Shown: positions 1 through 64,000 of the stretch, one piece after another
Numbering within the stretch: position 1 is the stretch's first letter
Layout of the letters: each line of letters opens with the position of its first letter
Assembly (NCBI RefSeq): GCF_002998435.1
Contig: NZ_CP027231.1
Span: forward strand, 1,529,001-1,593,000
Source of the DNA: Bacteroides zoogleoformans
Lineage (GTDB): Bacteria > Bacteroidota > Bacteroidia > Bacteroidales > Bacteroidaceae
DNA length: 64,000 bases
Direction of reading: 5' to 3'
Made by a program: the position numbers and the translations under genes
Notes under the pieces: model-generated
The model's input: the letters and a program-made list of their open reading frames with translations, nothing else
What the model was told of the DNA's origin: nothing
Database searches by the model: none

Positions 1-310
1 CAAAATCGACATAAGAAGCCTTCACCGAAACCGTCTCCGTAGAATCGACCGAAAAATTAATAATCTTGTCTTCCATCCGCAAACGATAAAACTCCGGAGA
101 TGCCGGACGCACTTGTCTGAAAGTAAAAGAGCCGTCGCCTTTCAGTTTCACTGAATCCAAAGGTACAATACCTTCCAAAGCCGAAGCTTCCAGATACAGC
201 ATTTTTCCATCGGCACCCGAGATTTCACCTTCTACTTTGAACTTCGAATCGGAATCACATGCACTCATCGCAACAGCAACAAGCGTCATAAAAAAGATTT
301 TTTTCATCAT
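1..310 (-). CDS. DUF4369-type lipoprotein, N-terminal part (thioredoxin-like family likely)
   Basis: The reading frame starts at 310 (ATG ATG AAA AAA) and runs off the left edge without a stop, so only about 103 residues are visible. The start MMKKIFFMTLVAVAMSAC is a lipoprotein signal with Cys at residue 18. The next stretch (FKVEGEISGADGKMLYLE, then PLDSVKLKGDGSF) has the beta-rich pattern of the DUF4369 domain that precedes a TlpA/ResA-like thioredoxin domain in many Bacteroides lipoproteins. The thioredoxin part would lie outside the window, so the redox role is family inference. It is divergent from pnp. The DUF4369 assignment is from remembered pattern, not a search. Confidence 0.7.
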   Translation of the reverse strand, partial: MMKKIFFMTLVAVAMSACDSDSKFKVEGEISGADGKMLYLEASALEGIVPLDSVKLKGDGSFTFRQVRPASPEFYRLRMEDKIINFSVDSTETVSVKASYVDF

Positions 311-458
311 ATATTGGTTTTACTATCTTTCACACATCCTCATTTATTTTCCACACCTCACCCCTACCTGAAAGGTGCCTGTTCCGTATCAACTCCGCCC
401 CTATAGATGCGAAATTGACATGAGTCTGCCACAGACTTGGCACGGGCAAATGTGCCTG

Positions 459-488
459 CAAATATACTTCTTTTCAGATTTAGTCAAA
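459..488 (-). promoter_or_regulatory. Bacteroides-type promoter for the DUF4369 lipoprotein
   Basis: On the minus strand a TTTG (488-485) is followed after 18 bases by TATATTTG (466-459), matching the Bacteroidetes -33 TTTG / -7 TAnnTTTG pattern. It would give a 5' leader of about 145 bases before the ATG at 310. Confidence 0.5.
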
Positions 489-583
489 GCATTTCCCTTG
501 CTCTTACATGCAGATATTTGCAAAAAAGCAGTTAGATAAAAACTTTTTATCTCATTTCCACCGTCTTACAAGAATAAAATATG

Positions 584-591
584 TATCTTTG
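584..591 (+). promoter_or_regulatory. -7 element of the pnp promoter
   Basis: TATCTTTG at 584-591 matches TAnnTTTG. Transcription would begin near 597 and leave a leader of about 30 bases. No clear -33 TTTG was found at the expected distance. Confidence 0.45.
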
Positions 592-630
592 CGCGAATTT
601 TGAAAGAAAATTAGATATAAAACATTTTTT

Positions 631-2820
631 ATGATTAACCCTATTGTTAAGACAATCGAGCTTCCTGATGGCAGAACCATCACGCTCGAAACGGGAAAGC
701 TGGCAAAACAGGCAGACGGTTCTGTAATGCTTCGCATGGGCAACACCATGCTTTTAGCTACTGTTTGTGCCGCCAAGGACGCAGTTCCCGGAACAGATTT
801 CATGCCGTTACAGGTAGAGTACAAAGAGAAATTCTCCGCGTTCGGACGTTTCCCCGGAGGTTTCACCAAACGTGAAGGCCGTGCCTCCGACTACGAAATC
901 CTCACCTGCCGACTCGTCGACCGCGCTCTCCGCCCCCTATTCCCTGACAATTTTCATGCAGAGGTATACGTAAACATCATCCTCTTCTCGGCCGACGGCG
1001 TAGACATGCCGGATGCCTTGGCCGGTCTTGCAGCCTCCGCCGCACTTGCAGTCTCAGATATTCCTTTCAACGGGCCGATTTCCGAAGTACGCGTAGCACG
1101 TATTGACGGGCAGTTTGTCATCAACCCCACTTTCGAGCAATTGGAAAAAGCCGATATGGACCTGATGGTGGGCGCCACATACGAAAACATCATGATGGTG
1201 GAAGGCGAAATGAGCGAGGTTTCCGAACAAGATTTATTGGAGGCCATGAAAGCCGCGCACGAGGCCATCAAAACACAGTGCAAAGCCCAGATGGAGCTGG
1301 CAGAAGAAGTCGGTTCCACCGTGAAACGTGAATACTGCCACGAAGTGAACGATGAAGAACTTCGCAAAGCCGTTCACGACGCTTGCTACGAAAAGGCTTA
1401 CGCCATTGCAGCATCGGGCAATAACAACAAGCATGAGCGTATCGCCGCTTTCGAAGCGATTTGCGAAGAGTTCAAAGCCCAATTCTCGGAAGAAGAGCTG
1501 GAGGAAAAGGGCGCTTTGATAGACCGCTATTATCACGACGTGGAAAAAGAAGCCATGCGTCGTTCTATTTTGGATGAAGGCAAGCGTCTTGACGGACGTA
1601 AGACAACCGAAATACGCCCTATCTGGTGCGAAACCAATTACTTGCCGGGACCTCACGGCTCTTCAATCTTCACACGCGGCGAAACACAGTCTTTGTCTAC
1701 CGTTACTTTAGGAACGAAATTAGATGAGAAAATCATTGATGACGTATTGGAACATGGCAAAGAACGCTTCTTGCTTCACTATAACTTCCCGCCCTTTTCT
1801 ACGGGCGAAGCAAAAGCACAGCGTGGTGTGGGCCGCCGCGAAATCGGCCACGGACACTTGGCATGGCGTGCATTGAAAGGCCAGATTCCTGCCGACTATC
1901 CTTACGTAGTACGTGTAGTATCCGATATCCTCGAATCAAACGGTTCTTCCTCTATGGCCACCGTATGCGCCGGAACGCTGGCGCTGATGGATGCAGGTGT
2001 AAAAATCAAGAAACCTGTATCGGGCATTGCAATGGGACTCATCAAGAATCCGGGCGAAGAGAAATATGCCGTGTTGTCCGATATCCTCGGCGACGAAGAC
2101 CACTTGGGCGATATGGATTTCAAGGTGACGGGAACCCAAGACGGTATCACCGCCACACAGATGGACATCAAATGCGACGGACTGACTTACGACATCTTGG
2201 AGAAAGCTCTGCTGCAAGCCAAAGAAGGTCGTGAATTTATCCTTGGCAAGCTTACCGAGTGCATCGCCGAACCTCGCACGGATTTGAAGCCCCATGCACC
2301 GCGCATCGAGACAATAACCATTCCTAAAGAATTCATCGGTGCCGTCATTGGCCCGGGTGGAAAAATCATCCAAGGTATGCAGGAAGAAACCGGAGCTACC
2401 ATCACGATTGAGGAAGTGGACAACGTAGGCAAAATTGAAGTTGCCGGAACAAACAAGAAAAGCATCGACGACGCCATACGTCTTATCAAAGGCATCGTAG
2501 CCATGCCCGAAGTAGGTGAAATCTACAAAGGTAAAGTGCGCAGCGTTATGCCTTACGGTGCATTCGTCGAGTTCTTGCCGGGCAAAGACGGTCTGCTTCA
2601 CATCTCCGAGATAGATTGGAAGCGTTTGGAGACAGTAGAAGAAGCCGGCATCAAGGAAGGTGACGAACTGGAAGTAAAGCTATTGGAAATCGACCCGAAG
2701 ACCGGTAAGTTCAAATTGTCTCGCAAAGTTTTATTGCCGAAACCGGAAGGTTACGTAGAACGCCCTGAAAGAAACGGTGAACGACGTGAACGACGTGACA
2801 GAGGTAACAGAAACGAATAA
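631..2820 (+). CDS. pnp: Polynucleotide phosphorylase
   Basis: A 729-residue protein of normal PNPase length. It degrades RNA 3' to 5' phosphorolytically in the cytoplasm, releasing nucleoside diphosphates. Two RNase PH-like domains lie at roughly residues 10-145 and 330-545; the second contains [10 protein letters not shown] (about 490), the conserved acidic active-site segment. A KH domain follows with [14 protein letters not shown] (about 567), then an S1 domain (about 628-695) starting [17 protein letters not shown]. The C-terminal tail is rich in Arg and Glu. It appears monocistronic, with a promoter element just upstream and a strong terminator 26 bases after the stop. The start ATG lies about 40 bases beyond the -7 box and begins the conserved N-terminus. 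Confidence 0.97.
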
Positions 2821-2846
2821 ACCTCTCCCGCTATTCTTTATGATAA

Positions 2847-2880
2847 AAGCCCGACGGCATTTCCGTCGGGCTTCTTTTTA
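2847..2880 (+). terminator. Rho-independent terminator of pnp
   Basis: AAGCCCGACGG (2847-2857) pairs perfectly with CCGTCGGGCTT (2863-2873) across a 5-base loop and is followed by a T-rich tract to 2879. Confidence 0.93.
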
Positions 2881-3516
2881 TTTTCAGCCCGGGAAACAGG
2901 CAAGTAAGGCTTTCCTTTTGTTACCTTACTATCATTCGATTCCTTTTGTTTATGAAAAGAATATGCCCGCACAAGCAGAAACAATGCATCAAAGGAAGAG
3001 ATAAGATGACCGATGCACTTTTCCGGACTGCGTCTCTTTAGCGAAACAAACCTTCAGAAAAAAAGATCGGAAAGTACCCCCATACTTTCCGATCCGAAAC
3101 AGTCAAAAAATCGACCTTAATCAATTTATTAACTTAACACAATGACAAAGATATTAGAAAAATCTCTTCAAAGGAACTTTTTTTATCCGAAAAATCTGGA
3201 ATTATTGCAATTGATAAAAAGTATCATTCTTTTACTTATGTCACGTACTCCATATCAACAGAAAAAGGACCGGACAAAAAGAGGTAATATCTTTAAGATT
3301 TACACCCCTTTATTATGCTGGTATTCAGGATGAAAATTTCTTTCCATCCTATATGGAACCAAAAGTTTCACCTCCTCACTTCCAAATGAAACACGCTTCC
3401 CAATAGAACTGAAGCCACTTCAGTCGTATTGGAAAGTAGCTTCCATATGCAAGGATAATGGCACGGCTCTATATGTAAATATTTATTGCAGTATTCTTCC
3501 CACATACTCACGGCAT
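2881..3516. other. Long intergenic region pnp/buk with two hairpins
   Basis: Convergent interval of about 640 bases. It holds the hairpin described at 3054-3094 and a second interrupted stem at 3400-3432 (CCAATA, then ACTGAAG, loop CCA, then CTTCAGT, TATTGG). A 63-codon frame at 3142-3333 has no recognisable features and I do not call it a gene. An unannotated small RNA is possible but unproven. Confidence 0.5.
3054..3094 (-). terminator. Minus-strand terminator downstream of buk
   Basis: GATCGGAAAGTA (3065-3076) pairs perfectly with TACTTTCCGATC (3083-3094), 12 bp with a 6-base loop. On the minus strand it is followed directly by a run of T residues (the A run at 3058-3064), as in an intrinsic terminator. 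It lies about 420 bases beyond the buk stop, so it may end a long 3' UTR or a separate small RNA. Confidence 0.6.
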
Positions 3517-4578
3517 TTACCGATAAATTTGCACCGGTAGCTCACCACGCAATGCACCCAAGGCATTCAAAGCCAATGCCCCCAATTCATCCTCACCCGG
3601 ATAGGCGTGAACAGGAGCAAGAAAGGAGACACGCTCCTTCAAGCGTGAAGTGATGTATTCCGAATGAGCCATTCCTCCCGTAAGCAAAATGGCATCTATC
3701 TTGCCATAGAGAACAACGGCGGCAGCTCCCACAGATTTGGCAATCTGGTAAATCATGGCATTCAGCACCAACTCGGCATGCTCGTCGCCCGACTCAATCT
3801 TCGCTACAATGGCCGGAATATCCGTTGTGCCCAGATGGGCGGCCAGTCCTGCGCTGCCGGAAATACGCTTTTTCAACTCTTCTTTCGTAAAGCGGCCGGA
3901 ATAGCACAAGTCTATCAGTTGAGCGGCAGGAAGAGTACCGGCGCGTTCCGGTGAGAAAGGCCCTTCGCCATCAAGCGCATTGTTCACGTCGATGGCACGC
4001 CCCCTAAGATGCGTTCCTACGGAAATGCCCCCCCCCAGATGACAAATAATCAAGCTCAAATCTTCATAACGAGTATTTCGCTCGGAAGCATAGCGGCGGG
4101 CAATAGCACGCTGATTCAATGCATGCCAGATGGTGATGCGAGGCATCAGGGGCGATCCGGTGATACGAGCCGTCTCATCCAGTTCGTCCACCACTCCGGG
4201 GTCGGCTATGAAAGCACGGCAACCGGGCAACAAGGCGGCCAGATCGGCGGCAATGACGCATCCCAAGTTACAGGCATGGCTATGCATGGCGTGGGAAATA
4301 TCGTTCAGCATGGCATCGTTCACTTCGTAAACTCCGCCGGGAATAGGTTTCAATAATCCGCCGCGCCCCACGATGGCATCAAACCGGAAAGGAATACCGT
4401 TCTTCTTCAGTGCTTCGAGCACCAGATTCTTGCGAAATTCAAACTGGTCGATGACACGAGGATATTTGGCGAGCTCTTCCACCGAATGACGGATGTTATT
4501 CACCAACCGGGGAGTTTCATCTTCATACACAGCAATCTTTGTTGATGTGGAACCGGGATTTACGGCAAGTATATACAT
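3517..4578 (-). CDS. buk: Butyrate kinase
   Basis: About 353 residues, typical of the acetate/butyrate kinase family. It interconverts butyryl phosphate plus ADP and butyrate plus ATP; in Bacteroides it may also serve branched-chain acids. The N-terminal phosphate-binding segment NPGSTSTK (residues 6-13), GRGGLLKPIPGGVY and the CHLGGGISVG motif (about 178-187) are family hallmarks. I place the start at the ATG at 4578 because it leads straight into MYILAVNPGSTSTK; an ATG three codons earlier (4587) is an alternative. The gene lies 70 bases downstream of ptb, its usual operon partner. The CHLGGG motif is encoded by a run of nine G residues (C on the plus strand, 4028-4036), a possible slippage site. 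Confidence 0.93.
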   Translation of the reverse strand: MYILAVNPGSTSTKIAVYEDETPRLVNNIRHSVEELAKYPRVIDQFEFRKNLVLEALKKNGIPFRFDAIVGRGGLLKPIPGGVYEVNDAMLNDISHAMHSHACNLGCVIAADLAALLPGCRAFIADPGVVDELDETARITGSPLMPRITIWHALNQRAIARRYASERNTRYEDLSLIICHLGGGISVGTHLRGRAIDVNNALDGEGPFSPERAGTLPAAQLIDLCYSGRFTKEELKKRISGSAGLAAHLGTTDIPAIVAKIESGDEHAELVLNAMIYQIAKSVGAAAVVLYGKIDAILLTGGMAHSEYITSRLKERVSFLAPVHAYPGEDELGALALNALGALRGELPVQIYR

Positions 4579-4648
4579 TGTTGACATTAATAAGTTACGG
4601 GTTATAAATAAAGATAAAGAGAGATGTGCGGCAAGTTCCGCCACATCA

Positions 4649-5566
4649 TCACAAGTCGCCTTCACAAGTCAGGCAGGCCATCGCCATACTGTAATATTTG
4701 GACAGTCCGGAGTCGCTGCGCGACGGCAATACCACCGGACAGACAGGCCCTTGAAGCAGCCCGGCCATATCTGCATGAGAGAAAAGAGATACAGCCTTGT
4801 AAAAAGCATTGCCCGACTCAATGTTAGGAAATATCAACACGTCCGCCTCGCCGTTGATGGGAGACACGATGCCTTTGATATCTCCGCTCGTCTTTTCACA
4901 GGCAGTCTTCACGTCCAGCGGGCCGTCGATGATGGCATTGCCAAACTCTCCGGCTTCGGCCAGTTCCACAATATTCACATAGTCCAATGAATGCGGAAAC
5001 TTCGCGCTGACCTTTTCCGTGCAATGAATCAGCGCCACGCGCGGCTGCTCTATGCCGAAGTGACGGCAGGTGTCAAGAGCATATCCTATCATCTCGATGC
5101 GTTGCTGTAATGTGGGGCGGGGAATGACGGCCGCATCCGAAAAGAACAGCAGTTTATCGTATGTGGGTATCTGCATCACAGCCAGATGGGTAAGGATTCG
5201 CCCTTTGGGCAACAAACCGTGCTCTTTGTCAAGAATGGCCCGGAGCAGATTGTCGGTATTGATAATGCCTTTCATCAAGATATCGGCCCCTCCTTCACGG
5301 ACAATGCGAACGGCTTCGCGCGCGGCCTCGTCGGAATCTTCCACATGCAGGGTCTTGACATATCGGGGATATTTTTTCAAGGTCTGATATTTCTCCAGAA
5401 TGGAAGAATCTCCAATCATCAGAAATTCTGCTATACCTTCCTCAAGCGCGCGTGCAATGGCATATTCCGTATTGGGGTCATTGGCGCAAACTACCGCAAT
5501 ACGCTTCCTTCTATTCAAGGTTTTCAGATGGGCGGTCAACCGGTTAAAACTTCGAATTGGTTCCAT
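4649..5566 (-). CDS. ptb: Phosphate butyryltransferase
   Basis: A 305-residue cytoplasmic acyltransferase of the Pta/Ptb family. It exchanges butyryl-CoA and phosphate for butyryl phosphate and CoA, feeding Buk for ATP formation. Visible family features are the N-terminal RIAVVCANDPNTEYAIA segment, ADILMKGIINTDNLLRAIL, the LTHLAVMQIPTYDKLLFFSDAA core, GDIKGIVSPINGEADVLIFP and the C-terminal PVVLPSRSDS (phosphate/CoA site). ptb and buk form a two-gene minus-strand operon. In Bacteroides this pair could equally act on propionyl-, isobutyryl- or isovaleryl-CoA, which the sequence alone cannot decide. The ATG at 5566 begins the conserved N-terminus. Confidence 0.93.
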   Translation of the reverse strand: MEPIRSFNRLTAHLKTLNRRKRIAVVCANDPNTEYAIARALEEGIAEFLMIGDSSILEKYQTLKKYPRYVKTLHVEDSDEAAREAVRIVREGGADILMKGIINTDNLLRAILDKEHGLLPKGRILTHLAVMQIPTYDKLLFFSDAAVIPRPTLQQRIEMIGYALDTCRHFGIEQPRVALIHCTEKVSAKFPHSLDYVNIVELAEAGEFGNAIIDGPLDVKTACEKTSGDIKGIVSPINGEADVLIFPNIESGNAFYKAVSLFSHADMAGLLQGPVCPVVLPSRSDSGLSKYYSMAMACLTCEGDL

Positions 5567-5816
5567 AACGTTAGATTTTCAGCAAATATCTAAAAAAATG
5601 TCGAGAAACACAGCATGTATCACCCTTAAATTTTGCATGTTTAATATCCTTTTGACACAAGCCATCGAAAGAAAAGGTGGGAAAAGGCAGAATATAAAGC
5701 ATTCTTTTGTGAAAAAGTAAATCCGAGAAGATAGAAAAAATAATCATTCTGAGATTGCAGCAGTGAAATAAACAAAAAAACTCTGCGGCACGCTGTGTCC
5801 TCTGTGGTGAATTATG

Positions 5817-5824
5817 TACTTTTG
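5817..5824 (+). promoter_or_regulatory. -7 element for the LD-carboxypeptidase operon
   Basis: TACTTTTG at 5817-5824 fits TAnnTTTG. It overlaps an in-frame upstream ATG at 5814, so that ATG would lie before the transcription start. This supports the downstream start at 5844. Confidence 0.5.
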
Positions 5825-5843
5825 CAGAAAATATATCGCATAT

Positions 5844-6782
5844 ATGAGTAGCAGCCTTATTTTTCCTCCACATTTGCAAGAGGGCGACCGAGTCATTATT
5901 CTTTCTCCTTCCGGCAAAATAGACAAGTCTTTTCTGAAAGGGGCTTGTAAACGCTTGGAGGCTTGGGGCCTGGACGTAGTATTGGCAAAGCATGCCGCCG
6001 GTTCGCACGGAACATATGCAGGAAGCATCCGTCAACGCCTCGATGATTTGCAAGAAGCAATGGACGATGAAAAGGCCAAAGCTATATTTTGTAGCCGCGG
6101 TGGATACGGTGCCATACATCTGGCCGGGAAAATGGACTTCACCCGATTCAAGCGACACCCCAAATGGCTCATCGGATTCAGCGACATCACCGTACTCCAC
6201 AATATTTTCCAGCGGAACGGTTTTGCTTCCTTGCACGCTCCCATGGCACGGCATCTCACCGTGGAACCGGAAGATAACTTTTGCACACTGTCACTGAAGA
6301 ACATCCTCTTCGGCAATGCGTTCGGAGGAGAAGCAGCCTGTGGCTATACCTGCGCAGGGCATAGACTCAACCAGAAAGGCAAAAGCCGGGGAATCCTGCG
6401 TGGCGGCAATCTGGCCGTTTTCTATGGCTTGCGCGGCACTCCCTATGACATTCCGGCCGAAAACACCATCCTCTTCGTCGAAGACGTGGGCGAACGCCCT
6501 CATGCCGTGGAGCGCATGATGTACAACCTGAAGCTTGGCGGCATACTCGGAAAACTCTCCGGCCTCATCATCGGCCGGTTCACCGAATACGAAGAGACCA
6601 AATCTTTAGGAAAAGATTTATATGGCGCACTGTCCGACTTGATGAAAGAGTACGACTATCCGGTATGCTTCAATTTTCCCGTCGGACATGTCAGCATGAA
6701 TGTCCCTTTGATAAACGGGGCTGAAGTTGAACTAACCGTAGATAAAAGAGAAGTTAAATTAAGTTTTAATACAGAAAAATGA
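5844..6782 (+). CDS. Peptidase S66 family LD-carboxypeptidase (LdcA/MccF-like)
   Basis: A 312-residue serine peptidase of the S66 family, whose members cleave the L,D bond of tetrapeptide stems in recycled murein, or in MccF relatives inactivate microcin C. The nucleophile motif SRGGYGA is at about residue 82, the triad Glu lies in FVEDVGE (about 210) and the His in FPVGHVSMN (about 280). There is no signal peptide, consistent with a cytoplasmic recycling enzyme. Its TGA overlaps the ATG of the following M28 peptidase gene (ATGA), so the two are translationally coupled. The start at 5844 is preferred over 5814 because the promoter -7 box covers the latter. Confidence 0.9.
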   Translation: MSSSLIFPPHLQEGDRVIILSPSGKIDKSFLKGACKRLEAWGLDVVLAKHAAGSHGTYAGSIRQRLDDLQEAMDDEKAKAIFCSRGGYGAIHLAGKMDFTRFKRHPKWLIGFSDITVLHNIFQRNGFASLHAPMARHLTVEPEDNFCTLSLKNILFGNAFGGEAACGYTCAGHRLNQKGKSRGILRGGNLAVFYGLRGTPYDIPAENTILFVEDVGERPHAVERMMYNLKLGGILGKLSGLIIGRFTEYEETKSLGKDLYGALSDLMKEYDYPVCFNFPVGHVSMNVPLINGAEVELTVDKREVKLSFNTEK

Positions 6783-7789
6783 AGAAACGACATTACACCT
6801 TCATTCCGCTGTTTCTCTTGCCGGTCATAGCGGCAGTGGCATGCAGCAGCAAGCGTGATAAATCGGCCGACAGCCCCGAAACCTCTACCGCCGAACATTC
6901 CGTAAACGTACCGTCTTTCAATGCCGACAGCGCCTATCACTATATTCAGGCTCAGGCCGACTTCGGCGCACGCGTGCCCAACACTACAGCCCATAAAGCT
7001 TGCGGAGATTTCCTGGCCGGCAAACTCGAATCTTTCGGCGCCAAGGTCTACAACCAGTATGCCGACCTCGTGGCGTATGACAATACCATACTGAAAGCCC
7101 GCAACATCATCGGCGCCTACAACCCTGAAAGCAAAAGACGGGTTCTGCTCTGTGCACATTGGGACAGCCGCCCTTATGCCGACGAAGACAGTGATTCTCA
7201 AAACCATAAGAAACCGATTCTCGGCGTAAACGATGGTGCCAGTGGCGTAGGCGTACTGCTCGAAGTGGCCCGACAACTGCAACAACAAGCGCCCGCCATC
7301 GGTATAGACATCATCTTCTTCGACGCCGAAGACTATGGAATACCTTCGTTCTACAAGGGACGCTACAAAGAGCACACATGGTGTCTGGGTTCACAATACT
7401 GGGGACGCATCCCCCACGTGGAGGGATACAATGCCCGCTTCGGCATTTTACTGGACATGGTAGGCGGCAAGAATGCCACCTTCTATCAGGAACGTTTCTC
7501 CCTACGCACCGCCAACAAGCAGGTCAAGAAGGTATGGGACGCCGCCCACCGTTTGGGATTCGGCAACTTCTTCCCTAAGGAACGGGGCACCGAAGTAACC
7601 GACGATCATGTATATGTGTACAACCTCCGGCAGATTCCTTGTGTGGACATCATCAACTACGATCCCCAAAACGACAAAGGTTTCGGAGACTTCTGGCATA
7701 CAATGGACGACAACATGAGCCTCATTGACAAGGCTACGCTGAATGCCGTGGGACAAACAGTACTGGAAGTGGTGTATGGAGAGAAGTGA
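6779..7789 (+). CDS. M28-family zinc peptidase / glutaminyl-cyclase-like lipoprotein
   Basis: A 336-residue lipoprotein; the signal ends at IAAVAC (Cys 22), followed by a Ser/Asp-rich linker. The M28 metal-site pattern is present: CAHWDSRPYADED (about 125), NDGASG (about 151), FFDAEDYG (about 181), LDMVGG (about 224) and DDHVYVYN with the last His (about 276). M28 proteins of this architecture in Bacteroidetes are either aminopeptidases or glutaminyl-peptide cyclotransferases. The acidic pair in FFDAED and the overall length favour the cyclase-like branch, but substrate cannot be read from sequence. The ATGA overlap couples it to the LD-carboxypeptidase gene. Confidence 0.88.
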   Translation: MKKRHYTFIPLFLLPVIAAVACSSKRDKSADSPETSTAEHSVNVPSFNADSAYHYIQAQADFGARVPNTTAHKACGDFLAGKLESFGAKVYNQYADLVAYDNTILKARNIIGAYNPESKRRVLLCAHWDSRPYADEDSDSQNHKKPILGVNDGASGVGVLLEVARQLQQQAPAIGIDIIFFDAEDYGIPSFYKGRYKEHTWCLGSQYWGRIPHVEGYNARFGILLDMVGGKNATFYQERFSLRTANKQVKKVWDAAHRLGFGNFFPKERGTEVTDDHVYVYNLRQIPCVDIINYDPQNDKGFGDFWHTMDDNMSLIDKATLNAVGQTVLEVVYGEK

Positions 7790-7854
7790 AATATTAGAAA
7801 AAAAAGACGGCAGACGTTAGAAACAACAATAGAAACCAGAAAAGAAAAACAGAT

Positions 7855-8280
7855 ATGAGCATCAATGAACTGCAAGATGAAGTAATCGCTGAATTCAACG
7901 ATTTCGACGATTGGATGGATCGATATCAACTCCTCATTGATTTGGGGAATGAGCAAGAGCCGCTCGATGAGCGATACAAAACAGAACAAAATCTGATAGA
8001 AGGATGCCAAAGCCGCGTGTGGCTTCAGGCAGACGAAGAAGAAGGAAAACTGGTCTTCCGGGCAGAGAGCGACGCCGTGATAGTGAAAGGCATTATCGCA
8101 CTGCTCATCAAGGTGCTTTCAGGACATACTCCCGAAGAGATATTGAACGCGGACCTCTACTTCATAGATAAGATTGGTTTGAGTGATCACCTCTCGCCTA
8201 CTCGCAGTAACGGGTTGCTATCCATGGTGAAACAGATGCGAATGTACGCACTGGCATTCAAGGTAAAAGAGGGGGAATAA
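7855..8280 (+). CDS. sufE: SufE family sulfur acceptor protein
   Basis: A 141-residue protein matching SufE: the catalytic Cys 51 sits in IEGCQSRVWL, preceded by the LDERYKTEQNLIEGC segment. The downstream ALLIKVLSGHTPEEIL and LSPTRSNGL motifs are also typical. SufE accepts persulfide from the SufS cysteine desulfurase and passes it to the SufBCD scaffold for Fe-S cluster assembly in the cytoplasm. No other suf gene is in the window, so it acts apart from its partners' locus. It lies 65 bases after the M28 gene, probably in the same transcript. Its stop is only 4 bases from the convergent stop of the HTH gene. Confidence 0.93.
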   Translation: MSINELQDEVIAEFNDFDDWMDRYQLLIDLGNEQEPLDERYKTEQNLIEGCQSRVWLQADEEEGKLVFRAESDAVIVKGIIALLIKVLSGHTPEEILNADLYFIDKIGLSDHLSPTRSNGLLSMVKQMRMYALAFKVKEGE

Positions 8281-8284
8281 TAAG

Positions 8285-8491
8285 CTATTCCTCTTCCCGA
8301 TATTCCAGTATATCGCCCGGCTGACAATCCAGAATTTTACAAATGGCTTCCAGCGTGGAAAAACGGATGGCTCTCGCTTTTCCTGTTTTCAGAATAGAAA
8401 GATTGGCCGGAGTAATATCTATTTTTTCCGCCAGCTCTCCCAAAGAAATCTTTCTTCGAGCCATCATAATGTCAAGGTTTACTATAATCAT
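8285..8491 (-). CDS. Small HTH transcriptional regulator (XRE/Cro type, YozG-like)
   Basis: A 68-residue protein that is almost entirely one helix-turn-helix domain: KISLGELAEKIDITPANLSILKT is the HTH, followed by RFSTLEAICKILDCQPGDIL, as in the Cro/CI family regulators that accompany DUF2975 proteins. The start at 8491 gives MIIVNLDIMMARRK, the normal N-terminus of this family. It is 20 bases downstream of the DUF2975 gene and is the last gene of a three-gene minus-strand operon with DUF2975 and a CPBP protease. It probably regulates its own operon (inference). Confidence 0.88.
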   Translation of the reverse strand: MIIVNLDIMMARRKISLGELAEKIDITPANLSILKTGKARAIRFSTLEAICKILDCQPGDILEYREEE

Positions 8492-8511
8492 TCGCTTCTT
8501 CTCCTCATTTT

Positions 8512-9189
8512 TTATATAGTCAAATCCTGCTCTTCCTTCATCTTCAGCCCGATGGCAAACACCTCGCCCACAATCAGTGCGCACAGGCCAAGCACCAAAG
8601 TGGTGACATTCGCCATTTCAGAAATGCTTAAATCGTAACCGCGAAGCGAAAAGACTTCACGCACAGAGGCCAAATCCATATAGGCTCCCGCCAACACAGA
8701 ACAGAAACCAAGAATCAGCACCACGCCCAAACGACGCAAACGACGCACATTCCGCCAGTTGAATATATCAGACTTATTAATGGAAATTATCAATCGAATA
8801 AATAACAGCATCCCCCAAACCGAGAGCCCCAGATGTAAAAAGACCAGCAGTACATTCACCGTTCTCTTCCAAGCAAGAGTATGAGTTTCCACACTGATTA
8901 CCATAGACGAATAGGATGCAGGCACATATCTCCCACTCTTTTCATTGTAAACAGAATCGGACAGAAGACGTACGCCTTTTGTAGAAAGTCCATCCGGCAA
9001 CAATCCTATAACTCTCAGGTTCGTCATCTCTCGGTATTCCGAGGAATCCGGATTGTTGCTCTTCGCTATCTCCATACCGGCTTCTGCACCTAATTTCACA
9101 CCAAGAAAAAGATAATAACCCGCTTCGAGCACCGAGTAGCCCAGCACCAGCATCACAATCACACAAAGGATGTTCAATCGTCTTTTCAT
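8512..9189 (-). CDS. DUF2975 membrane protein
   Basis: A 225-residue inner-membrane protein with four predicted hydrophobic segments (about residues 6-30, 108-132, 155-178 and 190-212). The segment IFNWRNVRRLRRLG before the third helix is the signature of DUF2975, a family almost always paired with a small YozG-like HTH regulator, as here. Its function is unknown; the pairing suggests a membrane partner that controls the regulator. The start overlaps the stop of the CPBP gene by 4 bases (ATGA), so translation is coupled. The region after the first helix, roughly residues 30-105, is polar and probably extracytoplasmic. Confidence 0.85.
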   Translation of the reverse strand: MKRRLNILCVIVMLVLGYSVLEAGYYLFLGVKLGAEAGMEIAKSNNPDSSEYREMTNLRVIGLLPDGLSTKGVRLLSDSVYNEKSGRYVPASYSSMVISVETHTLAWKRTVNVLLVFLHLGLSVWGMLLFIRLIISINKSDIFNWRNVRRLRRLGVVLILGFCSVLAGAYMDLASVREVFSLRGYDLSISEMANVTTLVLGLCALIVGEVFAIGLKMKEEQDLTI

Positions 9190-9980
9190 AATTCAAGATT
9201 TTTTATGTCAGTATCAGGCAGTTTATATTTATTCAACATCAGCAGTGAAAATATCAGCAGCAGAATACTGAAACCCAGACAAACAGGATAAACCGACTCC
9301 CCCAAAAGCTCGCGCACGGTATCCGCATCGGGATAGGCAACACTAAGGTAAACGCTCAGCATATTATTCAGTATGTGGATCAGGATACCCGGTATCAAGC
9401 TACCCGTCCGATAGTAGAGCCACGCCAAAAGAAAACCCGACAGGCAGGCACCCACCACTTGCGCAGGATTGATATGAAAAATGCCGAAGATTAATCCCGA
9501 AAGCAGGATTGCCGTCCATGGTTCGTATTTCCGGAGCAGCACTTTCGTAATAGCACCGCGAAATAACAGTTCTTCCAAAACCGGCCCCAACAGTGTGATA
9601 CAAAGCAATCCCAAAACGTCTGATTGCAAAGCGTCGAATGTGGAATCCAGCCAATCCGGCAGGAAGTGAAGCCCCGACATCACGAAATCCACCAAGAAGA
9701 TGGCCGCCCATCCGGCAATCAGGCTTATCGTCAAGTAAGAAACCGAAACCGGCGAATACAACCGTCCGTCATTCTTCAAATAGCCCTCGCGCCACAAATA
9801 AAGTCCCATAAACAAGGAGCCGAACAGCATAGCCAGACTCATGAGCATTGGCTGTATCTCGGCCATAGCCAACCGATTGTAAACAATGTAGCCATATACC
9901 AAACCGACGGGCGCTGCAAGCAACGCTCCTAAAATCTGCATTAAAAAGTATATCAATACCAGTTTTATGGATGTTTTCAT
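9186..9980 (-). CDS. CPBP-family intramembrane metalloprotease (CAAX/Abi)
   Basis: A 264-residue polytopic membrane protein with the three motifs of the CPBP glutamic intramembrane protease family: EELLFR (about residue 135), FGIFH (about 167) and a C-terminal ILIHILNN (about 220). Seven to eight hydrophobic helices are evident. Bacterial members have been tied to bacteriocin self-immunity, peptide processing and signalling; the substrate here is unknown. It leads a coupled operon with DUF2975 and an HTH regulator and has a TATCTTTG element 23 bases upstream. A 29-codon hydrophobic ORF lies just upstream on the same strand. Confidence 0.88.
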   Translation of the reverse strand: MKTSIKLVLIYFLMQILGALLAAPVGLVYGYIVYNRLAMAEIQPMLMSLAMLFGSLFMGLYLWREGYLKNDGRLYSPVSVSYLTISLIAGWAAIFLVDFVMSGLHFLPDWLDSTFDALQSDVLGLLCITLLGPVLEELLFRGAITKVLLRKYEPWTAILLSGLIFGIFHINPAQVVGACLSGFLLAWLYYRTGSLIPGILIHILNNMLSVYLSVAYPDADTVRELLGESVYPVCLGFSILLLIFSLLMLNKYKLPDTDIKNLEL

Positions 9981-10002
9981 TATCTATTTCCGTAATAGAT
10001 TA

Positions 10003-10010
10003 CAAAGATA
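10003..10010 (-). promoter_or_regulatory. -7 element for the CPBP-DUF2975-HTH operon
   Basis: On the minus strand 10010-10003 reads TATCTTTG, matching TAnnTTTG, with transcription expected to begin about 15 bases before the CPBP start codon. It lies between the 29-codon ORF and the CPBP gene, so that small ORF may be on a separate or read-through transcript. Confidence 0.45.
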
Positions 10011-10033
10011 TATATTTGCCTTGTGTCTTCTCG

Positions 10034-10123
10034 TCAGGTGGTAGCAAAAAATCCCACCAACAGCATCGACACCATGGAGAGTGACAACACCAGCAGCGTA
10101 ATGCTCATGAATGCTCTTTTCAT
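10034..10123 (-). CDS. Putative 29-residue hydrophobic small protein
   Basis: A complete minus-strand frame from ATG at 10123 to TGA at 10034 encodes 29 residues. It begins MKRAFMSITLLVLSLSM and continues as one unbroken hydrophobic helix ending VGFFATT: a basic N-terminus plus a single membrane span. It is preceded by GGAGTTGAATT, an unusually purine-rich start context for this genome. It sits 54 bases upstream of the CPBP protease gene on the same strand. I know no family for it; it could be a small membrane protein, a leader peptide, or a chance frame. Confidence 0.45.
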   Translation of the reverse strand: MKRAFMSITLLVLSLSMVSMLLVGFFATT

Positions 10124-10654
10124 AATTCAACTCCTTTTATTATTATACGCTTTTCTGTTTTCCAATAATCATTTATCGTTTTTCGATATACAAAGAAAAC
10201 TGTTATTTTTGAATCCACAAAGAAAAAAGAAGCTTTTTTATCGATAAACAATAAAAAAAGTGCGAGTTACGATAAATAAAAACAGCCTCGGCTGTTTCAA
10301 CGGCAAGGATACAGCCGTTTGCAATATATTGTTCAAGATAGACAATGATATATCTGCTTACATAAAAAAAGATTCCATTAAAATTCGGACAGCTTCTCAA
10401 TGGTATTCTTTTTTGCTAAAAAATCTTTTGTTTCTAAAATATTGTTATATATTTGCCCATAAATTCATTATTAGAACTTTATTCTCAAACAAACATATAT
10501 ATGACTATTCCTAATTTATCAAGCAATAATAAAAACAAATCGTTACAACCAATGCGATTCAAATGCAAGAGAGAGACTTTCTCTCTATATTTATTCGTCG
10601 TATCTACTTGGCAAGAGTTATTTAATCATCAACCTTTTTAACATGTGATTAATT
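10124..10654. other. AT-rich leader/intergenic region before susC
   Basis: About 530 strongly AT-rich bases. They contain a TATATTTG box at 10448-10455 with TTTG at 10427-10430, a plausible susC promoter giving a leader of about 190 bases. Two small GC hairpins stand side by side: AAACAGC/GCTGTTT (10280-10297), followed on the minus strand by TTTTTATTTAT like a terminator, and AACGGC/GCCGTT just after. Short frames here have no recognisable features. Confidence 0.5.
10448..10455 (+). promoter_or_regulatory. -7 element for the orphan SusC/SusD pair
   Basis: TATATTTG at 10448-10455, with TTTG at 10427-10430 (17-base spacer), fits the Bacteroidetes promoter pattern slightly loosely. It lies about 200 bases before the susC ATG. 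Confidence 0.4.
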
Positions 10655-13600
10655 ATGGAAAAACATCGTTTATTTTTGCTGAAAAGAGCATTCGTCTTTT
10701 TATGCAGTTTCTTCTTTGTGTCTGCACTGGCGGCTCAGAACCTGACGGTGAAGGGTATGGTCACCGATTCCGGTAAGCAACCGGTGATAGGCGCAACGAT
10801 TGTTGTGAAAAACAACCCAACACAAGGTACCGTCACAGATGTCGACGGTAAATACTTGTTATCGGGCGTGGCACGAGACGCTGTGCTGATAGTATCGTAT
10901 GTGGGCATGAAACCGCAGGAAATCGGAGTGAATGGACGCACCGTTATCAACATTGAAATGAGAGAAGATGACAAATTGTTGGACGAGGTGATGGTAGTGG
11001 CTTATGGAACAGCCAAACGATCGGCATTTACCGGTTCGGCCACGTTCGTCAATTCGGAGAAACTCACGAAGCGTTCCACGAGCAATGTTTTCGAGGCACT
11101 GGCCGGACAAGTGGCAGGTTTGCAGATGACCACCAGCTCAGGACAACCCGGCAGTACCCCTGCCATTATCCTGCGCGGCATCGGGTCAATCAATGCAGGC
11201 ACCTCTCCGCTGGTCATTGTGGACGGTATCCCTTATTCCGGTGGATGGAATAACATCAACCCCAACGATGTGGAATCGATATCGGTGCTTAAGGATGCCG
11301 CTTCCAACTCGTTGTATGGCGCACGTGGAGCCAATGGCGTCATCATCATCACCACTAAACAGGCCAAGAGCGGTGAGGCGGTGGTCACAGCTACAGCCAA
11401 ATGGGGAGCAAACTCACGCGGAACCATAGACTACGACTACATCAAAGATCCGGGCGAATATTACGAAATGCACTATCGCGCATTATACAACCAGCTGATG
11501 GCCGACGGCAAACTGAGTGCGGCCGAAGCCCATGCAAGGGCAAACAAGAACATGCTTTCCGCGACCAAGGATGTGGGCGGACTGGCCTATAATGTCTACT
11601 CTTATCCTGAAGGAGAATACCTGATAGGAACAGATGGCAAGCTGAACCCCAATGCAACCTTGGGACGCATGGTGGGAAACTATCTGCTCTACCCCGATGA
11701 TTGGGTAAACGAGGCCTACAGCACCTCGCTGCGACAGGAGTACAACATCAATGTCTCGGGCGGAACCGATGCCCTTCAACTATACGGTTCGTTTGGTTAT
11801 CTGAAAGATGACGGCGTATTGCCGAACTCTAATTACGAACGCTATTCGGCCATGATTAAAGGCACCTATCAGGCCAAGAGGTGGATGAAGTTGGGAATAA
11901 CAGCCAACTATTCCCGTCGCAAAGTGGCTTCGTTATCCGAATCTTCTTCCGTTACACTACCGGGCTATACGGAGTCCGTTGCCCCCATCTATCCGGTATA
12001 TCTGCGCGACGCATCGGGAAATATCCTGACGAATGAGGTAGGAAAGGTTTATGACTACGGCACCCAAGGGTCGCTACTCGGCATCAACCGTCCGTTCCAG
12101 CCGAACACTTCGCTACAGACCGATATTATCAATCAGGGAAACACTATCGGGAACACTCTGACCGGAAATGCTTTTATTGACATCATGTTTCTCAAAGACT
12201 TCAAATTCAACTTCACGGCAGGTACCACAATCAACGAAGGAAGAGGTTTTTCAACATCTAACCCATTCTATGGCTACTCGGCCAAAGACAAGGGATATAT
12301 CAGCGTGGAGCACGACCGCACTACAACACTCAACCTCCAACAATTGCTGAACTATTCGCACGCATTCGGGAAGCACAATGTATCGGCTTTGCTGGGACAT
12401 GAATTCTATAAATACAATTATGTGACCTTGAGTGCTGCCAAGAAAAACATGTTCTCCTATTGGGGCAATCACGAGTTGGACGGAGCCGTTGTAGATGCCG
12501 GTGAGGCATCTTCGTCGGCCAGCGATTACAATACTGAAGGATATTTCTTCCGCGGCTTATACGACTTCGACAATAAATACTTCTTTTCGGCCTCGTTCCG
12601 CCGCGACGCCTCTTCACGATTTCATCCCGACCACCGATGGGGAAATTTCTACTCATTGGGAGCGGCCTGGCAGATGACTAAGGAAGAGTGGTTCAACCTT
12701 TCTTGGGTAGACGAACTGAAGCTGAAAGGCTCTATCGGGCAACAAGGCAATGACAATATCGGCAATTATAACTACGTCGACCGCTACATCATAGAAAACG
12801 GAAATGACGAACTGGCCTTGAACTTTAGCGGAAAAGGTACAAAGAATATTACATGGGAAACCAATACGAATATAAATCTGGGCGTGGAGTTTTCACTCTT
12901 CAAGCATAAGCTGTCCGGCGGCGTGGAGTATTTCTATCGCAAAACGACGGATATGCTAAACTGGTTTACCATTCCCTTATCCATGGGTTATGCAGGCTAC
13001 TACGACAACGTGGGCGACATGAAAAACAGCGGTGTGGAGCTGGAACTGAACTATACGCCCGTCGACACCCGCAACGTACGCTGGAACATCAATATGAATC
13101 TGACGTCTTATAAAAACCGTATCACTTCTCTGCCCGATGAGAAGAAGACTCAAGAAGTAGACGGTTATTTGGGCTACTTCAGCAGTTCGCGCTACTATGG
13201 CGAAGGACTGCCCATCAACACTTGGTACATCAAACGCTATGCCGGTGTCTCCGACGAGGGGCTTTCGCAATGGTACTATACCGATAAGAAAACCGGTGAG
13301 GAAAAAACCACTACAACCTATTCCACCGGCGACTATCACTTGTGTGGCGACCCGAATCCCGATGCTTTCGGCGGCTTCGGCACTTCACTCAGTTTCTATG
13401 GGTTCGATTTCTCCATGCAATTCACCTACTCGCTGGGCGGAAAGACCTACGACTACGGTTATGCGTCGTTGATGGGAAATCCCACTCCCGAAGGATTAGG
13501 CTACCGCATGCACAAGGATGTGGCAAAAGCTTGGACGCCCGAGAATACCGGTTCGAACATTCCGCGCTGGCACTTCAACGATCAAAACACTGCGGCCCAG

Positions 13601-13849
13601 TCCGACCGCTTCCTCATCGACGGCAGTTACCTGAACTTCCAGAATGCGCAATTGGGCTATACGCTGCCTCGAAGCGTGCTTTCGCATCTGTATGTCAACA
13701 GCTTGCGGGTATATGTATCGGCCGACAATATCTATTATTGGTCAAAACGGAAAGGACTGGATCCGCGCATGTCGGTCACCGGCATAGGAGCCACACAGAC
13801 CGTATCGCCCGTGCGTACTTTCTCGGTAGGACTTACGCTCCAATTTTAA
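10655..13849 (+). CDS. SusC/RagA family TonB-linked outer membrane protein
   Basis: A 1064-residue outer-membrane importer with a signal peptide ending about residue 27 (ALAAQ). A carboxypeptidase-like beta-sandwich follows (about 30-110, with VIGATIVVKNNPTQGTVTD and SYVGMKPQEI), then the TonB box/linker region (LDEVMVVAYGTAKRSAFTGS), a plug domain (about 120-235, with LRGIGSINAGTSPLVIVDG and ISVLKDAASNSLYGARGANG) and a 22-strand-type barrel ending in SVGLTLQF. It imports a glycan or other large ligand with the SusD lipoprotein encoded 34 bases downstream. No glycosidase, sulfatase or peptidase gene and no regulator adjoins it, so the substrate cannot be inferred. Confidence 0.95.
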   Translation: MEKHRLFLLKRAFVFLCSFFFVSALAAQNLTVKGMVTDSGKQPVIGATIVVKNNPTQGTVTDVDGKYLLSGVARDAVLIVSYVGMKPQEIGVNGRTVINIEMREDDKLLDEVMVVAYGTAKRSAFTGSATFVNSEKLTKRSTSNVFEALAGQVAGLQMTTSSGQPGSTPAIILRGIGSINAGTSPLVIVDGIPYSGGWNNINPNDVESISVLKDAASNSLYGARGANGVIIITTKQAKSGEAVVTATAKWGANSRGTIDYDYIKDPGEYYEMHYRALYNQLMADGKLSAAEAHARANKNMLSATKDVGGLAYNVYSYPEGEYLIGTDGKLNPNATLGRMVGNYLLYPDDWVNEAYSTSLRQEYNINVSGGTDALQLYGSFGYLKDDGVLPNSNYERYSAMIKGTYQAKRWMKLGITANYSRRKVASLSESSSVTLPGYTESVAPIYPVYLRDASGNILTNEVGKVYDYGTQGSLLGINRPFQPNTSLQTDIINQGNTIGNTLTGNAFIDIMFLKDFKFNFTAGTTINEGRGFSTSNPFYGYSAKDKGYISVEHDRTTTLNLQQLLNYSHAFGKHNVSALLGHEFYKYNYVTLSAAKKNMFSYWGNHELDGAVVDAGEASSSASDYNTEGYFFRGLYDFDNKYFFSASFRRDASSRFHPDHRWGNFYSLGAAWQMTKEEWFNLSWVDELKLKGSIGQQGNDNIGNYNYVDRYIIENGNDELALNFSGKGTKNITWETNTNINLGVEFSLFKHKLSGGVEYFYRKTTDMLNWFTIPLSMGYAGYYDNVGDMKNSGVELELNYTPVDTRNVRWNINMNLTSYKNRITSLPDEKKTQEVDGYLGYFSSSRYYGEGLPINTWYIKRYAGVSDEGLSQWYYTDKKTGEEKTTTTYSTGDYHLCGDPNPDAFGGFGTSLSFYGFDFSMQFTYSLGGKTYDYGYASLMGNPTPEGLGYRMHKDVAKAWTPENTGSNIPRWHFNDQNTAAQSDRFLIDGSYLNFQNAQLGYTLPRSVLSHLYVNSLRVYVSADNIYYWSKRKGLDPRMSVTGIGATQTVSPVRTFSVGLTLQF

Positions 13850-13883
13850 TTAAGTCACAACTTCCTAAAAACATTCGGAAATC

Positions 13884-15599
13884 ATGAAAACAAGAACAAT
13901 ATTTCGCAACGCCGCACTTTGGCTGCTGTCGGTACCGTGCATCAGCGGTTGCATCGAAGAGACATTTCCACAAAGCGGCATAGCCACGGCGCAACAAGTG
14001 GCAGAATCATCGGCAGCCCAGATGGGACAGATCAATGCGATTGTAAACTTTGTGAACGCATACAATGCCTATGGCCAGTATTATACTTTCGACTTCGGAT
14101 ATTCGGCTTTCGGCATCACACGCGATGTGATGTGCGAAGATTTCTATGTATATGATGCCTATTACGACTATTTCGATTATTTCGGCAGATGCCAGAATCT
14201 TTCGGCAAACGCCATGGCGAATGCGATATACTATTACTATTATAAATTCTTGAACAACACGAATAACCTGATTCGAGTGGTGGATGAGGCTACGGCCAGT
14301 GAAACAAGTAAACAATACATAGGCATTGCCAAGGCCTTTCGAGCCATGATTTATATGGATATGGCGCGATTCTACGAATATAAGAAAACCGGTATAGCAA
14401 AGCTTGACGACGAGGCTCGCGAAAACAACGTGTACGGATTGACCGTACCCATCGTGAGCGAAAAAACCACGGAGGTCGATGCCCGCAACAACCCGCGCGT
14501 TCAGTTCTACACAATGTACAAATTTATTTCGGACGATTTGGAGAGTGCCGGAACCTTGCTCAAGGATTATGCACGTTCGCGGAAGAATCTGCCGGATAAG
14601 GCTGTGATAAGCGGATTGAAAGCACGCCTGTGGTTGGATATAGCTACTCGTGTGGAGAAAAATCCGGAAGCTTTGGCTGCCATCAAGGAGCACGTCAGTC
14701 AGGAAGTGGCGTCGGCGGCAGATTGTTATGCCAAAGCCGCCCGCCATGCACGCGAAGCCATTGAGCAGAGCGGAGCCATTCCACTGACCGAAGAAGAATG
14801 GTTCGGAGGCAAGGATTACTCTACCGCATTCAACTCCATCGGCTCCGCCTCGTGGATGTGGGGCTCCATGCTGACCAAGGACAATATGTATACAAGTTAT
14901 ATCAACTTTATCGGCATGATAAGTCCCGAACAGAAATTCGGGGTAGGCAATTACTACTACTGGGCCATCCGCACCATCAGCAGCCGATTGTTCGAACAGA
15001 TATCGGATGATGACTGGCGAAAAGCCACTTGGATAGCACCGGAAGATGAGGGTAAGCTTCCGGGAAAGAAATACCATACCATTCTTTCTCCAACCAATTT
15101 CACCTACCTGCCGGCTTATACCTCCTTGAAATTTAAGCCTAAAAGCGGTAATATGGACGATTATAAGATTGGAGCGGTAGTAGACTATCCTTTGATGCGT
15201 GTGGAAGAGATGTATTTCATCGAAGCCGAAGCCATTGCCGGAAGCCGCGGAGTGGCCGAAGGCGTTGCTGCCCTCCAATCGTTCATGCAGACGTATCGCT
15301 ATGCCTCGTATACCTGCAAAGCGGCTACAATGGACGAGTTTCGCCAAGCGCTCATGTTGCAGAAACGCATCGAATTCTGGGGCGAGGGCATCATTTACTG
15401 GGACTACAAACGATTGGATCTTTCCGTCACACGCGGTTATCCGGGGACAAACTGTCCCGTAGGTTTCCGTCTTAACTCCATCGAAGGATACTGTGCGCCA
15501 TGGTTCACACTCTACTTCAGCAAGTATGAATCCAACCAAAACAAAGCCATCGTGCTGAATCCCGACCCGTCGGCAGCAATACCGGAATGGGAAGAATAA
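13884..15599 (+). CDS. SusD/RagB family nutrient-binding lipoprotein
   Basis: A 571-residue surface lipoprotein; the signal ends at SVPCISGC (Cys 23). The helical TPR-like SusD fold is supported by YIGIAKAFRAMIYMDMARFYE (helix pair), the PLMRVEEMYFIEAEAIAG segment near residue 435, and the C-terminal LMLQKRIEFWGEGIIYWDYKR typical of SusD. It caps the SusC barrel encoded just upstream and binds the ligand before import. The N-terminal third is very rich in Tyr and Asn (for example YYYYYK near residue 115), which suggests aromatic stacking with a sugar, but the ligand is unknown. It ends 123 bases before the convergent ribF stop. Confidence 0.93.
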   Translation: MKTRTIFRNAALWLLSVPCISGCIEETFPQSGIATAQQVAESSAAQMGQINAIVNFVNAYNAYGQYYTFDFGYSAFGITRDVMCEDFYVYDAYYDYFDYFGRCQNLSANAMANAIYYYYYKFLNNTNNLIRVVDEATASETSKQYIGIAKAFRAMIYMDMARFYEYKKTGIAKLDDEARENNVYGLTVPIVSEKTTEVDARNNPRVQFYTMYKFISDDLESAGTLLKDYARSRKNLPDKAVISGLKARLWLDIATRVEKNPEALAAIKEHVSQEVASAADCYAKAARHAREAIEQSGAIPLTEEEWFGGKDYSTAFNSIGSASWMWGSMLTKDNMYTSYINFIGMISPEQKFGVGNYYYWAIRTISSRLFEQISDDDWRKATWIAPEDEGKLPGKKYHTILSPTNFTYLPAYTSLKFKPKSGNMDDYKIGAVVDYPLMRVEEMYFIEAEAIAGSRGVAEGVAALQSFMQTYRYASYTCKAATMDEFRQALMLQKRIEFWGEGIIYWDYKRLDLSVTRGYPGTNCPVGFRLNSIEGYCAPWFTLYFSKYESNQNKAIVLNPDPSAAIPEWEE

Positions 15600-15617
15600 T
15601 CTGAAAGAATGATTCGG

Positions 15618-15674
15618 AAGCGGGTTTCACGAATTCGGCGCACAAACAATCAAGCCAATCCGCGAAACCCGCTT
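15618..15674. terminator. Possible bidirectional hairpin between susD and ribF
   Basis: AAGCGGGTTTC (15618-15628) is the perfect reverse complement of GAAACCCGCTT (15664-15674), separated by 35 bases. The stem sits between two convergent genes, but neither side has a good T-tract, so the terminator role is uncertain. Confidence 0.35.
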
Positions 15675-15722
15675 TCACATATATCATAACGCAAGCAATC
15701 TTCCCCCCCTCGCGATAGATGT

Positions 15723-16748
15723 TCAAGACAATATGGCCTTGATTTCGATTTCATCCCGATGAAGTTGCTCAATCAGTTCGTCTATGCTGTCGAACTTCAA
15801 TTCAGGACGGGTGCGACGCACAAAGGAAACCCGCATCGTTTGTTCATAGACATCCGCATCGAAATGGAAGATATGTACTTCGATGCTACGATCAGAGCCA
15901 TTGCCCAGTGTAGGACGATAGCCGATGCTCAACATGCCACCATATTCCACTCCGGCCACAAGCACACGCACGGCATACACTCCGTCGGCAGGAATAATCT
16001 TATCCGGATCGTCCACCCGCAGATTGGCCGTGGGAAAACCGATTGTCCGTCCCACCCGATAACCGCCCACTACCGTGCCATTCAAAAAGAAGTCATAACC
16101 CAGGTATTCTGCCGCCGCCATAACGCTGCCTCCCAGCACCAGCTGACGTATGACGGAAGAGCTGACTGTCTCCTCCGCTGTCATGGCAGTGCATCCAACA
16201 CCGCCCTCCCCTACTACGTTTGTCTCTTCAGCTGCCGTATTTTCCAAGGCTGTTTCTTTAGACTTTTCCACGGCTGTCTTCTTATAAGAGTAGGCGCGTG
16301 CACGCAATACCTCTATGCCCAATTCCCGCCCATAACGCACATAGTCGTCAAAGCCCTCGCTCCGGTTATGACCGAAACGATGGTCGTAGCCAACCACCAG
16401 AGCCTGCACCCGATAGCGTTCTTTCAGAATCGACATGAACTGCCTTGCCGAAAGCCGAGCCAACTCCGGGCTGAAGTCAATCATGATACAATAATCAATC
16501 TCCAATTGGGCAAGCAGGGACACTTTTTCATCGCAAGTAGTCAGCAACTCCGGACGGGAATCGGGTTGCATCACTTTCTGCGGATGAACCGGAAAGGTGA
16601 TGACCGATGAGGCAAGCCCACGCATGGCAGCAACCTGGCGCACCTGCTCTATCAAGTAGCGATGTCCCCGGTGCACTCCGTCGAAAAAGCCGATGGTGGC
16701 TACGCTCGGACGTCCGGTAAAGTCTGATGTGTCACAAAGTAATTGCAC
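15723..16748 (-). CDS. ribF: Bifunctional riboflavin kinase / FAD synthetase
   Basis: A 341-residue cytoplasmic enzyme that phosphorylates riboflavin to FMN and adenylylates FMN to FAD. The N-terminal nucleotidyltransferase has FFDGVHRGHRYLI (about 20-32), the VVGYDHRFGHNR segment (about 115) and VSSSVIRQLVLGG (about 194). The C-terminal kinase domain has GRTIGFPTANL and DGVYAVRV. The start codon appears to be GTG: no in-frame ATG exists before the upstream TAA. Unusually, about 35 residues of low-complexity Ala/Glu/Thr-rich sequence (roughly 157-192) lie between the DHRFG region and the VSSSVIR motif, where most RibF proteins have only a short loop. This makes the protein longer than the usual 300-310 residues. 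Confidence 0.93.
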   Translation of the reverse strand: MQLLCDTSDFTGRPSVATIGFFDGVHRGHRYLIEQVRQVAAMRGLASSVITFPVHPQKVMQPDSRPELLTTCDEKVSLLAQLEIDYCIMIDFSPELARLSARQFMSILKERYRVQALVVGYDHRFGHNRSEGFDDYVRYGRELGIEVLRARAYSYKKTAVEKSKETALENTAAEETNVVGEGGVGCTAMTAEETVSSSVIRQLVLGGSVMAAAEYLGYDFFLNGTVVGGYRVGRTIGFPTANLRVDDPDKIIPADGVYAVRVLVAGVEYGGMLSIGYRPTLGNGSDRSIEVHIFHFDADVYEQTMRVSFVRRTRPELKFDSIDELIEQLHRDEIEIKAILS

Positions 16749-16816
16749 TTCTGTATATTTCTTAATTTATCGTCTCTGTCATTCAGCACGCAACATGCAT
16801 CATCCCTGCTGCCCGT

Positions 16817-17443
16817 TCACTGCCGATGGCCGAAGAGCTGGCTCCAATCTTCGTGAGCCTGCGGCGTGTAGGTAGAGATGCCCAACGACTCTACCGCACG
16901 GCAGTTGGCCTCGGAATCATCAATAAAGAGTGTTTCCTGCGGAAGAATGCCCGTCTCGTCGAGCACCTTCTGAAAAATAGCGGTGTCGGGCTTCGCCATT
17001 TTCATTTCGTAAGAGAGAAAGATTTGTTCAAAGTAATCCTCTGCCCGAAAGCCCCTGTAAGGAAACGCATGCTTGCACGCCCATTGCCAATGAATGTCGT
17101 TGGTATTGCTCAACAGATAAACCACGTAGTCCTTGCGCAGCTTCAAGAGCAGACTCAGCTTATTCATCGGGATGCCCACCAAAAAACTATTCCATGCATC
17201 GTCTATCTGCACATCGGTCACCGGCTTTCCTATCTTTCCGCGAATCACATCGTGAAACTCCTCACCGGTGATCAGCCCTTTCTCATAATTCCGGAAGAAA
17301 TCTTGCTGGTGATAGATGTCCAGCATTGCCTCTACGTCCTGAAACCCTAAAGCTTTGAATTTCTCGATACAACGTTGACGGTCCAAGTCAATCAGCACAC
17401 CGCCGAAATCAATAATAAGGTTTTTAATTCCTCTTTTTCTCAT
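16817..17443 (-). CDS. HAD-superfamily phosphatase (subfamily IA, YihX-like)
   Basis: A 208-residue cytoplasmic hydrolase with the four HAD motifs: DFGGVLIDLD (about residue 12, catalytic Asp), LLSNTND (about 110, Ser/Thr), KMAKPD (about 148, Lys) and FIDDSEANC (about 173, acidic pair). The DFGGV form, with Gly rather than Asp after the nucleophile loop, is typical of the YihX-like alpha-D-glucose-1-phosphatase group. Its substrate is probably a sugar phosphate or nucleotide, not determinable here. The gene overlaps the 3' end of the calcium-ATPase gene by 20 bases and is probably cotranscribed with it. Confidence 0.88.
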   Translation of the reverse strand: MRKRGIKNLIIDFGGVLIDLDRQRCIEKFKALGFQDVEAMLDIYHQQDFFRNYEKGLITGEEFHDVIRGKIGKPVTDVQIDDAWNSFLVGIPMNKLSLLLKLRKDYVVYLLSNTNDIHWQWACKHAFPYRGFRAEDYFEQIFLSYEMKMAKPDTAIFQKVLDETGILPQETLFIDDSEANCRAVESLGISTYTPQAHEDWSQLFGHRQ

Positions 17444-20135
17444 TTTTATACTTCTGCATTAAACGTCGGACAAGGCGGACAAGTTCGCCCATCCACAGTA
17501 CAAGAGACGTGGAGGCTGCAATCGCTATCCACGTGGGCAAGTCGAGCGGAACGGTGCGAAACACAGCACCGCCAAACTGCACGATAAGTATTTGTCCGCC
17601 CAAGATGACGAATATAATCAATTCCATTCCATACGACTTGGTGATGCCTTTGAAAGCCGAATCCGAAGTTCCGAATACGCGTGCATTGAAAAGATTCCAA
17701 AACTGAAGCATGACGAAGAATGTGAAGAAAATCGTCAAGCGACGAGGCGTCATACCACCTCCCTCATGGCCGAACCAAAGAAGTATCCCCATCAGCACGG
17801 CCAGAAAAGTCAGCCCCATGCCCAGGATATGAACCTTCATAGAAGCGGTAATGATGAAATCCGTACTTTTGCGAGGCTTTTCTTTCATCACATCCTCATC
17901 GGGCGGAATGGACGCCAGCGCCAATGCGGCAAACGTGTCCATAATCAGGTTCACCCACAGCATCTGCGTCACGGTGAGTGGCAGTTCGGTACCCACCAAA
18001 GAGCCTAACAGCACTATGAAGAGTGCCACGAAATTGATGGTAAGCTGGAACACGATGAAACGCTGTATGTTTTTATACAAGGAACGTCCCCACATCACGG
18101 CCGTACCTATGCTGTTGAACGAATCGTCCAGCAAGGTGATGTCGCCGGCTTCCTTGGCCACGGAGGTTCCCGTGCCCATCGAAAGCCCTACCTGGGCATG
18201 GTTCAGTGCCGGGGCATCGTTGGTTCCGTCGCCCGTCACGGCCACCACCTCTCCTTTCTGCTGCAATAGTTGCACCAACCGCTGCTTATCCGTGGGGCGC
18301 GCGCGCGACATAATCTTCAAATCCATCACGCGGGCCAGCGCCTCTTCATCAGTCAGTTCGGCAAACGCCGCCCCCGTAATACGATTGCGCTCCGTATCTT
18401 CCGGCAACCATAAGCCTATTTGACGCGCTATCTCGGTAGCCGTAGCGGGAGTATCGCCCGTCACGACCTTTACGCAGATACCTGCCGAGCGACATTTTTC
18501 GACGGCGGCAGGCACATCCGGGCGGATGGGATCGCTGATGGCGACCACCCCCAAGAACGACATGTCTTTTACTTTCTCTTGTATTCCTTCTCCCGTTTCC
18601 GGCTCCTCCTCATCAATTATCCTGAATGCAAAACCAAGTGTACGCATTGCCATGTTCTGATAGTTGAGCAACTGCGCCTCTACCATCGGACGATATTCCG
18701 AGACATCCACACACTTGCCATCCAAAACCACATTCTTGCACTTGCCCAACACAATCTCCGGAGCACCCTTCACATAGAGGATTTTTTTCCCCGTCAGGGG
18801 AGAGTGCACCAAAGTGGCCATAAATTTCCGTTCCGTTGAGAAAGTCAGTTGATTGATGATGGTGGCTTGTCCGCGCAGGGCAAGATAATCTTTATCCTGC
18901 TCATTCAACCAGAGCAGCAAAGCCACTTCCGTCGGATTACCCAGGCCTTTCGGCTTTTCGCCGGACACACCCTCTTCCAGAAAAGCGGTGGAATTGACGC
19001 TGATACCCTCCATCACCAAACGGCTGAGGTCGTCGTCACCCAACACACAACCATTCTTCAACCCGCCGAAATTCGCCTCATGCACCTGCATCAAGTTTTG
19101 AGTCAACGTACCCGTCTTATCGGTACAAATCACCGTAATGGCTCCCATCGTTTCGCAAGCGTGCATTTTACGCACGAGGTTGTTGGTCGAGAGCATGCGG
19201 CGCATGTTCAAAGCCAGACTGAGCGTGACGCTCATCGGCAAGCCTTCGGGCACAGCGACCACAATCAAGGTCACAGCCATCATGAAATACCGCAAAGTAG
19301 CCTGCAACGCCGGCAGCCAGTCGCCGAAGGCATGGAAAGACGCAAAGTCACAGACCGGCACCACATCCTTTACAAAGAAGATAAGAAAAGCCAAGGCCGC
19401 CACAGAGAACCCGATTTTCCCAATCAGGTCGGCCAGCTTGGTCAGTTGGATGTTCAAGGGGGTAGGTTCGGTGTTCTGCTCGGTACTTTGACGGGCCACT
19501 TTACCAATCTCCGTGGCATCACCCACTGCCTCCACGCACATAGTTCCATGTCCGTCCACTATCGTGGTACCACGCAATATACAGTTGGAAACATATGTAG
19601 CCTCTTCGTCAAAATCAGCTTCCAAAGTGGTTTTGGATACTACCGGCTCGCCCGTCAGGTTCGACTCGTTCACCTGCAGGGAGATAGCTTCCAACAATCT
19701 TCCGTCAGCGGGCACCTCTTCACCGGTCTCCAGCAAGACGATATCCCCTACCACGACTTCTTTACGGGGAATCTCATGCACACGACCGTTGCGAATCACC
19801 TTCACCAAAGTCTCCTCGTTCACGGCATTCAGCAAGTCGAACTTTTTGCCGGCATCATATTCAAAGAAAAAGCCGATGCCGGTGGCCAGCAGAACGGCCA
19901 TAATAATGCCGACGGTTTCGGCATATTCATTTTCTATAATGGAAATAATAAGAGAAAACAGAGCCGCCACCAGCAACACTTTTACTACAGGATCTTCGAA
20001 CTTCTCCAGATACAGTTTCCACAAAGACGGGCGTTTGGGAGGTGTCAACAGGTTCACTCCATGCTCGGCACGGCTCTTCCGCACCTGCTCATCGGTCAAT
20101 CCCATATGACTATAATCGTCTTTTGTTCCAATCAT
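17424..20135 (-). CDS. Calcium-translocating P-type ATPase, PMCA type
   Basis: A 903-residue P2B-like ATPase in the inner membrane, exporting Ca2+ at the cost of ATP. Visible are the actuator loop NESNLTGEPVVS (about 160), TM4 VAVPEGLPMSVTLSLA, the phosphorylation site CTDKTGTLTQN (about 335), KGAPEIVL, the hinge TGDGTNDAPAL (about 637) and TM6 QMLWVNLIMDTFAALAL, whose Asn and Asp give the single PMCA calcium site. It lacks an obvious calmodulin-binding tail, as in other bacterial members. It overlaps the following HAD gene by 20 bases. A TACCTTTG -7 element on the minus strand (20170-20163) lies about 30 bases upstream of the ATG. Confidence 0.95.
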   Translation of the reverse strand: MIGTKDDYSHMGLTDEQVRKSRAEHGVNLLTPPKRPSLWKLYLEKFEDPVVKVLLVAALFSLIISIIENEYAETVGIIMAVLLATGIGFFFEYDAGKKFDLLNAVNEETLVKVIRNGRVHEIPRKEVVVGDIVLLETGEEVPADGRLLEAISLQVNESNLTGEPVVSKTTLEADFDEEATYVSNCILRGTTIVDGHGTMCVEAVGDATEIGKVARQSTEQNTEPTPLNIQLTKLADLIGKIGFSVAALAFLIFFVKDVVPVCDFASFHAFGDWLPALQATLRYFMMAVTLIVVAVPEGLPMSVTLSLALNMRRMLSTNNLVRKMHACETMGAITVICTDKTGTLTQNLMQVHEANFGGLKNGCVLGDDDLSRLVMEGISVNSTAFLEEGVSGEKPKGLGNPTEVALLLWLNEQDKDYLALRGQATIINQLTFSTERKFMATLVHSPLTGKKILYVKGAPEIVLGKCKNVVLDGKCVDVSEYRPMVEAQLLNYQNMAMRTLGFAFRIIDEEEPETGEGIQEKVKDMSFLGVVAISDPIRPDVPAAVEKCRSAGICVKVVTGDTPATATEIARQIGLWLPEDTERNRITGAAFAELTDEEALARVMDLKIMSRARPTDKQRLVQLLQQKGEVVAVTGDGTNDAPALNHAQVGLSMGTGTSVAKEAGDITLLDDSFNSIGTAVMWGRSLYKNIQRFIVFQLTINFVALFIVLLGSLVGTELPLTVTQMLWVNLIMDTFAALALASIPPDEDVMKEKPRKSTDFIITASMKVHILGMGLTFLAVLMGILLWFGHEGGGMTPRRLTIFFTFFVMLQFWNLFNARVFGTSDSAFKGITKSYGMELIIFVILGGQILIVQFGGAVFRTVPLDLPTWIAIAASTSLVLWMGELVRLVRRLMQKYKNEKKRN

Positions 20136-20162
20136 GCATATCTTCAGATTTAATTAGCGGGG

Positions 20163-20170
20163 CAAAGGTA
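20163..20170 (-). promoter_or_regulatory. -7 element for the calcium-ATPase gene
   Basis: Minus-strand 20170-20163 reads TACCTTTG, matching TAnnTTTG, and would start transcription about 20 bases before the start codon. Confidence 0.45.
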
Positions 20171-20298
20171 GTAATAAAAAGTAAGTGCGTCACACCCGCC
20201 ACGGCATTTCCGCACTGTTCATCAAAAAACTGTTCAAGGCAGTAAACAAAACAAGCGATTTGTGTGTTACAGATAGAAACTATTAAAATTTTAAATTT

Positions 20299-20460
20299 AT
20301 GGAAAAGTACATTTGCACAGTTTGCGACTACGTCTATGATCCGGAATTAGGCGACCCGGACAGCGGCATTGAGCCCGGAACCGCCTTTGAAGACATCCCG
20401 GATGATTGGGTATGCCCCCTTTGCGGCGTAGGCAAAGAAGATTTTGAGAAAGTGTCCTAA
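20299..20460 (+). CDS. Rubredoxin
   Basis: A 53-residue redox protein with the two CxxC knuckles that bind one iron: [13 protein letters not shown] (Cys 6 and 9) and [14 protein letters not shown] (Cys 39 and 42). Between them lie the conserved [11 protein letters not shown] and [11 protein letters not shown] segments. It carries single electrons in the cytoplasm, in anaerobes commonly to rubrerythrin or superoxide-reductase systems; no such partner is encoded nearby. The gene is monocistronic between the calcium ATPase (divergent) and the Na/Pi transporter (convergent). Its stop codon lies in the loop of the terminator shared with the transporter gene, and the two genes overlap by 4 bases. 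Confidence 0.97.
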
Positions 20461-20479
20461 GACACTTTCTTTTCTTTTA
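20447..20479. terminator. Overlapping-gene terminator with both stop codons in its loop
   Basis: AGAAAGTGTC (20447-20456) and GACACTTTCT (20461-20470) form a perfect 10-bp stem with loop CTAA (20457-20460). A T-rich run follows on the plus strand (20471-20478). The rubredoxin TAA (20458-20460) and the transporter TAG (minus, 20459-20457) both lie inside the 4-base loop. Confidence 0.85.
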
Positions 20480-22154
20480 TATCACTGCTGGCTTCCACCA
20501 CGTTCACCACATAGTCGCCCAGCTTTTCACACTCCGCAATAATATCCATGTAGTAAACTCCCATCTGATAATCGTACTCCTTATTGTTCACATCCAGAAT
20601 ATTCTGATTCTTCAGCTGATTTCGGTAGTTATTGATTTCATTTTCTATATTGAACGACTTGTTCACATCATTGCTCGCATGCTCAGGATGCTCCACAACG
20701 ACAATCATCTGTGTCAAGGCGTCGTCCGTCAGCTTCATCATGAAGTGTATATGTTCATACTGCTTTTCCGTAAAGTCCTGATTGGTCTGGCGCTTGCGAT
20801 TGATGGTACGGGCCAGATTATAACAGCTGTCGCCGATACTCTCTATCTCCGTCACCTCGCGCAACATGGCACGTATCTGCAACTTACTTTCCGAACTCAA
20901 CCGTCCCTCTGACACCTGGTTCAGATAATTGGCAATCTCCAGCTCCATGCTGTCGCTGATGTTCTCGTACTTCTCCACACGGCTGAACAGTTTGTTGAAA
21001 TCATCATCCTTCTCCGTATGCAGTAAGTCCTGAACCATCCCGAACATGCGGTGGGTACGTTCGGCAAAAAGGTGAATCTCCTTGCTGGCCTGCAAGATGG
21101 AAAGTTCTGCCGTAGAGAGCATACCGCCCGAAATAAAGCGCAAACGATACTCCTCGTCCTGCTCCTTCATCGGAATAATGGCGCAAACCGTACGTTCGAT
21201 GGCCTTCACGAACCATATCAGGACAAGCACGTTGCAGATGTTAAAACAGGTGTGGAACGCCGAAAGCTTAAAAGAGACAGCCACCGCAGGATCTTTGGTG
21301 CCCATCACATTGTCCACAAACCAAGACACAGCCTCGGTGAAAGGAGTGAACAGACACAGCACCCACATCACGCCAAACACATTGAACGCCAAATGCGCCA
21401 AAGCAGCTCTTCGCGCCTGTGTGTTACCGGTCAGTGCGGCAAGATTGGCCGTGATGGTCGTACCGATATTCTCACCCAGCACCAGTGCCGCCCCCAATTC
21501 GAAACTGATCCAGCCATTGGCACACATAATCAGTGTGATGGCCATGGTGGCTGCGGATGCCTGCACTATCATCGTCAGCACGGTACCGATTCCCACAAAA
21601 AGCAAAATCGAAAGATAGCCCATGTCCGTATAGTCCTGCACAAAGGCCAGCATGTCGGGGTTCTGTCTCAGGTCCGGCGCATTGGCCTGCAACATTGATA
21701 GCCCCATGAACAGAAAACAGAAACCGAATATGAACTCGCCGATAGACTTGCGCGAGCTTTTTTGAGAGAACATGAGGGGTATGCCGAAAGCAAGAAGAGG
21801 AAGGGCAAAAGCGGCAATATCTACTTTAAAGCCTAAAGCTGAAATGATCCATGCCGTGACGGTAGTACCGATATTGGCCCCCATGATGACACCTATGGAT
21901 TGCGAAAGCGTCAGTAGCCCTGCATTTACGAAACTCACCACCATCACCGTAGTGGCAGAAGAGGATTGGATTAACGCTGTAATCAGCACACCGGTCAGCA
22001 CGCCGGTCACTCGATTGGTTGTCATGGCGGTGAGAATCTTCCGCAGTCTGTCACCGGCAAATTTTTGAAGCCCCTCGCTCATGATTTTCATTCCGTAGAG
22101 AAACAAAGCCAGCGAGCCGAGCAACTTTAAAAAATCATAAAAAGAATATTCCAT
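20457..22154 (-). CDS. Na+/phosphate cotransporter family protein with PhoU-like domain
   Basis: A 565-residue inner-membrane protein of the NptA/YjbB family. The N-terminal two thirds carry two inverted Na_Pi_cotrans repeats: [15 protein letters not shown] (about residue 60) and the second-repeat counterpart [14 protein letters not shown] (about 198), which has QASAAT in place of the usual QSSSAT. The C-terminal part (about 350-555) is a helical PhoU-like regulatory domain, with [16 protein letters not shown] and [18 protein letters not shown]. It is expected to couple phosphate transport to the Na+ gradient. It is divergent from the nucleoside kinase gene (81-base gap) and convergent with rubredoxin. 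Confidence 0.92.
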
Positions 22155-22235
22155 CTTTAATTAATTAAAGGGTTCGTTGTACGATGTGTTATTATACCCT
22201 ATATTTAACCTGTAAACCAAATTAAAAGAGATATC

Positions 22236-23909
22236 ATGGAACACATGTTACAAATTTGTTGCAAAAATAATAATATTTCTAAAGAATTCCCTATCGGAAG
22301 CTCACTTTTGGATATTTATTCCGGTTTTAATTTCAACCTCCCTTATCAGGTGGTCAGTGCAAAGGTGAACAATCGTTCCGAGGGATTGAACTTCCGTGTA
22401 TACAATAACAAGGATGTCGAATTTCTCGACGTTCGCGATCCTTCGGGCATGCGCACCTATGTGCGTTCGCTCTGCTTCGTCCTCTACAAGGCAATCAACG
22501 AGCTGTTCCCCAAAGGTAAGCTATACGTGGAGCATCCTGTGTCCAAAGGCTATTTCTGCAACTTGCGCCTCGGCCGCCCCATCGAGCTTGAAGATGTGAT
22601 GGCCATTAAAAAACGGATGCAGGAAATCATTGCCGAAGACATTCCTTATCACCGGGTGGAGTGTCACACGGCCGAAGCCGTGCGCATCTTCAGCGAACGA
22701 GGCATGAACGACAAAGTGAAGCTGCTGGAAACCTCGGGCTCACTCTACACTTACTATTACACGCTGGGCGACACCGTAGATTATTATTACGGCAACCTGC
22801 TGCCTTCCACGGGCTACATCCGCCTGTTCGACGTAGTGAAGTATTACGACGGCCTGCTGTTGCGCATCCCCAACAAAGAAAACCCCGACGTGCTGGAAGA
22901 GGTGGTGAAGCAAGAGAAAATGCTCGACGTCTTTAAGGAGCATCTGCATTGGAACTACATCATGGGCCTGAGCAACGTGGGCGACTGCAACCTTGCCTGT
23001 GAAGAAGGACATGCCACCGATCTCATCAACGTGGCCGAAGCCTTGCAGGAAAAGAGAATAGCCCAGATTGCCGACGACATTTATCATCGTGGCGAAAACG
23101 GCAATCGCGTCAGACTGGTGCTCATCTCCGGCCCTTCTTCTTCGGGCAAGACCACCTTCAGCAAACGCTTATCGGTGCAACTGATGACCAACGGCCTCCG
23201 CCCGTATCCTATCTCGCTCGACGACTACTTCGTTGATCGAGAGGACACCCCACGCGACGCAAACGGCAACCACGACTACGAGTCGCTCTATGCGCTCGAC
23301 CTCAAGCTCTTCAACAGCCAGTTGCAGGCATTGCTCCGGGGAGAAGAGGTAGAGATTCCACGCTTCAACTTTGCCCTCGGCAAGAAAGAATATAACGGCG
23401 AAAAACTGCGCATCGACGACCACACCATCCTCATCCTCGAAGGCATCCACGCCCTGAACCCCGAACTGACCCCGCAAATCGACGCCCAAAGCAAGTATAA
23501 GATTTACGTGTCCGCCCTCACCACCATCTCACTGGACGACCACAACTGGATTCCTACCACCGACAACCGCCTGTTGCGCCGCATCATCCGCGACCACAAC
23601 TATCGCGGCTACTCGGCACAGGAAACCATCTCGCGCTGGCCCAGTGTGCGTGCCGGCGAAGACAAATGGATATTCCCCTATCAAGAGAATGCCGACGTCA
23701 TGTTCAATTCCGCCCTGCTGTTCGAATTCGCCGTACTACGCAGCCATGCAGAGCCCATCCTCAACAGCGTGCCGCGCAACTGCCCCGAACACGCCGAGGC
23801 CTACCGGTTGCTGAAATTCATCAAATATTTCACACCCGTTCAGGACAAGGAGATACCTCCAACCTCGCTGCTGAGAGAATTTTTAGGAGGAAGCAGTTTC
23901 AAGTACTGA
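22236..23909 (+). CDS. Nucleoside kinase (uridine kinase-like) with N-terminal TGS/ThrRS-like region
   Basis: A 557-residue cytoplasmic protein. The N-terminal part (about 1-270) resembles the TGS and editing-like second domain of threonyl-tRNA synthetase (FPIGSSLLDIYSGFNF; HPVSKGYFCNLRL). The C-terminal part is a P-loop phosphoribulokinase/uridine kinase domain: SGPSSSGKTTFSKRL (about 297-311), ISLDDYFVDRE and ILEGIHALNPEL. This fusion is common in Bacteroidetes and Firmicutes and is annotated as nucleoside or uridine kinase. Phosphorylation of uridine/cytidine is the family expectation; a role for the N-terminal half is unknown. It is followed by a separately promoted histidine-kinase-like gene. 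Confidence 0.9.
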   Translation: MEHMLQICCKNNNISKEFPIGSSLLDIYSGFNFNLPYQVVSAKVNNRSEGLNFRVYNNKDVEFLDVRDPSGMRTYVRSLCFVLYKAINELFPKGKLYVEHPVSKGYFCNLRLGRPIELEDVMAIKKRMQEIIAEDIPYHRVECHTAEAVRIFSERGMNDKVKLLETSGSLYTYYYTLGDTVDYYYGNLLPSTGYIRLFDVVKYYDGLLLRIPNKENPDVLEEVVKQEKMLDVFKEHLHWNYIMGLSNVGDCNLACEEGHATDLINVAEALQEKRIAQIADDIYHRGENGNRVRLVLISGPSSSGKTTFSKRLSVQLMTNGLRPYPISLDDYFVDREDTPRDANGNHDYESLYALDLKLFNSQLQALLRGEEVEIPRFNFALGKKEYNGEKLRIDDHTILILEGIHALNPELTPQIDAQSKYKIYVSALTTISLDDHNWIPTTDNRLLRRIIRDHNYRGYSAQETISRWPSVRAGEDKWIFPYQENADVMFNSALLFEFAVLRSHAEPILNSVPRNCPEHAEAYRLLKFIKYFTPVQDKEIPPTSLLREFLGGSSFKY

Positions 23910-23919
23910 TTATTTATTT

Positions 23920-23927
23920 TACCTTTG
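23920..23927 (+). promoter_or_regulatory. -7 element for the histidine-kinase-like gene
   Basis: TACCTTTG at 23920-23927 lies 24 bases before the ATG at 23952, indicating a promoter inside the short gap after the nucleoside kinase gene. Confidence 0.45.
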
Positions 23928-23951
23928 TATGCAAATAAAACGGAATGACGT

Positions 23952-25460
23952 ATGAAAAGAACTATCAGCATACTTCTTTTTTGGGGCGCTTTATGTCTAT
24001 GCCCCCGGGCCTATGCGCAAAGTCGCACGGACGAGCAGATGAAACAGGCGCAAGAAAACCTTACGAAAAAGGAATACATCAAGGCGCGCTACCTTTTCTT
24101 GCAAGCCTATAATTCTTTCGCCTCTCAAGACAAGTATGACAAGGCCGTGGAGTGCGGTGTCAACGCCTCTTCTCTCTATCATCGGGAGAACTATTATAAA
24201 GAAGCTTTCGAATTGTTGCGCAGTGCCGAGCAGATGGTGGCTGCCGGCGAACAGAAAAGCGGCAAGGCATTGCCCGGTTTGCATTTTCGCATCAACAAAG
24301 AACGTTTGCAGATGTATATCAACCTGAAGAACCCCGCACGCGCCAAGGAACTGCTCAACCGGCTGGAAGAGACAGCCAGGGCTGCTCGCAACGACTCTTT
24401 GAGCAACGACTTCCTTTATACGCAGGCCAACTATTATTACACCTTTGGCATGAATGCGCAGGGCGACGCCGCCATCAACCGGCTGATAGGACAGTACAAA
24501 GAGCTGAAGAATTATGCCAAAGTAAACGAATGCTACCAAACTCTTATCAACATAGCCCGCAAAGCCAACAATGCCGGACTTGTGGCACGCACCTACGACA
24601 AATACATCTTGTGGACCGACTCCGTAAAAGCCCTTACCGCACAAGACGAGTTGAATCTCCTGAAGAAGAAGTATGATGAAAGTCTCGCCACCATCGGCGA
24701 GAAAGACGACTCCCTAAGCACCAAGCAATATATCATCATCGGCCTTTGCGTGTTGGCTGCCATTCTGGGCGCCGCATTGATATTCGGAGGCATCGTTTTG
24801 CTTCGCTTCATCGTGCTTACCCGCAAACAAAAGAAGGCCATCGACATAGCCAACGAACATAACGATTTGAAGACCCGGTTCATCCGGAACATCTCTGTCC
24901 GGATGGAGCCTACCCTGAACACACTCGACGCTTCACAGCCTGGCGTACAAGCCCTCCGCTCTTTTTCCGCGCATATTCAGGAACTCTCCGAGCTGGAAAA
25001 CTCCCTGTCGCAACCTTATGAGATGGAAGAGAAAAACATTTCCATTTTCTGTGAGCAGCTCATGGACAAGATAAGAGAGAAAGTGCGCGAAGACGTCACA
25101 CTCGCCGTCAATGCCCCCAAGCTGAATGTGAAAATCAATCCGGAATCATTGGAACGAGTGCTGCTGCACTTGCTTGCGAATGCAGCCGAATATACTCCCG
25201 CCGGAGGCAAGATATGGCTCGACTTCAAGAAACGCGGCGCACATACCCATCAGTTCATCGTCAGCGACACCGGTTGCGGCATTCCCGAAGAACGGTGCGA
25301 AAACATTTTCAAGCCCTTTACCGAAGTCAAAGACCTGACGCAGGGCGACGGCCTCGGGCTGCCCATCTGCTCGCTGATATCCGTCAAGATGAACGGCAGC
25401 CTGACGCTGGACGGCGGATACACCAAAGGAGCACGGTTTGTGCTGGAGTTGCATACATAA
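23952..25460 (+). CDS. TPR sensor protein with HATPase domain, histidine-kinase-like without phosphoacceptor His
   Basis: A 502-residue protein with a signal peptide (residues 1-23, ending AYAQ), a helical TPR-type periplasmic region (about 28-225), a coiled segment and a single transmembrane helix (about 258-285). A cytoplasmic linker and an HATPase_c domain follow: N box LLANAAEYTPAG (about 405), G1 DTGCGIPEE (about 438) and G2 GDGLGLPICS (about 464). The H-box position reads RFIRNISVRMEPTLN, where typical kinases have NISHEIRTPL, so Val replaces the phosphoacceptor His. ATP binding appears intact but canonical autophosphorylation does not. No response regulator is adjacent. Confidence 0.87.
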   Translation: MKRTISILLFWGALCLCPRAYAQSRTDEQMKQAQENLTKKEYIKARYLFLQAYNSFASQDKYDKAVECGVNASSLYHRENYYKEAFELLRSAEQMVAAGEQKSGKALPGLHFRINKERLQMYINLKNPARAKELLNRLEETARAARNDSLSNDFLYTQANYYYTFGMNAQGDAAINRLIGQYKELKNYAKVNECYQTLINIARKANNAGLVARTYDKYILWTDSVKALTAQDELNLLKKKYDESLATIGEKDDSLSTKQYIIIGLCVLAAILGAALIFGGIVLLRFIVLTRKQKKAIDIANEHNDLKTRFIRNISVRMEPTLNTLDASQPGVQALRSFSAHIQELSELENSLSQPYEMEEKNISIFCEQLMDKIREKVREDVTLAVNAPKLNVKINPESLERVLLHLLANAAEYTPAGGKIWLDFKKRGAHTHQFIVSDTGCGIPEERCENIFKPFTEVKDLTQGDGLGLPICSLISVKMNGSLTLDGGYTKGARFVLELHT

Positions 25461-25515
25461 GGCAAGCTTTTCTACAGATAGCAATGGGCATCGCTGGCGG
25501 GCAACGGGCAGTGCC

Positions 25516-26079
25516 CTATTTCAATCGCCTACCGTCGGCAAAAGCTTTCCCTACCGCGTCTCCCATCCGTATATATCGGTTATGAATGGGGTCGAAGCTA
25601 ATCAGGTTCATTCGTGTCATGTCGGGCTTACCGTCTTCGGCAAGATAAGCTTCATCGCAGAAGATGTTGACCACTTCGGCAACGAGGTAAAAACCCGTAG
25701 CTGAAGTGTTCAGTTTCTCTTTCACCCGGCATTCCATGGTCATCGGGAACTCCTTGAACACAGGCGCATTCACATGTTCGGCAGAGACAACCGTCCAACC
25801 TGTCTTCTTTATTTTATCCGTATCATTCTTCATGCTTACAATACCCACGAAGTCGGAGGCCACCAATGTATCCACGGTGGCAAATGCCACGGTAAACTCC
25901 CCTTTTTCATTCAAATTCCTTGTGGTATAATGCGTCCCCATCGAAATCATGATGGTGTCATCATCCCATGTCCCCGCCCATGCCGCATTCATGGCATTGG
26001 GCTTTCCCTCTCGGTCGTAAGTGCCGATAATCAATACAGGCTGTGGCAACAGCCAAGGTTTCTTTCCAAAGCTTTTCAT
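25516..26079 (-). CDS. Flavin reductase family protein (FMN-binding split barrel)
   Basis: A 187-residue cytoplasmic flavoprotein of the flavin-reductase-like split-barrel family. The N-terminal KPWLLPQPVLIIGTYD, then NAMNAAWAGTWDDDTIMISM and TRNLNEKGEFTVAF, are the FMN-binding core. C-terminal FDPIHNRYIRMGDAVGKAF closes the fold. Members reduce free flavin with NAD(P)H or act as flavoredoxins; the partner here is unknown. It stands alone, convergent with the histidine-kinase-like gene (55-base gap), and no partner monooxygenase is nearby. Confidence 0.9.
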   Translation of the reverse strand: MKSFGKKPWLLPQPVLIIGTYDREGKPNAMNAAWAGTWDDDTIMISMGTHYTTRNLNEKGEFTVAFATVDTLVASDFVGIVSMKNDTDKIKKTGWTVVSAEHVNAPVFKEFPMTMECRVKEKLNTSATGFYLVAEVVNIFCDEAYLAEDGKPDMTRMNLISFDPIHNRYIRMGDAVGKAFADGRRLK

Positions 26080-26248
26080 ATCCTATCCATTTATAATACT
26101 ATTGTTTTCATGGCCTTCGACGGATCTGCTCTCTATTTTAGTTACAAAGATAGCATTACACTTCCAATATTCATCTGCCCGGAACAAGAAAAGAACATTC
26201 TCCTAACTAGAATATTCATTTTAAGTACCTGTCCCTCTCTTGTCCTGC

Positions 26249-26412
26249 CCGTATCAACTCCATACCCGATCCGTACCAAGTCCGTATCTTTATGAAGAGG
26301 AAAAGAACGAAGGATATACGGAGGTGATACGGAGTTGATACGGAGATGATACGGAGATGATACGGAGCTCATACGGAGGTAATACGGAGCTCATGCGGAG
26401 GAGATGCGGAGT
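26249..26412. repeat. Inverted pair of 11-bp tandem arrays (GATACGGAGnn family)
   Basis: The left part (26249-26293) contains four CCGTATCnnnn-like units. The right part (26313-26412) contains about nine units of the form ATACGGAGnnn, each exactly 11 bases, in the opposite sense. The two parts can pair, for example CCGTATCAACTCC with GGAGTTGATACGG. The same arrangement recurs at 61809-61969 and a single unit at 384-397. Confidence 0.85.
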
Positions 26413-26462
26413 GGCTGATACAACCTAAATGGGAGTGAGATGGAAAAATACCGAGAATTCAT

Positions 26463-26470
26463 TATATTTG
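26463..26470 (+). promoter_or_regulatory. -7 element for the truncated TPR gene
   Basis: TATATTTG at 26463-26470 precedes the ATG at 26495 by 24 bases, so the remnant may still be transcribed. Confidence 0.45.
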
Positions 26471-26494
26471 CGATGTATTCAATAACCAGACAGC

Positions 26495-26857
26495 ATGATA
26501 AAACAAGTTGTAAGTTCCATGTTTATACTTATTACTCTGCTACCGATTGCCTGTACCGCTCCGACGGAGCATGATGCAATGTTGGCACAGGCAGATTCGT
26601 TGCTGAATTCATATCCCGACAGTGCCCTGCGCATACTGCAAGGCATACCCGCCGGCAACCTGAAGACAGAGGCAGATATTGCCTACCATGCCCTGTTGCT
26701 TACACAAGCACGAGACAAAAACTACATCACGCAGACGGATGATTCGCTGATACGGATAGCCGTGCAATATTACGATGCACATAAGCATGACGAGATGCAA
26801 GCACGAGCTTATTATTGTTGGGGAAGCATTTATAGAGACAAGCATGATGACGGATAA
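26495..26857 (+). pseudogene. Truncated TPR-type lipoprotein (N-terminal remnant of a Bacteroides TPR sensor/regulator)
   Basis: A 120-residue frame with a lipoprotein signal (LLPIAC, Cys 20) followed by AQADSLLNSYPDSALRILQ and YHALLLTQARDKN. This is the characteristic start of a large Bacteroides family of TPR proteins that usually continue for 500 or more residues into a membrane helix and a regulatory domain. Here the frame ends after RDKHDDG at a TAA, with no further TPR units. The break coincides with the start of an unrelated cytolysin-like fragment in another frame, so the two are joined by recombination or deletion. A promoter element remains upstream. Confidence 0.7.
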
Positions 26858-27194
26858 GCTGATTTATTTAAACTCGGTTACATTCGGCAGGAAGGCTGTT
26901 GCCTTAATCGAATCGGAACAACCTTTGAGCAAATTGAAGGCCGCGATAGACAACGTGATGCAAAACTATAACAACCCGGAGAAAATAGCCGATACATCTC
27001 ACGCTATATTGTCAAACTCCAATATCCGGGTAATGATTGTAGGCGGAAATGCCCAAATGAATGTACAGAGCGACAATGCCTTGACAGAGCTACTTCTATA
27101 TTTCAACCGGAAGATTACCGGCAGTGATTTTATATCCCCTATCATCTTTACAGCTGCATGGGCAAAAGACAATTCGGTATTTGAGAATAAATAA
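26844..27194 (+). pseudogene. Internal fragment of a thiol-activated (cholesterol-dependent) cytolysin-like protein
   Basis: A 116-residue frame starting at ATGATG (26844) inside the end of the TPR remnant. By eye it aligns with the middle of perfringolysin-type cytolysins: LNSVTFGRKAVALIES corresponds to the SNVAYGRTIYVKLET strand, IRVMIVGGNAQ to FTAVVLGGDAQ, and ISPIIFTAAWAKDNSV to YPISYTSVFLKDNSV. The N-terminal region and the whole C-terminal membrane-binding domain with the Trp-rich undecapeptide are absent, so it should not form pores. Similar cytolysin-family proteins occur in Bacteroidetes. The identification is from memory of the family. Confidence 0.55.
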
Positions 27195-27261
27195 TTTTCC
27201 GTACATCACGAACCATGAGCAACTAAAAGATTTTAAGTTTGCAGCAACTCTGCCCCGATAC

Positions 27262-27331
27262 AAAAAAGGCTCTCCGAAAAGTAGTATGCCTCTTATTATG
27301 TTGAAAGCATACTATTCATTTCGGACAGCCT
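27262..27331 (-). terminator. Imperfect hairpin and terminator downstream of the aminopeptidase P gene
   Basis: AGGCT..CCGAAA..TAGTATGC (27267-27289) pairs with GCATACTA..TTTCGG..AGCCT (27307-27331), an interrupted stem of about 19 pairs. On the minus strand it is followed by TTTTTTG (the A run at 27262-27267), as expected for an intrinsic terminator just after the gene ending at 27354. Confidence 0.65.
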
Positions 27332-27353
27332 CAAGGGGAATATATATGTACCT

Positions 27354-28727
27354 TTACCTCAGCGCCTCCACCTCTTCCGGCGTCAACGGAATCTTCTTGC
27401 CCAGGCGGCGTGCGCCTGTCTCCGTAATCAGATAGTCCTCCTCGTTGCGGATGCCGCCGAAATGGCGGTATTCTTCTACCTTATCATAGTTGATGAAATC
27501 GGCGAACTTCTTTTGCCCCTTCCAGAGGTCTATCAGTTCGGGGATGAAGTAAACGCCCGGTTCGACGGTGAACACGAAGCCGGGTTGCAGGGGGATGGCG
27601 AGCCGTTGACTCTTACGGCCGAACTGCGTGCTCTTGGGACGGCCGTCGTAACCTACCCACACCTCGCCGAGGTTCTCCATGTCGTGTACGTCCAACCCCA
27701 TCATGTGGCCCAGACCGTGAGGGTAGAACAAGGCATGGGCGCCTTCGCGTACGGCGTCTTCGGCATCGCCTTTCATCAGGCCCAGTGCCTTCATGCCTTC
27801 TACCAGGACTTTGGCGGACAGTTCATATACCTCCATGTAGGGGATGCCCGGACGAAGCGCATCGACAGAGGCAAGGTGCATGGCGTTCTGTATCTCATAG
27901 ACGGCACGCTGGCGGGGAGTAAAAGTCTTGTCGGCGGGAACGGTGGACGACATGTCGCCGCAATAGCCCGACGGCAACTCGGCGCCGGCATCAATCAGAA
28001 ACAGGTCGCCCGGCTTCACCCGGTTGCCGTGATAGTGATTGTGCAGGGTCTGCCCGTTGACGGTGGCAATCGTTGCGAAAGAGAGCTCGCAATTGTTCAG
28101 TCCGGCCACACGGTTCATCTCCGCCACCACCTCATACTCGTACATACCCGGGCGTACGGTTTTTATGGCCGCAATGTGCATGTCGGCGGTCACATCGCAG
28201 GCTTTCTCTATCTCGGCTATCTCGTCAGCCGACTTATGGTTGCGTTGCGCCACCACCGCACGGATGAACGGGACGGAGCCTTCCTGACGGGAAGGAGGAA
28301 TGCCCAGCCAGTCCATCAGCTTCAGTTTGTGTTCGGCACGATAGGGAGGAAGATAGTTGACGGCTTGCCCTTTCTGAACGGCCTTGTGCAGATAGGTCAC
28401 AATATCGGCCGAGGGGCGCGTTTCCCCGATGCCCACTGCCGCAGCCTTTTCGCGGAGTGTGGGCTGGGTTCCCATCCAGACAATGTGGTCGATGCTCAGT
28501 TCGTCGCCGAAGATGATTTCTTTATCCTCGTCAATGTCTATGACAGCCGACAGTCCGGCAAACGACAAACCGAAAAAGTAGAGGAAGGTGGAGTCCTGAC
28601 GGTAACGGAAGGCATTGTCTTCGTAGTTCAACCCTTGTTCGTCATTACCCAAGAACAGTAACACTCCGGAGCCGATTGTTTTCTTCAGCAGGGCCCGGCG
28701 CTGCACATACGTTTCTTTAGCAAACAT
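27354..28727 (-). CDS. pepP: Aminopeptidase P family protein (Xaa-Pro aminopeptidase, M24B)
   Basis: A 457-residue cytoplasmic dimetal peptidase that removes N-terminal residues preceding proline. The N-terminal AMP_N domain (about 1-140) has RQDSTFLYFFGL. The C-terminal pita-bread domain shows the metal ligands in LFLIDAGAE (about 246), YCGDMSSTVP (about 257), HGLGHMMGLDVHD (about 340), FTVEPGVYF (about 388) and DYLITETGARRL (about 434). It stands alone, with its own TATATTTG promoter element at 28763-28756 and a terminator hairpin 23 bases past the stop. Confidence 0.94.
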   Translation of the reverse strand: MFAKETYVQRRALLKKTIGSGVLLFLGNDEQGLNYEDNAFRYRQDSTFLYFFGLSFAGLSAVIDIDEDKEIIFGDELSIDHIVWMGTQPTLREKAAAVGIGETRPSADIVTYLHKAVQKGQAVNYLPPYRAEHKLKLMDWLGIPPSRQEGSVPFIRAVVAQRNHKSADEIAEIEKACDVTADMHIAAIKTVRPGMYEYEVVAEMNRVAGLNNCELSFATIATVNGQTLHNHYHGNRVKPGDLFLIDAGAELPSGYCGDMSSTVPADKTFTPRQRAVYEIQNAMHLASVDALRPGIPYMEVYELSAKVLVEGMKALGLMKGDAEDAVREGAHALFYPHGLGHMMGLDVHDMENLGEVWVGYDGRPKSTQFGRKSQRLAIPLQPGFVFTVEPGVYFIPELIDLWKGQKKFADFINYDKVEEYRHFGGIRNEEDYLITETGARRLGKKIPLTPEEVEALR

Positions 28728-28755
28728 AACGCTGTATTTTTTAGTTGTTATATCG

Positions 28756-28763
28756 CAAATATA
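28756..28763 (-). promoter_or_regulatory. -7 element for pepP
   Basis: Minus-strand 28763-28756 reads TATATTTG, about 30 bases upstream of the pepP ATG. Confidence 0.45.
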
Positions 28764-28893
28764 AAAAAAGAAAACGCTTAGAGCATGCGTTTTTAGTATT
28801 TCTTAGCACCTCGCACGTTCGGTTTCCGGCACTTCCCCTCTTCGGCTGCGGTTCGGCAACCATTGCGGCCGCCCCTGCGTTGCCCGGCAGAGA

Positions 28894-29487
28894 CATGGGT
28901 GCTTGTCCGATGGAAGCGTGAGTATGTGCTTGATGGGGGAGTGAATGTGTGCCCGACGGAAGCGTGAGTATGTGCTCAATGGGGAGAGTGAGTGCTTGCT
29001 GAACGGAGATACGGAAGAAAAGTTGTTGAGACGGGCGAGAAAACCTATTGAGTACAGCTCGGAAACTTGTATAAGAGCAGTAAGAAATCTCTGTTCGCAA
29101 CTTGCGGATATATATTCGGCGTGCGCAAACATATATCCGCAGTGCGCGGATATGCGTCCGCGCACTGCGAACAGAGATTACTTACTATAGACGCATATGT
29201 TTTCGAACGTGTGAAGAGATATTTTTCTCGCCCGTCTCAACAACTTTTCTTCCGTATCTCCGCCGGACAAACATTCACTCTCCCGTTGAATAAACACTCA
29301 CGCTTCCATTAAGCAAACACTCACTCCCCCATTGAGCAAACATTCACTACCCCCATTGAGCACACATTCACTTCCCCGTTGAGCAAACACTCACGCTTCC
29401 ATCGGGCACATATTCACTCTCCCGTTGAATAAACATTCACTCCCCCATCAAGCACACACTCACGCTTCCATCGGACAAGCACCCATG
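28894..29487. repeat. Nested large inverted repeat with 23-bp tandem units in its arms
   Basis: Outer arms 28894-28947 and 29434-29487 are inverse complements with one mismatch in 54. Middle arms 29004-29043 and 29223-29262 are a perfect 40-bp inverted repeat. Inner arms 29080-29099 and 29166-29185 match 19 of 20. The core has a perfect 12-bp hairpin (29139-29150 with 29157-29168, loop TATGCG) and an alternative 11-bp pair (29103-29113 with 29131-29141). The left arm contains four (28901-28993) and the right arm nine (29273-29480) tandem units of 23 bases resembling ACTCACTCCCCCATTGAGCA. Confidence 0.9.
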
Positions 29488-29767
29488 TATCGACAAGAGA
29501 AATACGTCCAATGCCACCCTCAACGACTTGTATCAGCTTCCACCGGACAAACACCCATGTATCGACAAGAGAAAGGCGGCGGAGGCATGCACACACCACA
29601 CATCGGCGGAACCCGTCCGAAAAGCGGAAGGATGGGCGGCTGCGGACAATGAACCGCAATCGCGCGGCATATCGGGATAAAAACGGCATGAGATAAAAAC
29701 AACATGAGATAAAAGCGGCATGGGATAAAAAACTGCCCCGTTCATTTCTTTCTCAAGCGGTTTGTAT

Positions 29768-29775
29768 TATCTTTG
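29768..29775 (+). promoter_or_regulatory. -7 element for rpoN
   Basis: TATCTTTG at 29768-29775, with a near -33 TTTC at 29745-29748 (19-base spacer), about 45 bases upstream of the rpoN ATG. Confidence 0.45.
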
Positions 29776-29818
29776 CGGTGGAATTCATCAAGTTTGTAAC
29801 TCATAACTCCGACAAAGC

Positions 29819-31306
29819 ATGGCACAAGGTTCCCGACAGATACAGACGCAGACGCAACAGCAGGTACAGACGCTGTCGCCGCAACAGATTCTGGTGGTGA
29901 AGTTGCTGGAACTTCCCACCATGGAACTGGAAGACCGCGTGCGTGCCGAACTTTTGGAGAATCCGGCACTGGAAGAGGGCAAAGACGAAGCCGCGACCGA
30001 CGAGTATGCCGACGCACCCGAAGCCGGCACGGACGACGGAGGCGACACCGACTACGACTCGCTGAGCGACTACCTGACCGAAGACGACATCCCCGACTAT
30101 AAATTGCAGGAGAACAACCGGAGCAAAGGCGAGCAGCCCGAAGAGATTCCTTTTTCGGACACCACCTCGTTCTACGAAACCCTGAAGGAGCAACTGAGCG
30201 AACGCAACCTCAGCGAACGGCAACGCGAACTGGCCGAGTATCTCATCGGCTCGCTGGACGACGACGGCCTGCTGCGCAAATCGTTGGACAGCATCAGCGA
30301 CGAGCTGGCCATTTATGCGGGCATCGACGCCTCTGTACAGGAACTGGAGGAGGCGCTGAAGACGGTTCAGGATTTCGACCCCGCCGGACTGGGGGCCCGC
30401 AACCTGCAGGAATGTCTCCTCATCCAGATTCGCCGCAAGATGGAACAACAGTCGCCTACTACCCCCGACTCCTTGCTGCGCATCGAAGAGGACATCATCG
30501 GCCAATGCTACGAGGAGTTCACCCGCAAACATTGGGAGAAGATACGGCAGAAGCTGAATCTGCCGGAAGACGTCTGCGACCGGGCCATCAAGGAGGTCTG
30601 CAAGCTGAACCCCCGCCCGGGTGCCTCTTTGGGCGAAACCATCGGCAAGAACATGCAACAGATTGTGCCGGACTTCATCGTGGATACGTATGACGGCGGC
30701 ACCATCAACCTGACGCTGAACAACCGCAACGTGCCGGAACTGCGCATGAGCCGCGACTTCACCGAAATGGTGGAGGAGCATACCAAGAACAAGGCGAACC
30801 AATCGAAAGCGTCGAAGGACGCCATGATGTTCCTGAAACAAAAGATGGACGCGGCGCAAGGCTTCATCAACGCCGTGAAGCAACGGCAGAATACGCTGAT
30901 GACCACCATGCAGGCCATCATCGACCTGCAACGCCCGTTCTTCCTCGAGGGCGACGAGTCGCTGCTACGCCCCATGATACTGAAAGATGTGGCCGAGCGC
31001 GCCGGGCTGGACATCTCGACCGTCTCGCGCGTAAGCAACAGCAAATACGTGCAGACCAACTTCGGAGTGTATCCGCTGAAGTTCTTCTTCAACGACGGCT
31101 ATACCACCGGAGACGGCGAAGAAATGTCCGTGCGCGAAATACGCAAGATACTGAAAGAATGCGTGGAAAACGAGAACAAGAAGAAGCCCTACACGGACGA
31201 CGAACTCACCGAAATATTAAAAGAGAAAGGCTATCCGATAGCCCGCCGGACGGTGGCGAAGTACCGCCAGCAGATGAATATTCCGGTGGCAAGACTGAGA
31301 CGATAA
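29819..31306 (+). CDS. rpoN: RNA polymerase sigma-54 factor
   Basis: A 495-residue sigma factor that directs RNA polymerase to -24/-12 promoters and needs AAA+ activators. The Gln-rich region I (residues 1-50, QTQTQQQVQTLSPQQ and LLELPTMELEDRV) binds activator. An acidic linker follows (about 55-115), then the core-binding domain (about 120-300), the helix-turn-helix MILKDVAERAGLDISTVSRV (about 382-401) and the RpoN box ARRTVAKYR (about 476), which reads the -24 element. It has its own promoter. A PAP2-type membrane protein gene follows 25 bases downstream and is probably cotranscribed. No sigma-54 activator is encoded in the window. Confidence 0.96.
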   Translation: MAQGSRQIQTQTQQQVQTLSPQQILVVKLLELPTMELEDRVRAELLENPALEEGKDEAATDEYADAPEAGTDDGGDTDYDSLSDYLTEDDIPDYKLQENNRSKGEQPEEIPFSDTTSFYETLKEQLSERNLSERQRELAEYLIGSLDDDGLLRKSLDSISDELAIYAGIDASVQELEEALKTVQDFDPAGLGARNLQECLLIQIRRKMEQQSPTTPDSLLRIEEDIIGQCYEEFTRKHWEKIRQKLNLPEDVCDRAIKEVCKLNPRPGASLGETIGKNMQQIVPDFIVDTYDGGTINLTLNNRNVPELRMSRDFTEMVEEHTKNKANQSKASKDAMMFLKQKMDAAQGFINAVKQRQNTLMTTMQAIIDLQRPFFLEGDESLLRPMILKDVAERAGLDISTVSRVSNSKYVQTNFGVYPLKFFFNDGYTTGDGEEMSVREIRKILKECVENENKKKPYTDDELTEILKEKGYPIARRTVAKYRQQMNIPVARLRR

Positions 31307-31331
31307 TTAGTAAACTTGTAACTTGCAATAA

Positions 31332-31994
31332 ATGGAAGAACATATCATAGCAGACAGAACGCTGATTAGAACCGCGAAAGTGGTCTCGGCCCTATTCACG
31401 CCGTTTTCCATTCCTTTCGTCGCCTTTCTGATACTGTTCATCTTTTCGTACTTGCGCATCATGCCGCTGCAGTACAAGCTGATTGTATTGGGCGTGATCT
31501 ATTGCTTCACCATCCTGATGCCCACGCTGACCATTTTCATCTTCCGCAAAATCAACGGCTTCAGTCCGCAAGACTTGGCGGACAGGAAGAAGAGGTATAT
31601 TCCCTTTATCCTGACCATCGCTTCCTACATCTTCTGCCTGCTGATGATGCAACGGCTGAATATTCCCTGGTACATGACGGGCATCATCCTCGCCGCATTG
31701 ATAACGATGCTTATCTGCGTCATCGTCAACCTGAAATGGAAGCTCAGCGAACACATGGCCGGCGCGGGGGCTGTTGTGGGCGGACTGGTGGCTTTCAGCG
31801 CCTTGTTCGGCTACAATCCCGTAGGGTGGTTGTGCCTCTTCATCTTGGTGGCGGGCGTACTGGGCACGGCACGCATCATCCTGCAACACCACACGCCGGG
31901 CGAAGTCATGGGTGGGTTTGCCGTAGGGCTGGTCTGCTCCTTGCTGGTGCTCCACCCCCTAAGCAATGCGTTATTCAGAATTTTCCTTTTTTAA
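31332..31994 (+). CDS. PAP2-superfamily membrane protein
   Basis: A 220-residue inner-membrane protein with six hydrophobic segments, resembling PAP2/lipid phosphatases. The second motif appears as LSEHMAGAGAV where active members have PSGH. The third appears as ARIILQHHTPGEVMGG, where SRxxxxxHxxxD is expected; Glu stands at the Asp position and Ala-Arg replaces Ser-Arg. These changes are seen in many Bacteroidetes PAP2 relatives, so catalysis on an undecaprenyl or phosphatidyl phosphate is possible but not assured. It is encoded 25 bases downstream of rpoN. The start ATG gives an N-terminus that leads directly into the first helix. Confidence 0.75.
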   Translation: MEEHIIADRTLIRTAKVVSALFTPFSIPFVAFLILFIFSYLRIMPLQYKLIVLGVIYCFTILMPTLTIFIFRKINGFSPQDLADRKKRYIPFILTIASYIFCLLMMQRLNIPWYMTGIILAALITMLICVIVNLKWKLSEHMAGAGAVVGGLVAFSALFGYNPVGWLCLFILVAGVLGTARIILQHHTPGEVMGGFAVGLVCSLLVLHPLSNALFRIFLF

Positions 31995-32030
31995 ATCAAT
32001 TATAGTATCAACCTTTTAAAACTAATGATT

Positions 32031-32411
32031 ATGAACTTTCCTACTGATGTAAAGTACACCAAAGAGCATGAATGGATTCGCCAAGAAGGCGACGTGGCTT
32101 ATGTAGGCATTACCGACTACGCACAGGAACAATTGGGCGACATCGTGTTTGTAGATATCCCGACCGAAGGCGAAACATTGGCCGCCGACGAAGTTTTCGG
32201 CACCATCGAAGTGGTAAAAACCATTTCCGACCTTTTCTTGCCCGTGGGCGGAGAAGTGCTGGAACAGAACGCGGCCCTCGCCGACCGGCCCGAACTGGTG
32301 AACACTGATCCGTACGGAGAAGGCTGGCTCATCAAAATCAAACCGGATGCCGATGCCGACTTCGACAGCCTGCTGGATGCGGAAGCGTACAAAGCGTTGA
32401 TTAACGGATAG
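32031..32411 (+). CDS. gcvH: Glycine cleavage system H protein
   Basis: A 126-residue lipoyl-carrier protein of the glycine cleavage complex. It shuttles the aminomethyl group between the P and T proteins. The lipoylation Lys lies in EVVKTISDLF (about residue 63), preceded by ADEVFGTIEV. YTKEHEWIRQEGDVAYVGIT at the N-terminus and NTDPYGEGWLIKI near the C-terminus complete the fold. I prefer the ATG at 32031 (MNFPTDVKYT) over 32025, two codons upstream. No gcvP or gcvT is nearby. The gene is followed by direct repeats and purE. Confidence 0.95.
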   Translation: MNFPTDVKYTKEHEWIRQEGDVAYVGITDYAQEQLGDIVFVDIPTEGETLAADEVFGTIEVVKTISDLFLPVGGEVLEQNAALADRPELVNTDPYGEGWLIKIKPDADADFDSLLDAEAYKALING

Positions 32412-32512
32412 TCGTTAGCGATAGCGACTAACGGTTAGTTGTTAGCGGTTAGTTGTTAGCGGTTAGCTATTAGTTGTTAACGGTTAATGATTAGCGGTTA
32501 ACGGTTAGTAAG
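32412..32512. repeat. Degenerate GTTAGCGGTTAGTT tandem repeat
   Basis: Immediately after the gcvH stop, about 100 bases consist of imperfect units of 7 to 14 bases built from GTTAGCGGTTAGTTG. A related stretch follows purE (33151-33225), and a CACTCATCACTAATCAC-type run precedes purE (32604-32638). Confidence 0.75.
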
Positions 32513-32551
32513 GCCGCACGTTTTTCAACGATTAACAAGAATAATAAACTT

Positions 32552-32605
32552 AAGCAGTGGGCGGCGGGTGTACGGCAATCTCCCGCCCTTGTCCGCCCAC
32601 CGCTT
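32552..32605 (+). other. GC-rich hairpin in the purE leader
   Basis: AAGCAGTGGGCGG (32552-32564) pairs with CCGCCCACCGCTT (32593-32605) with one A-C mismatch. Inside it GGCGGG can extend to CCCGCC. No T-tract follows, so it is either a weak terminator of gcvH or a leader structure of purE. It matches no riboswitch class known to me. Confidence 0.45.
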
Positions 32606-32638
32606 ATCACTCATCACTCATCACCAAGCACTAATCAC

Positions 32639-33148
32639 ATGTCTCCAACAGTCAGTATTATCATGGGCAGCACTTCCGACCTGCCCGTCATGGAAAAGGC
32701 CGCACAGCTGCTCAACGAGTTGCATGTTCCGTTCGAAATGAACGCCTTGTCTGCCCACCGCACACCGGAAGCGGTAGAAGAGTTTGCCAAGAATGCCCGC
32801 CAACGCGGCATCAAAGTGATAATTGCCGCCGCCGGCATGGCTGCCGCCCTGCCCGGTGTCATCGCCGCCAACACCACCTTGCCGGTCATCGGTGTTCCCA
32901 TAAAAGGCTCGGTGCTCGACGGCGTAGACGCGCTTTATTCCATCATACAGATGCCTCCGGGCATCCCGGTAGCCACTGTAGCCATCAATGGTGCCATGAA
33001 CGCCGCCATCCTCGCCGTGCAAATGCTGGCATTGAGCGATGCCTCACTGGCGGAAACCTTTGCCTCTTACAAGGAAGGCTTAAAGAAGAAAATCGTCAAG
33101 GCAAACGAGGATTTGAAAGAAGTGAAGTACGAATACAAAACAAACTGA
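32639..33148 (+). CDS. purE: N5-carboxyaminoimidazole ribonucleotide mutase
   Basis: A 169-residue enzyme of purine synthesis that converts N5-CAIR to CAIR. The signature MGSTSDLPVMEKAAQLL (about 9-25), SAHRTPEAVEEFA with the catalytic His (about 43) and IIAAAGMAAALPGVIAANT (about 61-79) are clear. PVIGVPIKGSVLDGVDAL and QMPPGIPVATVAING complete the octameric PurE fold. It is class I in length and motif (paired with PurK elsewhere). No other purine gene is adjacent; it sits between gcvH and ispG, with repeat-like spacers on each side. Confidence 0.96.
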   Translation: MSPTVSIIMGSTSDLPVMEKAAQLLNELHVPFEMNALSAHRTPEAVEEFAKNARQRGIKVIIAAAGMAAALPGVIAANTTLPVIGVPIKGSVLDGVDALYSIIQMPPGIPVATVAINGAMNAAILAVQMLALSDASLAETFASYKEGLKKKIVKANEDLKEVKYEYKTN

Positions 33149-33164
33149 AATCAGCGGTTGGCGG

Positions 33165-33206
33165 TTAGCGATTAGTGCTTAACGCTCACTGACCACTAAT
33201 CGCTAA
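33165..33206. other. Perfect 13-bp hairpin between purE and ispG
   Basis: TTAGCGATTAGTG (33165-33177) pairs exactly with CACTAATCGCTAA (33194-33206), leaving a 16-base loop. It is built from the same TTAGCG-type sequence as the repeats around purE and ends 20 bases before the ispG start codon. No T-tract follows; it may be a repeat by-product or affect ispG translation. Confidence 0.5.
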
Positions 33207-33225
33207 ACACTAAACACTAATCAAC

Positions 33226-35094
33226 GTGAATCTATTCAACTATTCCCGACGGGAAACATCCGAAGTGAATATCGGAGCCACACCGATGGGCGGTTCCAAC
33301 CCCATCCGCATACAAAGCATGACGAATACGGCCACGCAAGATACGGAAGCCAGCGTGGAACAGGTGAAACGCATCGTCGATGCCGGCGGTGAGTATGTGC
33401 GCCTCACGGCACAAGGCGTCAGAGAGGCCGAAAACCTGATGAACATCAATGCAGCCCTGCGTCAGGAGGGTTATATGACTCCTCTGGTGGCCGATATTCA
33501 CTTCAATCCGAAGGTGGCCGATGTGGCGGCGCTGTATGTGGAGAAAGTGCGCATCAACCCCGGAAACTATGTGGACGCGGCACGCACTTTCAAGCATTTG
33601 GAGTATACCGACGAGGAATATGCGCAAGAGCTGAAAAAGATACACGACCGCTTCGTGCCTTTCCTCAATATCTGCAAGGAAAACCACACAGCCATCCGCA
33701 TAGGTGTGAACCACGGCTCGCTGTCCGACCGCATCATGTCGCGCTACGGTGATACGCCGAAAGGCATGGTAGAATCGTGCATGGAGTTCTTGCGCATCTG
33801 TGTGGAAGAGCGCTTCGGAGATGTAGTCATCTCCATCAAAGCCTCCAACACGGTGGTGATGGTAAAGACCGTGCGCCTGCTGGCCAACGTGATGGAGCGG
33901 GAGAACATGCACTTCCCGTTGCATCTTGGCGTGACGGAAGCCGGAGACGGAGAAGATGGACGCATCAAGTCGGCCTTGGGCATCGGTGCCTTGCTGGCAG
34001 ACGGCTTGGGAGACACCATACGGGTTTCCTTGAGCGAAGCCCCCGAAGCGGAAATCCCCGTAGCACGCAAATTGGCGGACTACATCGTGCAACGTCAAGG
34101 CCATCCCTACATTCCCGGAACAGAGGCTTCCGAATTCAACTATTTATCCCCTGCCCGCCGCAAGACGTCAGCCGTGCGCAACATAGGCGGAACAAACCTC
34201 CCCGTAGTCATTACCGCACGCTTGGACGGCAACATGGATTTCAATCCTCAGTTCCTGCCCGACTATGTCTATACGGGACGTGCCCTGCCTGTCCAATGCC
34301 CGGCAGGCATACAATGCATCATTGACGCCGATGTCTGGATGGAACGGCAACACAACGGCATGGAACAGAGTAACGCTTGGCCGGCTTTCAAAGGCGACCA
34401 GCTTCCGTTCCTCGGCAGCTGCAACGCGTCTTTGAAATTTCTCTTCATCACCTACATAGGGCTGAATGACGAAGCCATTGCCTGCCTGAAGCACCATCCG
34501 GAAGTCGTGCTCGTGGCACAAAGCAACCATCCCAACCGCTTAGGCGAACACCGTGCTTTGCTACACCAGATGATGCAGGAAGGCTTAAGAAATCCGGTAG
34601 TATTCTTTGAACACTATGCTGAAAATGAAGTGGAGAATCTCCAAATAAAGTCGGCCGCGGACATGGGAGCACTCATCTTCGACGGCTTGTGCGACGGTAT
34701 CTTCCTATTCAACCAGGCAAGCAATGATGAAATAAACGACAAAGCAGTAGATGCCATCGCTTTCGGCATCCTGCAGGCCGGACGCGTGCGCACCAGCAAG
34801 ACGGAATACATTTCTTGCCCCGGTTGCGGACGCACACTCTATGATTTGGAAAGTACCATTGCCCGCATTAAAGCCGCCACCGCCCATCTGAAGGGACTCA
34901 AAATAGGCATTATGGGATGTATCGTCAACGGCCCCGGCGAAATGGCAGATGCCGACTACGGCTATGTAGGCGCCGGACGGGGTAAAATCAGTCTCTATAA
35001 AAAGAAAGAATGTATTGAAAAGAACATCCCCGAAGAAGAGGCCGTAGAGAAACTGATAGAGTTGATAAAGAGAAACGGAGATTATCATAACTGA
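33226..35094 (+). CDS. ispG: 4-hydroxy-3-methylbut-2-enyl diphosphate synthase (long form)
   Basis: A 622-residue [4Fe-4S] enzyme of the MEP isoprenoid pathway, reducing MEcPP to HMBPP. The N-terminal TIM barrel has the NPIRIQSMTNT start, VADIHFNPKVADV, NPGNYVDA and IKASNTVVMV. A roughly 230-residue insert (about 270-500) follows; this long form is found in plants, chlamydiae and Bacteroidetes. The C-terminal part carries the cluster cysteines in SCPGCGRTLYD (about 531) and GIMGCIVNGPGE (about 563). The start codon is GTG at 33226; the next ATG lies inside the conserved N-terminus and would truncate it. Confidence 0.95.
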   Translation: MNLFNYSRRETSEVNIGATPMGGSNPIRIQSMTNTATQDTEASVEQVKRIVDAGGEYVRLTAQGVREAENLMNINAALRQEGYMTPLVADIHFNPKVADVAALYVEKVRINPGNYVDAARTFKHLEYTDEEYAQELKKIHDRFVPFLNICKENHTAIRIGVNHGSLSDRIMSRYGDTPKGMVESCMEFLRICVEERFGDVVISIKASNTVVMVKTVRLLANVMERENMHFPLHLGVTEAGDGEDGRIKSALGIGALLADGLGDTIRVSLSEAPEAEIPVARKLADYIVQRQGHPYIPGTEASEFNYLSPARRKTSAVRNIGGTNLPVVITARLDGNMDFNPQFLPDYVYTGRALPVQCPAGIQCIIDADVWMERQHNGMEQSNAWPAFKGDQLPFLGSCNASLKFLFITYIGLNDEAIACLKHHPEVVLVAQSNHPNRLGEHRALLHQMMQEGLRNPVVFFEHYAENEVENLQIKSAADMGALIFDGLCDGIFLFNQASNDEINDKAVDAIAFGILQAGRVRTSKTEYISCPGCGRTLYDLESTIARIKAATAHLKGLKIGIMGCIVNGPGEMADADYGYVGAGRGKISLYKKKECIEKNIPEEEAVEKLIELIKRNGDYHN

Positions 35095-35194
35095 ACAGCC
35101 TAACGAATGTACACATGCAGGAAACGCCTTCGCATGAATGAGGCTCATGGTCTTCTTTCAATGTCCGTTTTCACACATGATGCCCATTAATCTG

Positions 35195-36592
35195 TCAAGT
35201 ACGCCAGAACCACTTCTTCTTGGTGCAAAAGGCCGCTACGCATAGCGCCGGCGTTGTCACGATGACACCTCTGAGAAAGCCTGCCCAAGCATTCTGATTC
35301 AGCAGGTCGAGCCAAGCAGCCAGCCCCGTCAGATGCAGTAAAGGCATGATGAGCAGCTGCGGCGTCACATAGGCTATCATGGGATTCTGCCCCACCAATT
35401 CCAGCAAACGCACCAGGCGGTTCACCCGACGTACATCGCACAAGACGGAGAATGCTATCAGCCCCATGAATGCCAGACCGGAAGTCACAAAGTAATAGCT
35501 GTAGGTGGAGTCGTCTTTGCGGATACCACCTTCGTAGGCCTCGAAGCACAACCCCAACAACAACAGATAGGCACCTGCCACGTAGAGCTTCCGCCAGTAA
35601 CAAAAATCGGGGGTATTTCTGCGCAGCAACAGATGCAGCGCCACCAATAACGCCACCGTGCCCCACAGGTTCAGCACCAACTGTCGGGTGTAAAGCCCAT
35701 ACAGATTCCATGCGATGACACTTACAGCCAAGAGCGCGACCGGCAGCACTATGCGCCATGCGGGGGCTCCGGTCTGTTCTTTGTGTCCGTCGAGCCACTC
35801 GCGCAGGTATTCGCCCGCCACACTGCCCGGAATGACAATAAAAAGATACTTCAGATAGAAGAAACGATACATCCACGGCAGTGGAGTGAAGTTCATCACC
35901 TCGGCTATCCACGAGCCTTCAGTGGCACTGCCGAGAAAGACAGCCATAACAAACGGCAGTACCGCCACGCGCGCCCACCGGTTGCGGTAGGTGAAAAGGT
36001 AAATCAAGGAGCCGAAGATGGCCATGTTGGCCAACACCAGAATGATGATGTTGCTGTAACCGAGGCTGAATACCCTACCACCGGCATAGGGTATCAACAG
36101 CATCATCCCAATGCCCGCAGCATAGGCCCCTAATTCCACAGCCACCCGTACCCATCGGGATATCGACTTGGGAAAGCGCATGAACATGGGAAACAATAAG
36201 AAAAAGGCGGTAATGGCCACTCCCCACGACAAGATGTCTTGAGGAGTGGACACTGACCATGGATACATGTGCTGAATAAAGATAGCAAAAAACGTCAGGC
36301 GGACACCTCGCAACAGACTGTCAAAGGCTATGCGCCCCTTGCTCTCGCCCTTCTCTAACTTTCTGCCTATAGAAAACGGAAAAGCCGCCCCCATGGCAAA
36401 GAGGAAAAACGGGAATACCAAGTCAACCCAAGTAATGCCATATATGGAGGGATCGAAAGCAAAACCGGACCGAGGCCCCACCTGCGCATGAGACATCCAA
36501 GCAGGCAAAACATTAGTAAGAATGGTACCGGAAAGTATCATGGTAAGGATGGCGTATCCTCGGAAGGCATCCAGCGAATCAGCTCTTTTCAT
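35195..36592 (-). CDS. DUF5009 membrane protein (heparan-glucosaminide acetyltransferase-like)
   Basis: About 465 residues with ten or more transmembrane helices. The start MKRADSLDAFRGYAILTMIL and ITWVDLVFPFFLFAMGAAFP are the hallmarks of the DUF5009/HGSNAT-like acyltransferase family, which moves acetyl groups across a membrane onto sugar amines in its eukaryotic member. Activity here is unproven. The ATG at 36592 is chosen over an in-frame TTG three codons upstream. It is the last gene of a five-gene minus-strand unit after the phosphodiester glycosidase (85-base gap), and its stop faces ispG's. An amino-sugar substrate would fit the neighbouring AGE epimerase and phosphodiester glycosidase, but that is inference. 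Confidence 0.8.
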   Translation of the reverse strand: MKRADSLDAFRGYAILTMILSGTILTNVLPAWMSHAQVGPRSGFAFDPSIYGITWVDLVFPFFLFAMGAAFPFSIGRKLEKGESKGRIAFDSLLRGVRLTFFAIFIQHMYPWSVSTPQDILSWGVAITAFFLLFPMFMRFPKSISRWVRVAVELGAYAAGIGMMLLIPYAGGRVFSLGYSNIIILVLANMAIFGSLIYLFTYRNRWARVAVLPFVMAVFLGSATEGSWIAEVMNFTPLPWMYRFFYLKYLFIVIPGSVAGEYLREWLDGHKEQTGAPAWRIVLPVALLAVSVIAWNLYGLYTRQLVLNLWGTVALLVALHLLLRRNTPDFCYWRKLYVAGAYLLLLGLCFEAYEGGIRKDDSTYSYYFVTSGLAFMGLIAFSVLCDVRRVNRLVRLLELVGQNPMIAYVTPQLLIMPLLHLTGLAAWLDLLNQNAWAGFLRGVIVTTPALCVAAFCTKKKWFWRT

Positions 36593-36677
36593 GGTAAGCA
36601 AATCAAATGAATAGTATAAGTTACTTTCTTGTTTTTATTCTAACAGAACGATAAGAGGCTTTTTTCTTTTCACGCCC

Positions 36678-37721
36678 CTATTTCAGTCCCACGGCCGTCA
36701 GTACTTTACGCTGCTTGCCGTCACTTCCTTTTATTGTCTCTTTACCATTGACCAACATGCACGACGAACCGCCTCCGTCCAAGTTCAACGCTTCGACGCA
36801 GCCCAACGATTTCAGTACAGCAGCCACCTTGGCAGTGGACAATCCCGGCACACCCGCGGTCTTGTTGCGCCCCTCGCACACAAAGAGTACCATCTTCTTA
36901 TCCGCCGTGATGCCAATAGCAGTGCGGGGCTGGTTACTTGCCGCCGATACATCCAGCATCTCTTCGACATACGTGTTCTTTATCTGTCCATCACGCAGCA
37001 ACACACCCACTCCACCGATGCCGGTCACGGCATCAAGTTCGCGGGCGCCCGCAGGGAAGGTGGACGAGGGAACCTGCAACGGTGCAGCATTGATGTTATT
37101 GGCTGCCGGAGCCGGATAACAATAGTTCTTCCCGTCACTGGTGAAGTAGGTCCAAGTGGTGCGATAGGTACCATCTTTCATCAGGCAAAAAGCCCCCAGA
37201 GTGGGATACCACAGCGTCACCCAGTCTTTGGAATAATAGTTCTGGTTAGGAGCCAGCAACTTACCTTCGCGCACCACTAAGTTCTGCGAATAATAGAAAG
37301 TCTTACTGCCTTTCTTGGCACCATAGAACAGCCCCGCATTGATGACCACAGGACACTGCGAATCAGCATAGAACTCCGAAGGAGTTTTGAGGGCAGTACC
37401 CACGTAGCCTCCGGCTTCCTGCGAATAGGCTACATCACCCAGAACATTGAACTGTGCGGCAGCCATATCGGCCACCGCAATAAAGGCTATGGCACTAACA
37501 CCTTCCAACTGTGAGGGCGACTTATATACCCGCAAATAGTCAGGCAGCTTACCCAGGTCGGTGACGGGTGTCCAGCCCAGTTTCACGATATCAGGATTCT
37601 TCTCAGCTTCATTTTCCTCTCCCCACTCCCATTCGTGTTCAGGATACTTTTCTCCGCCGCACGAACAGAATAAAGAAGCAAACAAGATAGAAGCTACTAC
37701 AAATAAGGGTTTTCCTAACAT
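36678..37721 (-). CDS. Phosphodiester glycosidase family lipoprotein (NAGPA domain)
   Basis: A 347-residue lipoprotein; the signal ends at LFCSC and is followed by an acidic Glu/Trp linker. The domain resembles the human uncovering enzyme, which removes GlcNAc from GlcNAc-1-phospho-6-mannose: VVINAGLFYGAKKGSK, TAIGITADKKMVLFVCEGR and LNLDGGGSSCML (about 315) are its conserved motifs. Bacterial homologues act on sugar-1-phosphodiesters in envelope or exopolysaccharide material. The ATG at 37721 is chosen over an upstream TTG. It lies 27 bases after the metallophosphoesterase gene, so a glycosidase and a phosphatase for the two sides of a phosphodiester are adjacent. Confidence 0.85.
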   Translation of the reverse strand: MLGKPLFVVASILFASLFCSCGGEKYPEHEWEWGEENEAEKNPDIVKLGWTPVTDLGKLPDYLRVYKSPSQLEGVSAIAFIAVADMAAAQFNVLGDVAYSQEAGGYVGTALKTPSEFYADSQCPVVINAGLFYGAKKGSKTFYYSQNLVVREGKLLAPNQNYYSKDWVTLWYPTLGAFCLMKDGTYRTTWTYFTSDGKNYCYPAPAANNINAAPLQVPSSTFPAGARELDAVTGIGGVGVLLRDGQIKNTYVEEMLDVSAASNQPRTAIGITADKKMVLFVCEGRNKTAGVPGLSTAKVAAVLKSLGCVEALNLDGGGSSCMLVNGKETIKGSDGKQRKVLTAVGLK

Positions 37722-37748
37722 AACCAAATCTCCTATGCTGCTTTTACG

Positions 37749-39197
37749 TCATTTCTTTGAAATTCTCTGTCTGTAAACCCGCCCGAATCGATCAGTCACC
37801 TGCACCTCTATATCGGCGTCAGCGCGCACAGGCGTGGCACGAAACAGATGGGTGGTAGATGCAGCTGCAATCCAGCTCTGTATGGTTTTGCGCTTCTCGG
37901 TGCACACTCTGTCGGCATAGGGGTCGATACCGGTGTATTGCACCATGGAGCCCATAAGCTTTCCGTCTTCCAGCCACTCCACCTTCCAAGCCTTGTCCCA
38001 GTTCCAGACATTGGCAATAATGTCTTGCGGGTATTGCTGTGAGGTTCCGGCAGGATAGGCTCTAAACTGATAGTCGCGAGGATGCCCGGCGCCTTTATAG
38101 TACCATGTCACGTTGTTACCATCTACCTCATATACACCATATCCGCGAGGAGTGCCATCCACACATACGTCACCGTTCCACCAGATACCGCATACCGCAG
38201 CCGTGTTGTGCTCCATATGCCGCTCGCTAAAGACGATGTTCGCATTGGAGTGCAGATGACCGGAAAGGAAGTGAGTTTCATATTTGTCCAGCATACGGTG
38301 CAGGGCCCCGGCATTGGTTGTTTCGCCACCCAACCGCGTATATCCGTATTCAAACGGACGCTCCTTCTCGGTGACACAGGTGGGAATATGGCAGATAACG
38401 AACAACAGTGTGCCTTGAGGCACGTACGCCAAATCTTCTTCCAGCCACCTCAGCGTCTGTTCGTCAAAGTAACCTATGTAGAAGTAGTCACGACCTACGT
38501 AAAAGTTGTTATTCATCACAATGTAGTGTGCGTTCCCCTTATTGAATGAGTAATGTGTAGGGCCGAAAAAGCCTTCGAAGGTGCGGTAAGAGGTCTCGTG
38601 CGTGCGACCGTGAGTATCCATATCATGGTTGCCAATGGTGCGGAAGACGGGAAACCCCAGCTTTTCCGCTTGAGCCATGTAGTCGGGAAACGATTTGAGG
38701 GGTGTATCCCAAAAGATGTCACCGCAGTTCAATCCAAACACGTCTTGCCGCGGATGCTCCTTGACCAGCCCGTTAATCTCCTCTACGATGGGAGCATATT
38801 GCTTCCAATGGTCCGGCAGGCCGGCTTGCACGTCAGCTTCCAGCACGAACAAGTGGCGGGTATCATCCTTCGGGTTCTTCGTCAGGCAAAAATCGTAATG
38901 GCGGGTCTTGCCCGGCTCTATCTCCTGATAGAAGCGGGGAATGGTACGGTCACATTCAGTCAGATAGCCGGCAGGAGTGGACAGATAGACAAAGCGGGCG
39001 CCTCTCTGTACAGGTAACCTGTAGGTACCTTTCTTGTCTGTAGTGACGCAACAAGTGCCATCGGTCACCACTACATCGGAGATTCCTTTGCCGTTGCAGG
39101 TGACGGTGCCCGTAAGAAAGCCGGTTCTATACTTATCGCCTGCCCACAGAGACAAACCGATACACAAGAACAAAGTCAATATAAAAAAGCGTTTCAT
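37749..39197 (-). CDS. Calcineurin-like phosphoesterase with N- and C-terminal accessory domains
   Basis: A 482-residue secreted protein with a signal peptide ending about residue 21 (LSLWAG). An Ig-like N-terminal domain (about 25-110, GTVTCNGKGISDVVV) precedes the metallophosphoesterase core. Its metal-ligand motifs are LEADVQAG, LNCGDIFWD, IGNHDMDTHGR, VICHIPTC and LSGHLHSNA. A C-terminal beta domain (about 335-482) follows; this three-part architecture is common in Bacteroides. The substrate is probably a phosphomonoester or diester in the periplasm. The ATG at 39197 is taken over a TTG two codons upstream. It sits between a GHL10-type protein and the phosphodiester glycosidase. Confidence 0.88.
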   Translation of the reverse strand: MKRFFILTLFLCIGLSLWAGDKYRTGFLTGTVTCNGKGISDVVVTDGTCCVTTDKKGTYRLPVQRGARFVYLSTPAGYLTECDRTIPRFYQEIEPGKTRHYDFCLTKNPKDDTRHLFVLEADVQAGLPDHWKQYAPIVEEINGLVKEHPRQDVFGLNCGDIFWDTPLKSFPDYMAQAEKLGFPVFRTIGNHDMDTHGRTHETSYRTFEGFFGPTHYSFNKGNAHYIVMNNNFYVGRDYFYIGYFDEQTLRWLEEDLAYVPQGTLLFVICHIPTCVTEKERPFEYGYTRLGGETTNAGALHRMLDKYETHFLSGHLHSNANIVFSERHMEHNTAAVCGIWWNGDVCVDGTPRGYGVYEVDGNNVTWYYKGAGHPRDYQFRAYPAGTSQQYPQDIIANVWNWDKAWKVEWLEDGKLMGSMVQYTGIDPYADRVCTEKRKTIQSWIAAASTTHLFRATPVRADADIEVQVTDRFGRVYRQRISKK

Positions 39198-39216
39198 ATT
39201 CAATATTAGCGGGCAG

Positions 39217-40542
39217 TTATTTCAGTGCTCCACCGGCCCGCATTCCGGTTTCCACTTCTTTCCAAAGATTTTTCTCAACGATATGGACAATATCAAATAC
39301 CATCAAACCATCTGAAGCCTTAAGGTTCATCTCAATAGAGGCCGAAAGTTTAGAAGGATTGTCGTAAAATTGATCTACCAGAATGCCTCCCATGAACTTA
39401 TTGTCCTTCAAGATGTGACGCAAGTTCCGACAAGAGCCTTCCACACAATACCAGGTGCCCGATTGTGCTTCCGAGTCAGTCTCGTTCCACACACTGTGAT
39501 TGGTCTTCTTGTACTCCTCAATGGTGATGTCTGTATAATAGTTACCTGTGGTATAGAGGTCAAGCAGCTCAGCATAGCCGTAGTTCTTATAGGTTGGAGT
39601 GGCCCAGTCATAATCTTTACTGGGGTCGTACCGGCAACTGGCAAAGTTTACGCCCACTTCGTAGTACGAAGGATACCAAGCACCGGTGTATGTGCCGAAA
39701 GAGATTTCGGGATTGACAGCCTTCACTTCTTTCCGGGCAAGGGCCATGAAGTCGTAAATGTTCTTGGTGCGCCACTCAATCCATTGCTTAAAGAGCTTGC
39801 CGCGAGCAATACTGTACTTCTTGTCATCATTCAATTTCCACTCAAAGATATCTTCGGGGAAACGTTCCACCTTCTCACCTAAATAAGTCTCGAACTTCCG
39901 GCGAGAGAGGTCGGAGAAATCGGCCGTAATGCCGTCATAGCGCACGCGATCGAGCATCAGTCCATCCAGTTCGGGATAGCGCTTCACCAAGTCTTTCAGC
40001 ACTTGGAGGATGTGAGTTCGGAAATCATCGTTCACGGGATTCACCATGGCCGAATATTTCCGCTTCTCGCCGGTGATGGGCTTCAACCCCTCGGGAGTAT
40101 AAATCACGGAAGCCCACTCAGGATGATCGGTATAAACCAGTCCGCGGTCAAAGAAGTTATGTCCGGCCACGAAGACATTGAGTGAAGCATGTACCTCCAG
40201 GCCTAATTCATGACCTTTCTTAATAAAGTACCCTAAATAGTCGAAGTCCTTGCGCTCATAGCCTTTCCACTCGCGCATCTTGGGCGCAAACTCGGTATCG
40301 AACAACACCTCGCCGGTAATGGGACGCACATCGACAATGGCATGAGTAAACCCCAATGACTTGATTTTAGTCAGATAATAGTCTATAGAATCAGGATTGC
40401 TAAGCCGCGCGAAGTTAGCTTCGGCATCAAACCACATCAGGGCAGGCTTTACACTCTCACCCGCACCAACAGAATTACCCTTGCAACTTCCTAACAAAAG
40501 GACGCACAGGCTCACTAAAAATAATACACTTGTTCGTTTCAT
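39217..40542 (-). CDS. GHL10-type family 10-like glycosyl hydrolase lipoprotein (copy 2)
   Basis: A 441-residue lipoprotein (LLLGSC, Cys 20) with a TIM-barrel fold of the glycosyl-hydrolase-like 10 group (PF02638-like, distant from GH13). Key segments are WFDAEANF, HAIVDVRPITGEVLF, the LMLDRVRYDGITADFSDL strand with acidic candidates, SFGTYTGAWYPSYYEVGVNF and TPTYKNYGYAE. The catalytic residues are not established for this family. It is paralogous to the next upstream gene (40594-41973), with many identical blocks. It is probably periplasmic or surface-exposed; substrate unknown. Confidence 0.82.
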   Translation of the reverse strand: MKRTSVLFLVSLCVLLLGSCKGNSVGAGESVKPALMWFDAEANFARLSNPDSIDYYLTKIKSLGFTHAIVDVRPITGEVLFDTEFAPKMREWKGYERKDFDYLGYFIKKGHELGLEVHASLNVFVAGHNFFDRGLVYTDHPEWASVIYTPEGLKPITGEKRKYSAMVNPVNDDFRTHILQVLKDLVKRYPELDGLMLDRVRYDGITADFSDLSRRKFETYLGEKVERFPEDIFEWKLNDDKKYSIARGKLFKQWIEWRTKNIYDFMALARKEVKAVNPEISFGTYTGAWYPSYYEVGVNFASCRYDPSKDYDWATPTYKNYGYAELLDLYTTGNYYTDITIEEYKKTNHSVWNETDSEAQSGTWYCVEGSCRNLRHILKDNKFMGGILVDQFYDNPSKLSASIEMNLKASDGLMVFDIVHIVEKNLWKEVETGMRAGGALK

Positions 40543-40593
40543 GATTTATTCTTTAAACTTAATATAATTTTACTGCGAGCAAAGCCTCTCGGA

Positions 40594-41973
40594 TTACTTG
40601 GTGGCTCGCTCGATTCCTTGCTTGGCATACTGCCACTGTCCGGCCTTCTTCAGATGAATCATGTCGAAGAGAAAATAACCGTCGCATACATCCATGCAAG
40701 CCTTCACGGACTGCACGATGGCTTGATTCTCTTGCTCCGGAGAAGCTTTATTGTCCGTATCCCAGTTTCCCACATCGGGTCCGCCGGCTACGATGGGACA
40801 TTTGCCCGCCGTCTTTTCCTTGGCCAGCGAACAGAATCCTGCCATTGTCCACTCTGTAGTGCCGAACACTTTCAACGGAGAAGCATACGCCCCAATCAAC
40901 ATCTGATCCATATGCTCGGCGTAGCCATAATTCTTATACTTAGGAGTGGCCCATTTATAGTGGCGTGAAGGGTCGTAAGAAGATGAAGCCCAGTTTACTC
41001 CTACATCATAATAGGTAGAATACCAACCTCCTACATAAACTCCGAACTTTATCCGGCTGTTGACACTCTTCACAGCCGCACGTGCTTTCTGCATAAAATC
41101 GCAGATAACTTTTGCCCGAAACTCCAACCACTTCATCAGGTATTGCGGATAAGCGGAGGGCAGCGAAGAAGCTCCCGAAGCCAAAATATCATCGGGATAG
41201 TTCTGAATCTTCACACCACCCAGATAAGCCTCGAATTGCTTCCGAGTCACATCCGAGAAATCGGAAGTGAGACCCAAAAAGCGTCCGCGGTCCAGGAATA
41301 TGCCGTCCAGGTCATACTTGGCCAAGTCTTTCAACAGGTTACAAAGAAAGGTTTGCACATCAGGATGAGCAGGATTGAAGAACTTGGTGCTCTCACCTGT
41401 ATTCATCACACTGACAATACCGGTTTTCAGATTGAGCCGTGTGGCCCAGCCGGCTTTAGAAGCCTCCCGGAAGAGCAAGCCCGTACCGCCGTTTATGGTA
41501 TTACCTCCCACAAAAGTATTGATGGCGGCATGAACTTTCAAGTTTTGTTTGCGAGCCTCATCGACAAAAGCTTGGAGATAATCCCATGTGGCTGTACGTT
41601 CCACCTTGGTGTAAGCGGGGCCTATCCAGGCATATAAATATTTCACCTGATCCACTGCATCTGTCTTGAACAGCACATCGCCCGTAGTAGGGCGGACATC
41701 TACCACAATATCCGTAAATCCCGCATCTTTGGCCAGTGCCAAGTCGCGTGAAATGTTTTCTTTACTGTTGGCAAAATCAGGAAAATTGGCTGCTGCATCA
41801 ATCCATATATAACGAGGCTTAGCCGCATTCGGATTCTCAACCGGCTTATTTCCGCCACCACCTTCTCCCGTGCCCTCTTCCCAATAATCTTTAGAAGTAT
41901 GGCTACAGGACATGAAAAGACAAACAACACACAGACAGATTGACGTTTTTAGTAAAAACAGAATGGTTTTCAT
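40594..41973 (-). CDS. GHL10-type family 10-like glycosyl hydrolase lipoprotein (copy 1)
   Basis: A 459-residue lipoprotein (LFMSC, Cys 23, then a Gly/Glu linker) paralogous to copy 2. Shared blocks include WIDAAANF, DIVVDVRPTTGDVLF, FLDRGRFLGLTSDFSDV, KFGVYVGGWYSTYYDVGVNW and TPKYKNYGYAE. It leads the second transcription unit, 431 bases downstream of the DUF5018 gene and its terminator. The coding sequence for its signal peptide (41946-41958) contains a further copy of the TTTTTAGTAAAAA motif that forms a 22-bp array upstream. The family is assigned by pattern; activity and substrate are unknown. Confidence 0.82.
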   Translation of the reverse strand: MKTILFLLKTSICLCVVCLFMSCSHTSKDYWEEGTGEGGGGNKPVENPNAAKPRYIWIDAAANFPDFANSKENISRDLALAKDAGFTDIVVDVRPTTGDVLFKTDAVDQVKYLYAWIGPAYTKVERTATWDYLQAFVDEARKQNLKVHAAINTFVGGNTINGGTGLLFREASKAGWATRLNLKTGIVSVMNTGESTKFFNPAHPDVQTFLCNLLKDLAKYDLDGIFLDRGRFLGLTSDFSDVTRKQFEAYLGGVKIQNYPDDILASGASSLPSAYPQYLMKWLEFRAKVICDFMQKARAAVKSVNSRIKFGVYVGGWYSTYYDVGVNWASSSYDPSRHYKWATPKYKNYGYAEHMDQMLIGAYASPLKVFGTTEWTMAGFCSLAKEKTAGKCPIVAGGPDVGNWDTDNKASPEQENQAIVQSVKACMDVCDGYFLFDMIHLKKAGQWQYAKQGIERATK

Positions 41974-42139
41974 AGAAATATTTCTTTTTATGATATTTCA
42001 ATGCATGCTCAAGGCAATGCGGTTACGCTCATAACCAACCCGGGGCGATATAAATTTCACGACAATAATACTTCACAAATCAGACCTTCGGCTTTATCTG
42101 AAAATCAACGAGATACGATTATACTAAAAACTCTCCCGA

Positions 42140-42218
42140 TTTTTAGTAATTTCTCCCCGAATTTTTAGTAAAAATCCCCTGAGTTTTTAGTAAAAATCCG
42201 GTGAACTTTTAGTAAAAA
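42140..42218. promoter_or_regulatory. Four TTTTTAGTAAAAA motifs at exact 22-bp spacing
   Basis: The near-palindrome TTTTTAGTAAAAA occurs exactly at 42162-42174 and 42184-42196, with one-sided variants at 42140-42149 and 42206-42218. All starts are 22 bases apart, about two helical turns. A further half-site ACTAAAAA lies at 42123-42130 and a full copy at 41946-41958 inside the first GHL10 gene. Spacing and symmetry suggest sites for a dimeric or multimeric regulator on one face of DNA. Confidence 0.6.
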
Positions 42219-42343
42219 CAAAACCGGAGTTCTTCATGAAGACTTTTTTAGACACAAAATTCTTACACAGAGGCATGAATAGGGAGTCTGACTGAAGCGA
42301 CAGTCAGTGCGTCTTTATATCGAACTTTCAGAGGGTTACTATA

Positions 42344-42380
42344 ATGAAAGGCCTGTGCCTGAAACACACAGGCCTTTCAT
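42344..42380 (-). terminator. Strong hairpin after the DUF5018 gene
   Basis: ATGAAAGGCCTGTG (42344-42357) pairs perfectly with CACAGGCCTTTCAT (42367-42380) around a 9-base loop, 25 bases past the DUF5018 stop. No good T-tract follows on the minus strand, so termination may be partial. Confidence 0.6.
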
Positions 42381-42404
42381 CTTTTCTATAAGCAGCATCC
42401 CGGC

Positions 42405-44078
42405 CTACATATCCATGCAGTCGCAACGGATACAGCCCAGATAACCATTGGTGAACATAAAGTATATATACAGGTAGTATCCATCGGGAGATACCCTCAA
42501 GGCTACGTCACCGGTACCATTCGCATTCTGTACACCTAAAGCATTACCACCGTAGTTTCCAAAGATTTTTAATCCATTGTCTCCAAAATCAAGAGGTTCA
42601 TTCCCCAATGTTCCTCCTGCGATATCGAACAGATAGATTGTATCGTCCTTGCCCCAAGTAAAGCTGTTCACTGAATTGGAGAGTACATAGGCAACCTTAT
42701 TGAATACGGCATAGTCCACTGCATTCTGAATCCAGTTAGGACTGATTTCGCGTCCTGTGGATTTTATTTCATTCGTAGCGCCATCGAACCATGAAAGTCC
42801 TCGCGGTGTAGAATAATAAGAAGCGAAGTAATCACTGGCAGGATCTGACGGATTGGAATAAATGACGTCAGCGTTGAAGCCCCATGACCCTAATCCTTTG
42901 GCAATAACCAAATCGGGCGTCTGTGATTTCAAACTGCCACCCACTACTTGCCAACGTGCAAACTGGCCGCTCGTGCCATAATAGGGAGCAGTAATAATGG
43001 CATCGCCATCCAAACTGCCGATGACAGAAAGCTTTCTTCCCATAGCGGAAGTGACGGGGAACTCGATGTATTTTTCAGGAGTGCCGTTTACGCCTTTCAC
43101 TCTCCATACGGTAAATGCAGCTCCACCTCCCGGAGTGAGATTCGTAAAGAGGATATTGTTGGCATCATCAGCCGTAACATAGAAGTTTGTCAGATTGCCC
43201 GCAAACTGGCTGATATTGATGCTTCCTGCATTCTCTCCCGTTTTGGCGTTCACATAGATAGCTTGGGCGTTGCCTCGCTCATTAAGCACCACATAATCAT
43301 CTGTGACCGCAATACCCGTAGTGAGGTGTTTGGAAGTAATTCCTATGTCCGTCAACTTTCTTGCCCACAGAAGTTTGGCACTGCTTGCTCTCATACCGGC
43401 CGCTAACTTTTCCGGTATCTCCTTTGTCACCGTATATACAGCCTTGGTGGTGCCATTCTGGGCGGTAACCGTAAGCTGGACATTTTCGTCATAGTTCAAA
43501 GGCACTACCATGGGATTGGGAGAAATCGTCGCTCCATGCGACAGCGTCACTTCAGCCAATACTTCGCCTATATTTTCAAATGCGACCAACGAGATTTTCT
43601 TCGCTTCTTCGTTGATAATACCCGATAAGCCTACGCTGGGCAGTTCGAACTTAGTAATGGCACAAGCGTTGCTTTTACGGATTTCGGGAACCACTTTGTA
43701 ATCGGCGCTTCCCTTAAGACCTTTTACTGTGATTGTATTTTCATGCGTCATATCCATGTAAAGCAGTGAAGGAGTGACATATACATTGTTGTCCACATAG
43801 GCCCTTACACGCATCTTCTTCAAGGCGGAAACCTGAAGGACATTATCCGATAGACGGGGATAATTATAAGGGAAAACCACCGTGATGACACGCGTATCAT
43901 GATTGATTTCACTCTCAAAGCTGTTCTCGTCACTGTCATCATCCGCAAACGATGCTATCAAATTATTTATTCCACTCCGTCCCACAGTAGCGGGGTCCAA
44001 CTCCTCAGGACTTTGACATGCACCTATACTTAGTATAAGTACAATGAGGGAAATTGCTGATAATATTTTATTCTTCAT
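42405..44078 (-). CDS. DUF5018-type Bacteroidetes lipoprotein of a SusCD locus
   Basis: About 557 residues. The start at 44078 gives MKNKILSAISLIVLILS with lipobox SIGAC; upstream ATGs at 44105 and 44111 would place extra residues ahead of this signal. The N-terminal part (about 25-240) has DUF5018-like Ig/adhesin repeats (ITKFELPSVG, NPMVVPLNYDENVQLTVTAQNGT). The C-terminal part resembles a beta-propeller-like surface module. It ends in the unusual Cys-rich GCIRCDCMDM. Directly downstream of SusD (23-base gap), it occupies the usual place of a SusE/F-like surface glycan-binding protein; ligand unknown. Confidence 0.75.
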   Translation of the reverse strand: MKNKILSAISLIVLILSIGACQSPEELDPATVGRSGINNLIASFADDDSDENSFESEINHDTRVITVVFPYNYPRLSDNVLQVSALKKMRVRAYVDNNVYVTPSLLYMDMTHENTITVKGLKGSADYKVVPEIRKSNACAITKFELPSVGLSGIINEEAKKISLVAFENIGEVLAEVTLSHGATISPNPMVVPLNYDENVQLTVTAQNGTTKAVYTVTKEIPEKLAAGMRASSAKLLWARKLTDIGITSKHLTTGIAVTDDYVVLNERGNAQAIYVNAKTGENAGSINISQFAGNLTNFYVTADDANNILFTNLTPGGGAAFTVWRVKGVNGTPEKYIEFPVTSAMGRKLSVIGSLDGDAIITAPYYGTSGQFARWQVVGGSLKSQTPDLVIAKGLGSWGFNADVIYSNPSDPASDYFASYYSTPRGLSWFDGATNEIKSTGREISPNWIQNAVDYAVFNKVAYVLSNSVNSFTWGKDDTIYLFDIAGGTLGNEPLDFGDNGLKIFGNYGGNALGVQNANGTGDVALRVSPDGYYLYIYFMFTNGYLGCIRCDCMDM

Positions 44079-44101
44079 TATTGTTCTGAATTTTAGTTCT
44101 G

Positions 44102-45733
44102 TCATTTCCATTCATCATATTGCTCTATCAAGGAATTGTTCTTCAACTCTTCCACAGGCACCGGAAGCACATATAACTTCTGAGAGAATTTACGGTCCTG
44201 ATAGTCGCAGTCAATATATTCATAAGTTCCGTTGGCTATTTTGAGACCATGGCAACGGTAATTATTGTACTCTATATGAGCCAATTTCCAGCGACGCATA
44301 TCCCAAAACAGATGTCCTTCATAGGATAATTCCACCTTACGTTCGTTTCTATAATCGGCAAACCATGCTTCACCCGAGGAGTTCTTTCCCGGCAAGTTCA
44401 CACTTTTACGAGCACGCACACGATTCATCAAAACACGAGCCTCTTCCGCTTTATTCAGACGATAAGCGGCTTCCGCCTTATTCAGCAATACTTCTGCAAA
44501 ACGTATTTCCACCCAAGTCTGCGAACTCTTCACACTGTTCACGTCTATCAACTTTTCATCCAACAGCTTACGCAAGAAATAGCCGGTAGTTGTCTTACCA
44601 TACGAATAAGACTGTTCGCGATAAGGCATAAATTCTCCATTCTTACCGCCCACGCTGCAATCCATCACTTTCCCTTTCCACCTGGCTCCACGATAGAGTA
44701 CGGTAGCGGCAAAGCGAGGTTCCAACTTGTCATAGGGAGGAGCTGCAGAAGTCGTTCCATGCCAAGGTGTCCAATCTACTTTTTTCCCGTCCTTATCTTC
44801 ATAACATTCTACCATCTCCTGCGTAGGAGTGCCTAATGCTCCAAACTCATAACCGTCGCATTTAGGCACATAGTATTGGTCAAACGTATGATTGGGGCCG
44901 CTGTTCTTGTCGTAGGCAAACTCTAAAATCGATTCTTTGTTATTGCCCTTCCATGCGTTAGAATATTCATCTTCCAAGTCATACAGGTTCAGTTTCTCCA
45001 CCTCGGCAGCCGCATCATAAGCATCTTGCCAGCGCTCTGCATACAACATGACACGTGATAACATGGCATAAGCGGCACCTTTAGTCACACGACCCTTATT
45101 CTCGGTATCCCATTTGTCGGGCAGATTGTCTGCGGCAAACTTCAAATCGCGATAGATAAAATCCCATGTCTCGGAAGCAGAGCTGCGCGCCTTATCATTC
45201 CCTTCAGGCAATTTATCATAAAGAATCACTCCTCCATGACGCTTTGCCAGTTGGAAATAAACAAATCCGCGGAAAAACCTTGCCTGAGCTTCCCACTTCA
45301 GGTTCTTTTCTTCCGAGAAGGTGGAATATTTACGCTGCATATCTAAGAACTGATTAATCTGGCGGATATTTCCGTAAGCCAAACCTCCGCTCCATACATT
45401 GTAAATACAACCATCAGGAGTAATGGCGTCCGGATTAACCACATAGTTATTGGAATGTCCCGCACGATCGCCCAAAGCCACTGAACCGTACTTAAAAGCA
45501 TCCGTCAAACTCTCGGTCAAGGAGCCGTGAAACTGTGCCGTACCAAACTGCCCGTACTTATGAAGAAAGGTATAGAAGGCGTTAAGGTTCATATTCACAT
45601 ACGCTTCATCTTGCCAAACAATTTCATCGCTTACATTGGATGTTTGCTTCACACCATCCAACCAATCGTTGCATCCACTGGAAATGAGTACCAATGTCAA
45701 TGCCAATGATATATTTATGAATAATCTTTTCAT
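44102..45733 (-). CDS. SusD/RagB family nutrient-binding lipoprotein
   Basis: A 543-residue surface lipoprotein (LISSGC, Cys 21). SusD features include the conserved WDGV-like start NDWLDGVKQTSNVSDE, AQARFFRGFVYFQLAKRHGG, the NPDAITPDGCIYNVWSGG loop, VEIRFAEVLLNKAEAAYRL and ERKVELSYEGHLFWDMRRWK near the C-terminus. It pairs with the SusC protein encoded 12 bases upstream and binds the incoming ligand on the outer-membrane surface. Only 23 bases separate its stop from the DUF5018 start. The ligand cannot be assigned from sequence. Confidence 0.95.
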   Translation of the reverse strand: MKRLFINISLALTLVLISSGCNDWLDGVKQTSNVSDEIVWQDEAYVNMNLNAFYTFLHKYGQFGTAQFHGSLTESLTDAFKYGSVALGDRAGHSNNYVVNPDAITPDGCIYNVWSGGLAYGNIRQINQFLDMQRKYSTFSEEKNLKWEAQARFFRGFVYFQLAKRHGGVILYDKLPEGNDKARSSASETWDFIYRDLKFAADNLPDKWDTENKGRVTKGAAYAMLSRVMLYAERWQDAYDAAAEVEKLNLYDLEDEYSNAWKGNNKESILEFAYDKNSGPNHTFDQYYVPKCDGYEFGALGTPTQEMVECYEDKDGKKVDWTPWHGTTSAAPPYDKLEPRFAATVLYRGARWKGKVMDCSVGGKNGEFMPYREQSYSYGKTTTGYFLRKLLDEKLIDVNSVKSSQTWVEIRFAEVLLNKAEAAYRLNKAEEARVLMNRVRARKSVNLPGKNSSGEAWFADYRNERKVELSYEGHLFWDMRRWKLAHIEYNNYRCHGLKIANGTYEYIDCDYQDRKFSQKLYVLPVPVEELKNNSLIEQYDEWK

Positions 45734-45745
45734 ATACTTTCAGTT

Positions 45746-48700
45746 TTAGAATGTTAGTTTTATCCCCATCGTATAAGTCTTTTGTTGCGGATAGTACCCA
45801 TTATTCACGGCAGGAGATTCAGGGTCAATGTTATACTTCGTCAGTCCGCTAAAAGTCAACAGGTTATACCCCTCGACATAAAGTCTCAGATTTTGGATAC
45901 CTGCCGGAGCCAGCCACTGTTTGGGGAAATTATACCCTACCTGTATCGTCTTCAGACGCAGGTAATCACCGTTTCTATACCATAAGGTCGAAGAGAACGC
46001 ATTGTTGGAGCTGACATTGTCAATCTCCAGGCGCGGGAACTCCGCATTCAAGTTATCCGGTCTCCAAGAATTCTCTACCAAAAAGACCGGAGAGTTTCCT
46101 CCGTGATAGAAAGGTTTGGTATAAGAGGTATTATCCATGATACCTTCTGAGCCTGATGCCGTATATTGTCCTGTCAGCGCTACCGAGTTGTCCAATCCCC
46201 ATGAGAACAGCATATCGAAATCAAAGCCTTTCCAGTTTCCAAAAAGATTCAACGAACCCGTATGTTTAGGAGTGGCACTCTTTCCGACATACCCCATATC
46301 CTGTTCATACGTTATCACGCCATCGCCATTACGGTCTACATACTTAATGTATCCCGGTCTCACCGACTTACCCGGAATGGTGGGTGAGTTCTTTATATCC
46401 GCGTCGTCACGGAACAGTCCATTGGCTATAAAGCCTCTCTTTACACCGATTTGTTTGCCTGTGAGGCGCTGGTATTCGGGAGCATTCTCCGAATCGCCTA
46501 CATATTTCAGCCAACGTCCGTATGCATACGACCAAATCAGCTTAGCTCCATAATTGAATTTTCCGATATGCCCGTGATGGGTCAGAGTGGTCTCGAAGCC
46601 CTTGTAATCACATTCATTCACATTGGCCGACGAGAAATAATACCCTCCTCTTGAAGGAGAGAAAGCACCCGTTACGGTAGACAGCTTGTCGTACTCATAC
46701 TTGTAGAACACATCAAATTCCACTCCCAACAAACCGTTCCACATGGTGGCATCCACACCGATGTTATAATTCAGGCATTGTGCCCACGTCAAGTTCGGGT
46801 TACCTAATGTCGCGGCATAGAGCATACTTTGACTGACACCTCCTATGATGACGCTGTTTTTATTGATTCCCATCGTGTTTCTCCATTGGAAGGGGCTAAC
46901 TCCGCTTGTAGCGGTTTTGCCTACACCGGCTCTCAACTTCAGGTTGTCTACCCAAGGAGCATGGAACCAGCTCTCATTATTGATGCGCCATGCCAACGAA
47001 ACGCCCGGCAAGGTGACCCAACGTTTATTCATTCCGCCAAACAGATAGCTTCCGTCGCGACGGAACGAAACTTCCGCATAATAGCGATTGTCGTAATTAT
47101 AATTGATACGGCCCACAAAGCCCGCAATGCGTGTATGTCCGCTATAGCCGTTGATAACAGGATATTTGGTCGATCCGTTTCCCGTTTGGTTCGTAATCTG
47201 ATTCAGTTCGTCCAACTGAACGAAATCCAGTCCATAACCGGTACCGCCCAGCGCATTGCTCTTATTTTCTCGTGTCTCTGCCAGCAGCATGGCTCCTATG
47301 GTGTGTGCTCCGAACTTATTGTCATAATTCACACTGGTTTGTGTGGTAAAAGAATAGCCGCGGGCAGCAGATTCCGTCAAGCTGACTGAACCCGAACGCG
47401 GGTCGTACTGCTTCGTATAAGTCAGTTCTTTCGTAGAAGCATTCGGCAAGTTCATAAGAGCCAGCTGATAATAGTTATGCATCGATTTGCTGAAAGTATA
47501 AGTCAAGTCATAAGCACCTTGAAACTTTGCGCTCAACCCTTTCAACCAAGGAGCATCGTACTTCAAGCTAAAGTTGGACTGGATATAAGAATAATTAGAT
47601 CTTGCATACCCGGCTTCATTCATGGAAGCCAGCGGAGCCACCGGCGAAGAGGCGGTAGGAGTAGCGACCTGATACTGCTTGCCTCCGATGGTTTGCGAAT
47701 CTTGCGCATAAGGCAAGGCACGAATAATCTGCTGAGGGATATTATGCCAAGCGTTGGGGTCAGCGGAATATACCGGAGCATCGCGTTTCTCCACGCGCCC
47801 GGATACACCCAACTGGAAAGTCAGGCTGTTTGTCAGTTTCGCATCGATGTTCGAGCGCAGATTCAAACGTTCATAGTCAAAATGGTCGATATTTCCATCC
47901 TCTTTCAGGTAACCGAGAGAAGCAAAGAATTTCACGCGTTCACTACCGCCGGAGGCTGATATGTTATGGTGCGTGCGGGTTCCTGTACCGAATATCTTGT
48001 CATACCAATTGGTGTTTCCCCAGCCATTGGTCCCGTTTCTCATATTCTTCACCATTTCCGCATTAAAGATAGGCTGATCGCCCTGCAACTCACGGGCCTT
48101 GTTATGCCAGTAAGCATACCCGGGGCCATCCAGCCATTCCTGCTGTTCCGCATTCTGGCTCCAGCCATACGAACCGGTATAAGTTATGGACATCTTGTCC
48201 GCATTGCCTTTCTTAGTCGTAACAATAAATACTCCGTTGGCGTCCAGACCATAAACAGCCACAGCCGAAGCGTCTTTCAAGATAGAAACAGACTCTATTT
48301 CGTTCGGGTCGAGTCCGTTGAAGTCCGCCGAAGTCCTACGGATACCGTCAATCACATATACGATGCCGCTCTGTCCGCGCATGGTCAACGTAGCATTATC
48401 GGCACCCGGCTGGCCACTGCTCTGCACAGCAGCCACACCGGCCACACGTGCACCAACCACATTACTGAGACTCATAGTGGGCGCCTTTAACAGCTCCTTA
48501 TCCGATACCGTTGAGATGGCACTGGTCAGGCTGCCACGCTTTTGCGTACCGTAACCCACAACGACCACTTCGTCCAACGAAGCCACATCGTCTCTCAAAG
48601 TGATGGTAATAAAAGATTGTCCGCCTACCTTCACTTCTTCTGATCTCATACCGATAAACGACACAATCAATATATCACGGCTTTTAGCATTAATGCTAAA

Positions 48701-48892
48701 CCCGCCTTCAATGTTTGTAATCGTCCCTACAGTAGAGCCTTTCACTTGGATAGAGGCACCGGGAAGAGGTTCTCCCTGACTGTCCTTTACTGTTCCTTTT
48801 ATCACGCTTTGTGCAGCGACATTCATTGCACACATCAACGCAATAAACAACGAGGTTAAAAACCTCAGATTCCATCTGATTCTTTTTTTCAT
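45746..48892 (-). CDS. SusC/RagA family TonB-linked outer membrane protein
   Basis: A 1048-residue outer-membrane transporter: signal peptide to about residue 27 (NVAAQ), carboxypeptidase-like domain (about 30-105, LPGASIQVKGSTVGTIT), LDEVVVVGYGTQKRGSLT as the TonB-linker segment, plug (about 115-220, YVIDGIRRTSADF and ILKDASAVAVYGLDANGV) and a barrel ending TMGIKLTF. It imports the ligand captured by SusD. Unusually, it is the sixth gene of its apparent operon, not the first. Only 24 bases separate it from the preceding DUF4434 gene and no internal promoter box was found. Confidence 0.95.
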   Translation of the reverse strand: MKKRIRWNLRFLTSLFIALMCAMNVAAQSVIKGTVKDSQGEPLPGASIQVKGSTVGTITNIEGGFSINAKSRDILIVSFIGMRSEEVKVGGQSFITITLRDDVASLDEVVVVGYGTQKRGSLTSAISTVSDKELLKAPTMSLSNVVGARVAGVAAVQSSGQPGADNATLTMRGQSGIVYVIDGIRRTSADFNGLDPNEIESVSILKDASAVAVYGLDANGVFIVTTKKGNADKMSITYTGSYGWSQNAEQQEWLDGPGYAYWHNKARELQGDQPIFNAEMVKNMRNGTNGWGNTNWYDKIFGTGTRTHHNISASGGSERVKFFASLGYLKEDGNIDHFDYERLNLRSNIDAKLTNSLTFQLGVSGRVEKRDAPVYSADPNAWHNIPQQIIRALPYAQDSQTIGGKQYQVATPTASSPVAPLASMNEAGYARSNYSYIQSNFSLKYDAPWLKGLSAKFQGAYDLTYTFSKSMHNYYQLALMNLPNASTKELTYTKQYDPRSGSVSLTESAARGYSFTTQTSVNYDNKFGAHTIGAMLLAETRENKSNALGGTGYGLDFVQLDELNQITNQTGNGSTKYPVINGYSGHTRIAGFVGRINYNYDNRYYAEVSFRRDGSYLFGGMNKRWVTLPGVSLAWRINNESWFHAPWVDNLKLRAGVGKTATSGVSPFQWRNTMGINKNSVIIGGVSQSMLYAATLGNPNLTWAQCLNYNIGVDATMWNGLLGVEFDVFYKYEYDKLSTVTGAFSPSRGGYYFSSANVNECDYKGFETTLTHHGHIGKFNYGAKLIWSYAYGRWLKYVGDSENAPEYQRLTGKQIGVKRGFIANGLFRDDADIKNSPTIPGKSVRPGYIKYVDRNGDGVITYEQDMGYVGKSATPKHTGSLNLFGNWKGFDFDMLFSWGLDNSVALTGQYTASGSEGIMDNTSYTKPFYHGGNSPVFLVENSWRPDNLNAEFPRLEIDNVSSNNAFSSTLWYRNGDYLRLKTIQVGYNFPKQWLAPAGIQNLRLYVEGYNLLTFSGLTKYNIDPESPAVNNGYYPQQKTYTMGIKLTF

Positions 48893-48916
48893 CGCATTAC
48901 ATTATTAGAATTAGGT

Positions 48917-49984
48917 TTATAAAAAGTGTTCACAATATCTATGATACAAATGCCCCGCTTGCAAATAGGCGGAATTCGGACTCATGAAATGCGAGAACTC
49001 AAAAGTGATGGCATTCTCCATTCCCGCTCTGCGAGCCGCATCTAACTTCAAAAGCAGTTTTTCCCACTTAATGGGAAGAAAACGAATAGGCATATCACGA
49101 TCAAAAGACTCGATGTTTGTCCAGCAGTGCATACCGTATCTGTCAGCCAGTTTCTTATTGACGACCAAATAGTCGTATAGTTCATGATAATCTACCTGTC
49201 CATCCTGAAAAGCCAGAATATCGACCGCACCTTTCACATTGTCCAATATCTCGTCCCACTCCTCTTCATGCTCCTTTACCGAAAGGGCTTTATCACCCGC
49301 CATCACCTGATCGGTTTTCACGCCATGAATATAAGGAGAAACCAGAGTGGTCAGTCCTCCGGATACCTCTTTGGCATGCTTTCCTACCTCAGCATATATT
49401 TTGGACATATTCCTGGTGCGCCGACTGATTTCCTGCGACAAATACCAGCCCTTAAACGAGCGATGATGACCATACTTCTTCCAGACCTCATCTATCAGTG
49501 CCATGTTCAGGTCTATCTCTTTCTGGAAAAGACCTTCTTGCCAATATTTACCGGAATCGTACATCCCAAAATAGAAAGCCATACCATGCTTGTCGGCAAG
49601 TGTCAGAAACATCTCGACTAAGTCCACGGGAGGATAGTAAACATCTTCCCTCTCAAGCAAACAACGATAGGGTGCTGAAATCCATTTTCCAAGCCCTGCC
49701 CTGATAAGTACCACGGTATTGATACCCATCTGCTTCATAGCCTTGAAGTCAGCGTTCCATTCACGAACTCCCCAGTTCTGATGAGGGATATCCCAACTTA
49801 CTTCATCCAAAAAAGTAGCCCGAATAGGCATTCCTTTCAAGACATCCTGTGTGGCAAAACTCGGGAAGTTTTCTTCTTCCACTTTGGAGCCTTTATCCAA
49901 AGAGCAAGCTGTCAATAACTTGCTCCCGGCTAACATGGAACAAGAAGCAAGCGCCACTTTCAAGAAATTACGTCGTCCATTCAT
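48917..49984 (-). CDS. DUF4434 TIM-barrel lipoprotein (copy B)
   Basis: A 355-residue protein with a twin-arginine-like or lipoprotein signal (GRRNFLKVALASCSMLAG then LLTAC). The mature part is a DUF4434-type barrel: TFLDEVSWDIPHQNWG, FGMYDSGKYW, GWYLSQEISRRTRN with a candidate catalytic Glu, LAFQDGQVDYHEL, WTNIESFDRDMPIRFLPIKW and ITFEFSHFMSP. The family is related to glycoside hydrolase barrels but its activity is not firmly known to me. It is paralogous to the gene at 52605-53708, which lies two genes upstream. Gaps of 18 and 24 bases on either side place it in the operon. Confidence 0.82.
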   Translation of the reverse strand: MNGRRNFLKVALASCSMLAGSKLLTACSLDKGSKVEEENFPSFATQDVLKGMPIRATFLDEVSWDIPHQNWGVREWNADFKAMKQMGINTVVLIRAGLGKWISAPYRCLLEREDVYYPPVDLVEMFLTLADKHGMAFYFGMYDSGKYWQEGLFQKEIDLNMALIDEVWKKYGHHRSFKGWYLSQEISRRTRNMSKIYAEVGKHAKEVSGGLTTLVSPYIHGVKTDQVMAGDKALSVKEHEEEWDEILDNVKGAVDILAFQDGQVDYHELYDYLVVNKKLADRYGMHCWTNIESFDRDMPIRFLPIKWEKLLLKLDAARRAGMENAITFEFSHFMSPNSAYLQAGHLYHRYCEHFL

Positions 49985-50002
49985 TGTTATAGTTTTAATA
50001 CG

Positions 50003-51169
50003 TTAAAGTGTCTCTAATACCTGCCAACACTGGAATAATCCTCTGGGCACATGAAAACAACCTTTCCATTTGCCTCCCTTCAAAGGAAGCAAGACTTCAC
50101 CTCTACGATTCAGATAGCCGTACCATTCAGAATACTCGGTATCTTTAAAATGGCTCCATGTGTAGTCGTGTATCTTCTCGAACCATTCCAAACAGTTTTC
50201 ATCACCGGTCAACTGATAACCTTTAATCATGGAGATTAATGTTTCGATGTGTACCCACCATAGTTTTTGATCCCATTCCAACTGCTGAGGAGGAAAGCCC
50301 TTGCGATCCATAAAGTAGTAGATGCCGCCGAACTCTTTGTCCCATCCATATTCCAGCATCTTCAGAGCCGTATCTTTGGCTTTTTCTATCAGCTCAGGAA
50401 GATTCAAGCGTTTACCTAAATCCATAATAAACCACATAGCCTCAATAGCATGCCCCGGAGTGACTTGGCGCCCCTCAAAACAATCTACCAAACTGTTGTC
50501 CTCGTTTAGATTCTCTACGATGATGCCTCCCAACTCAGGACGAAGAAAAACTTCCATTACCTCATGAATACAGGTATCCATTGTCTTCATCAAGAAATCT
50601 TCATCCAACAGGTGTTCTATTTCCAAAGCCAGATTGCAGAGAATCATCGGCAGGGCAAAACCTTTCAGATTACGCGTACCGGGATGCTGTTTGTTCCATT
50701 TCCCTTTAGGGTTGTTCACCTTAGAAAGAATGATGTCGAAAGTCTTTCTGGCAATCTCTGCATACTCCTGATTTCCGGTAGCAAGATTCAATTGGCCGAA
50801 AGCCATCGTAGCAAAAGTATAGGAGAAGATGTTATAAGGCTCCACTAACGGATGCCCCTCACGGTCTAAAGAAAAATACCAGTTGTAATGGCCATCATGC
50901 CCATATTTCTTCAAGAACTCTCCACCTTGTATGGCACAATCCAGCCACTCCTGCTTCTTCTCTACCTTGTTATAAAGCATGGAGAACAACCAGACTTCCC
51001 GGCCTTGGAGCCAGATAAATTTATCCGTATCAAAGACCTTTCCATCACGATTCAAACACGTAAAATAGCCTCCACACTCTTTATCTTGAGAATTTTCAAG
51101 CCAAAAGGGAAGTACATTACCCAACAATTCATTCTTATATTGGGCTGCTAATTCTCTAAAATTCACCAT
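50003..51169 (-). CDS. AGE-family epimerase/isomerase (N-acylglucosamine 2-epimerase type)
   Basis: A 388-residue (alpha/alpha)6-barrel protein. The N-terminal FWLENSQDKECGGYFTCL and FIWLQGREVWLFSML, and later HPGTRNLKGFALPMI, TPGHAIEAMWFIMD with a catalytic His, and LWWVHIETLISMI with the second His region, are typical of AGE/RnBP and cellobiose epimerases. No signal peptide is present, so it acts in the cytoplasm. Likely reactions are ManNAc/GlcNAc or mannose/glucose-type interconversion; sequence alone does not choose. It sits between an MFS sugar porter and a DUF4434 protein, which suggests processing of the transported sugar. Confidence 0.88.
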   Translation of the reverse strand: MVNFRELAAQYKNELLGNVLPFWLENSQDKECGGYFTCLNRDGKVFDTDKFIWLQGREVWLFSMLYNKVEKKQEWLDCAIQGGEFLKKYGHDGHYNWYFSLDREGHPLVEPYNIFSYTFATMAFGQLNLATGNQEYAEIARKTFDIILSKVNNPKGKWNKQHPGTRNLKGFALPMILCNLALEIEHLLDEDFLMKTMDTCIHEVMEVFLRPELGGIIVENLNEDNSLVDCFEGRQVTPGHAIEAMWFIMDLGKRLNLPELIEKAKDTALKMLEYGWDKEFGGIYYFMDRKGFPPQQLEWDQKLWWVHIETLISMIKGYQLTGDENCLEWFEKIHDYTWSHFKDTEYSEWYGYLNRRGEVLLPLKGGKWKGCFHVPRGLFQCWQVLETL

Positions 51170-51201
51170 TGCAATATCTGTTTAAAATTAAGGTCGATTT
51201 A

Positions 51202-52599
51202 TCAGTTTTTCCAGTAAGTCTCAATTTCTTCCAAAGACTTACCGGTTGTTTCCGGAACCAATTTCCAAACAATAAGTATATAAGGCACACACATGAAAGC
51301 GAACAGAAAGAATGTTCCTGAGGGAGTAAGGTTCTGAAGCATCCAAGGGGTTAACTGCCCGATTAAATAAGTACCAATCCAAAGAGAGAAGCCTGCAATT
51401 GACATAGCCAGCCCGCGAACTTTCGTTGGATACATCTCTGAAAGAAGAACCCAAATGACTGCACAAATGGATATGGCACAGCAAAACACATAAAAGAGGA
51501 AAAATACCAGCAAGAAATAGGCGGGAATCTGTAGAACCTCTCCATAACAGAAATAGAACCCGATTAACAGCAACGAGACAATCATACCTGACACGCCATA
51601 ATATACCAGCCTTTTACGTCCAACCCGATCTATGATAAACAATGCCAACACCGTGGTAAGCATATTGACTCCTCCTACCAGCACTTGATAGAATAGAGAG
51701 TCTCCACCGGAGATTCCCGCATTCTCAAAAATAGAAGGGCCGTAATAGAGCACAGCATTTACTCCCATAAACTGTCCTAAGATGGCTATGGATGCTCCTA
51801 TCAGAACGGCTTTCCGGATACCCGGATTCAGCAGAACACGCCACTCCGACTTTGTATCAGAGGCTATCGCGCTTTTCGTTTCATTCAACTGTACCATTGC
51901 CTGCATGGTAGAATCATAAATCCGGCCCAATATTTTTTGAGCTTTCTGTTCCTCTCCTTTCAAAATCAGCCAGCGGGGACTCTCAGGAACAAAAAGGATA
52001 GTCAACAAAAAGAAGACGGCCGGCAGAGCTTCTATGCCCAACATTCCTCTCCAGACTTCTGAAATGAAAATCTTGCCGAACCATCCTGTTCCTGCCATCA
52101 CCTGCCCGTCCGCCCAGTTCATCAATTGGAAATTGCATAGATAAGCTCCTAAAAAGCCTACAGTCACAGCCAACTGATATAAAGAGACCAATCGCCCCCG
52201 ATATTCAGCCACAGCAATCTCGGAAATATATAGTGGAGAGATGATGGAAACAACGCCTATACCCACTCCACCAATAATACGATAAACCACCAGTTGCTCA
52301 AAATTCAGGCACAAAGCACAACCCACAGCCGACACAGAGAACAATACCGACGAAAACAGCATGGTCTTTTTCCGACCGAAATAATCGCCCAGCACCCCCG
52401 CAAAAGCCACTCCTGCAATAGAGCCAACCAAGGCACACCCTACATACCACCCTTGTTCCACCACATCCAGACGGAACAATTGAGAGACCATGGTGATGGT
52501 ACCGGAGATTACCGCCGTGTCATACCCGAAAAGGAAACCACCCAATGCAGCAACAAAGGATAGAAAAACCATGTACCCCATATTTACACCCTGCTTCAT
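51202..52599 (-). CDS. Sugar porter family MFS transporter
   Basis: A 465-residue inner-membrane transporter with 12 helices. The sugar-porter signatures are clear: LFGYDTAVISGT in helix 1, GDYFGRKK between helices 2 and 3, YRIIGGVGIGVVSIISPLYI, VPESPRWLI, GMIVSLLLIGF after IDRVGRKRLVY, and the C-terminal PETTGKSLEEIE. It would carry a mono- or small oligosaccharide, probably with H+ symport, into the cytoplasm for the downstream AGE epimerase. It is 5 bases downstream of one DUF4434 gene and 32 bases upstream of the epimerase gene. The exact sugar is unknown. Confidence 0.93.
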   Translation of the reverse strand: MKQGVNMGYMVFLSFVAALGGFLFGYDTAVISGTITMVSQLFRLDVVEQGWYVGCALVGSIAGVAFAGVLGDYFGRKKTMLFSSVLFSVSAVGCALCLNFEQLVVYRIIGGVGIGVVSIISPLYISEIAVAEYRGRLVSLYQLAVTVGFLGAYLCNFQLMNWADGQVMAGTGWFGKIFISEVWRGMLGIEALPAVFFLLTILFVPESPRWLILKGEEQKAQKILGRIYDSTMQAMVQLNETKSAIASDTKSEWRVLLNPGIRKAVLIGASIAILGQFMGVNAVLYYGPSIFENAGISGGDSLFYQVLVGGVNMLTTVLALFIIDRVGRKRLVYYGVSGMIVSLLLIGFYFCYGEVLQIPAYFLLVFFLFYVFCCAISICAVIWVLLSEMYPTKVRGLAMSIAGFSLWIGTYLIGQLTPWMLQNLTPSGTFFLFAFMCVPYILIVWKLVPETTGKSLEEIETYWKN

Positions 52600-52604
52600 G
52601 ACAC

Positions 52605-53708
52605 CTACTTTATTTCAAAATATTCTTTATACCTGTCATACAAATGTCCTGCTTGCAGATAGGCTGACTGAGGACTCATGAAGTGAGAGAACTCAAATGT
52701 TATGGCTTTATCATAACCGGCACGCTTGGCCGCTTCCAACTTCAAGCGTAGCTTATCGAACTTAATAGGCAGAAACCTGATGGGCATGTCTCTGTCAAAA
52801 CTTTCAGCATTGGTCCAGCATTGCATTCCATACTTATCCGCCAATTTCTTATTCACCGTAAAGAAGCTATCTAATTCATCATAATCGATATGCCCGTCCT
52901 GAAAAGCACAAGCATCTACCACATCGTGAATCCCGTCAAAGATTTCATTCCATTCTCTTTCGTGCTCTTCTACAGATACCGCCTCATCTTTGGTAAGCTT
53001 ACCCCCACTTGCCATAACAGCCTTCTTGCCGTCAATCCATGGAGAAATAAAGGTAGGCAACCCATTAGATACCTCCTTGCATTGTTTCCCCATCGAGTGG
53101 AAAGCCTCTATCGCTCCTTTCGTTGCACGACTTATTTCACCACTGATATACCATCCGCCAAAACTACCGTACTTGCTGCCGTATTGTTGCCATACCTCAT
53201 CAATCACATACTTGTTATCCTCTATCTCCCAACTCAAATCGCCAGTATCCCAATAGCGCCCGGAGTCATACAAACCAAAATAAAACTTCATACCATGTTT
53301 CTCGGCCAATCGCAGATACATGTCCAACAAATCTACCGAGGGCATGTAACACCCTTTACCTAACAAATACTTTGAGGGATAAGTGATGAACTTCCGATAA
53401 CCCGAGCGAATCATGATAACGGTATCAATGCCTATCCGCTTCATATGTTGGAAATCCAAATCCCACTCTTTCTCACCCCAATTTTGATGAGGGATATCAT
53501 GTGAAATCTCGTCCAGAAAAGTTCCGGTGATTTTCAAGCCCTGATTCTTGGGAACAATCAGTTTTCCGGTAAATTCACCGGCGACTGCCGATTCTGCCGT
53601 TTCTTTATTCTGCCTTTCCCCACATCCCAGTAAGGAAGGCGCCACCAAAGCCGAAGCTCCAGCAATCGTAGCTTTCTTTAAAAAACTTCTTCTACTATTC
53701 ATTTCCAT
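52605..53708 (-). CDS. DUF4434 TIM-barrel lipoprotein (copy A)
   Basis: A 367-residue protein with a Tat-like start (SRRSFLKKATIAGASALV) and lipobox SLLGC. It closely resembles copy B: TFLDEISHDIPHQNWG, FGLYDSGRYW, GWYISGEISRATKG, CAFQDGHIDYDEL, WTNAESFDRDMPIRFLPIKF and ITFEFSHFMSPQSAYLQAGH. The conserved Glu in ISGEIS and acidic residues near the barrel ends are candidates for catalysis (inference). It is 43 bases downstream of the FAD oxidoreductase gene and 5 bases upstream of the MFS transporter gene. Confidence 0.82.
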   Translation of the reverse strand: MEMNSRRSFLKKATIAGASALVAPSLLGCGERQNKETAESAVAGEFTGKLIVPKNQGLKITGTFLDEISHDIPHQNWGEKEWDLDFQHMKRIGIDTVIMIRSGYRKFITYPSKYLLGKGCYMPSVDLLDMYLRLAEKHGMKFYFGLYDSGRYWDTGDLSWEIEDNKYVIDEVWQQYGSKYGSFGGWYISGEISRATKGAIEAFHSMGKQCKEVSNGLPTFISPWIDGKKAVMASGGKLTKDEAVSVEEHEREWNEIFDGIHDVVDACAFQDGHIDYDELDSFFTVNKKLADKYGMQCWTNAESFDRDMPIRFLPIKFDKLRLKLEAAKRAGYDKAITFEFSHFMSPQSAYLQAGHLYDRYKEYFEIK

Positions 53709-53751
53709 AAGTTCTTACGTTTTGAGTTACATTATATCCTTTAAAATCAAC

Positions 53752-55629
53752 CTATTGAATAAACTGTCCCTTGATGTCTATCTCCTTATTATTGAAAGGA
53801 TCCAGCAGCTGATCTATTAACACTGCCATTTCTCCTCTCAATATAGCACGTTTCAAATCAAAGTTCTTCATCCCGAATTCTTGCCACACCTGCTCTGCCC
53901 GCTTCATCATATTCCCTTTCAGGTTCTCCTCAACTGCTACTTTACGAATAATTTCAACAGCCTCTTCCACGGTGACCGGTGTATCTCCTCTCCGAGAAAG
54001 ATTTACATGGGGATACACATCCGATAAGCCCTGCAATTCTGATGCAAGGAGCAAAGTATCGGCCCGCAACCAGGTTTGATTACTCCATTTCACATTGCGT
54101 CCCACTCCTTTTAGAATACCCGTAGAGCCGATTCGTTGGTAAGACTTGAACCGGATATCCTCTGCCGGAACATCCAAATAGGGCATTAGATAACCTTTAG
54201 CATCCAATATCGCCTTCTGTACACTCCTTACTCCCACCTCACTCACCTTCTTTTGTTGCATCACCGACAAAGCCGCCAATGCGCCTGCTGCCTGTCCTAT
54301 CTGCAAAACAACCGGCTGCAGGCGGGTGGTTCCATTCGCTATGTTAGAGACAGAAATGGATTTCTCTGCTACGATTAAACCTTCTACCTCTTGAGGTATC
54401 AGTGCGCCCAAAGGCAAGCCAAACGAAGGAATGGGATGAAAATACAAATTAGGCAACTCTTCATAACCATGGTAACGTGTGTGGTGGTGATCAACCGGAT
54501 AATCCCCGACAGCAATGCTTGTGCGATACAACGGTTCCACCTGCGTATAAGGATGTGTAATATGGTTCAAAGTAAAGCGTACCAGACCATGTATACGCCG
54601 TGACTCCCGGTGATAGGGAATAAAAGGAAGTCTATCTGTCGTGGGATACTCATCGTCGGCAAGTCCTAATGTTTTATAGCCGAGTTCATGTTGCATGAAA
54701 TAGACGAAGCACAAGGTATAGTGTTTGGCATATTCCAGTGCTTTCTTTCGCTCTTCAGGAGTCATCTCTACTAAATTGATGTAGTAATCATTACCCTCTA
54801 TCGGCCAATTTATCATATACTTATTATTAGGAAGCCTTCCATAGGTCAGCATCATCTCTTTAGACCAAACGCGGTCCGGCTCTTTAGGGGTAATGCAGAT
54901 TGGATTTGCACATGCACAAGCAAACTCTTTCGGGTCATACCCCTCCGGTTGTGAAATAGTGACATCTTTTCCATAATCTTTAAGAATTGCTACATAGGTG
55001 ATATCCTGCACGATATTATTCCCCTTTTCAGGAGCAATATCTTCATTGGTATCGCTGCGACTTTCCATACCTATATCATACTTCACACCACACAACTTTG
55101 CCACATCCCCAAGTTCGGTTGCATCAATCAACACCTTGGCACGAACTGTCTTCAGCCCCTTATCCTTGGTTTGCACAACTGCCAACCAACATTCACCTTC
55201 TCGTTTGAGGTCCTTTAAAGTGGCTTGTTTCCAGACTGACAGATTTTTCTCTGCCTGCGTCATTTCGTGTAGAACAGCATTACCTGCCGATGGCTCAAAA
55301 AGCAGATTGCTGACCCAGCCTGTACGCATCGCATCAAGGCCTCCATAATAGTCAGACAAGCGATTTTTTAATTCTCCCCAAAGTCCGGCAGGCAGATTGT
55401 AATTTCCATCAATGGCGCTGACACCTGCAGCGGTAAGCATTCCTCCCAACCACTCGGTTTCTTCTATAATTAGCGCCTTAACCCCCATTCTTGCCGCCTG
55501 AATGCCGGAAGTCACTCCACTGGCACCACCGCCCACCACGAGTACATCTATTTGATTATCCTGCGCATCATCATAAGGTATAAAAGACGTAAACAGAATG
55601 CTTAAACAAGCTATAAGGAAAGACTTCAT
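53752..55629 (-). CDS. FAD-dependent oxidoreductase (FAD_oxidored family), exported
   Basis: A 625-residue flavoprotein with an N-terminal signal peptide (about 1-18) and the dinucleotide-binding motif VLVVGGGASGVTSGIQAAR (about 29-47). ALIIEETEWLGGMLTAAGV, IDATELGDVAKLCGV and a C-terminal FAD region (GLIVAEKSISVSNIANGTTRLQ) follow. It belongs to the FAD_oxidored (PF12831-like) group often found in Bacteroidetes carbohydrate loci. It is the first gene of the large minus-strand operon and has a good promoter. It may oxidise or epimerise a sugar outside the cytoplasm, but no reaction is established. The last 100 residues are helical, a possible separate module. Confidence 0.87.
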   Translation of the reverse strand: MKSFLIACLSILFTSFIPYDDAQDNQIDVLVVGGGASGVTSGIQAARMGVKALIIEETEWLGGMLTAAGVSAIDGNYNLPAGLWGELKNRLSDYYGGLDAMRTGWVSNLLFEPSAGNAVLHEMTQAEKNLSVWKQATLKDLKREGECWLAVVQTKDKGLKTVRAKVLIDATELGDVAKLCGVKYDIGMESRSDTNEDIAPEKGNNIVQDITYVAILKDYGKDVTISQPEGYDPKEFACACANPICITPKEPDRVWSKEMMLTYGRLPNNKYMINWPIEGNDYYINLVEMTPEERKKALEYAKHYTLCFVYFMQHELGYKTLGLADDEYPTTDRLPFIPYHRESRRIHGLVRFTLNHITHPYTQVEPLYRTSIAVGDYPVDHHHTRYHGYEELPNLYFHPIPSFGLPLGALIPQEVEGLIVAEKSISVSNIANGTTRLQPVVLQIGQAAGALAALSVMQQKKVSEVGVRSVQKAILDAKGYLMPYLDVPAEDIRFKSYQRIGSTGILKGVGRNVKWSNQTWLRADTLLLASELQGLSDVYPHVNLSRRGDTPVTVEEAVEIIRKVAVEENLKGNMMKRAEQVWQEFGMKNFDLKRAILRGEMAVLIDQLLDPFNNKEIDIKGQFIQ

Positions 55630-55678
55630 AATATAGATTTTTTATTATTTATGCGGTTAATTTCACTTTCGAACAACG

Positions 55679-55709
55679 CAAATATACATATATTTTTTTA
55701 TTAAACAAG
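55679..55709 (-). promoter_or_regulatory. Promoter of the PUL-like operon
   Basis: On the minus strand CTTG (55709-55706) is followed after 19 bases by TATATTTG (55686-55679), a near-ideal Bacteroidetes promoter. It lies about 50 bases upstream of the FAD oxidoreductase ATG and is the best candidate for transcription of the block down to 42405. Confidence 0.6.
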
Positions 55710-55927
55710 AAATATTTAATAAAAAAACAGCCAAATAAATAAATTGAACAGAAATATTTAATTATAAAAGGTCGGAAACACACAGAAAAGAAAACAGGAA
55801 AAAGCTTTCAAGCTCCATTTTATAAATTATTGCTTTATTGGCAAACACATGGTTCACTTAAAAAAAAGAAATAGATACCCCAAATACAAGTTGCCATGAT
55901 ATGAACATTTTAGACTTATCATAACAA

Positions 55928-55954
55928 AATCAGCGAGATAATATCTCGCTGATT
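55928..55954 (-). terminator. Hairpin downstream of the S41 peptidase gene
   Basis: AATCAGCGAGAT (55928-55939) pairs perfectly with ATCTCGCTGATT (55943-55954) around a 3-base loop; on the minus strand it is followed by TTGTTATG, a weak T-tract. It is about 155 bases past the S41 stop. Confidence 0.55.
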
Positions 55955-56109
55955 GATTATATTATGTAAGAGACAACTACTTCAGAAGAGCTCTTTTGAT
56001 TTTATTTCAGCCTCCTTCCGGGAATTATTTAGAGAAATTTTATCTGTTTTTCGGAGAGACATAGCGGGTCATATGACAAAGGGAAACAGACAAAAAACCG
56101 AAAACAAAT

Positions 56110-57777
56110 TCAGAAGGAGCTCAGCATCTCTTTATACTTTGCCGGGGCAGTCAGAATTTTCACCGCCTCCTTCAAGTCATTATCGTCTTTCAACTGTTCA
56201 ATGATACTGCCACGCTGATAATAATAACGTTTTACGATTTCTATGGCAATCATCGCTTTTATCTCTTTAGAGAAATGGTCGAGGTCGCGATCCAAATTGT
56301 GTTTCAGTTTTTGTTCCAAGGCTTTAAACTCTTCCGAAGCATCCTTCAGATAACCTTCAAACTCTGCCATCTCTTTCAAGTTCTTCAGTATCTTCTCTGT
56401 CTGCTGGTCATACTTAAAGTCAGTCTTTTTCACCATTGCTTTAAAATCGGCATAGTCAGCATCCGTGACTTTGAACTTCTCCGGTGCAGGAATCGCGGTG
56501 TGTTCTCGACAATACTCCGTGGCATAATCGAATATCAAATTATCATTGACCAGATAATAAAGAATATTAGGCAATTTATCCTGCTTCACCGTTATGTCCG
56601 GAGTCACCCCACCACCGTCGCGCACTTCACGGCCGGCAACCGTATGAAATACAGTCGTCAGACTATCCGGTATGCGTCCTACACTGCCATCCTCATTCCG
56701 ATGCTTGTAATCTATGGCTTGCACACAACGCCCGCTGGGGATGTAGTACTTCGACGTGGTCAGTTTTATCGTACCTCCGTACGGCAACGGACGGGTGGTT
56801 TGCACCAAGCCTTTGCCGAAAGTCCGGTTACCGATGACGACCGCACGGTCAAGATCCTGCAAAGAGCCCGCAAGTATCTCTGAAGAAGAAGCCGTACCTC
56901 CGTTGACAAGAACTGCCAGGGGTATTTCCAAATCCAATGGTTCACGCAAGGTTTTATAAGTGCTGCCGGCTTGTCTCATCTTACCTTTTGTCGTCACAAG
57001 AGTCTTGCCGCGAGGCAAGAAGAAGTTGGCTATCTCGATAGACTCTTCCAGCAAGCCGCCACCATTATTTCGCAAGTCAATCACCAGAGAAGTAATCCCT
57101 TTTTTCTTCAAGTCCAGAAAAGCCTGTTTGAATTCTCTGGAAGGATTTCCGGAGAAAGTGCTCAGGTTGATGTAGCCAATGTGGTTATCCAACATCGTAT
57201 AGTAAGGAATAAACGGCAGTTGGATGGAACGACGGACAATATCGAACTCCAGCAACTTCTCCACACCCGGACGTTGCACTTTCAGCTTGAAACTCGTGCC
57301 AACCTGACCGCGAAGCATCTCGCTTACCTCCTGATTGTTTTTTCCGGCAAGGTCTTTCCCATCAATTTCCATCAGGATATCTCCCGCCTTCAAACCCACA
57401 TTGGCCGCCGGCATATTCTCATAAGGTTCCGCAATCATGGAACGTTTCAACTTTGCATTCCATGTGATGATGGAGCCTATGCCGCCATAAGAGTTTTTCA
57501 ACATCTGTTCCAACTCGCTCTGATCATCCTCCGGATAGTACGCCGTATAAGGATCCAAGGAATAGAGCATGGCGTCAATGCCCTCCCGAATGGTCTTGTC
57601 CGGATTAATGGTATCCACATAGAACATATCCAACTCTTTCACGATAGAATTGAACACATCCAGATTCTTGGCTATTTTAAAATTGTGACTGTCGCCACTC
57701 TTGAAACTAAGAAAACAGACAGCCCCTGCCACAAGAAGCAGAGCAGCCATCCGGCGTATTTGTAAAAAATTCCTCAT
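56110..57777 (-). CDS. S41 family carboxy-terminal processing peptidase
   Basis: A 555-residue exported protease of the CtpA/Tsp family: N-terminal signal anchor (about 8-27), an N-terminal helical part, a PDZ domain (about 85-180, SYGGIGSII and AANVGLKAGDILMEIDGKDL) and the S41 core. The catalytic Ser lies in NGGTASSSEILAG (about 297) and the Lys in TFGKGLVQT (about 322). A long C-terminal helical extension (about 440-555) with Lys/Glu-rich coiled coils is typical of the Bacteroidetes form. It trims periplasmic proteins at the C-terminus. A 34-codon small ORF lies 33 bases upstream on the same strand, downstream of the TATCTTTG promoter element. Confidence 0.93.
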   Translation of the reverse strand: MRNFLQIRRMAALLLVAGAVCFLSFKSGDSHNFKIAKNLDVFNSIVKELDMFYVDTINPDKTIREGIDAMLYSLDPYTAYYPEDDQSELEQMLKNSYGGIGSIITWNAKLKRSMIAEPYENMPAANVGLKAGDILMEIDGKDLAGKNNQEVSEMLRGQVGTSFKLKVQRPGVEKLLEFDIVRRSIQLPFIPYYTMLDNHIGYINLSTFSGNPSREFKQAFLDLKKKGITSLVIDLRNNGGGLLEESIEIANFFLPRGKTLVTTKGKMRQAGSTYKTLREPLDLEIPLAVLVNGGTASSSEILAGSLQDLDRAVVIGNRTFGKGLVQTTRPLPYGGTIKLTTSKYYIPSGRCVQAIDYKHRNEDGSVGRIPDSLTTVFHTVAGREVRDGGGVTPDITVKQDKLPNILYYLVNDNLIFDYATEYCREHTAIPAPEKFKVTDADYADFKAMVKKTDFKYDQQTEKILKNLKEMAEFEGYLKDASEEFKALEQKLKHNLDRDLDHFSKEIKAMIAIEIVKRYYYQRGSIIEQLKDDNDLKEAVKILTAPAKYKEMLSSF

Positions 57778-57810
57778 ATTCGCTAATCGTTGACTATCAT
57801 TATTTCTTCT

Positions 57811-57915
57811 CTAACCTTTTCCCGTTGAACAGCCGAAAGCTCCGTCTCCGGCACTTGTATCACAATATACCGACACATCCGATACGGCGTTGCCTGACCC
57901 TATTATTTTATCCAT
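57811..57915 (-). CDS. Putative 34-residue leader peptide upstream of the S41 peptidase
   Basis: A complete minus-strand frame from ATG at 57915 to TAG at 57811. It begins MDKIIGSGNAVSDVSVY and its second half carries two Cys residues in a Gly/Ser/Thr-rich setting (CDTSAGDGAFGCS). A TATCTTTG -7 element (57940-57933) lies 17 bases before the ATG, so the ORF would be the first translated in the transcript of the S41 gene. I recognise no family. It may be a regulatory leader, a small secreted peptide, or a chance frame. Confidence 0.35.
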   Translation of the reverse strand: MDKIIGSGNAVSDVSVYCDTSAGDGAFGCSTGKG

Positions 57916-57932
57916 CAGTGATATTTTTTTCG

Positions 57933-57940
57933 CAAAGATA
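57933..57940 (-). promoter_or_regulatory. -7 element for the S41 peptidase transcript
   Basis: Minus-strand 57940-57933 reads TATCTTTG, matching TAnnTTTG; it also explains the short ORF as the first frame after transcription start. Confidence 0.45.
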
Positions 57941-57996
57941 TTGCATATTTCAAAATATCCTATTACTTTTGCACCGCATTTAAGGAAATGCAACAC

Positions 57997-58070
57997 TCTT
58001 CCTTAGCTCAGTCGGTTAGAGCATCTGACTGTTAATCAGAGGGTCCTTGGTTCAAGTCCAAGAGGAAGAG
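57997..58070 (+). tRNA. tRNA-Asn (GTT), first copy
   Basis: A 74-base cloverleaf: acceptor TCTTCCT with AGGAAGA, D arm GCTC..GAGC, anticodon stem TCTGA..TCAGA enclosing CTGTTAA with anticodon GTT, and T arm CTTGG TTCAAGT CCAAG. No CCA is encoded. It is identical to the copy starting at 58093. Confidence 0.95.
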
Positions 58071-58092
58071 CAAAAGTCCTTGAATGCAACAT

Positions 58093-58166
58093 TCTTCCTT
58101 AGCTCAGTCGGTTAGAGCATCTGACTGTTAATCAGAGGGTCCTTGGTTCAAGTCCAAGAGGAAGAG
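58093..58166 (+). tRNA. tRNA-Asn (GTT), second identical copy
   Basis: Same 74 bases as the first copy, starting 96 bases later. The 22-base spacer carries ACATTCT-like sequence before the acceptor. A terminator follows immediately, so the two are likely one transcript. Confidence 0.95.
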
Positions 58167-58168
58167 CG

Positions 58169-58200
58169 AAAAAGGTTCGTCATTGTGGCGAACCTTTTTT
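58169..58200 (+). terminator. Terminator after the tRNA-Asn pair
   Basis: AAGGTTCG (58172-58179) pairs with CGAACCTT (58189-58196) and flanking A and T runs extend the stem; six T residues end the structure. It also lies just past the convergent comF stop. Confidence 0.9.
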
Positions 58201-58208
58201 CATACCGT

Positions 58209-58913
58209 TTACGAATCGGCCACTGCCAATGTCAAGATACTGAATCGAATACCTTCCACATCTTTGAAGGCATCGGCACAAGCCGTGACAGTGGCGCCGG
58301 TAGTCAGCACATCATCTACAATCAACACATGCTTTCCGGCAAAATGCTCCGGGCGATGCAGGCAGAAAATCCCATCCACATTCTCCCAACGTTCATAAGC
58401 AGACTTGCGTGTCTGTGTCTCGGTATGCTTCCTGCGCGATACTGAGGAGACATCAACAGGAATATCTGTCACATGGGATATGCCACGGGCGATGCACTCG
58501 CTCTGATTATATCCGCGCGACTTCTGCTTACGAGGATGCAAAGGTACGGGAAGTATGACGTTTACGTCCCGAAAGAAATCGACAGACAGCAACTCCGCCG
58601 CCATAAAACGCCCCATAGTTTCGCCCAAATCCTGCCGTCCGCCATACTTCAGCCGATGCAGGATATGACGAAAATCACTACCTTTGCGATAATAAAAGAA
58701 AGAGGAAGCACGCACCAGAGGTATTTTTCCCCAAAACATGCGCTCCACAGGATTGTCCGCATGAAGATGAAAGTCAGTCCGTGGCATGTCAATGTTGCAC
58801 CTCATGCAAATGCCCTCTTCCCCCTCTTGTAAGGAGTTTCCGCATACCGCACACCGACATGGGAAAAACAACCGTACAAAAGAATCAATCCAAGTTTTAA
58901 GTATATCCCTCAT
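58209..58913 (-). CDS. comF: ComF family phosphoribosyltransferase-like protein
   Basis: About 234 residues with an N-terminal zinc ribbon (CRCAVCG and GICMRCN) and a C-terminal type I phosphoribosyltransferase fold: VNVILPVPLHPRKQKSRGYNQ and the PRPP loop VLIVDDVLTTGATV (about 205). ComF is associated with DNA uptake and recombination; its precise role is not settled and the name reflects family membership. The ATG at 58913 is chosen over a TTG five codons upstream. It precedes the tRNA region and follows the inositol monophosphatase family gene by 28 bases on the same strand. Confidence 0.88.
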   Translation of the reverse strand: MRDILKTWIDSFVRLFFPCRCAVCGNSLQEGEEGICMRCNIDMPRTDFHLHADNPVERMFWGKIPLVRASSFFYYRKGSDFRHILHRLKYGGRQDLGETMGRFMAAELLSVDFFRDVNVILPVPLHPRKQKSRGYNQSECIARGISHVTDIPVDVSSVSRRKHTETQTRKSAYERWENVDGIFCLHRPEHFAGKHVLIVDDVLTTGATVTACADAFKDVEGIRFSILTLAVADS

Positions 58914-58941
58914 TTCGTCGAAATTCAAGCGGCCGGTATGC

Positions 58942-59745
58942 CTACATATTAAGCGGTGGAACTTCTTGTACCAATTTCACGAATAAGGGATGCAGAGGCC
59001 CGTTGGTGGCAATGATGTGATGTTCATCCATGAAATGCTCATTGCCATAGAAATCGGTCACTTTACCACCCGCCTCCAGCACCATGAGGGCAGCCGCCGA
59101 GAAGTCCCACTTGCCGATGAAAGCCTCCAGCCAAGCATCGAAGCGTCCGGCAGCCACATAGCAAAGGGCCAGAGCCGCCGAACCGTTCATGCGAATGCCG
59201 GCCACCTTTCCATATAGCTCGCGTATCAAATGTTCACCCGTACGGGCATATTGTTCAAAATTGTAGGGCAGTTCAGCAACAATAAAGGCTTCTTCTGCTT
59301 TTTCGATGGCCGAAACACGCATCTCCTCCCCGTTCACATAGGATCCTCCTCCCTTCCAAGCATAAAAACACTCATCCCGGCACGGCTCATAGACTACCCC
59401 CAGAAGGAGGGAATGTTTATCACGCAAAGCAATGCTGACGCAATAAGGAGCGTTGTCATGGATATAATTCGTGGTTCCATCCAAAGGGTCTATCACCCAG
59501 CAATAAGGTTCATCGCGATAAACGGCAGAACCCTCTTCCGCAATAAACCCCGCATCGGGCATAAGCTGCCCGAGTGCGGCCACTATCCGTTTTTCCGATT
59601 CTTTGTCCACATAAGACACATAATCGTGTGCACGTTTCTCCTCCACCACTTCCCTATGGAAATTCTTCCGTTCCTCCTTCAGAAAATGTCCCGCTTCGCG
59701 AGCTATGCGACATACAGCCTCTGTCAGTATTCTCAAATCCTCCAT
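58942..59745 (-). CDS. Inositol monophosphatase family protein (SuhB/CysQ-like)
   Basis: About 267 residues of the Li+-sensitive phosphatase family: metal motifs FIAEEGSA (about 68), WVIDPLDGTTNYIH (about 85) and GKWDFSAAALMV (about 210) are clear. Members hydrolyse inositol-1-phosphate, 3'-phosphoadenosine 5'-phosphate or similar compounds. The DPLDGTTNY form is nearest to SuhB-type enzymes. The ATG at 59745 is used instead of an in-frame GTG three codons upstream. Its promoter region contains a perfect 18-bp palindrome overlapping a TAATTTTG -7 element, suggesting operator control. comF follows 28 bases downstream on the same strand. Confidence 0.9.
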   Translation of the reverse strand: MEDLRILTEAVCRIAREAGHFLKEERKNFHREVVEEKRAHDYVSYVDKESEKRIVAALGQLMPDAGFIAEEGSAVYRDEPYCWVIDPLDGTTNYIHDNAPYCVSIALRDKHSLLLGVVYEPCRDECFYAWKGGGSYVNGEEMRVSAIEKAEEAFIVAELPYNFEQYARTGEHLIRELYGKVAGIRMNGSAALALCYVAAGRFDAWLEAFIGKWDFSAAALMVLEAGGKVTDFYGNEHFMDEHHIIATNGPLHPLFVKLVQEVPPLNM

Positions 59746-60053
59746 ATTTTTCACTCAATTATTTTCTATCTACAAAATTATATAGAAAAATCGAGTTTTC
59801 TATATAATTTTGTGTCTCCACATGAGCGCGTTTACAAAATTATTGCATCCATAGAGGGATTGGACACCGGCGTAGTCCTTTCAGGCTGAAGAGGAAAGTA
59901 AAAAACTTTATTAGCCCGGACGACAAAATACTTGTCGCCTAAAGAGACTTATGGGAAAAGTTTACGAGCTATAATATAACCAACGGAATACGAATCGGTT
60001 AAATATGGATATATCACCAAATTTACAGATACTTATAATTCATCGAACTCACG
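59746..60053. other. Intergenic region with AT-rich palindrome, suhB-like/RhuM remnant
   Basis: About 308 bases. The near half contains the palindrome at 59772-59813; the rest, up to the RhuM remnant stop at 60054, shows no clear gene and may be decayed remainder of the RhuM gene or neutral sequence. Confidence 0.5.
59772..59813. promoter_or_regulatory. Perfect 18-bp AT-rich palindrome at the inositol-phosphatase promoter
   Basis: ACAAAATTATATAGAAAA (59772-59789) and its exact reverse complement (59796-59813) are separated by 6 bases. Each arm contains TAATTTTG, a match to the -7 consensus, reading outward on both strands. The minus-strand copy (59780-59773) would serve the suhB-like gene, whose ATG lies 28 bases away. 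Confidence 0.65.
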
Positions 60054-60308
60054 TTATTTTACCTTACGCGAGACTTTTCTTTCTCCTTCTTTTTGAACAG
60101 TCAAGTATTCCTTGACAGTTGACTTTTGCTCCAGTTCGCCCTCCCTAAAAACATTACCGACATGCAGACTTACATTCTGTTTGGTTGTTTGAAAAAGCTC
60201 CACCATCTGAGCCTGAGTCAGCCACACTGTCTCGTTCTCCATACGGACATCCACCTGTGTCTGCCCGTCTTCAGACTGGTATATGATGATTTGATTATTC
60301 GAGTCCAT
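60054..60308 (-). pseudogene. Truncated RhuM-family protein (N-terminal remnant)
   Basis: An 84-residue frame (ATG 60308) with IIIYQSEDGQTQVDVRMENE, TVWLTQAQMVELFQTTK and VSLHVGNVFREGEL, which is the N-terminus of the RhuM virulence-protein family of roughly 330 residues; then it stops at KVSRKVK. The rest of the family, usually including a C-terminal Fic- or DUF-type region, is missing. I read it as a remnant of a mobile or phage-related accessory gene. No full-length homologue and no mobile element is in the window. Confidence 0.65.
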
Positions 60309-60413
60309 AGCCCATTTTTTTTAAATAATGACCTTAGTTCATTGTTGGTTGCTTCCATCATTTTATTCTTAAATGACCGTTCCATGCGGTGAGTATTTCG
60401 CTTCATCAAAAAC

Positions 60414-60908
60414 TCACTTGAAAATCTGCATCGCAATCCATGCGCAAGCCTCGGCATCGGACAGGGCATGATGATGCTGTTCCAATCGATAACCGCAGCA
60501 GGCCGCCACCGTGTGCAGCTGATAATTCGGCAGTCCCCTGATGACACGGCGTGCCGCTTGCAATGTACAATGAAAGTCATAATCGGGATAATCCATGCAA
60601 TATACCCGGAAAACAGCCTTCAGGCAACTTTCATCAAAGGCTTTGTTGTGCGCCACCAACGGTAATCCCTCAATGCGCGGAGCTATCTCTTGCCAGACCG
60701 ACGGAAAGAGCGGTGCATGCGCCGTATCAGCCTGCGTCAGCCCATGCACACGCGTGTTCCAATAAGTATAATATTCCGGTTCGGGACGAATGAGACTATA
60801 ATAGCTGTCCGTCAATTCCCCATCCCGCACAACCACCACTCCTACGCTGCACACGCTGCAACGCTGTTCGTTAGCCGTTTCAAAATCAATTGCGGCAAAA
60901 TTTTCCAT
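60414..60908 (-). CDS. DnaQ-like 3'-5' exonuclease
   Basis: A 164-residue DEDDh exonuclease of the DNA polymerase III epsilon/RNase T type: Exo I AAIDFETANEQR (residues 5-16), Exo II LVAHNKAFDESCLKAVF (about 84) and Exo III HHHALSDAEACAWIA (about 145, with the final His-Ala-Leu-x-Asp). It is a stand-alone proofreading or repair nuclease, cytoplasmic. A TATTTTTG promoter element (minus, 60934-60927) lies about 20 bases before the ATG. It is next to the RhuM remnant on the same strand and divergent from the NUDIX gene. Confidence 0.9.
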   Translation of the reverse strand: MENFAAIDFETANEQRCSVCSVGVVVVRDGELTDSYYSLIRPEPEYYTYWNTRVHGLTQADTAHAPLFPSVWQEIAPRIEGLPLVAHNKAFDESCLKAVFRVYCMDYPDYDFHCTLQAARRVIRGLPNYQLHTVAACCGYRLEQHHHALSDAEACAWIAMQIFK

Positions 60909-60926
60909 ATTTTAAAAACTTCATGC

Positions 60927-60934
60927 CAAAAATA
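60927..60934 (-). promoter_or_regulatory. -7 element for the exonuclease gene
   Basis: Minus-strand 60934-60927 reads TATTTTTG, matching TAnnTTTG, about 20 bases before the start codon. Confidence 0.4.
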
Positions 60935-61198
60935 GTCAGAAAAATCCATCCGTACAGCAAAATGAACTGCAAAAAATAAAAAAGAAGAAGTCTTTTTTAT
61001 CCCTGCGGTTTGCCATATCTTTTTCCTCAAAATTATACTAATACAATAGTTATTTGATATGCTATGTTACAAATATGAATGGATTCTTGGCAAATAAAAT
61101 GCAATGAAAGAATGGTCCTAACAATAGAAAACGTTTCGTTTTATTGTGAATAGCCCATAGAGTTTATCCGAATTTTCTTTAGATAGAAAAATTAGCCA

Positions 61199-61206
61199 TA
61201 TCTTTG
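61199..61206 (+). promoter_or_regulatory. -7 element for the NUDIX gene
   Basis: TATCTTTG at 61199-61206, followed by a leader of about 45 bases to the ATG at 61260. Confidence 0.45.
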
Positions 61207-61259
61207 CGAAAAGAAGTAATTACTTATTTCACTTTCTATCAGATAAAGAACAGAACATA

Positions 61260-61790
61260 ATGGAACATCCCCTTTCTCAATTCCGGTATTGTCCGAAGTG
61301 CGGTTCCGCCCGGTTCGAGATTCACAACGGCAAGTCAAAACGATGTGCCGACTGCGGTTTTGTCTACTACTTCAACTCTTCGGCCGCCACAGTGGCGTTC
61401 ATTCTGAACGAACAGAACGAGCTTCTTGTATGCCGTCGCGCCAAAGAGCCGGCCAAAGGCACGCTGGACCTGCCCGGCGGTTTTATCGACATGGCAGAAA
61501 CGGGTGAAGAAGGTGTCGCCCGCGAAGTAAAGGAAGAGACAGGCATGACGGTGACAGATGCACAATACCTCTTCTCACTACCCAACATCTACGTTTATTC
61601 CGGTTTTTCCGTACACACGCTGGATATGTTTTTTCTGTGTAAAGTGACCGACACACAACATTTCAAGGCGATGGACGATGCCGCAGAACTTTTCTTCCTC
61701 CCATTGAAAGACATACGGCCGGAAGAGTTCGGACTACATTCCATCCGAAAAGGAGTGAAGAAGTTCATCGACGAATATGCCTCAGACTGA
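61260..61790 (+). CDS. NUDIX hydrolase with N-terminal zinc ribbon (NudC-like)
   Basis: A 176-residue hydrolase. A four-Cys zinc ribbon (YCPKCGSARFE and KRCADCGFVY, residues 10-36) precedes the NUDIX domain. The NUDIX box is complete: GFIDMAETGEEGVAREVKEETGM (residues about 73-95, fitting GX5EX7REUXEEXGU). NudC-like members hydrolyse NADH or related nucleotide-diphosphate substrates, and the zinc ribbon suggests the NudC type, but the enzyme is shorter than E. coli NudC. It has its own promoter and is followed by a repeat array (61809-61969). Confidence 0.92.
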   Translation: MEHPLSQFRYCPKCGSARFEIHNGKSKRCADCGFVYYFNSSAATVAFILNEQNELLVCRRAKEPAKGTLDLPGGFIDMAETGEEGVAREVKEETGMTVTDAQYLFSLPNIYVYSGFSVHTLDMFFLCKVTDTQHFKAMDDAAELFFLPLKDIRPEEFGLHSIRKGVKKFIDEYASD

Positions 61791-61808
61791 TGCATCCCCA
61801 CTGCAAAT

Positions 61809-61969
61809 CCGTATCAAAGCCGTGTCAAAGCCGTATTTTCTCCGTATCTATATAGACGGAGCAGAAACCGGGGAGGCACAGCGTGTATGCGGAGGTGATA
61901 CGGAGTTGATACGGAGGATATACGGAGGATATACGGAGCTGATGCGGAGAAAATGCGGAGGATGTACGG
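61809..61969. repeat. Second inverted pair of 11-bp arrays (GATACGGAGnn family)
   Basis: Four left units (61809-61852, CCGTATCAAAG-like) face about eight right units (61887-61969, ATACGGAGnnn-like), all 11 bases long. Composition, period and inverted layout match the array at 26249-26412, 35 kb away. Confidence 0.85.
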
Positions 61970-62073
61970 GTGGGCCATGCCTCCTTAACCGGTCTTCATT
62001 ATCTTCACCGGAGAATCTCTTTCAAATATCCTAAAAAAAACAAACGGATAAAACAAATATGGTTTAAAACCTG

Positions 62074-62081
62074 TATGTTTG
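62074..62081 (+). promoter_or_regulatory. -7 element for the terminal TPR gene
   Basis: TATGTTTG at 62074-62081 matches TAnnTTTG, 26 bases before the ATG at 62107. Confidence 0.4.
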
Positions 62082-62106
62082 TAGAATACCTATTCGAAAA
62101 CAAAGG

Positions 62107-64000
62107 ATGAAAAATAGAATATCTCGAATACTCTGCACCGCACTTTGCTGTGCACCTTTACTCGCGACAGCACAGACCGGCGAGAAAAACACATCTCCCC
62201 AAAGACTCTATCAGGAAGGTAAAACCTTGTTCCGGCAAAAAGCCTACGCCGCTGCCGTCTCTCCGCTACAGATGTATGTACGCCAAATGCAGGCAGACGG
62301 ACAACCGCTGCCCGACACGGGACAACGGCAGGAAGCGGAATATATGCTGGTATGCACCGCCTACGAACTAAGAAACCCTAAGAGTATGGAACTATTGAGG
62401 GCTTTTCTGGATGATTATCCCGACACGCCCCATGCCAACCGCATCTATGCGCTCATCGCTTCGACTTGCTTCTTTGAAGAGAAATACGACGAAGCACTTG
62501 CCATGTTCAACTCCACCCGCCTCGACCTGCTGGCACCTGAGGAACGAGACGACATGACCTACCGTTTGGCTACCTCTTACCTGAAGACAGGCAACGTCAA
62601 AGAAGCGGCCGTATGGTTCGAGACCCTGCGCAGCACAAGCCGGCGATATGCCGCCGACTGCGCCTATCATATCTCCTACATCCGATATACTCAAGGCAGA
62701 CATGACGAAGCACTCAACGGCTTTCTGACTTTGCAGCAAAACGAGAAATACAGAAGTCTCATCCCCTACTACATCGCCGAAATCTATCTGATAAAGAAGC
62801 AGTACGACCAAGCCGAAGCGGTGGCCAAGAATGCTTTGGCCGCTCACTCCGACGGACTGTCATACGCCCATACGGCCGAGATGAACCGTGTGCTGGGAAC
62901 AGCCGAATATCACTCCGGCAAGTATCACGAAGCCATGAAATCTCTTGCTGCCTATTTAGAACATAACAGCGAAGCTACACCCCGAAGGGACGCTCTTTAC
63001 ATGCTGGGAATGTCTCGCTACCAATGCGGCGTGTATTCGCAGGTGGCTGACGTCCTCAGCCGGGTAACCACCGAACAAGACGCCCTCGCACAAAATGCCT
63101 GGCTGCACATGGGGTTGGCCTATCTGCAACTGGCCGACAAGTCCAATGCGCGCATGGCTTTCGAGCAGGCAGCCGCCGGCAACGCCGACCGTAAAATAAA
63201 AGAACAGGCAGCCTACAATCATGCCTTGTGCATCCACGAGACATCCTATTCCGCTTTCGGCGAATCGGTGACCGTTTTCGAGAAGTTCCTGAACGAATTC
63301 CCCTCTTCGGCCTATGCTGACAAAATCAGCGGCTATCTGGTGGAGGTATATATGAACACGCGCAGCTACGATGCGGCCCTCCGCTCCATAGAGCGCATTG
63401 CCCAACCGGGCAGAGCCATTCTGGAAGCCAAGCAGAAGATTCTGTTCCAGCTCGGCACACAGTCTTTTGCCAATACGCAGTTCGAACAGGCCATCGGCTA
63501 CTTCGACCGCAGTGTGGCTCTAGGGCAATACAATCTCCAGACCAAAGCCGATGCGGCCTACTGGCTCGGTGAGGCTTATTACCGCCTGAACCGGATGCGT
63601 GAAGCCTCGCGCAACTTCAACGAATATCTATCACTCACCCGACAGAGGGATACGCAGATGTTCGCACTTGCCTACTACAACCTTGCCTACATCGCCTTCC
63701 ACCGTAAAGAGTATGCAACGGCAGAAAACAACTTCCGTAACTTTGTCCGGTTGGATAAAGGGGAGCATCCCCTCGTGCTGGCCGATGCCTACAACCGCAT
63801 CGGCGACTGCTGCATGCACGTGCGCCGCTTCGACGAAGCCAAGCAATGCTATACAAAGACCGAGAGTCTGGGCACTCCCGCAGGAGATTATTCTTACTAT
63901 CAGATGGCATTGGTGACCGGTCTGCAAAAAGACTATGCCGGCAAGATAGTCCTTCTGGAACGTTTGGCAAGCAAATATCCCGATTCTCCTTATGCCATCA
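62107..64000 (+). CDS. Large tetratricopeptide repeat protein (partial, runs off the right edge)
   Basis: An uninterrupted frame of 631 visible codons starting at ATG 62107. A signal peptide (ALCCAPLLATAQT, to about residue 28) indicates export. TPR units follow throughout: for example MFALAYYNLAYIAFHRKEYA, YHISYIRYTQGRHDEAL, AYYNL and RIGDCCMHVRRFDEAKQCY, at roughly 34- to 40-residue spacing. Such Bacteroidetes TPR proteins are envelope scaffold or tol/pal-type accessory proteins. I cannot assign a specific role without the missing C-terminus. Its promoter is at 62074-62081. Confidence 0.88.
   Translation, partial: MKNRISRILCTALCCAPLLATAQTGEKNTSPQRLYQEGKTLFRQKAYAAAVSPLQMYVRQMQADGQPLPDTGQRQEAEYMLVCTAYELRNPKSMELLRAFLDDYPDTPHANRIYALIASTCFFEEKYDEALAMFNSTRLDLLAPEERDDMTYRLATSYLKTGNVKEAAVWFETLRSTSRRYAADCAYHISYIRYTQGRHDEALNGFLTLQQNEKYRSLIPYYIAEIYLIKKQYDQAEAVAKNALAAHSDGLSYAHTAEMNRVLGTAEYHSGKYHEAMKSLAAYLEHNSEATPRRDALYMLGMSRYQCGVYSQVADVLSRVTTEQDALAQNAWLHMGLAYLQLADKSNARMAFEQAAAGNADRKIKEQAAYNHALCIHETSYSAFGESVTVFEKFLNEFPSSAYADKISGYLVEVYMNTRSYDAALRSIERIAQPGRAILEAKQKILFQLGTQSFANTQFEQAIGYFDRSVALGQYNLQTKADAAYWLGEAYYRLNRMREASRNFNEYLSLTRQRDTQMFALAYYNLAYIAFHRKEYATAENNFRNFVRLDKGEHPLVLADAYNRIGDCCMHVRRFDEAKQCYTKTESLGTPAGDYSYYQMALVTGLQKDYAGKIVLLERLASKYPDSPYAI

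What the first reader, a model, noticed from the sequence alone, without database searches (positions are those of the whole stretch)
35195..55629. 20-kb PUL-like region with no mainstream glycosidase and no linked regulator
Thirteen co-directional genes combine a SusC/SusD pair, two DUF4434 barrels, two GHL10-type barrels, an exported FAD oxidoreductase, an MFS sugar porter, an AGE epimerase, a phosphodiester glycosidase, a calcineurin-type phosphoesterase, DUF5018 and DUF5009. No hybrid two-component sensor, SusR or ECF-sigma/anti-sigma pair lies in or next to it, and no classical GH, PL or sulfatase is evident. SusC is sixth in its operon. This is an unusual make-up for a PUL and a good candidate for an undescribed catabolic system.
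Basis: partly seen in the sequence, partly recalled or inferred. Interest (0 to 1): 0.7.

Follow-up and report, generated by a model that had tools for sequence, protein, structure and literature searches.

The report
Phosphoglycan-foraging gene cluster with unlinked regulator
A Bacteroides genome carries a conserved 13-gene nutrient-scavenging cluster whose enzymes point to sugar chains joined by phosphate links, perhaps from the walls of other bacteria; what it really feeds on is untested.

Summary
In detail: 13 minus-strand genes at 35195-55629 with the stated families, SusC sixth. They form two units (8 + 5 genes) split by 431 bp.

It is a conserved, patchily distributed Bacteroidota PUL. 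Its DUF4434 protein is 91% identical to B. thetaiotaomicron BT_0435, and BT0446-BT0454 carry matching annotations; [quoted passage not shown]

Regulator: in 15 of 23 Bacteroides stretches a ROK repressor (NanR type) sits beside the first genes. Here a 75-79% identical ROK sits about 0.56 Mb away in a sialic-acid-type operon. The first promoter has a genome-unique perfect 27-bp inverted repeat whose layout recurs in 12 of 14 ROK-adjacent promoters. Trans control is inferred.

Substrate: phosphodiester glycosidase, metallophosphoesterase, GlcNAc 2-epimerase and HGSNAT-like acetyltransferase fit an N-acetylhexosamine glycan with phosphodiesters. Glycerophosphodiesterase genes lie within 15 kb of the module in at least 10 of 37 genomes (0.7 expected; relatedness uncorrected, distance chosen afterwards). 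I favour teichoic-acid/cell-wall polymers; host glycans stay open (GH89, GH20, GH92 in some relatives). GHL10 enzymes lack Cwp19's proposed active-site residues.

DUF4434 barrels keep an invariant Glu pair, so 'no glycosidase' is probably wrong.

The parts
55697..55723 (.). Perfect 27-bp inverted repeat TTTATTAAA-N9-TTTAATAAA, 10 bp ahead of a TATATTTG -7-type box: proposed operator of a ROK repressor
   Evidence: Only zero-mismatch site in the genome; TTTATTANN-N9-TTTAATAAA stands 6 bp ahead of the same box in 12 of 14 ROK-adjacent promoters of relatives. Binding not tested.
53752..55629 (-). Exported FAD-dependent oxidoreductase (PF12831), gene 1
   Evidence: Pfam E 2e-97; signal-peptide-like start and GGGASG motif read directly
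52605..53708 (-). DUF4434 barrel a, Tat-type lipoprotein signal; counterpart of BT_0435 (PDB 4h41)
51202..52599 (-). MFS sugar porter (XylE-like), inner-membrane uptake
   Evidence: Sugar_tr E 1e-113; TIGR00879 above cut-off
50003..51169 (-). N-acyl-D-glucosamine 2-epimerase (AGE)
   Evidence: NF052547 722 bits against cut-off 600; nearest solved 6f04/2gz6 GlcNAc 2-epimerases
48917..49984 (-). DUF4434 barrel b; twin-arginine-like lipoprotein start by eye
   Evidence: Pfam E 3e-73; start read directly
45746..48892 (-). SusC-like TonB-dependent transporter, sixth gene
   Evidence: Plug + CarbopepD_reg_2
44102..45733 (-). SusD-like lipoprotein
   Evidence: SusD_RagB E 2e-45; nearest solved 3qnk
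42405..44111 (-). DUF5018 lipoprotein, probable surface glycan-binding protein; last gene of unit 1
   Evidence: Pfam E 6e-102; binding role inferred
40594..41973 (-). GHL10 + DUF4985 barrel a, first gene of unit 2
   Evidence: Pfam
39217..40542 (-). GHL10 + DUF4985 barrel b
37749..39197 (-). Three-domain calcineurin-type phosphoesterase
   Evidence: MetallophosN/Metallophos/MetallophosC; GD, GNHD and SGHLH motifs read directly
36678..37721 (-). NAGPA-type phosphodiester glycosidase, lipoprotein-like start
   Evidence: PF09992 E 4e-27; similar to 3ohg and NAGPA structures; NLDGGGSS motif read directly
35195..36592 (-). DUF5009 membrane acyltransferase (HGSNAT-like)
   Evidence: PF16401 E 3e-74; DUF5009 intermixes with HGSNAT in PMC12423673

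Best explanation
A conserved Bacteroidota polysaccharide utilization locus for an N-acetylhexosamine glycan that carries phosphodiester links, most likely teichoic-acid-type or related cell-wall phosphoglycan from other bacteria. Proposed order of events, all inferred from families: DUF5018/SusD bind the polymer at the surface and SusC imports fragments; the NAGPA enzyme splits a HexNAc-1-phosphodiester; the metallophosphoesterase removes the freed phosphate or phosphodiester; DUF5009 re-acetylates free glucosamine; DUF4434 and GHL10 barrels cut glycosidic bonds; the MFS porter imports GlcNAc/ManNAc and AGE interconverts them for central metabolism. Expression is controlled in trans by the NanR/NagC-like ROK protein encoded in the sialic-acid-type operon, so both routes converge on ManNAc/GlcNAc. 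Shown: gene content, conservation, ROK linkage in relatives, genome-unique inverted repeat, GDPD clustering in relatives. Inferred: every enzymatic step, the operator's role, the substrate. My split: HexNAc phosphodiester glycan about 0.55; teichoic-acid/cell-wall polymer specifically about 0.35.
For: Families and cut-offs. AGE equivalog and nearest solved GlcNAc 2-epimerases. NAGPA kinship to 3ohg and NAGPA structures. Further phosphate-acting genes in relatives: GDPD next to DUF5009 and a second calcineurin-type protein in G268 (L158), an alkaline phosphatase divergent to DUF4434a in L037, and GDPD within 15 kb of the MFS gene in at least 10 of 37 genomes, 0.69 expected under random placement, 0 of 2,000,000 simulations reached 10. 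None of the printed GH29 (fucosidase) rows lay within 15 kb of those MFS genes (truncated list, compared by eye). Regulator: ROK beside the module in 15 of 23 Bacteroides stretches, a 75-79% identical ROK in the own nan-like operon; inverted repeat; PMC3878776 assigns BT0433 'Sialic acid; N-acetylglucosamine', ROK. GHL10b fold nearest to Cwp19 and PgaB, of which Cwp19 is a peptidoglycan lytic transglycosylase and PgaB is a poly-GlcNAc enzyme. Loci also in records titled as reactor (L025) and soil (L043), so not only host-associated.
Against: GHL10 proteins here lack Cwp19's proposed active-site W127, R132 and D196 (small residue, V and R in their places), and another GHL10 enzyme is reported to act on starch, so peptidoglycan activity cannot be transferred. 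GDPD sits in relatives, not in this window; the 15-kb limit was set after seeing the places, and several of the 10 genomes are probably close kin. GH89 (BT0438 is a GH89 that cuts heparosan oligosaccharides; title and abstract start, passages), GH20, GH92 (L026) and a BNR_2 sialidase-like protein (L018) among relatives fit host glycans too. BT_0439 SusC was seen with galacto- and milk oligosaccharides and is called implicated in host glycan degradation. NAGPA is found in 21 of 43 compared stretches (some are cut by contig ends). The own nan promoters do not match the 27-bp repeat at up to 3 mismatches, and at 3 mismatches the control pattern found as many sites (8 and 8). The cluster is patchy: the SusD matched at E 1e-60 in 10 of 201 family genomes.
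Confidence: 0.5

Rival explanations
1. Host-glycan PUL: the cluster degrades HexNAc-rich host glycans (N-glycan, heparan/heparosan-like or lysosomal-type GlcNAc-P-mannose structures), with DUF5009 and GH89 mimicking lysosomal HGSNAT and NAGLU.
For: GH89 (NAGLU) lies within 30 kb of the MFS or NAGPA gene in six genomes by my reading (G239 second copy, G032, G298, G285, G302, G201; no statistic), one of them scanned by Pfam. BT0438 is a GH89 active on heparosan oligosaccharides (passages). [quoted passage not shown] The B. thetaiotaomicron operons are induced in vivo. GH92 follows GHL10a in L026, GH20 is in 8 of 43 stretches, a BNR_2 protein is in L018.
Against: The own genome has no NAGLU match. 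No PL, sulfatase or GH88 family was hit among 40 extra ORFs scanned (many other extra ORFs were not scanned), and none of the 13 window proteins hit a sialidase family. Orthologous loci occur in records titled soil and reactor. A GH29 lies beside the own nan-like operon rather than here.
Confidence: 0.25
2. Peptidoglycan or PNAG-type beta-GlcNAc polymer scavenging without a role for teichoic acid: GHL10 barrels are endo-enzymes of the Cwp19/DigH/PgaB sort and the phosphate enzymes are accessory.
Against: Cwp19 active-site residues are not conserved; none of the 13 proteins hit an amidase, muramidase or MurNAc-handling family; NAGPA, metallophosphoesterase and GDPD stay unexplained.
Confidence: 0.12
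3. Sialic-acid-related locus: the cluster is an accessory sialoglycan system under NanR, with SASA esterases as de-O-acetylases.
Against: The own genome has a separate operon with a NanL-like lyase (137 bits, below the 281 cut-off), its own MFS and an AGE 35% identical to this one. No lyase family among the 13 proteins and no SASA hit; SusD scores 30.8 bits against a NanU cut-off of 425.
Confidence: 0.08

Closest known systems
Bacteroides thetaiotaomicron BT0433-BT0454 region (operons BT0453-BT0449 and BT0439-BT0443)
   Same: DUF4434a is 91% identical to BT_0435; BT0446-BT0449 are annotated DUF5009, GH10-like, calcineurin C-terminal, GH10-like, and BT0451-54 SusD, TonB receptor, sugar porter; ROK NanR = BT0433; [quoted passage not shown]
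   Different: There the regulator is in the same region and a GH89 (BT0438) and DUF4855 (BT0442) are present; here the ROK is unlinked and neither gene is among the 13. The VPI-5482 sequence itself was not fetched.
NAGPA / DUF2233 phosphodiester glycosidases (uncovering enzyme; B. ovatus 3ohg)
   Same: Pfam PF09992 above cut-off; conserved NLDGGGSS region aligns.
   Different: Only 64.6 bits over about 100 residues to 3ohg, so probably a paralogous branch; natural substrate unknown. That 3ohg is from B. ovatus and has weak GlcNAc-P-mannose activity is recalled, not read (paper not held).
Cwp19 / DigH (GHL10 peptidoglycan enzymes) and PgaB GH153
   Same: Same barrel fold and, for Cwp19, the Pfam family GHL10; D195 of Cwp19 kept.
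   Different: W127, R132 and D196 replaced; extra DUF4985 domain; lies in a PUL. That DigH is GHL10 and PgaB GH153 is recalled.
Bacteroidetes nan (sialic acid) operon
   Same: Shares an AGE-type epimerase, an MFS porter and the ROK repressor family.
   Different: No lyase; AGE 35% identical to the nan-type AGE of the same genome; SusD far below the NanU cut-off.

Membership tests
Polysaccharide utilization locus | SusC/SusD pair | tested here: met
   Plug/CarbopepD_reg_2 and SusD_RagB
Polysaccharide utilization locus | Linked degradative enzymes | tested here: inconclusive
   Barrels and phosphoesterases of glycan-acting folds present; no activity known; dbCAN not available
Polysaccharide utilization locus | Linked HTCS, SusR or ECF regulator (common in PULs, not required) | tested here: not met
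   None among the 13 genes or the 7 neighbours scanned; a ROK is linked in relatives
BT0433-BT0454-type locus | Orthologous genes in the same order | tested here: inconclusive
   BT_0435 91% identity and matching annotations; VPI-5482 DNA not fetched
NAGPA phosphodiester glycosidase | Domain above cut-off and conserved motif | tested here: met
   95.9 bits, cut-off 25; NLDGGGSS
NAGPA phosphodiester glycosidase | Hydrolysis of a sugar-1-phosphodiester | not testable with these tools
   needs an assay
Cwp19-type GHL10 lytic transglycosylase | GHL10 fold | tested here: met
Cwp19-type GHL10 lytic transglycosylase | Conserved W127, R132, D196 of the proposed active site | tested here: not met
   Alignments read against residues named in PMC5765458; numbering offset inferred
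GH153 (PgaB) | Family membership | tested here: inconclusive
N-acyl-D-glucosamine 2-epimerase | NCBIfam equivalog cut-off | tested here: met
   722 bits, cut-off 600
NagX glucosamine N-acetyltransferase | NCBIfam equivalog cut-off | tested here: not met
   39 bits, cut-off 480; only DUF5009 is met
Sialic acid (nan) operon | N-acetylneuraminate lyase in the locus | tested here: not met
   None of the 13; NanL-like gene, itself below the NCBIfam cut-off, about 0.56 Mb away
Retaining clan GH-A glycosidase (DUF4434) | Glu pair at ends of beta-4 and beta-7 | tested here: inconclusive
   E191 and E302 invariant in 23 of 23, after beta-4 and at the end of beta-7 in the model, but pLDDT of block 301-310 is 58 and the distance was not measured

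The most novel reading that the evidence does not exclude
This is a PUL type dedicated to teichoic-acid-like phosphoglycans of other bacteria: NAGPA cuts the GlcNAc-1-phosphate bond of the wall linkage unit, DUF4434 enzymes act as beta-N-acetylmannosaminidases on ManNAc-GlcNAc, and AGE with NanR makes ManNAc the shared signal and intermediate of sialic-acid and cell-wall scavenging.
Probability: 0.25. Interest if true: 0.8.

Novelty: new variant of a known kind. Interest (0 to 1): 0.5.

Why it matters
If right, it gives a substrate class to an in-vivo-induced Bacteroides operon whose food a 2020 paper still called unknown, and links gut and environmental Bacteroidota to recycling of Gram-positive wall polymers. 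It also names testable enzymes in families for which I found no assigned activity (DUF4434, GHL10+DUF4985, MetallophosN/C; search 16) and suggests that a PUL can lose its adjacent regulator while staying under trans control.

Tried and rejected
1) The TTTTTASTAAAAA repeats in the 431-bp gap as a locus-specific operator: rejected, they recur elsewhere in the genome, often in 22-bp-spaced groups, and show only scattered one-mismatch hits in relatives' stretches. 2) Direct transfer of Cwp19 peptidoglycan activity to GHL10a/b: rejected as a membership claim because key residues differ. 3) Sialic-acid operon: rejected as filing, a separate one exists. 4) The nan promoters sharing the 27-bp repeat: not found at up to 3 mismatches; only loosely similar AT-rich promoter sequence. 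5) First literature search polluted by unrelated BT04xxxx accession numbers; repeated with whole words. 6) No printed substrate for this locus found in searches of the held library (open-licence PMC only; listings seen, passages of the papers cited; Martens 2008 not read, known only through PMC6989115). 7) FADox role: only weak nucleotide-binding-domain matches among solved structures, left open. 8) Sequence searches of the PDB gave no hit for DUF5018, the metallophosphoesterase or DUF5009.
Full report
WHAT IS THERE. The window lies at 1529001-1593000 of a single 3.36-Mb contig. Gaps are -10 to 76 bp except 431 bp after DUF5018, so I read two transcription units: FADox-DUF4434a-MFS-AGE-DUF4434b-SusC-SusD-DUF5018 and GHL10a-GHL10b-metallophosphoesterase-NAGPA-DUF5009. 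Three listed ORFs probably start at an internal ATG (metallophosphoesterase 39197, NAGPA 37721, DUF5009 36592). The best hit with an organism name for the NAGPA protein is from Bacteroides heparinolyticus, 86% identity.

CONSERVATION. One scan of genome contigs with SusD gave 69 loci (pattern-based and limited to 80 candidates). I mapped L003-L045 (43 loci, SusD at 42% identity or more) and left out the other 26 as paralogue-level (32% or less). I added 23 stretches of other Bacteroides genomes. Of these 66, 43 had SusD at 37% or more and GHL10 at 40% or more. Among the 43: GHL10a 42, DUF5018 40, SusC 39, metallophosphoesterase 30, GHL10b 29, AGE 23, DUF5009 23, MFS 21, DUF4434a 21, NAGPA 21, DUF4434b 20, SASA 19, FADox 15, ROK 13, SGNH esterase 9, GH20 8, ADP-ribosylglycohydrolase-like 5 (matches of 30% or more). 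These are lower bounds: many stretches end at contig ends, and L005/G002, and probably L007/G248, are the same genome twice (inferred). Twelve further loci share the SusD (11 DUF5018, 10 SusC) without GHL10; of these 12, 7 have a GH26-like protein, 5 GH3, 4 NagA-like and 4 NagB-like genes, again amino-sugar catabolism by my reading. The cluster is patchy: SusD at E 1e-60 in 10 of 201 family genomes, MFS at E 1e-150 in 37 of 119 and NAGPA at E 1e-30 in 17 of 119 genus genomes. Record titles include a lab-scale reactor (L025) and soil (L043), so it is not confined to hosts.

THE REGULATOR. In 15 of the 23 Bacteroides stretches a ROK gene sits beside the FADox/DUF4434a/MFS module; the other 8 lack it in the stretch. 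Of the 15, I compared 14 promoters (G248 was dropped because its ROK ORF is a 206-aa piece). Not all 14 carry the SusC/D-GHL10 part: the ROK follows the module. A ROK relative is present in 21 of the 66 stretches, 19 at 49% identity or more to the G220 protein and 2 at 35%; L025, L038 and L043 show linkage outside Bacteroides. PMC3878776 (passages) names BT0433 NanR, ROK family, 'Sialic acid; N-acetylglucosamine', and BT4338 as Crp. The own genome has two ROK proteins. One, L191:4985-6214, is 75-79% identical to 13 full-length linked ROKs (73-75% to the two shorter ones), best NCBIfam match NagC but below cut-off. It lies near 2.14 Mb beside an MFS porter, a NanL-like lyase (below its cut-off) and an AGE paralogue 35% identical to the AGE of this locus. 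The FADox promoter has a perfect 27-bp inverted repeat at 55697-55723, the only zero-mismatch site of that pattern in the genome; at 3 mismatches there were 8 sites and the reversed control gave 8. TTTATTANN-N9-TTTAATAAA stands in 12 of 14 relatives' promoters 6 bp before TATATTTG; here the spacing is 10 bp. The nan promoters do not match at that stringency. So trans control by the ROK is likely but not shown; BT4338-dependence is a second layer known from print.

THE SUBSTRATE. Three co-localisation results bear on it. GDPD: of 37 genomes with the MFS gene (the own genome is one of them), 10 have a printed GDPD place within 15 kb (G245, G292, G228, G149, G288, G252, G238, G237, G280, G309), against 0.69 expected under random placement; none of 2,000,000 simulations reached 10. 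The list is truncated, so 10 is a lower bound; G268 has one too by direct reading (L158), not counted. The 15-kb limit was chosen after seeing the places, and relatedness was not corrected. The own genome's two GDPD matches are elsewhere. GH29 as a host-glycan control: no printed place lay within 15 kb of those MFS genes (truncated list, by eye). GH89, which favours alpha-GlcNAc, lies within 30 kb in six genomes (no statistic), and has no match in the own genome. Among 40 extra ORFs of relatives scanned there were also GH20, GH3, GH26, GH43, GH92, a BNR_2 protein and several acetyl-esterase families. The set - phosphodiester glycosidase, phosphoesterases, GlcNAc/ManNAc epimerase, acetyltransferase, O-acetyl esterases in relatives - fits a HexNAc phosphoglycan. 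The wall-teichoic-acid linkage unit (ManNAc-GlcNAc-1-P-6-MurNAc; recalled) would use nearly all of them, which is why I favour it, but GH89/GH20/GH92 and in vivo induction leave host glycans open.

VERDICT. A real, conserved and partly printed PUL with unknown substrate. Interest 0.5.

Noticed in passing
window 42120-42220 and 41946-41958; also genome positions near 534041, 1749823, 1997214, 3146801, 3228339: TTTTTASTAAAAA sites, several in groups at about 22-bp spacing; 13 exact genome sites against 3 for the reversed control, neighbours seen. A repeat or protein-binding array of unknown role.
   Followed up: partly
L191:6215-8230 (own genome near 2.144 Mb): Between the ROK and the nan-like MFS gene lie, by eye, a YhcH-like reading frame and a transposase-like frame (6953-7936, minus), suggesting an insertion in the nan region.
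   Followed up: no
L191:1887-3254 (own genome 2140234-2141169): A GH29 fucosidase lies beside the ROK/nan-like operon.
   Followed up: no
L007 and the G248 stretch (L151): The AGE gene is split into three ORFs in the B. reticulotermitis record and in G248, and the ROK of G248 is a short piece: decay or draft errors.
   Followed up: no
L134:11895-13082 and neighbours (G220, probably B. ovatus): A second, opposite-facing cluster with a more typical GHL10 protein (Pfam 160 bits), another NAGPA, SASA and DUF5009 follows the PUL.
   Followed up: partly
L011, L012, L029, L034: A sister SusC/D-DUF5018 lineage sits with GH26-like or GH3 proteins and NagA- or NagB-like enzymes, in part with a PBP-AraC regulator: a different amino-sugar PUL.
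   Followed up: partly
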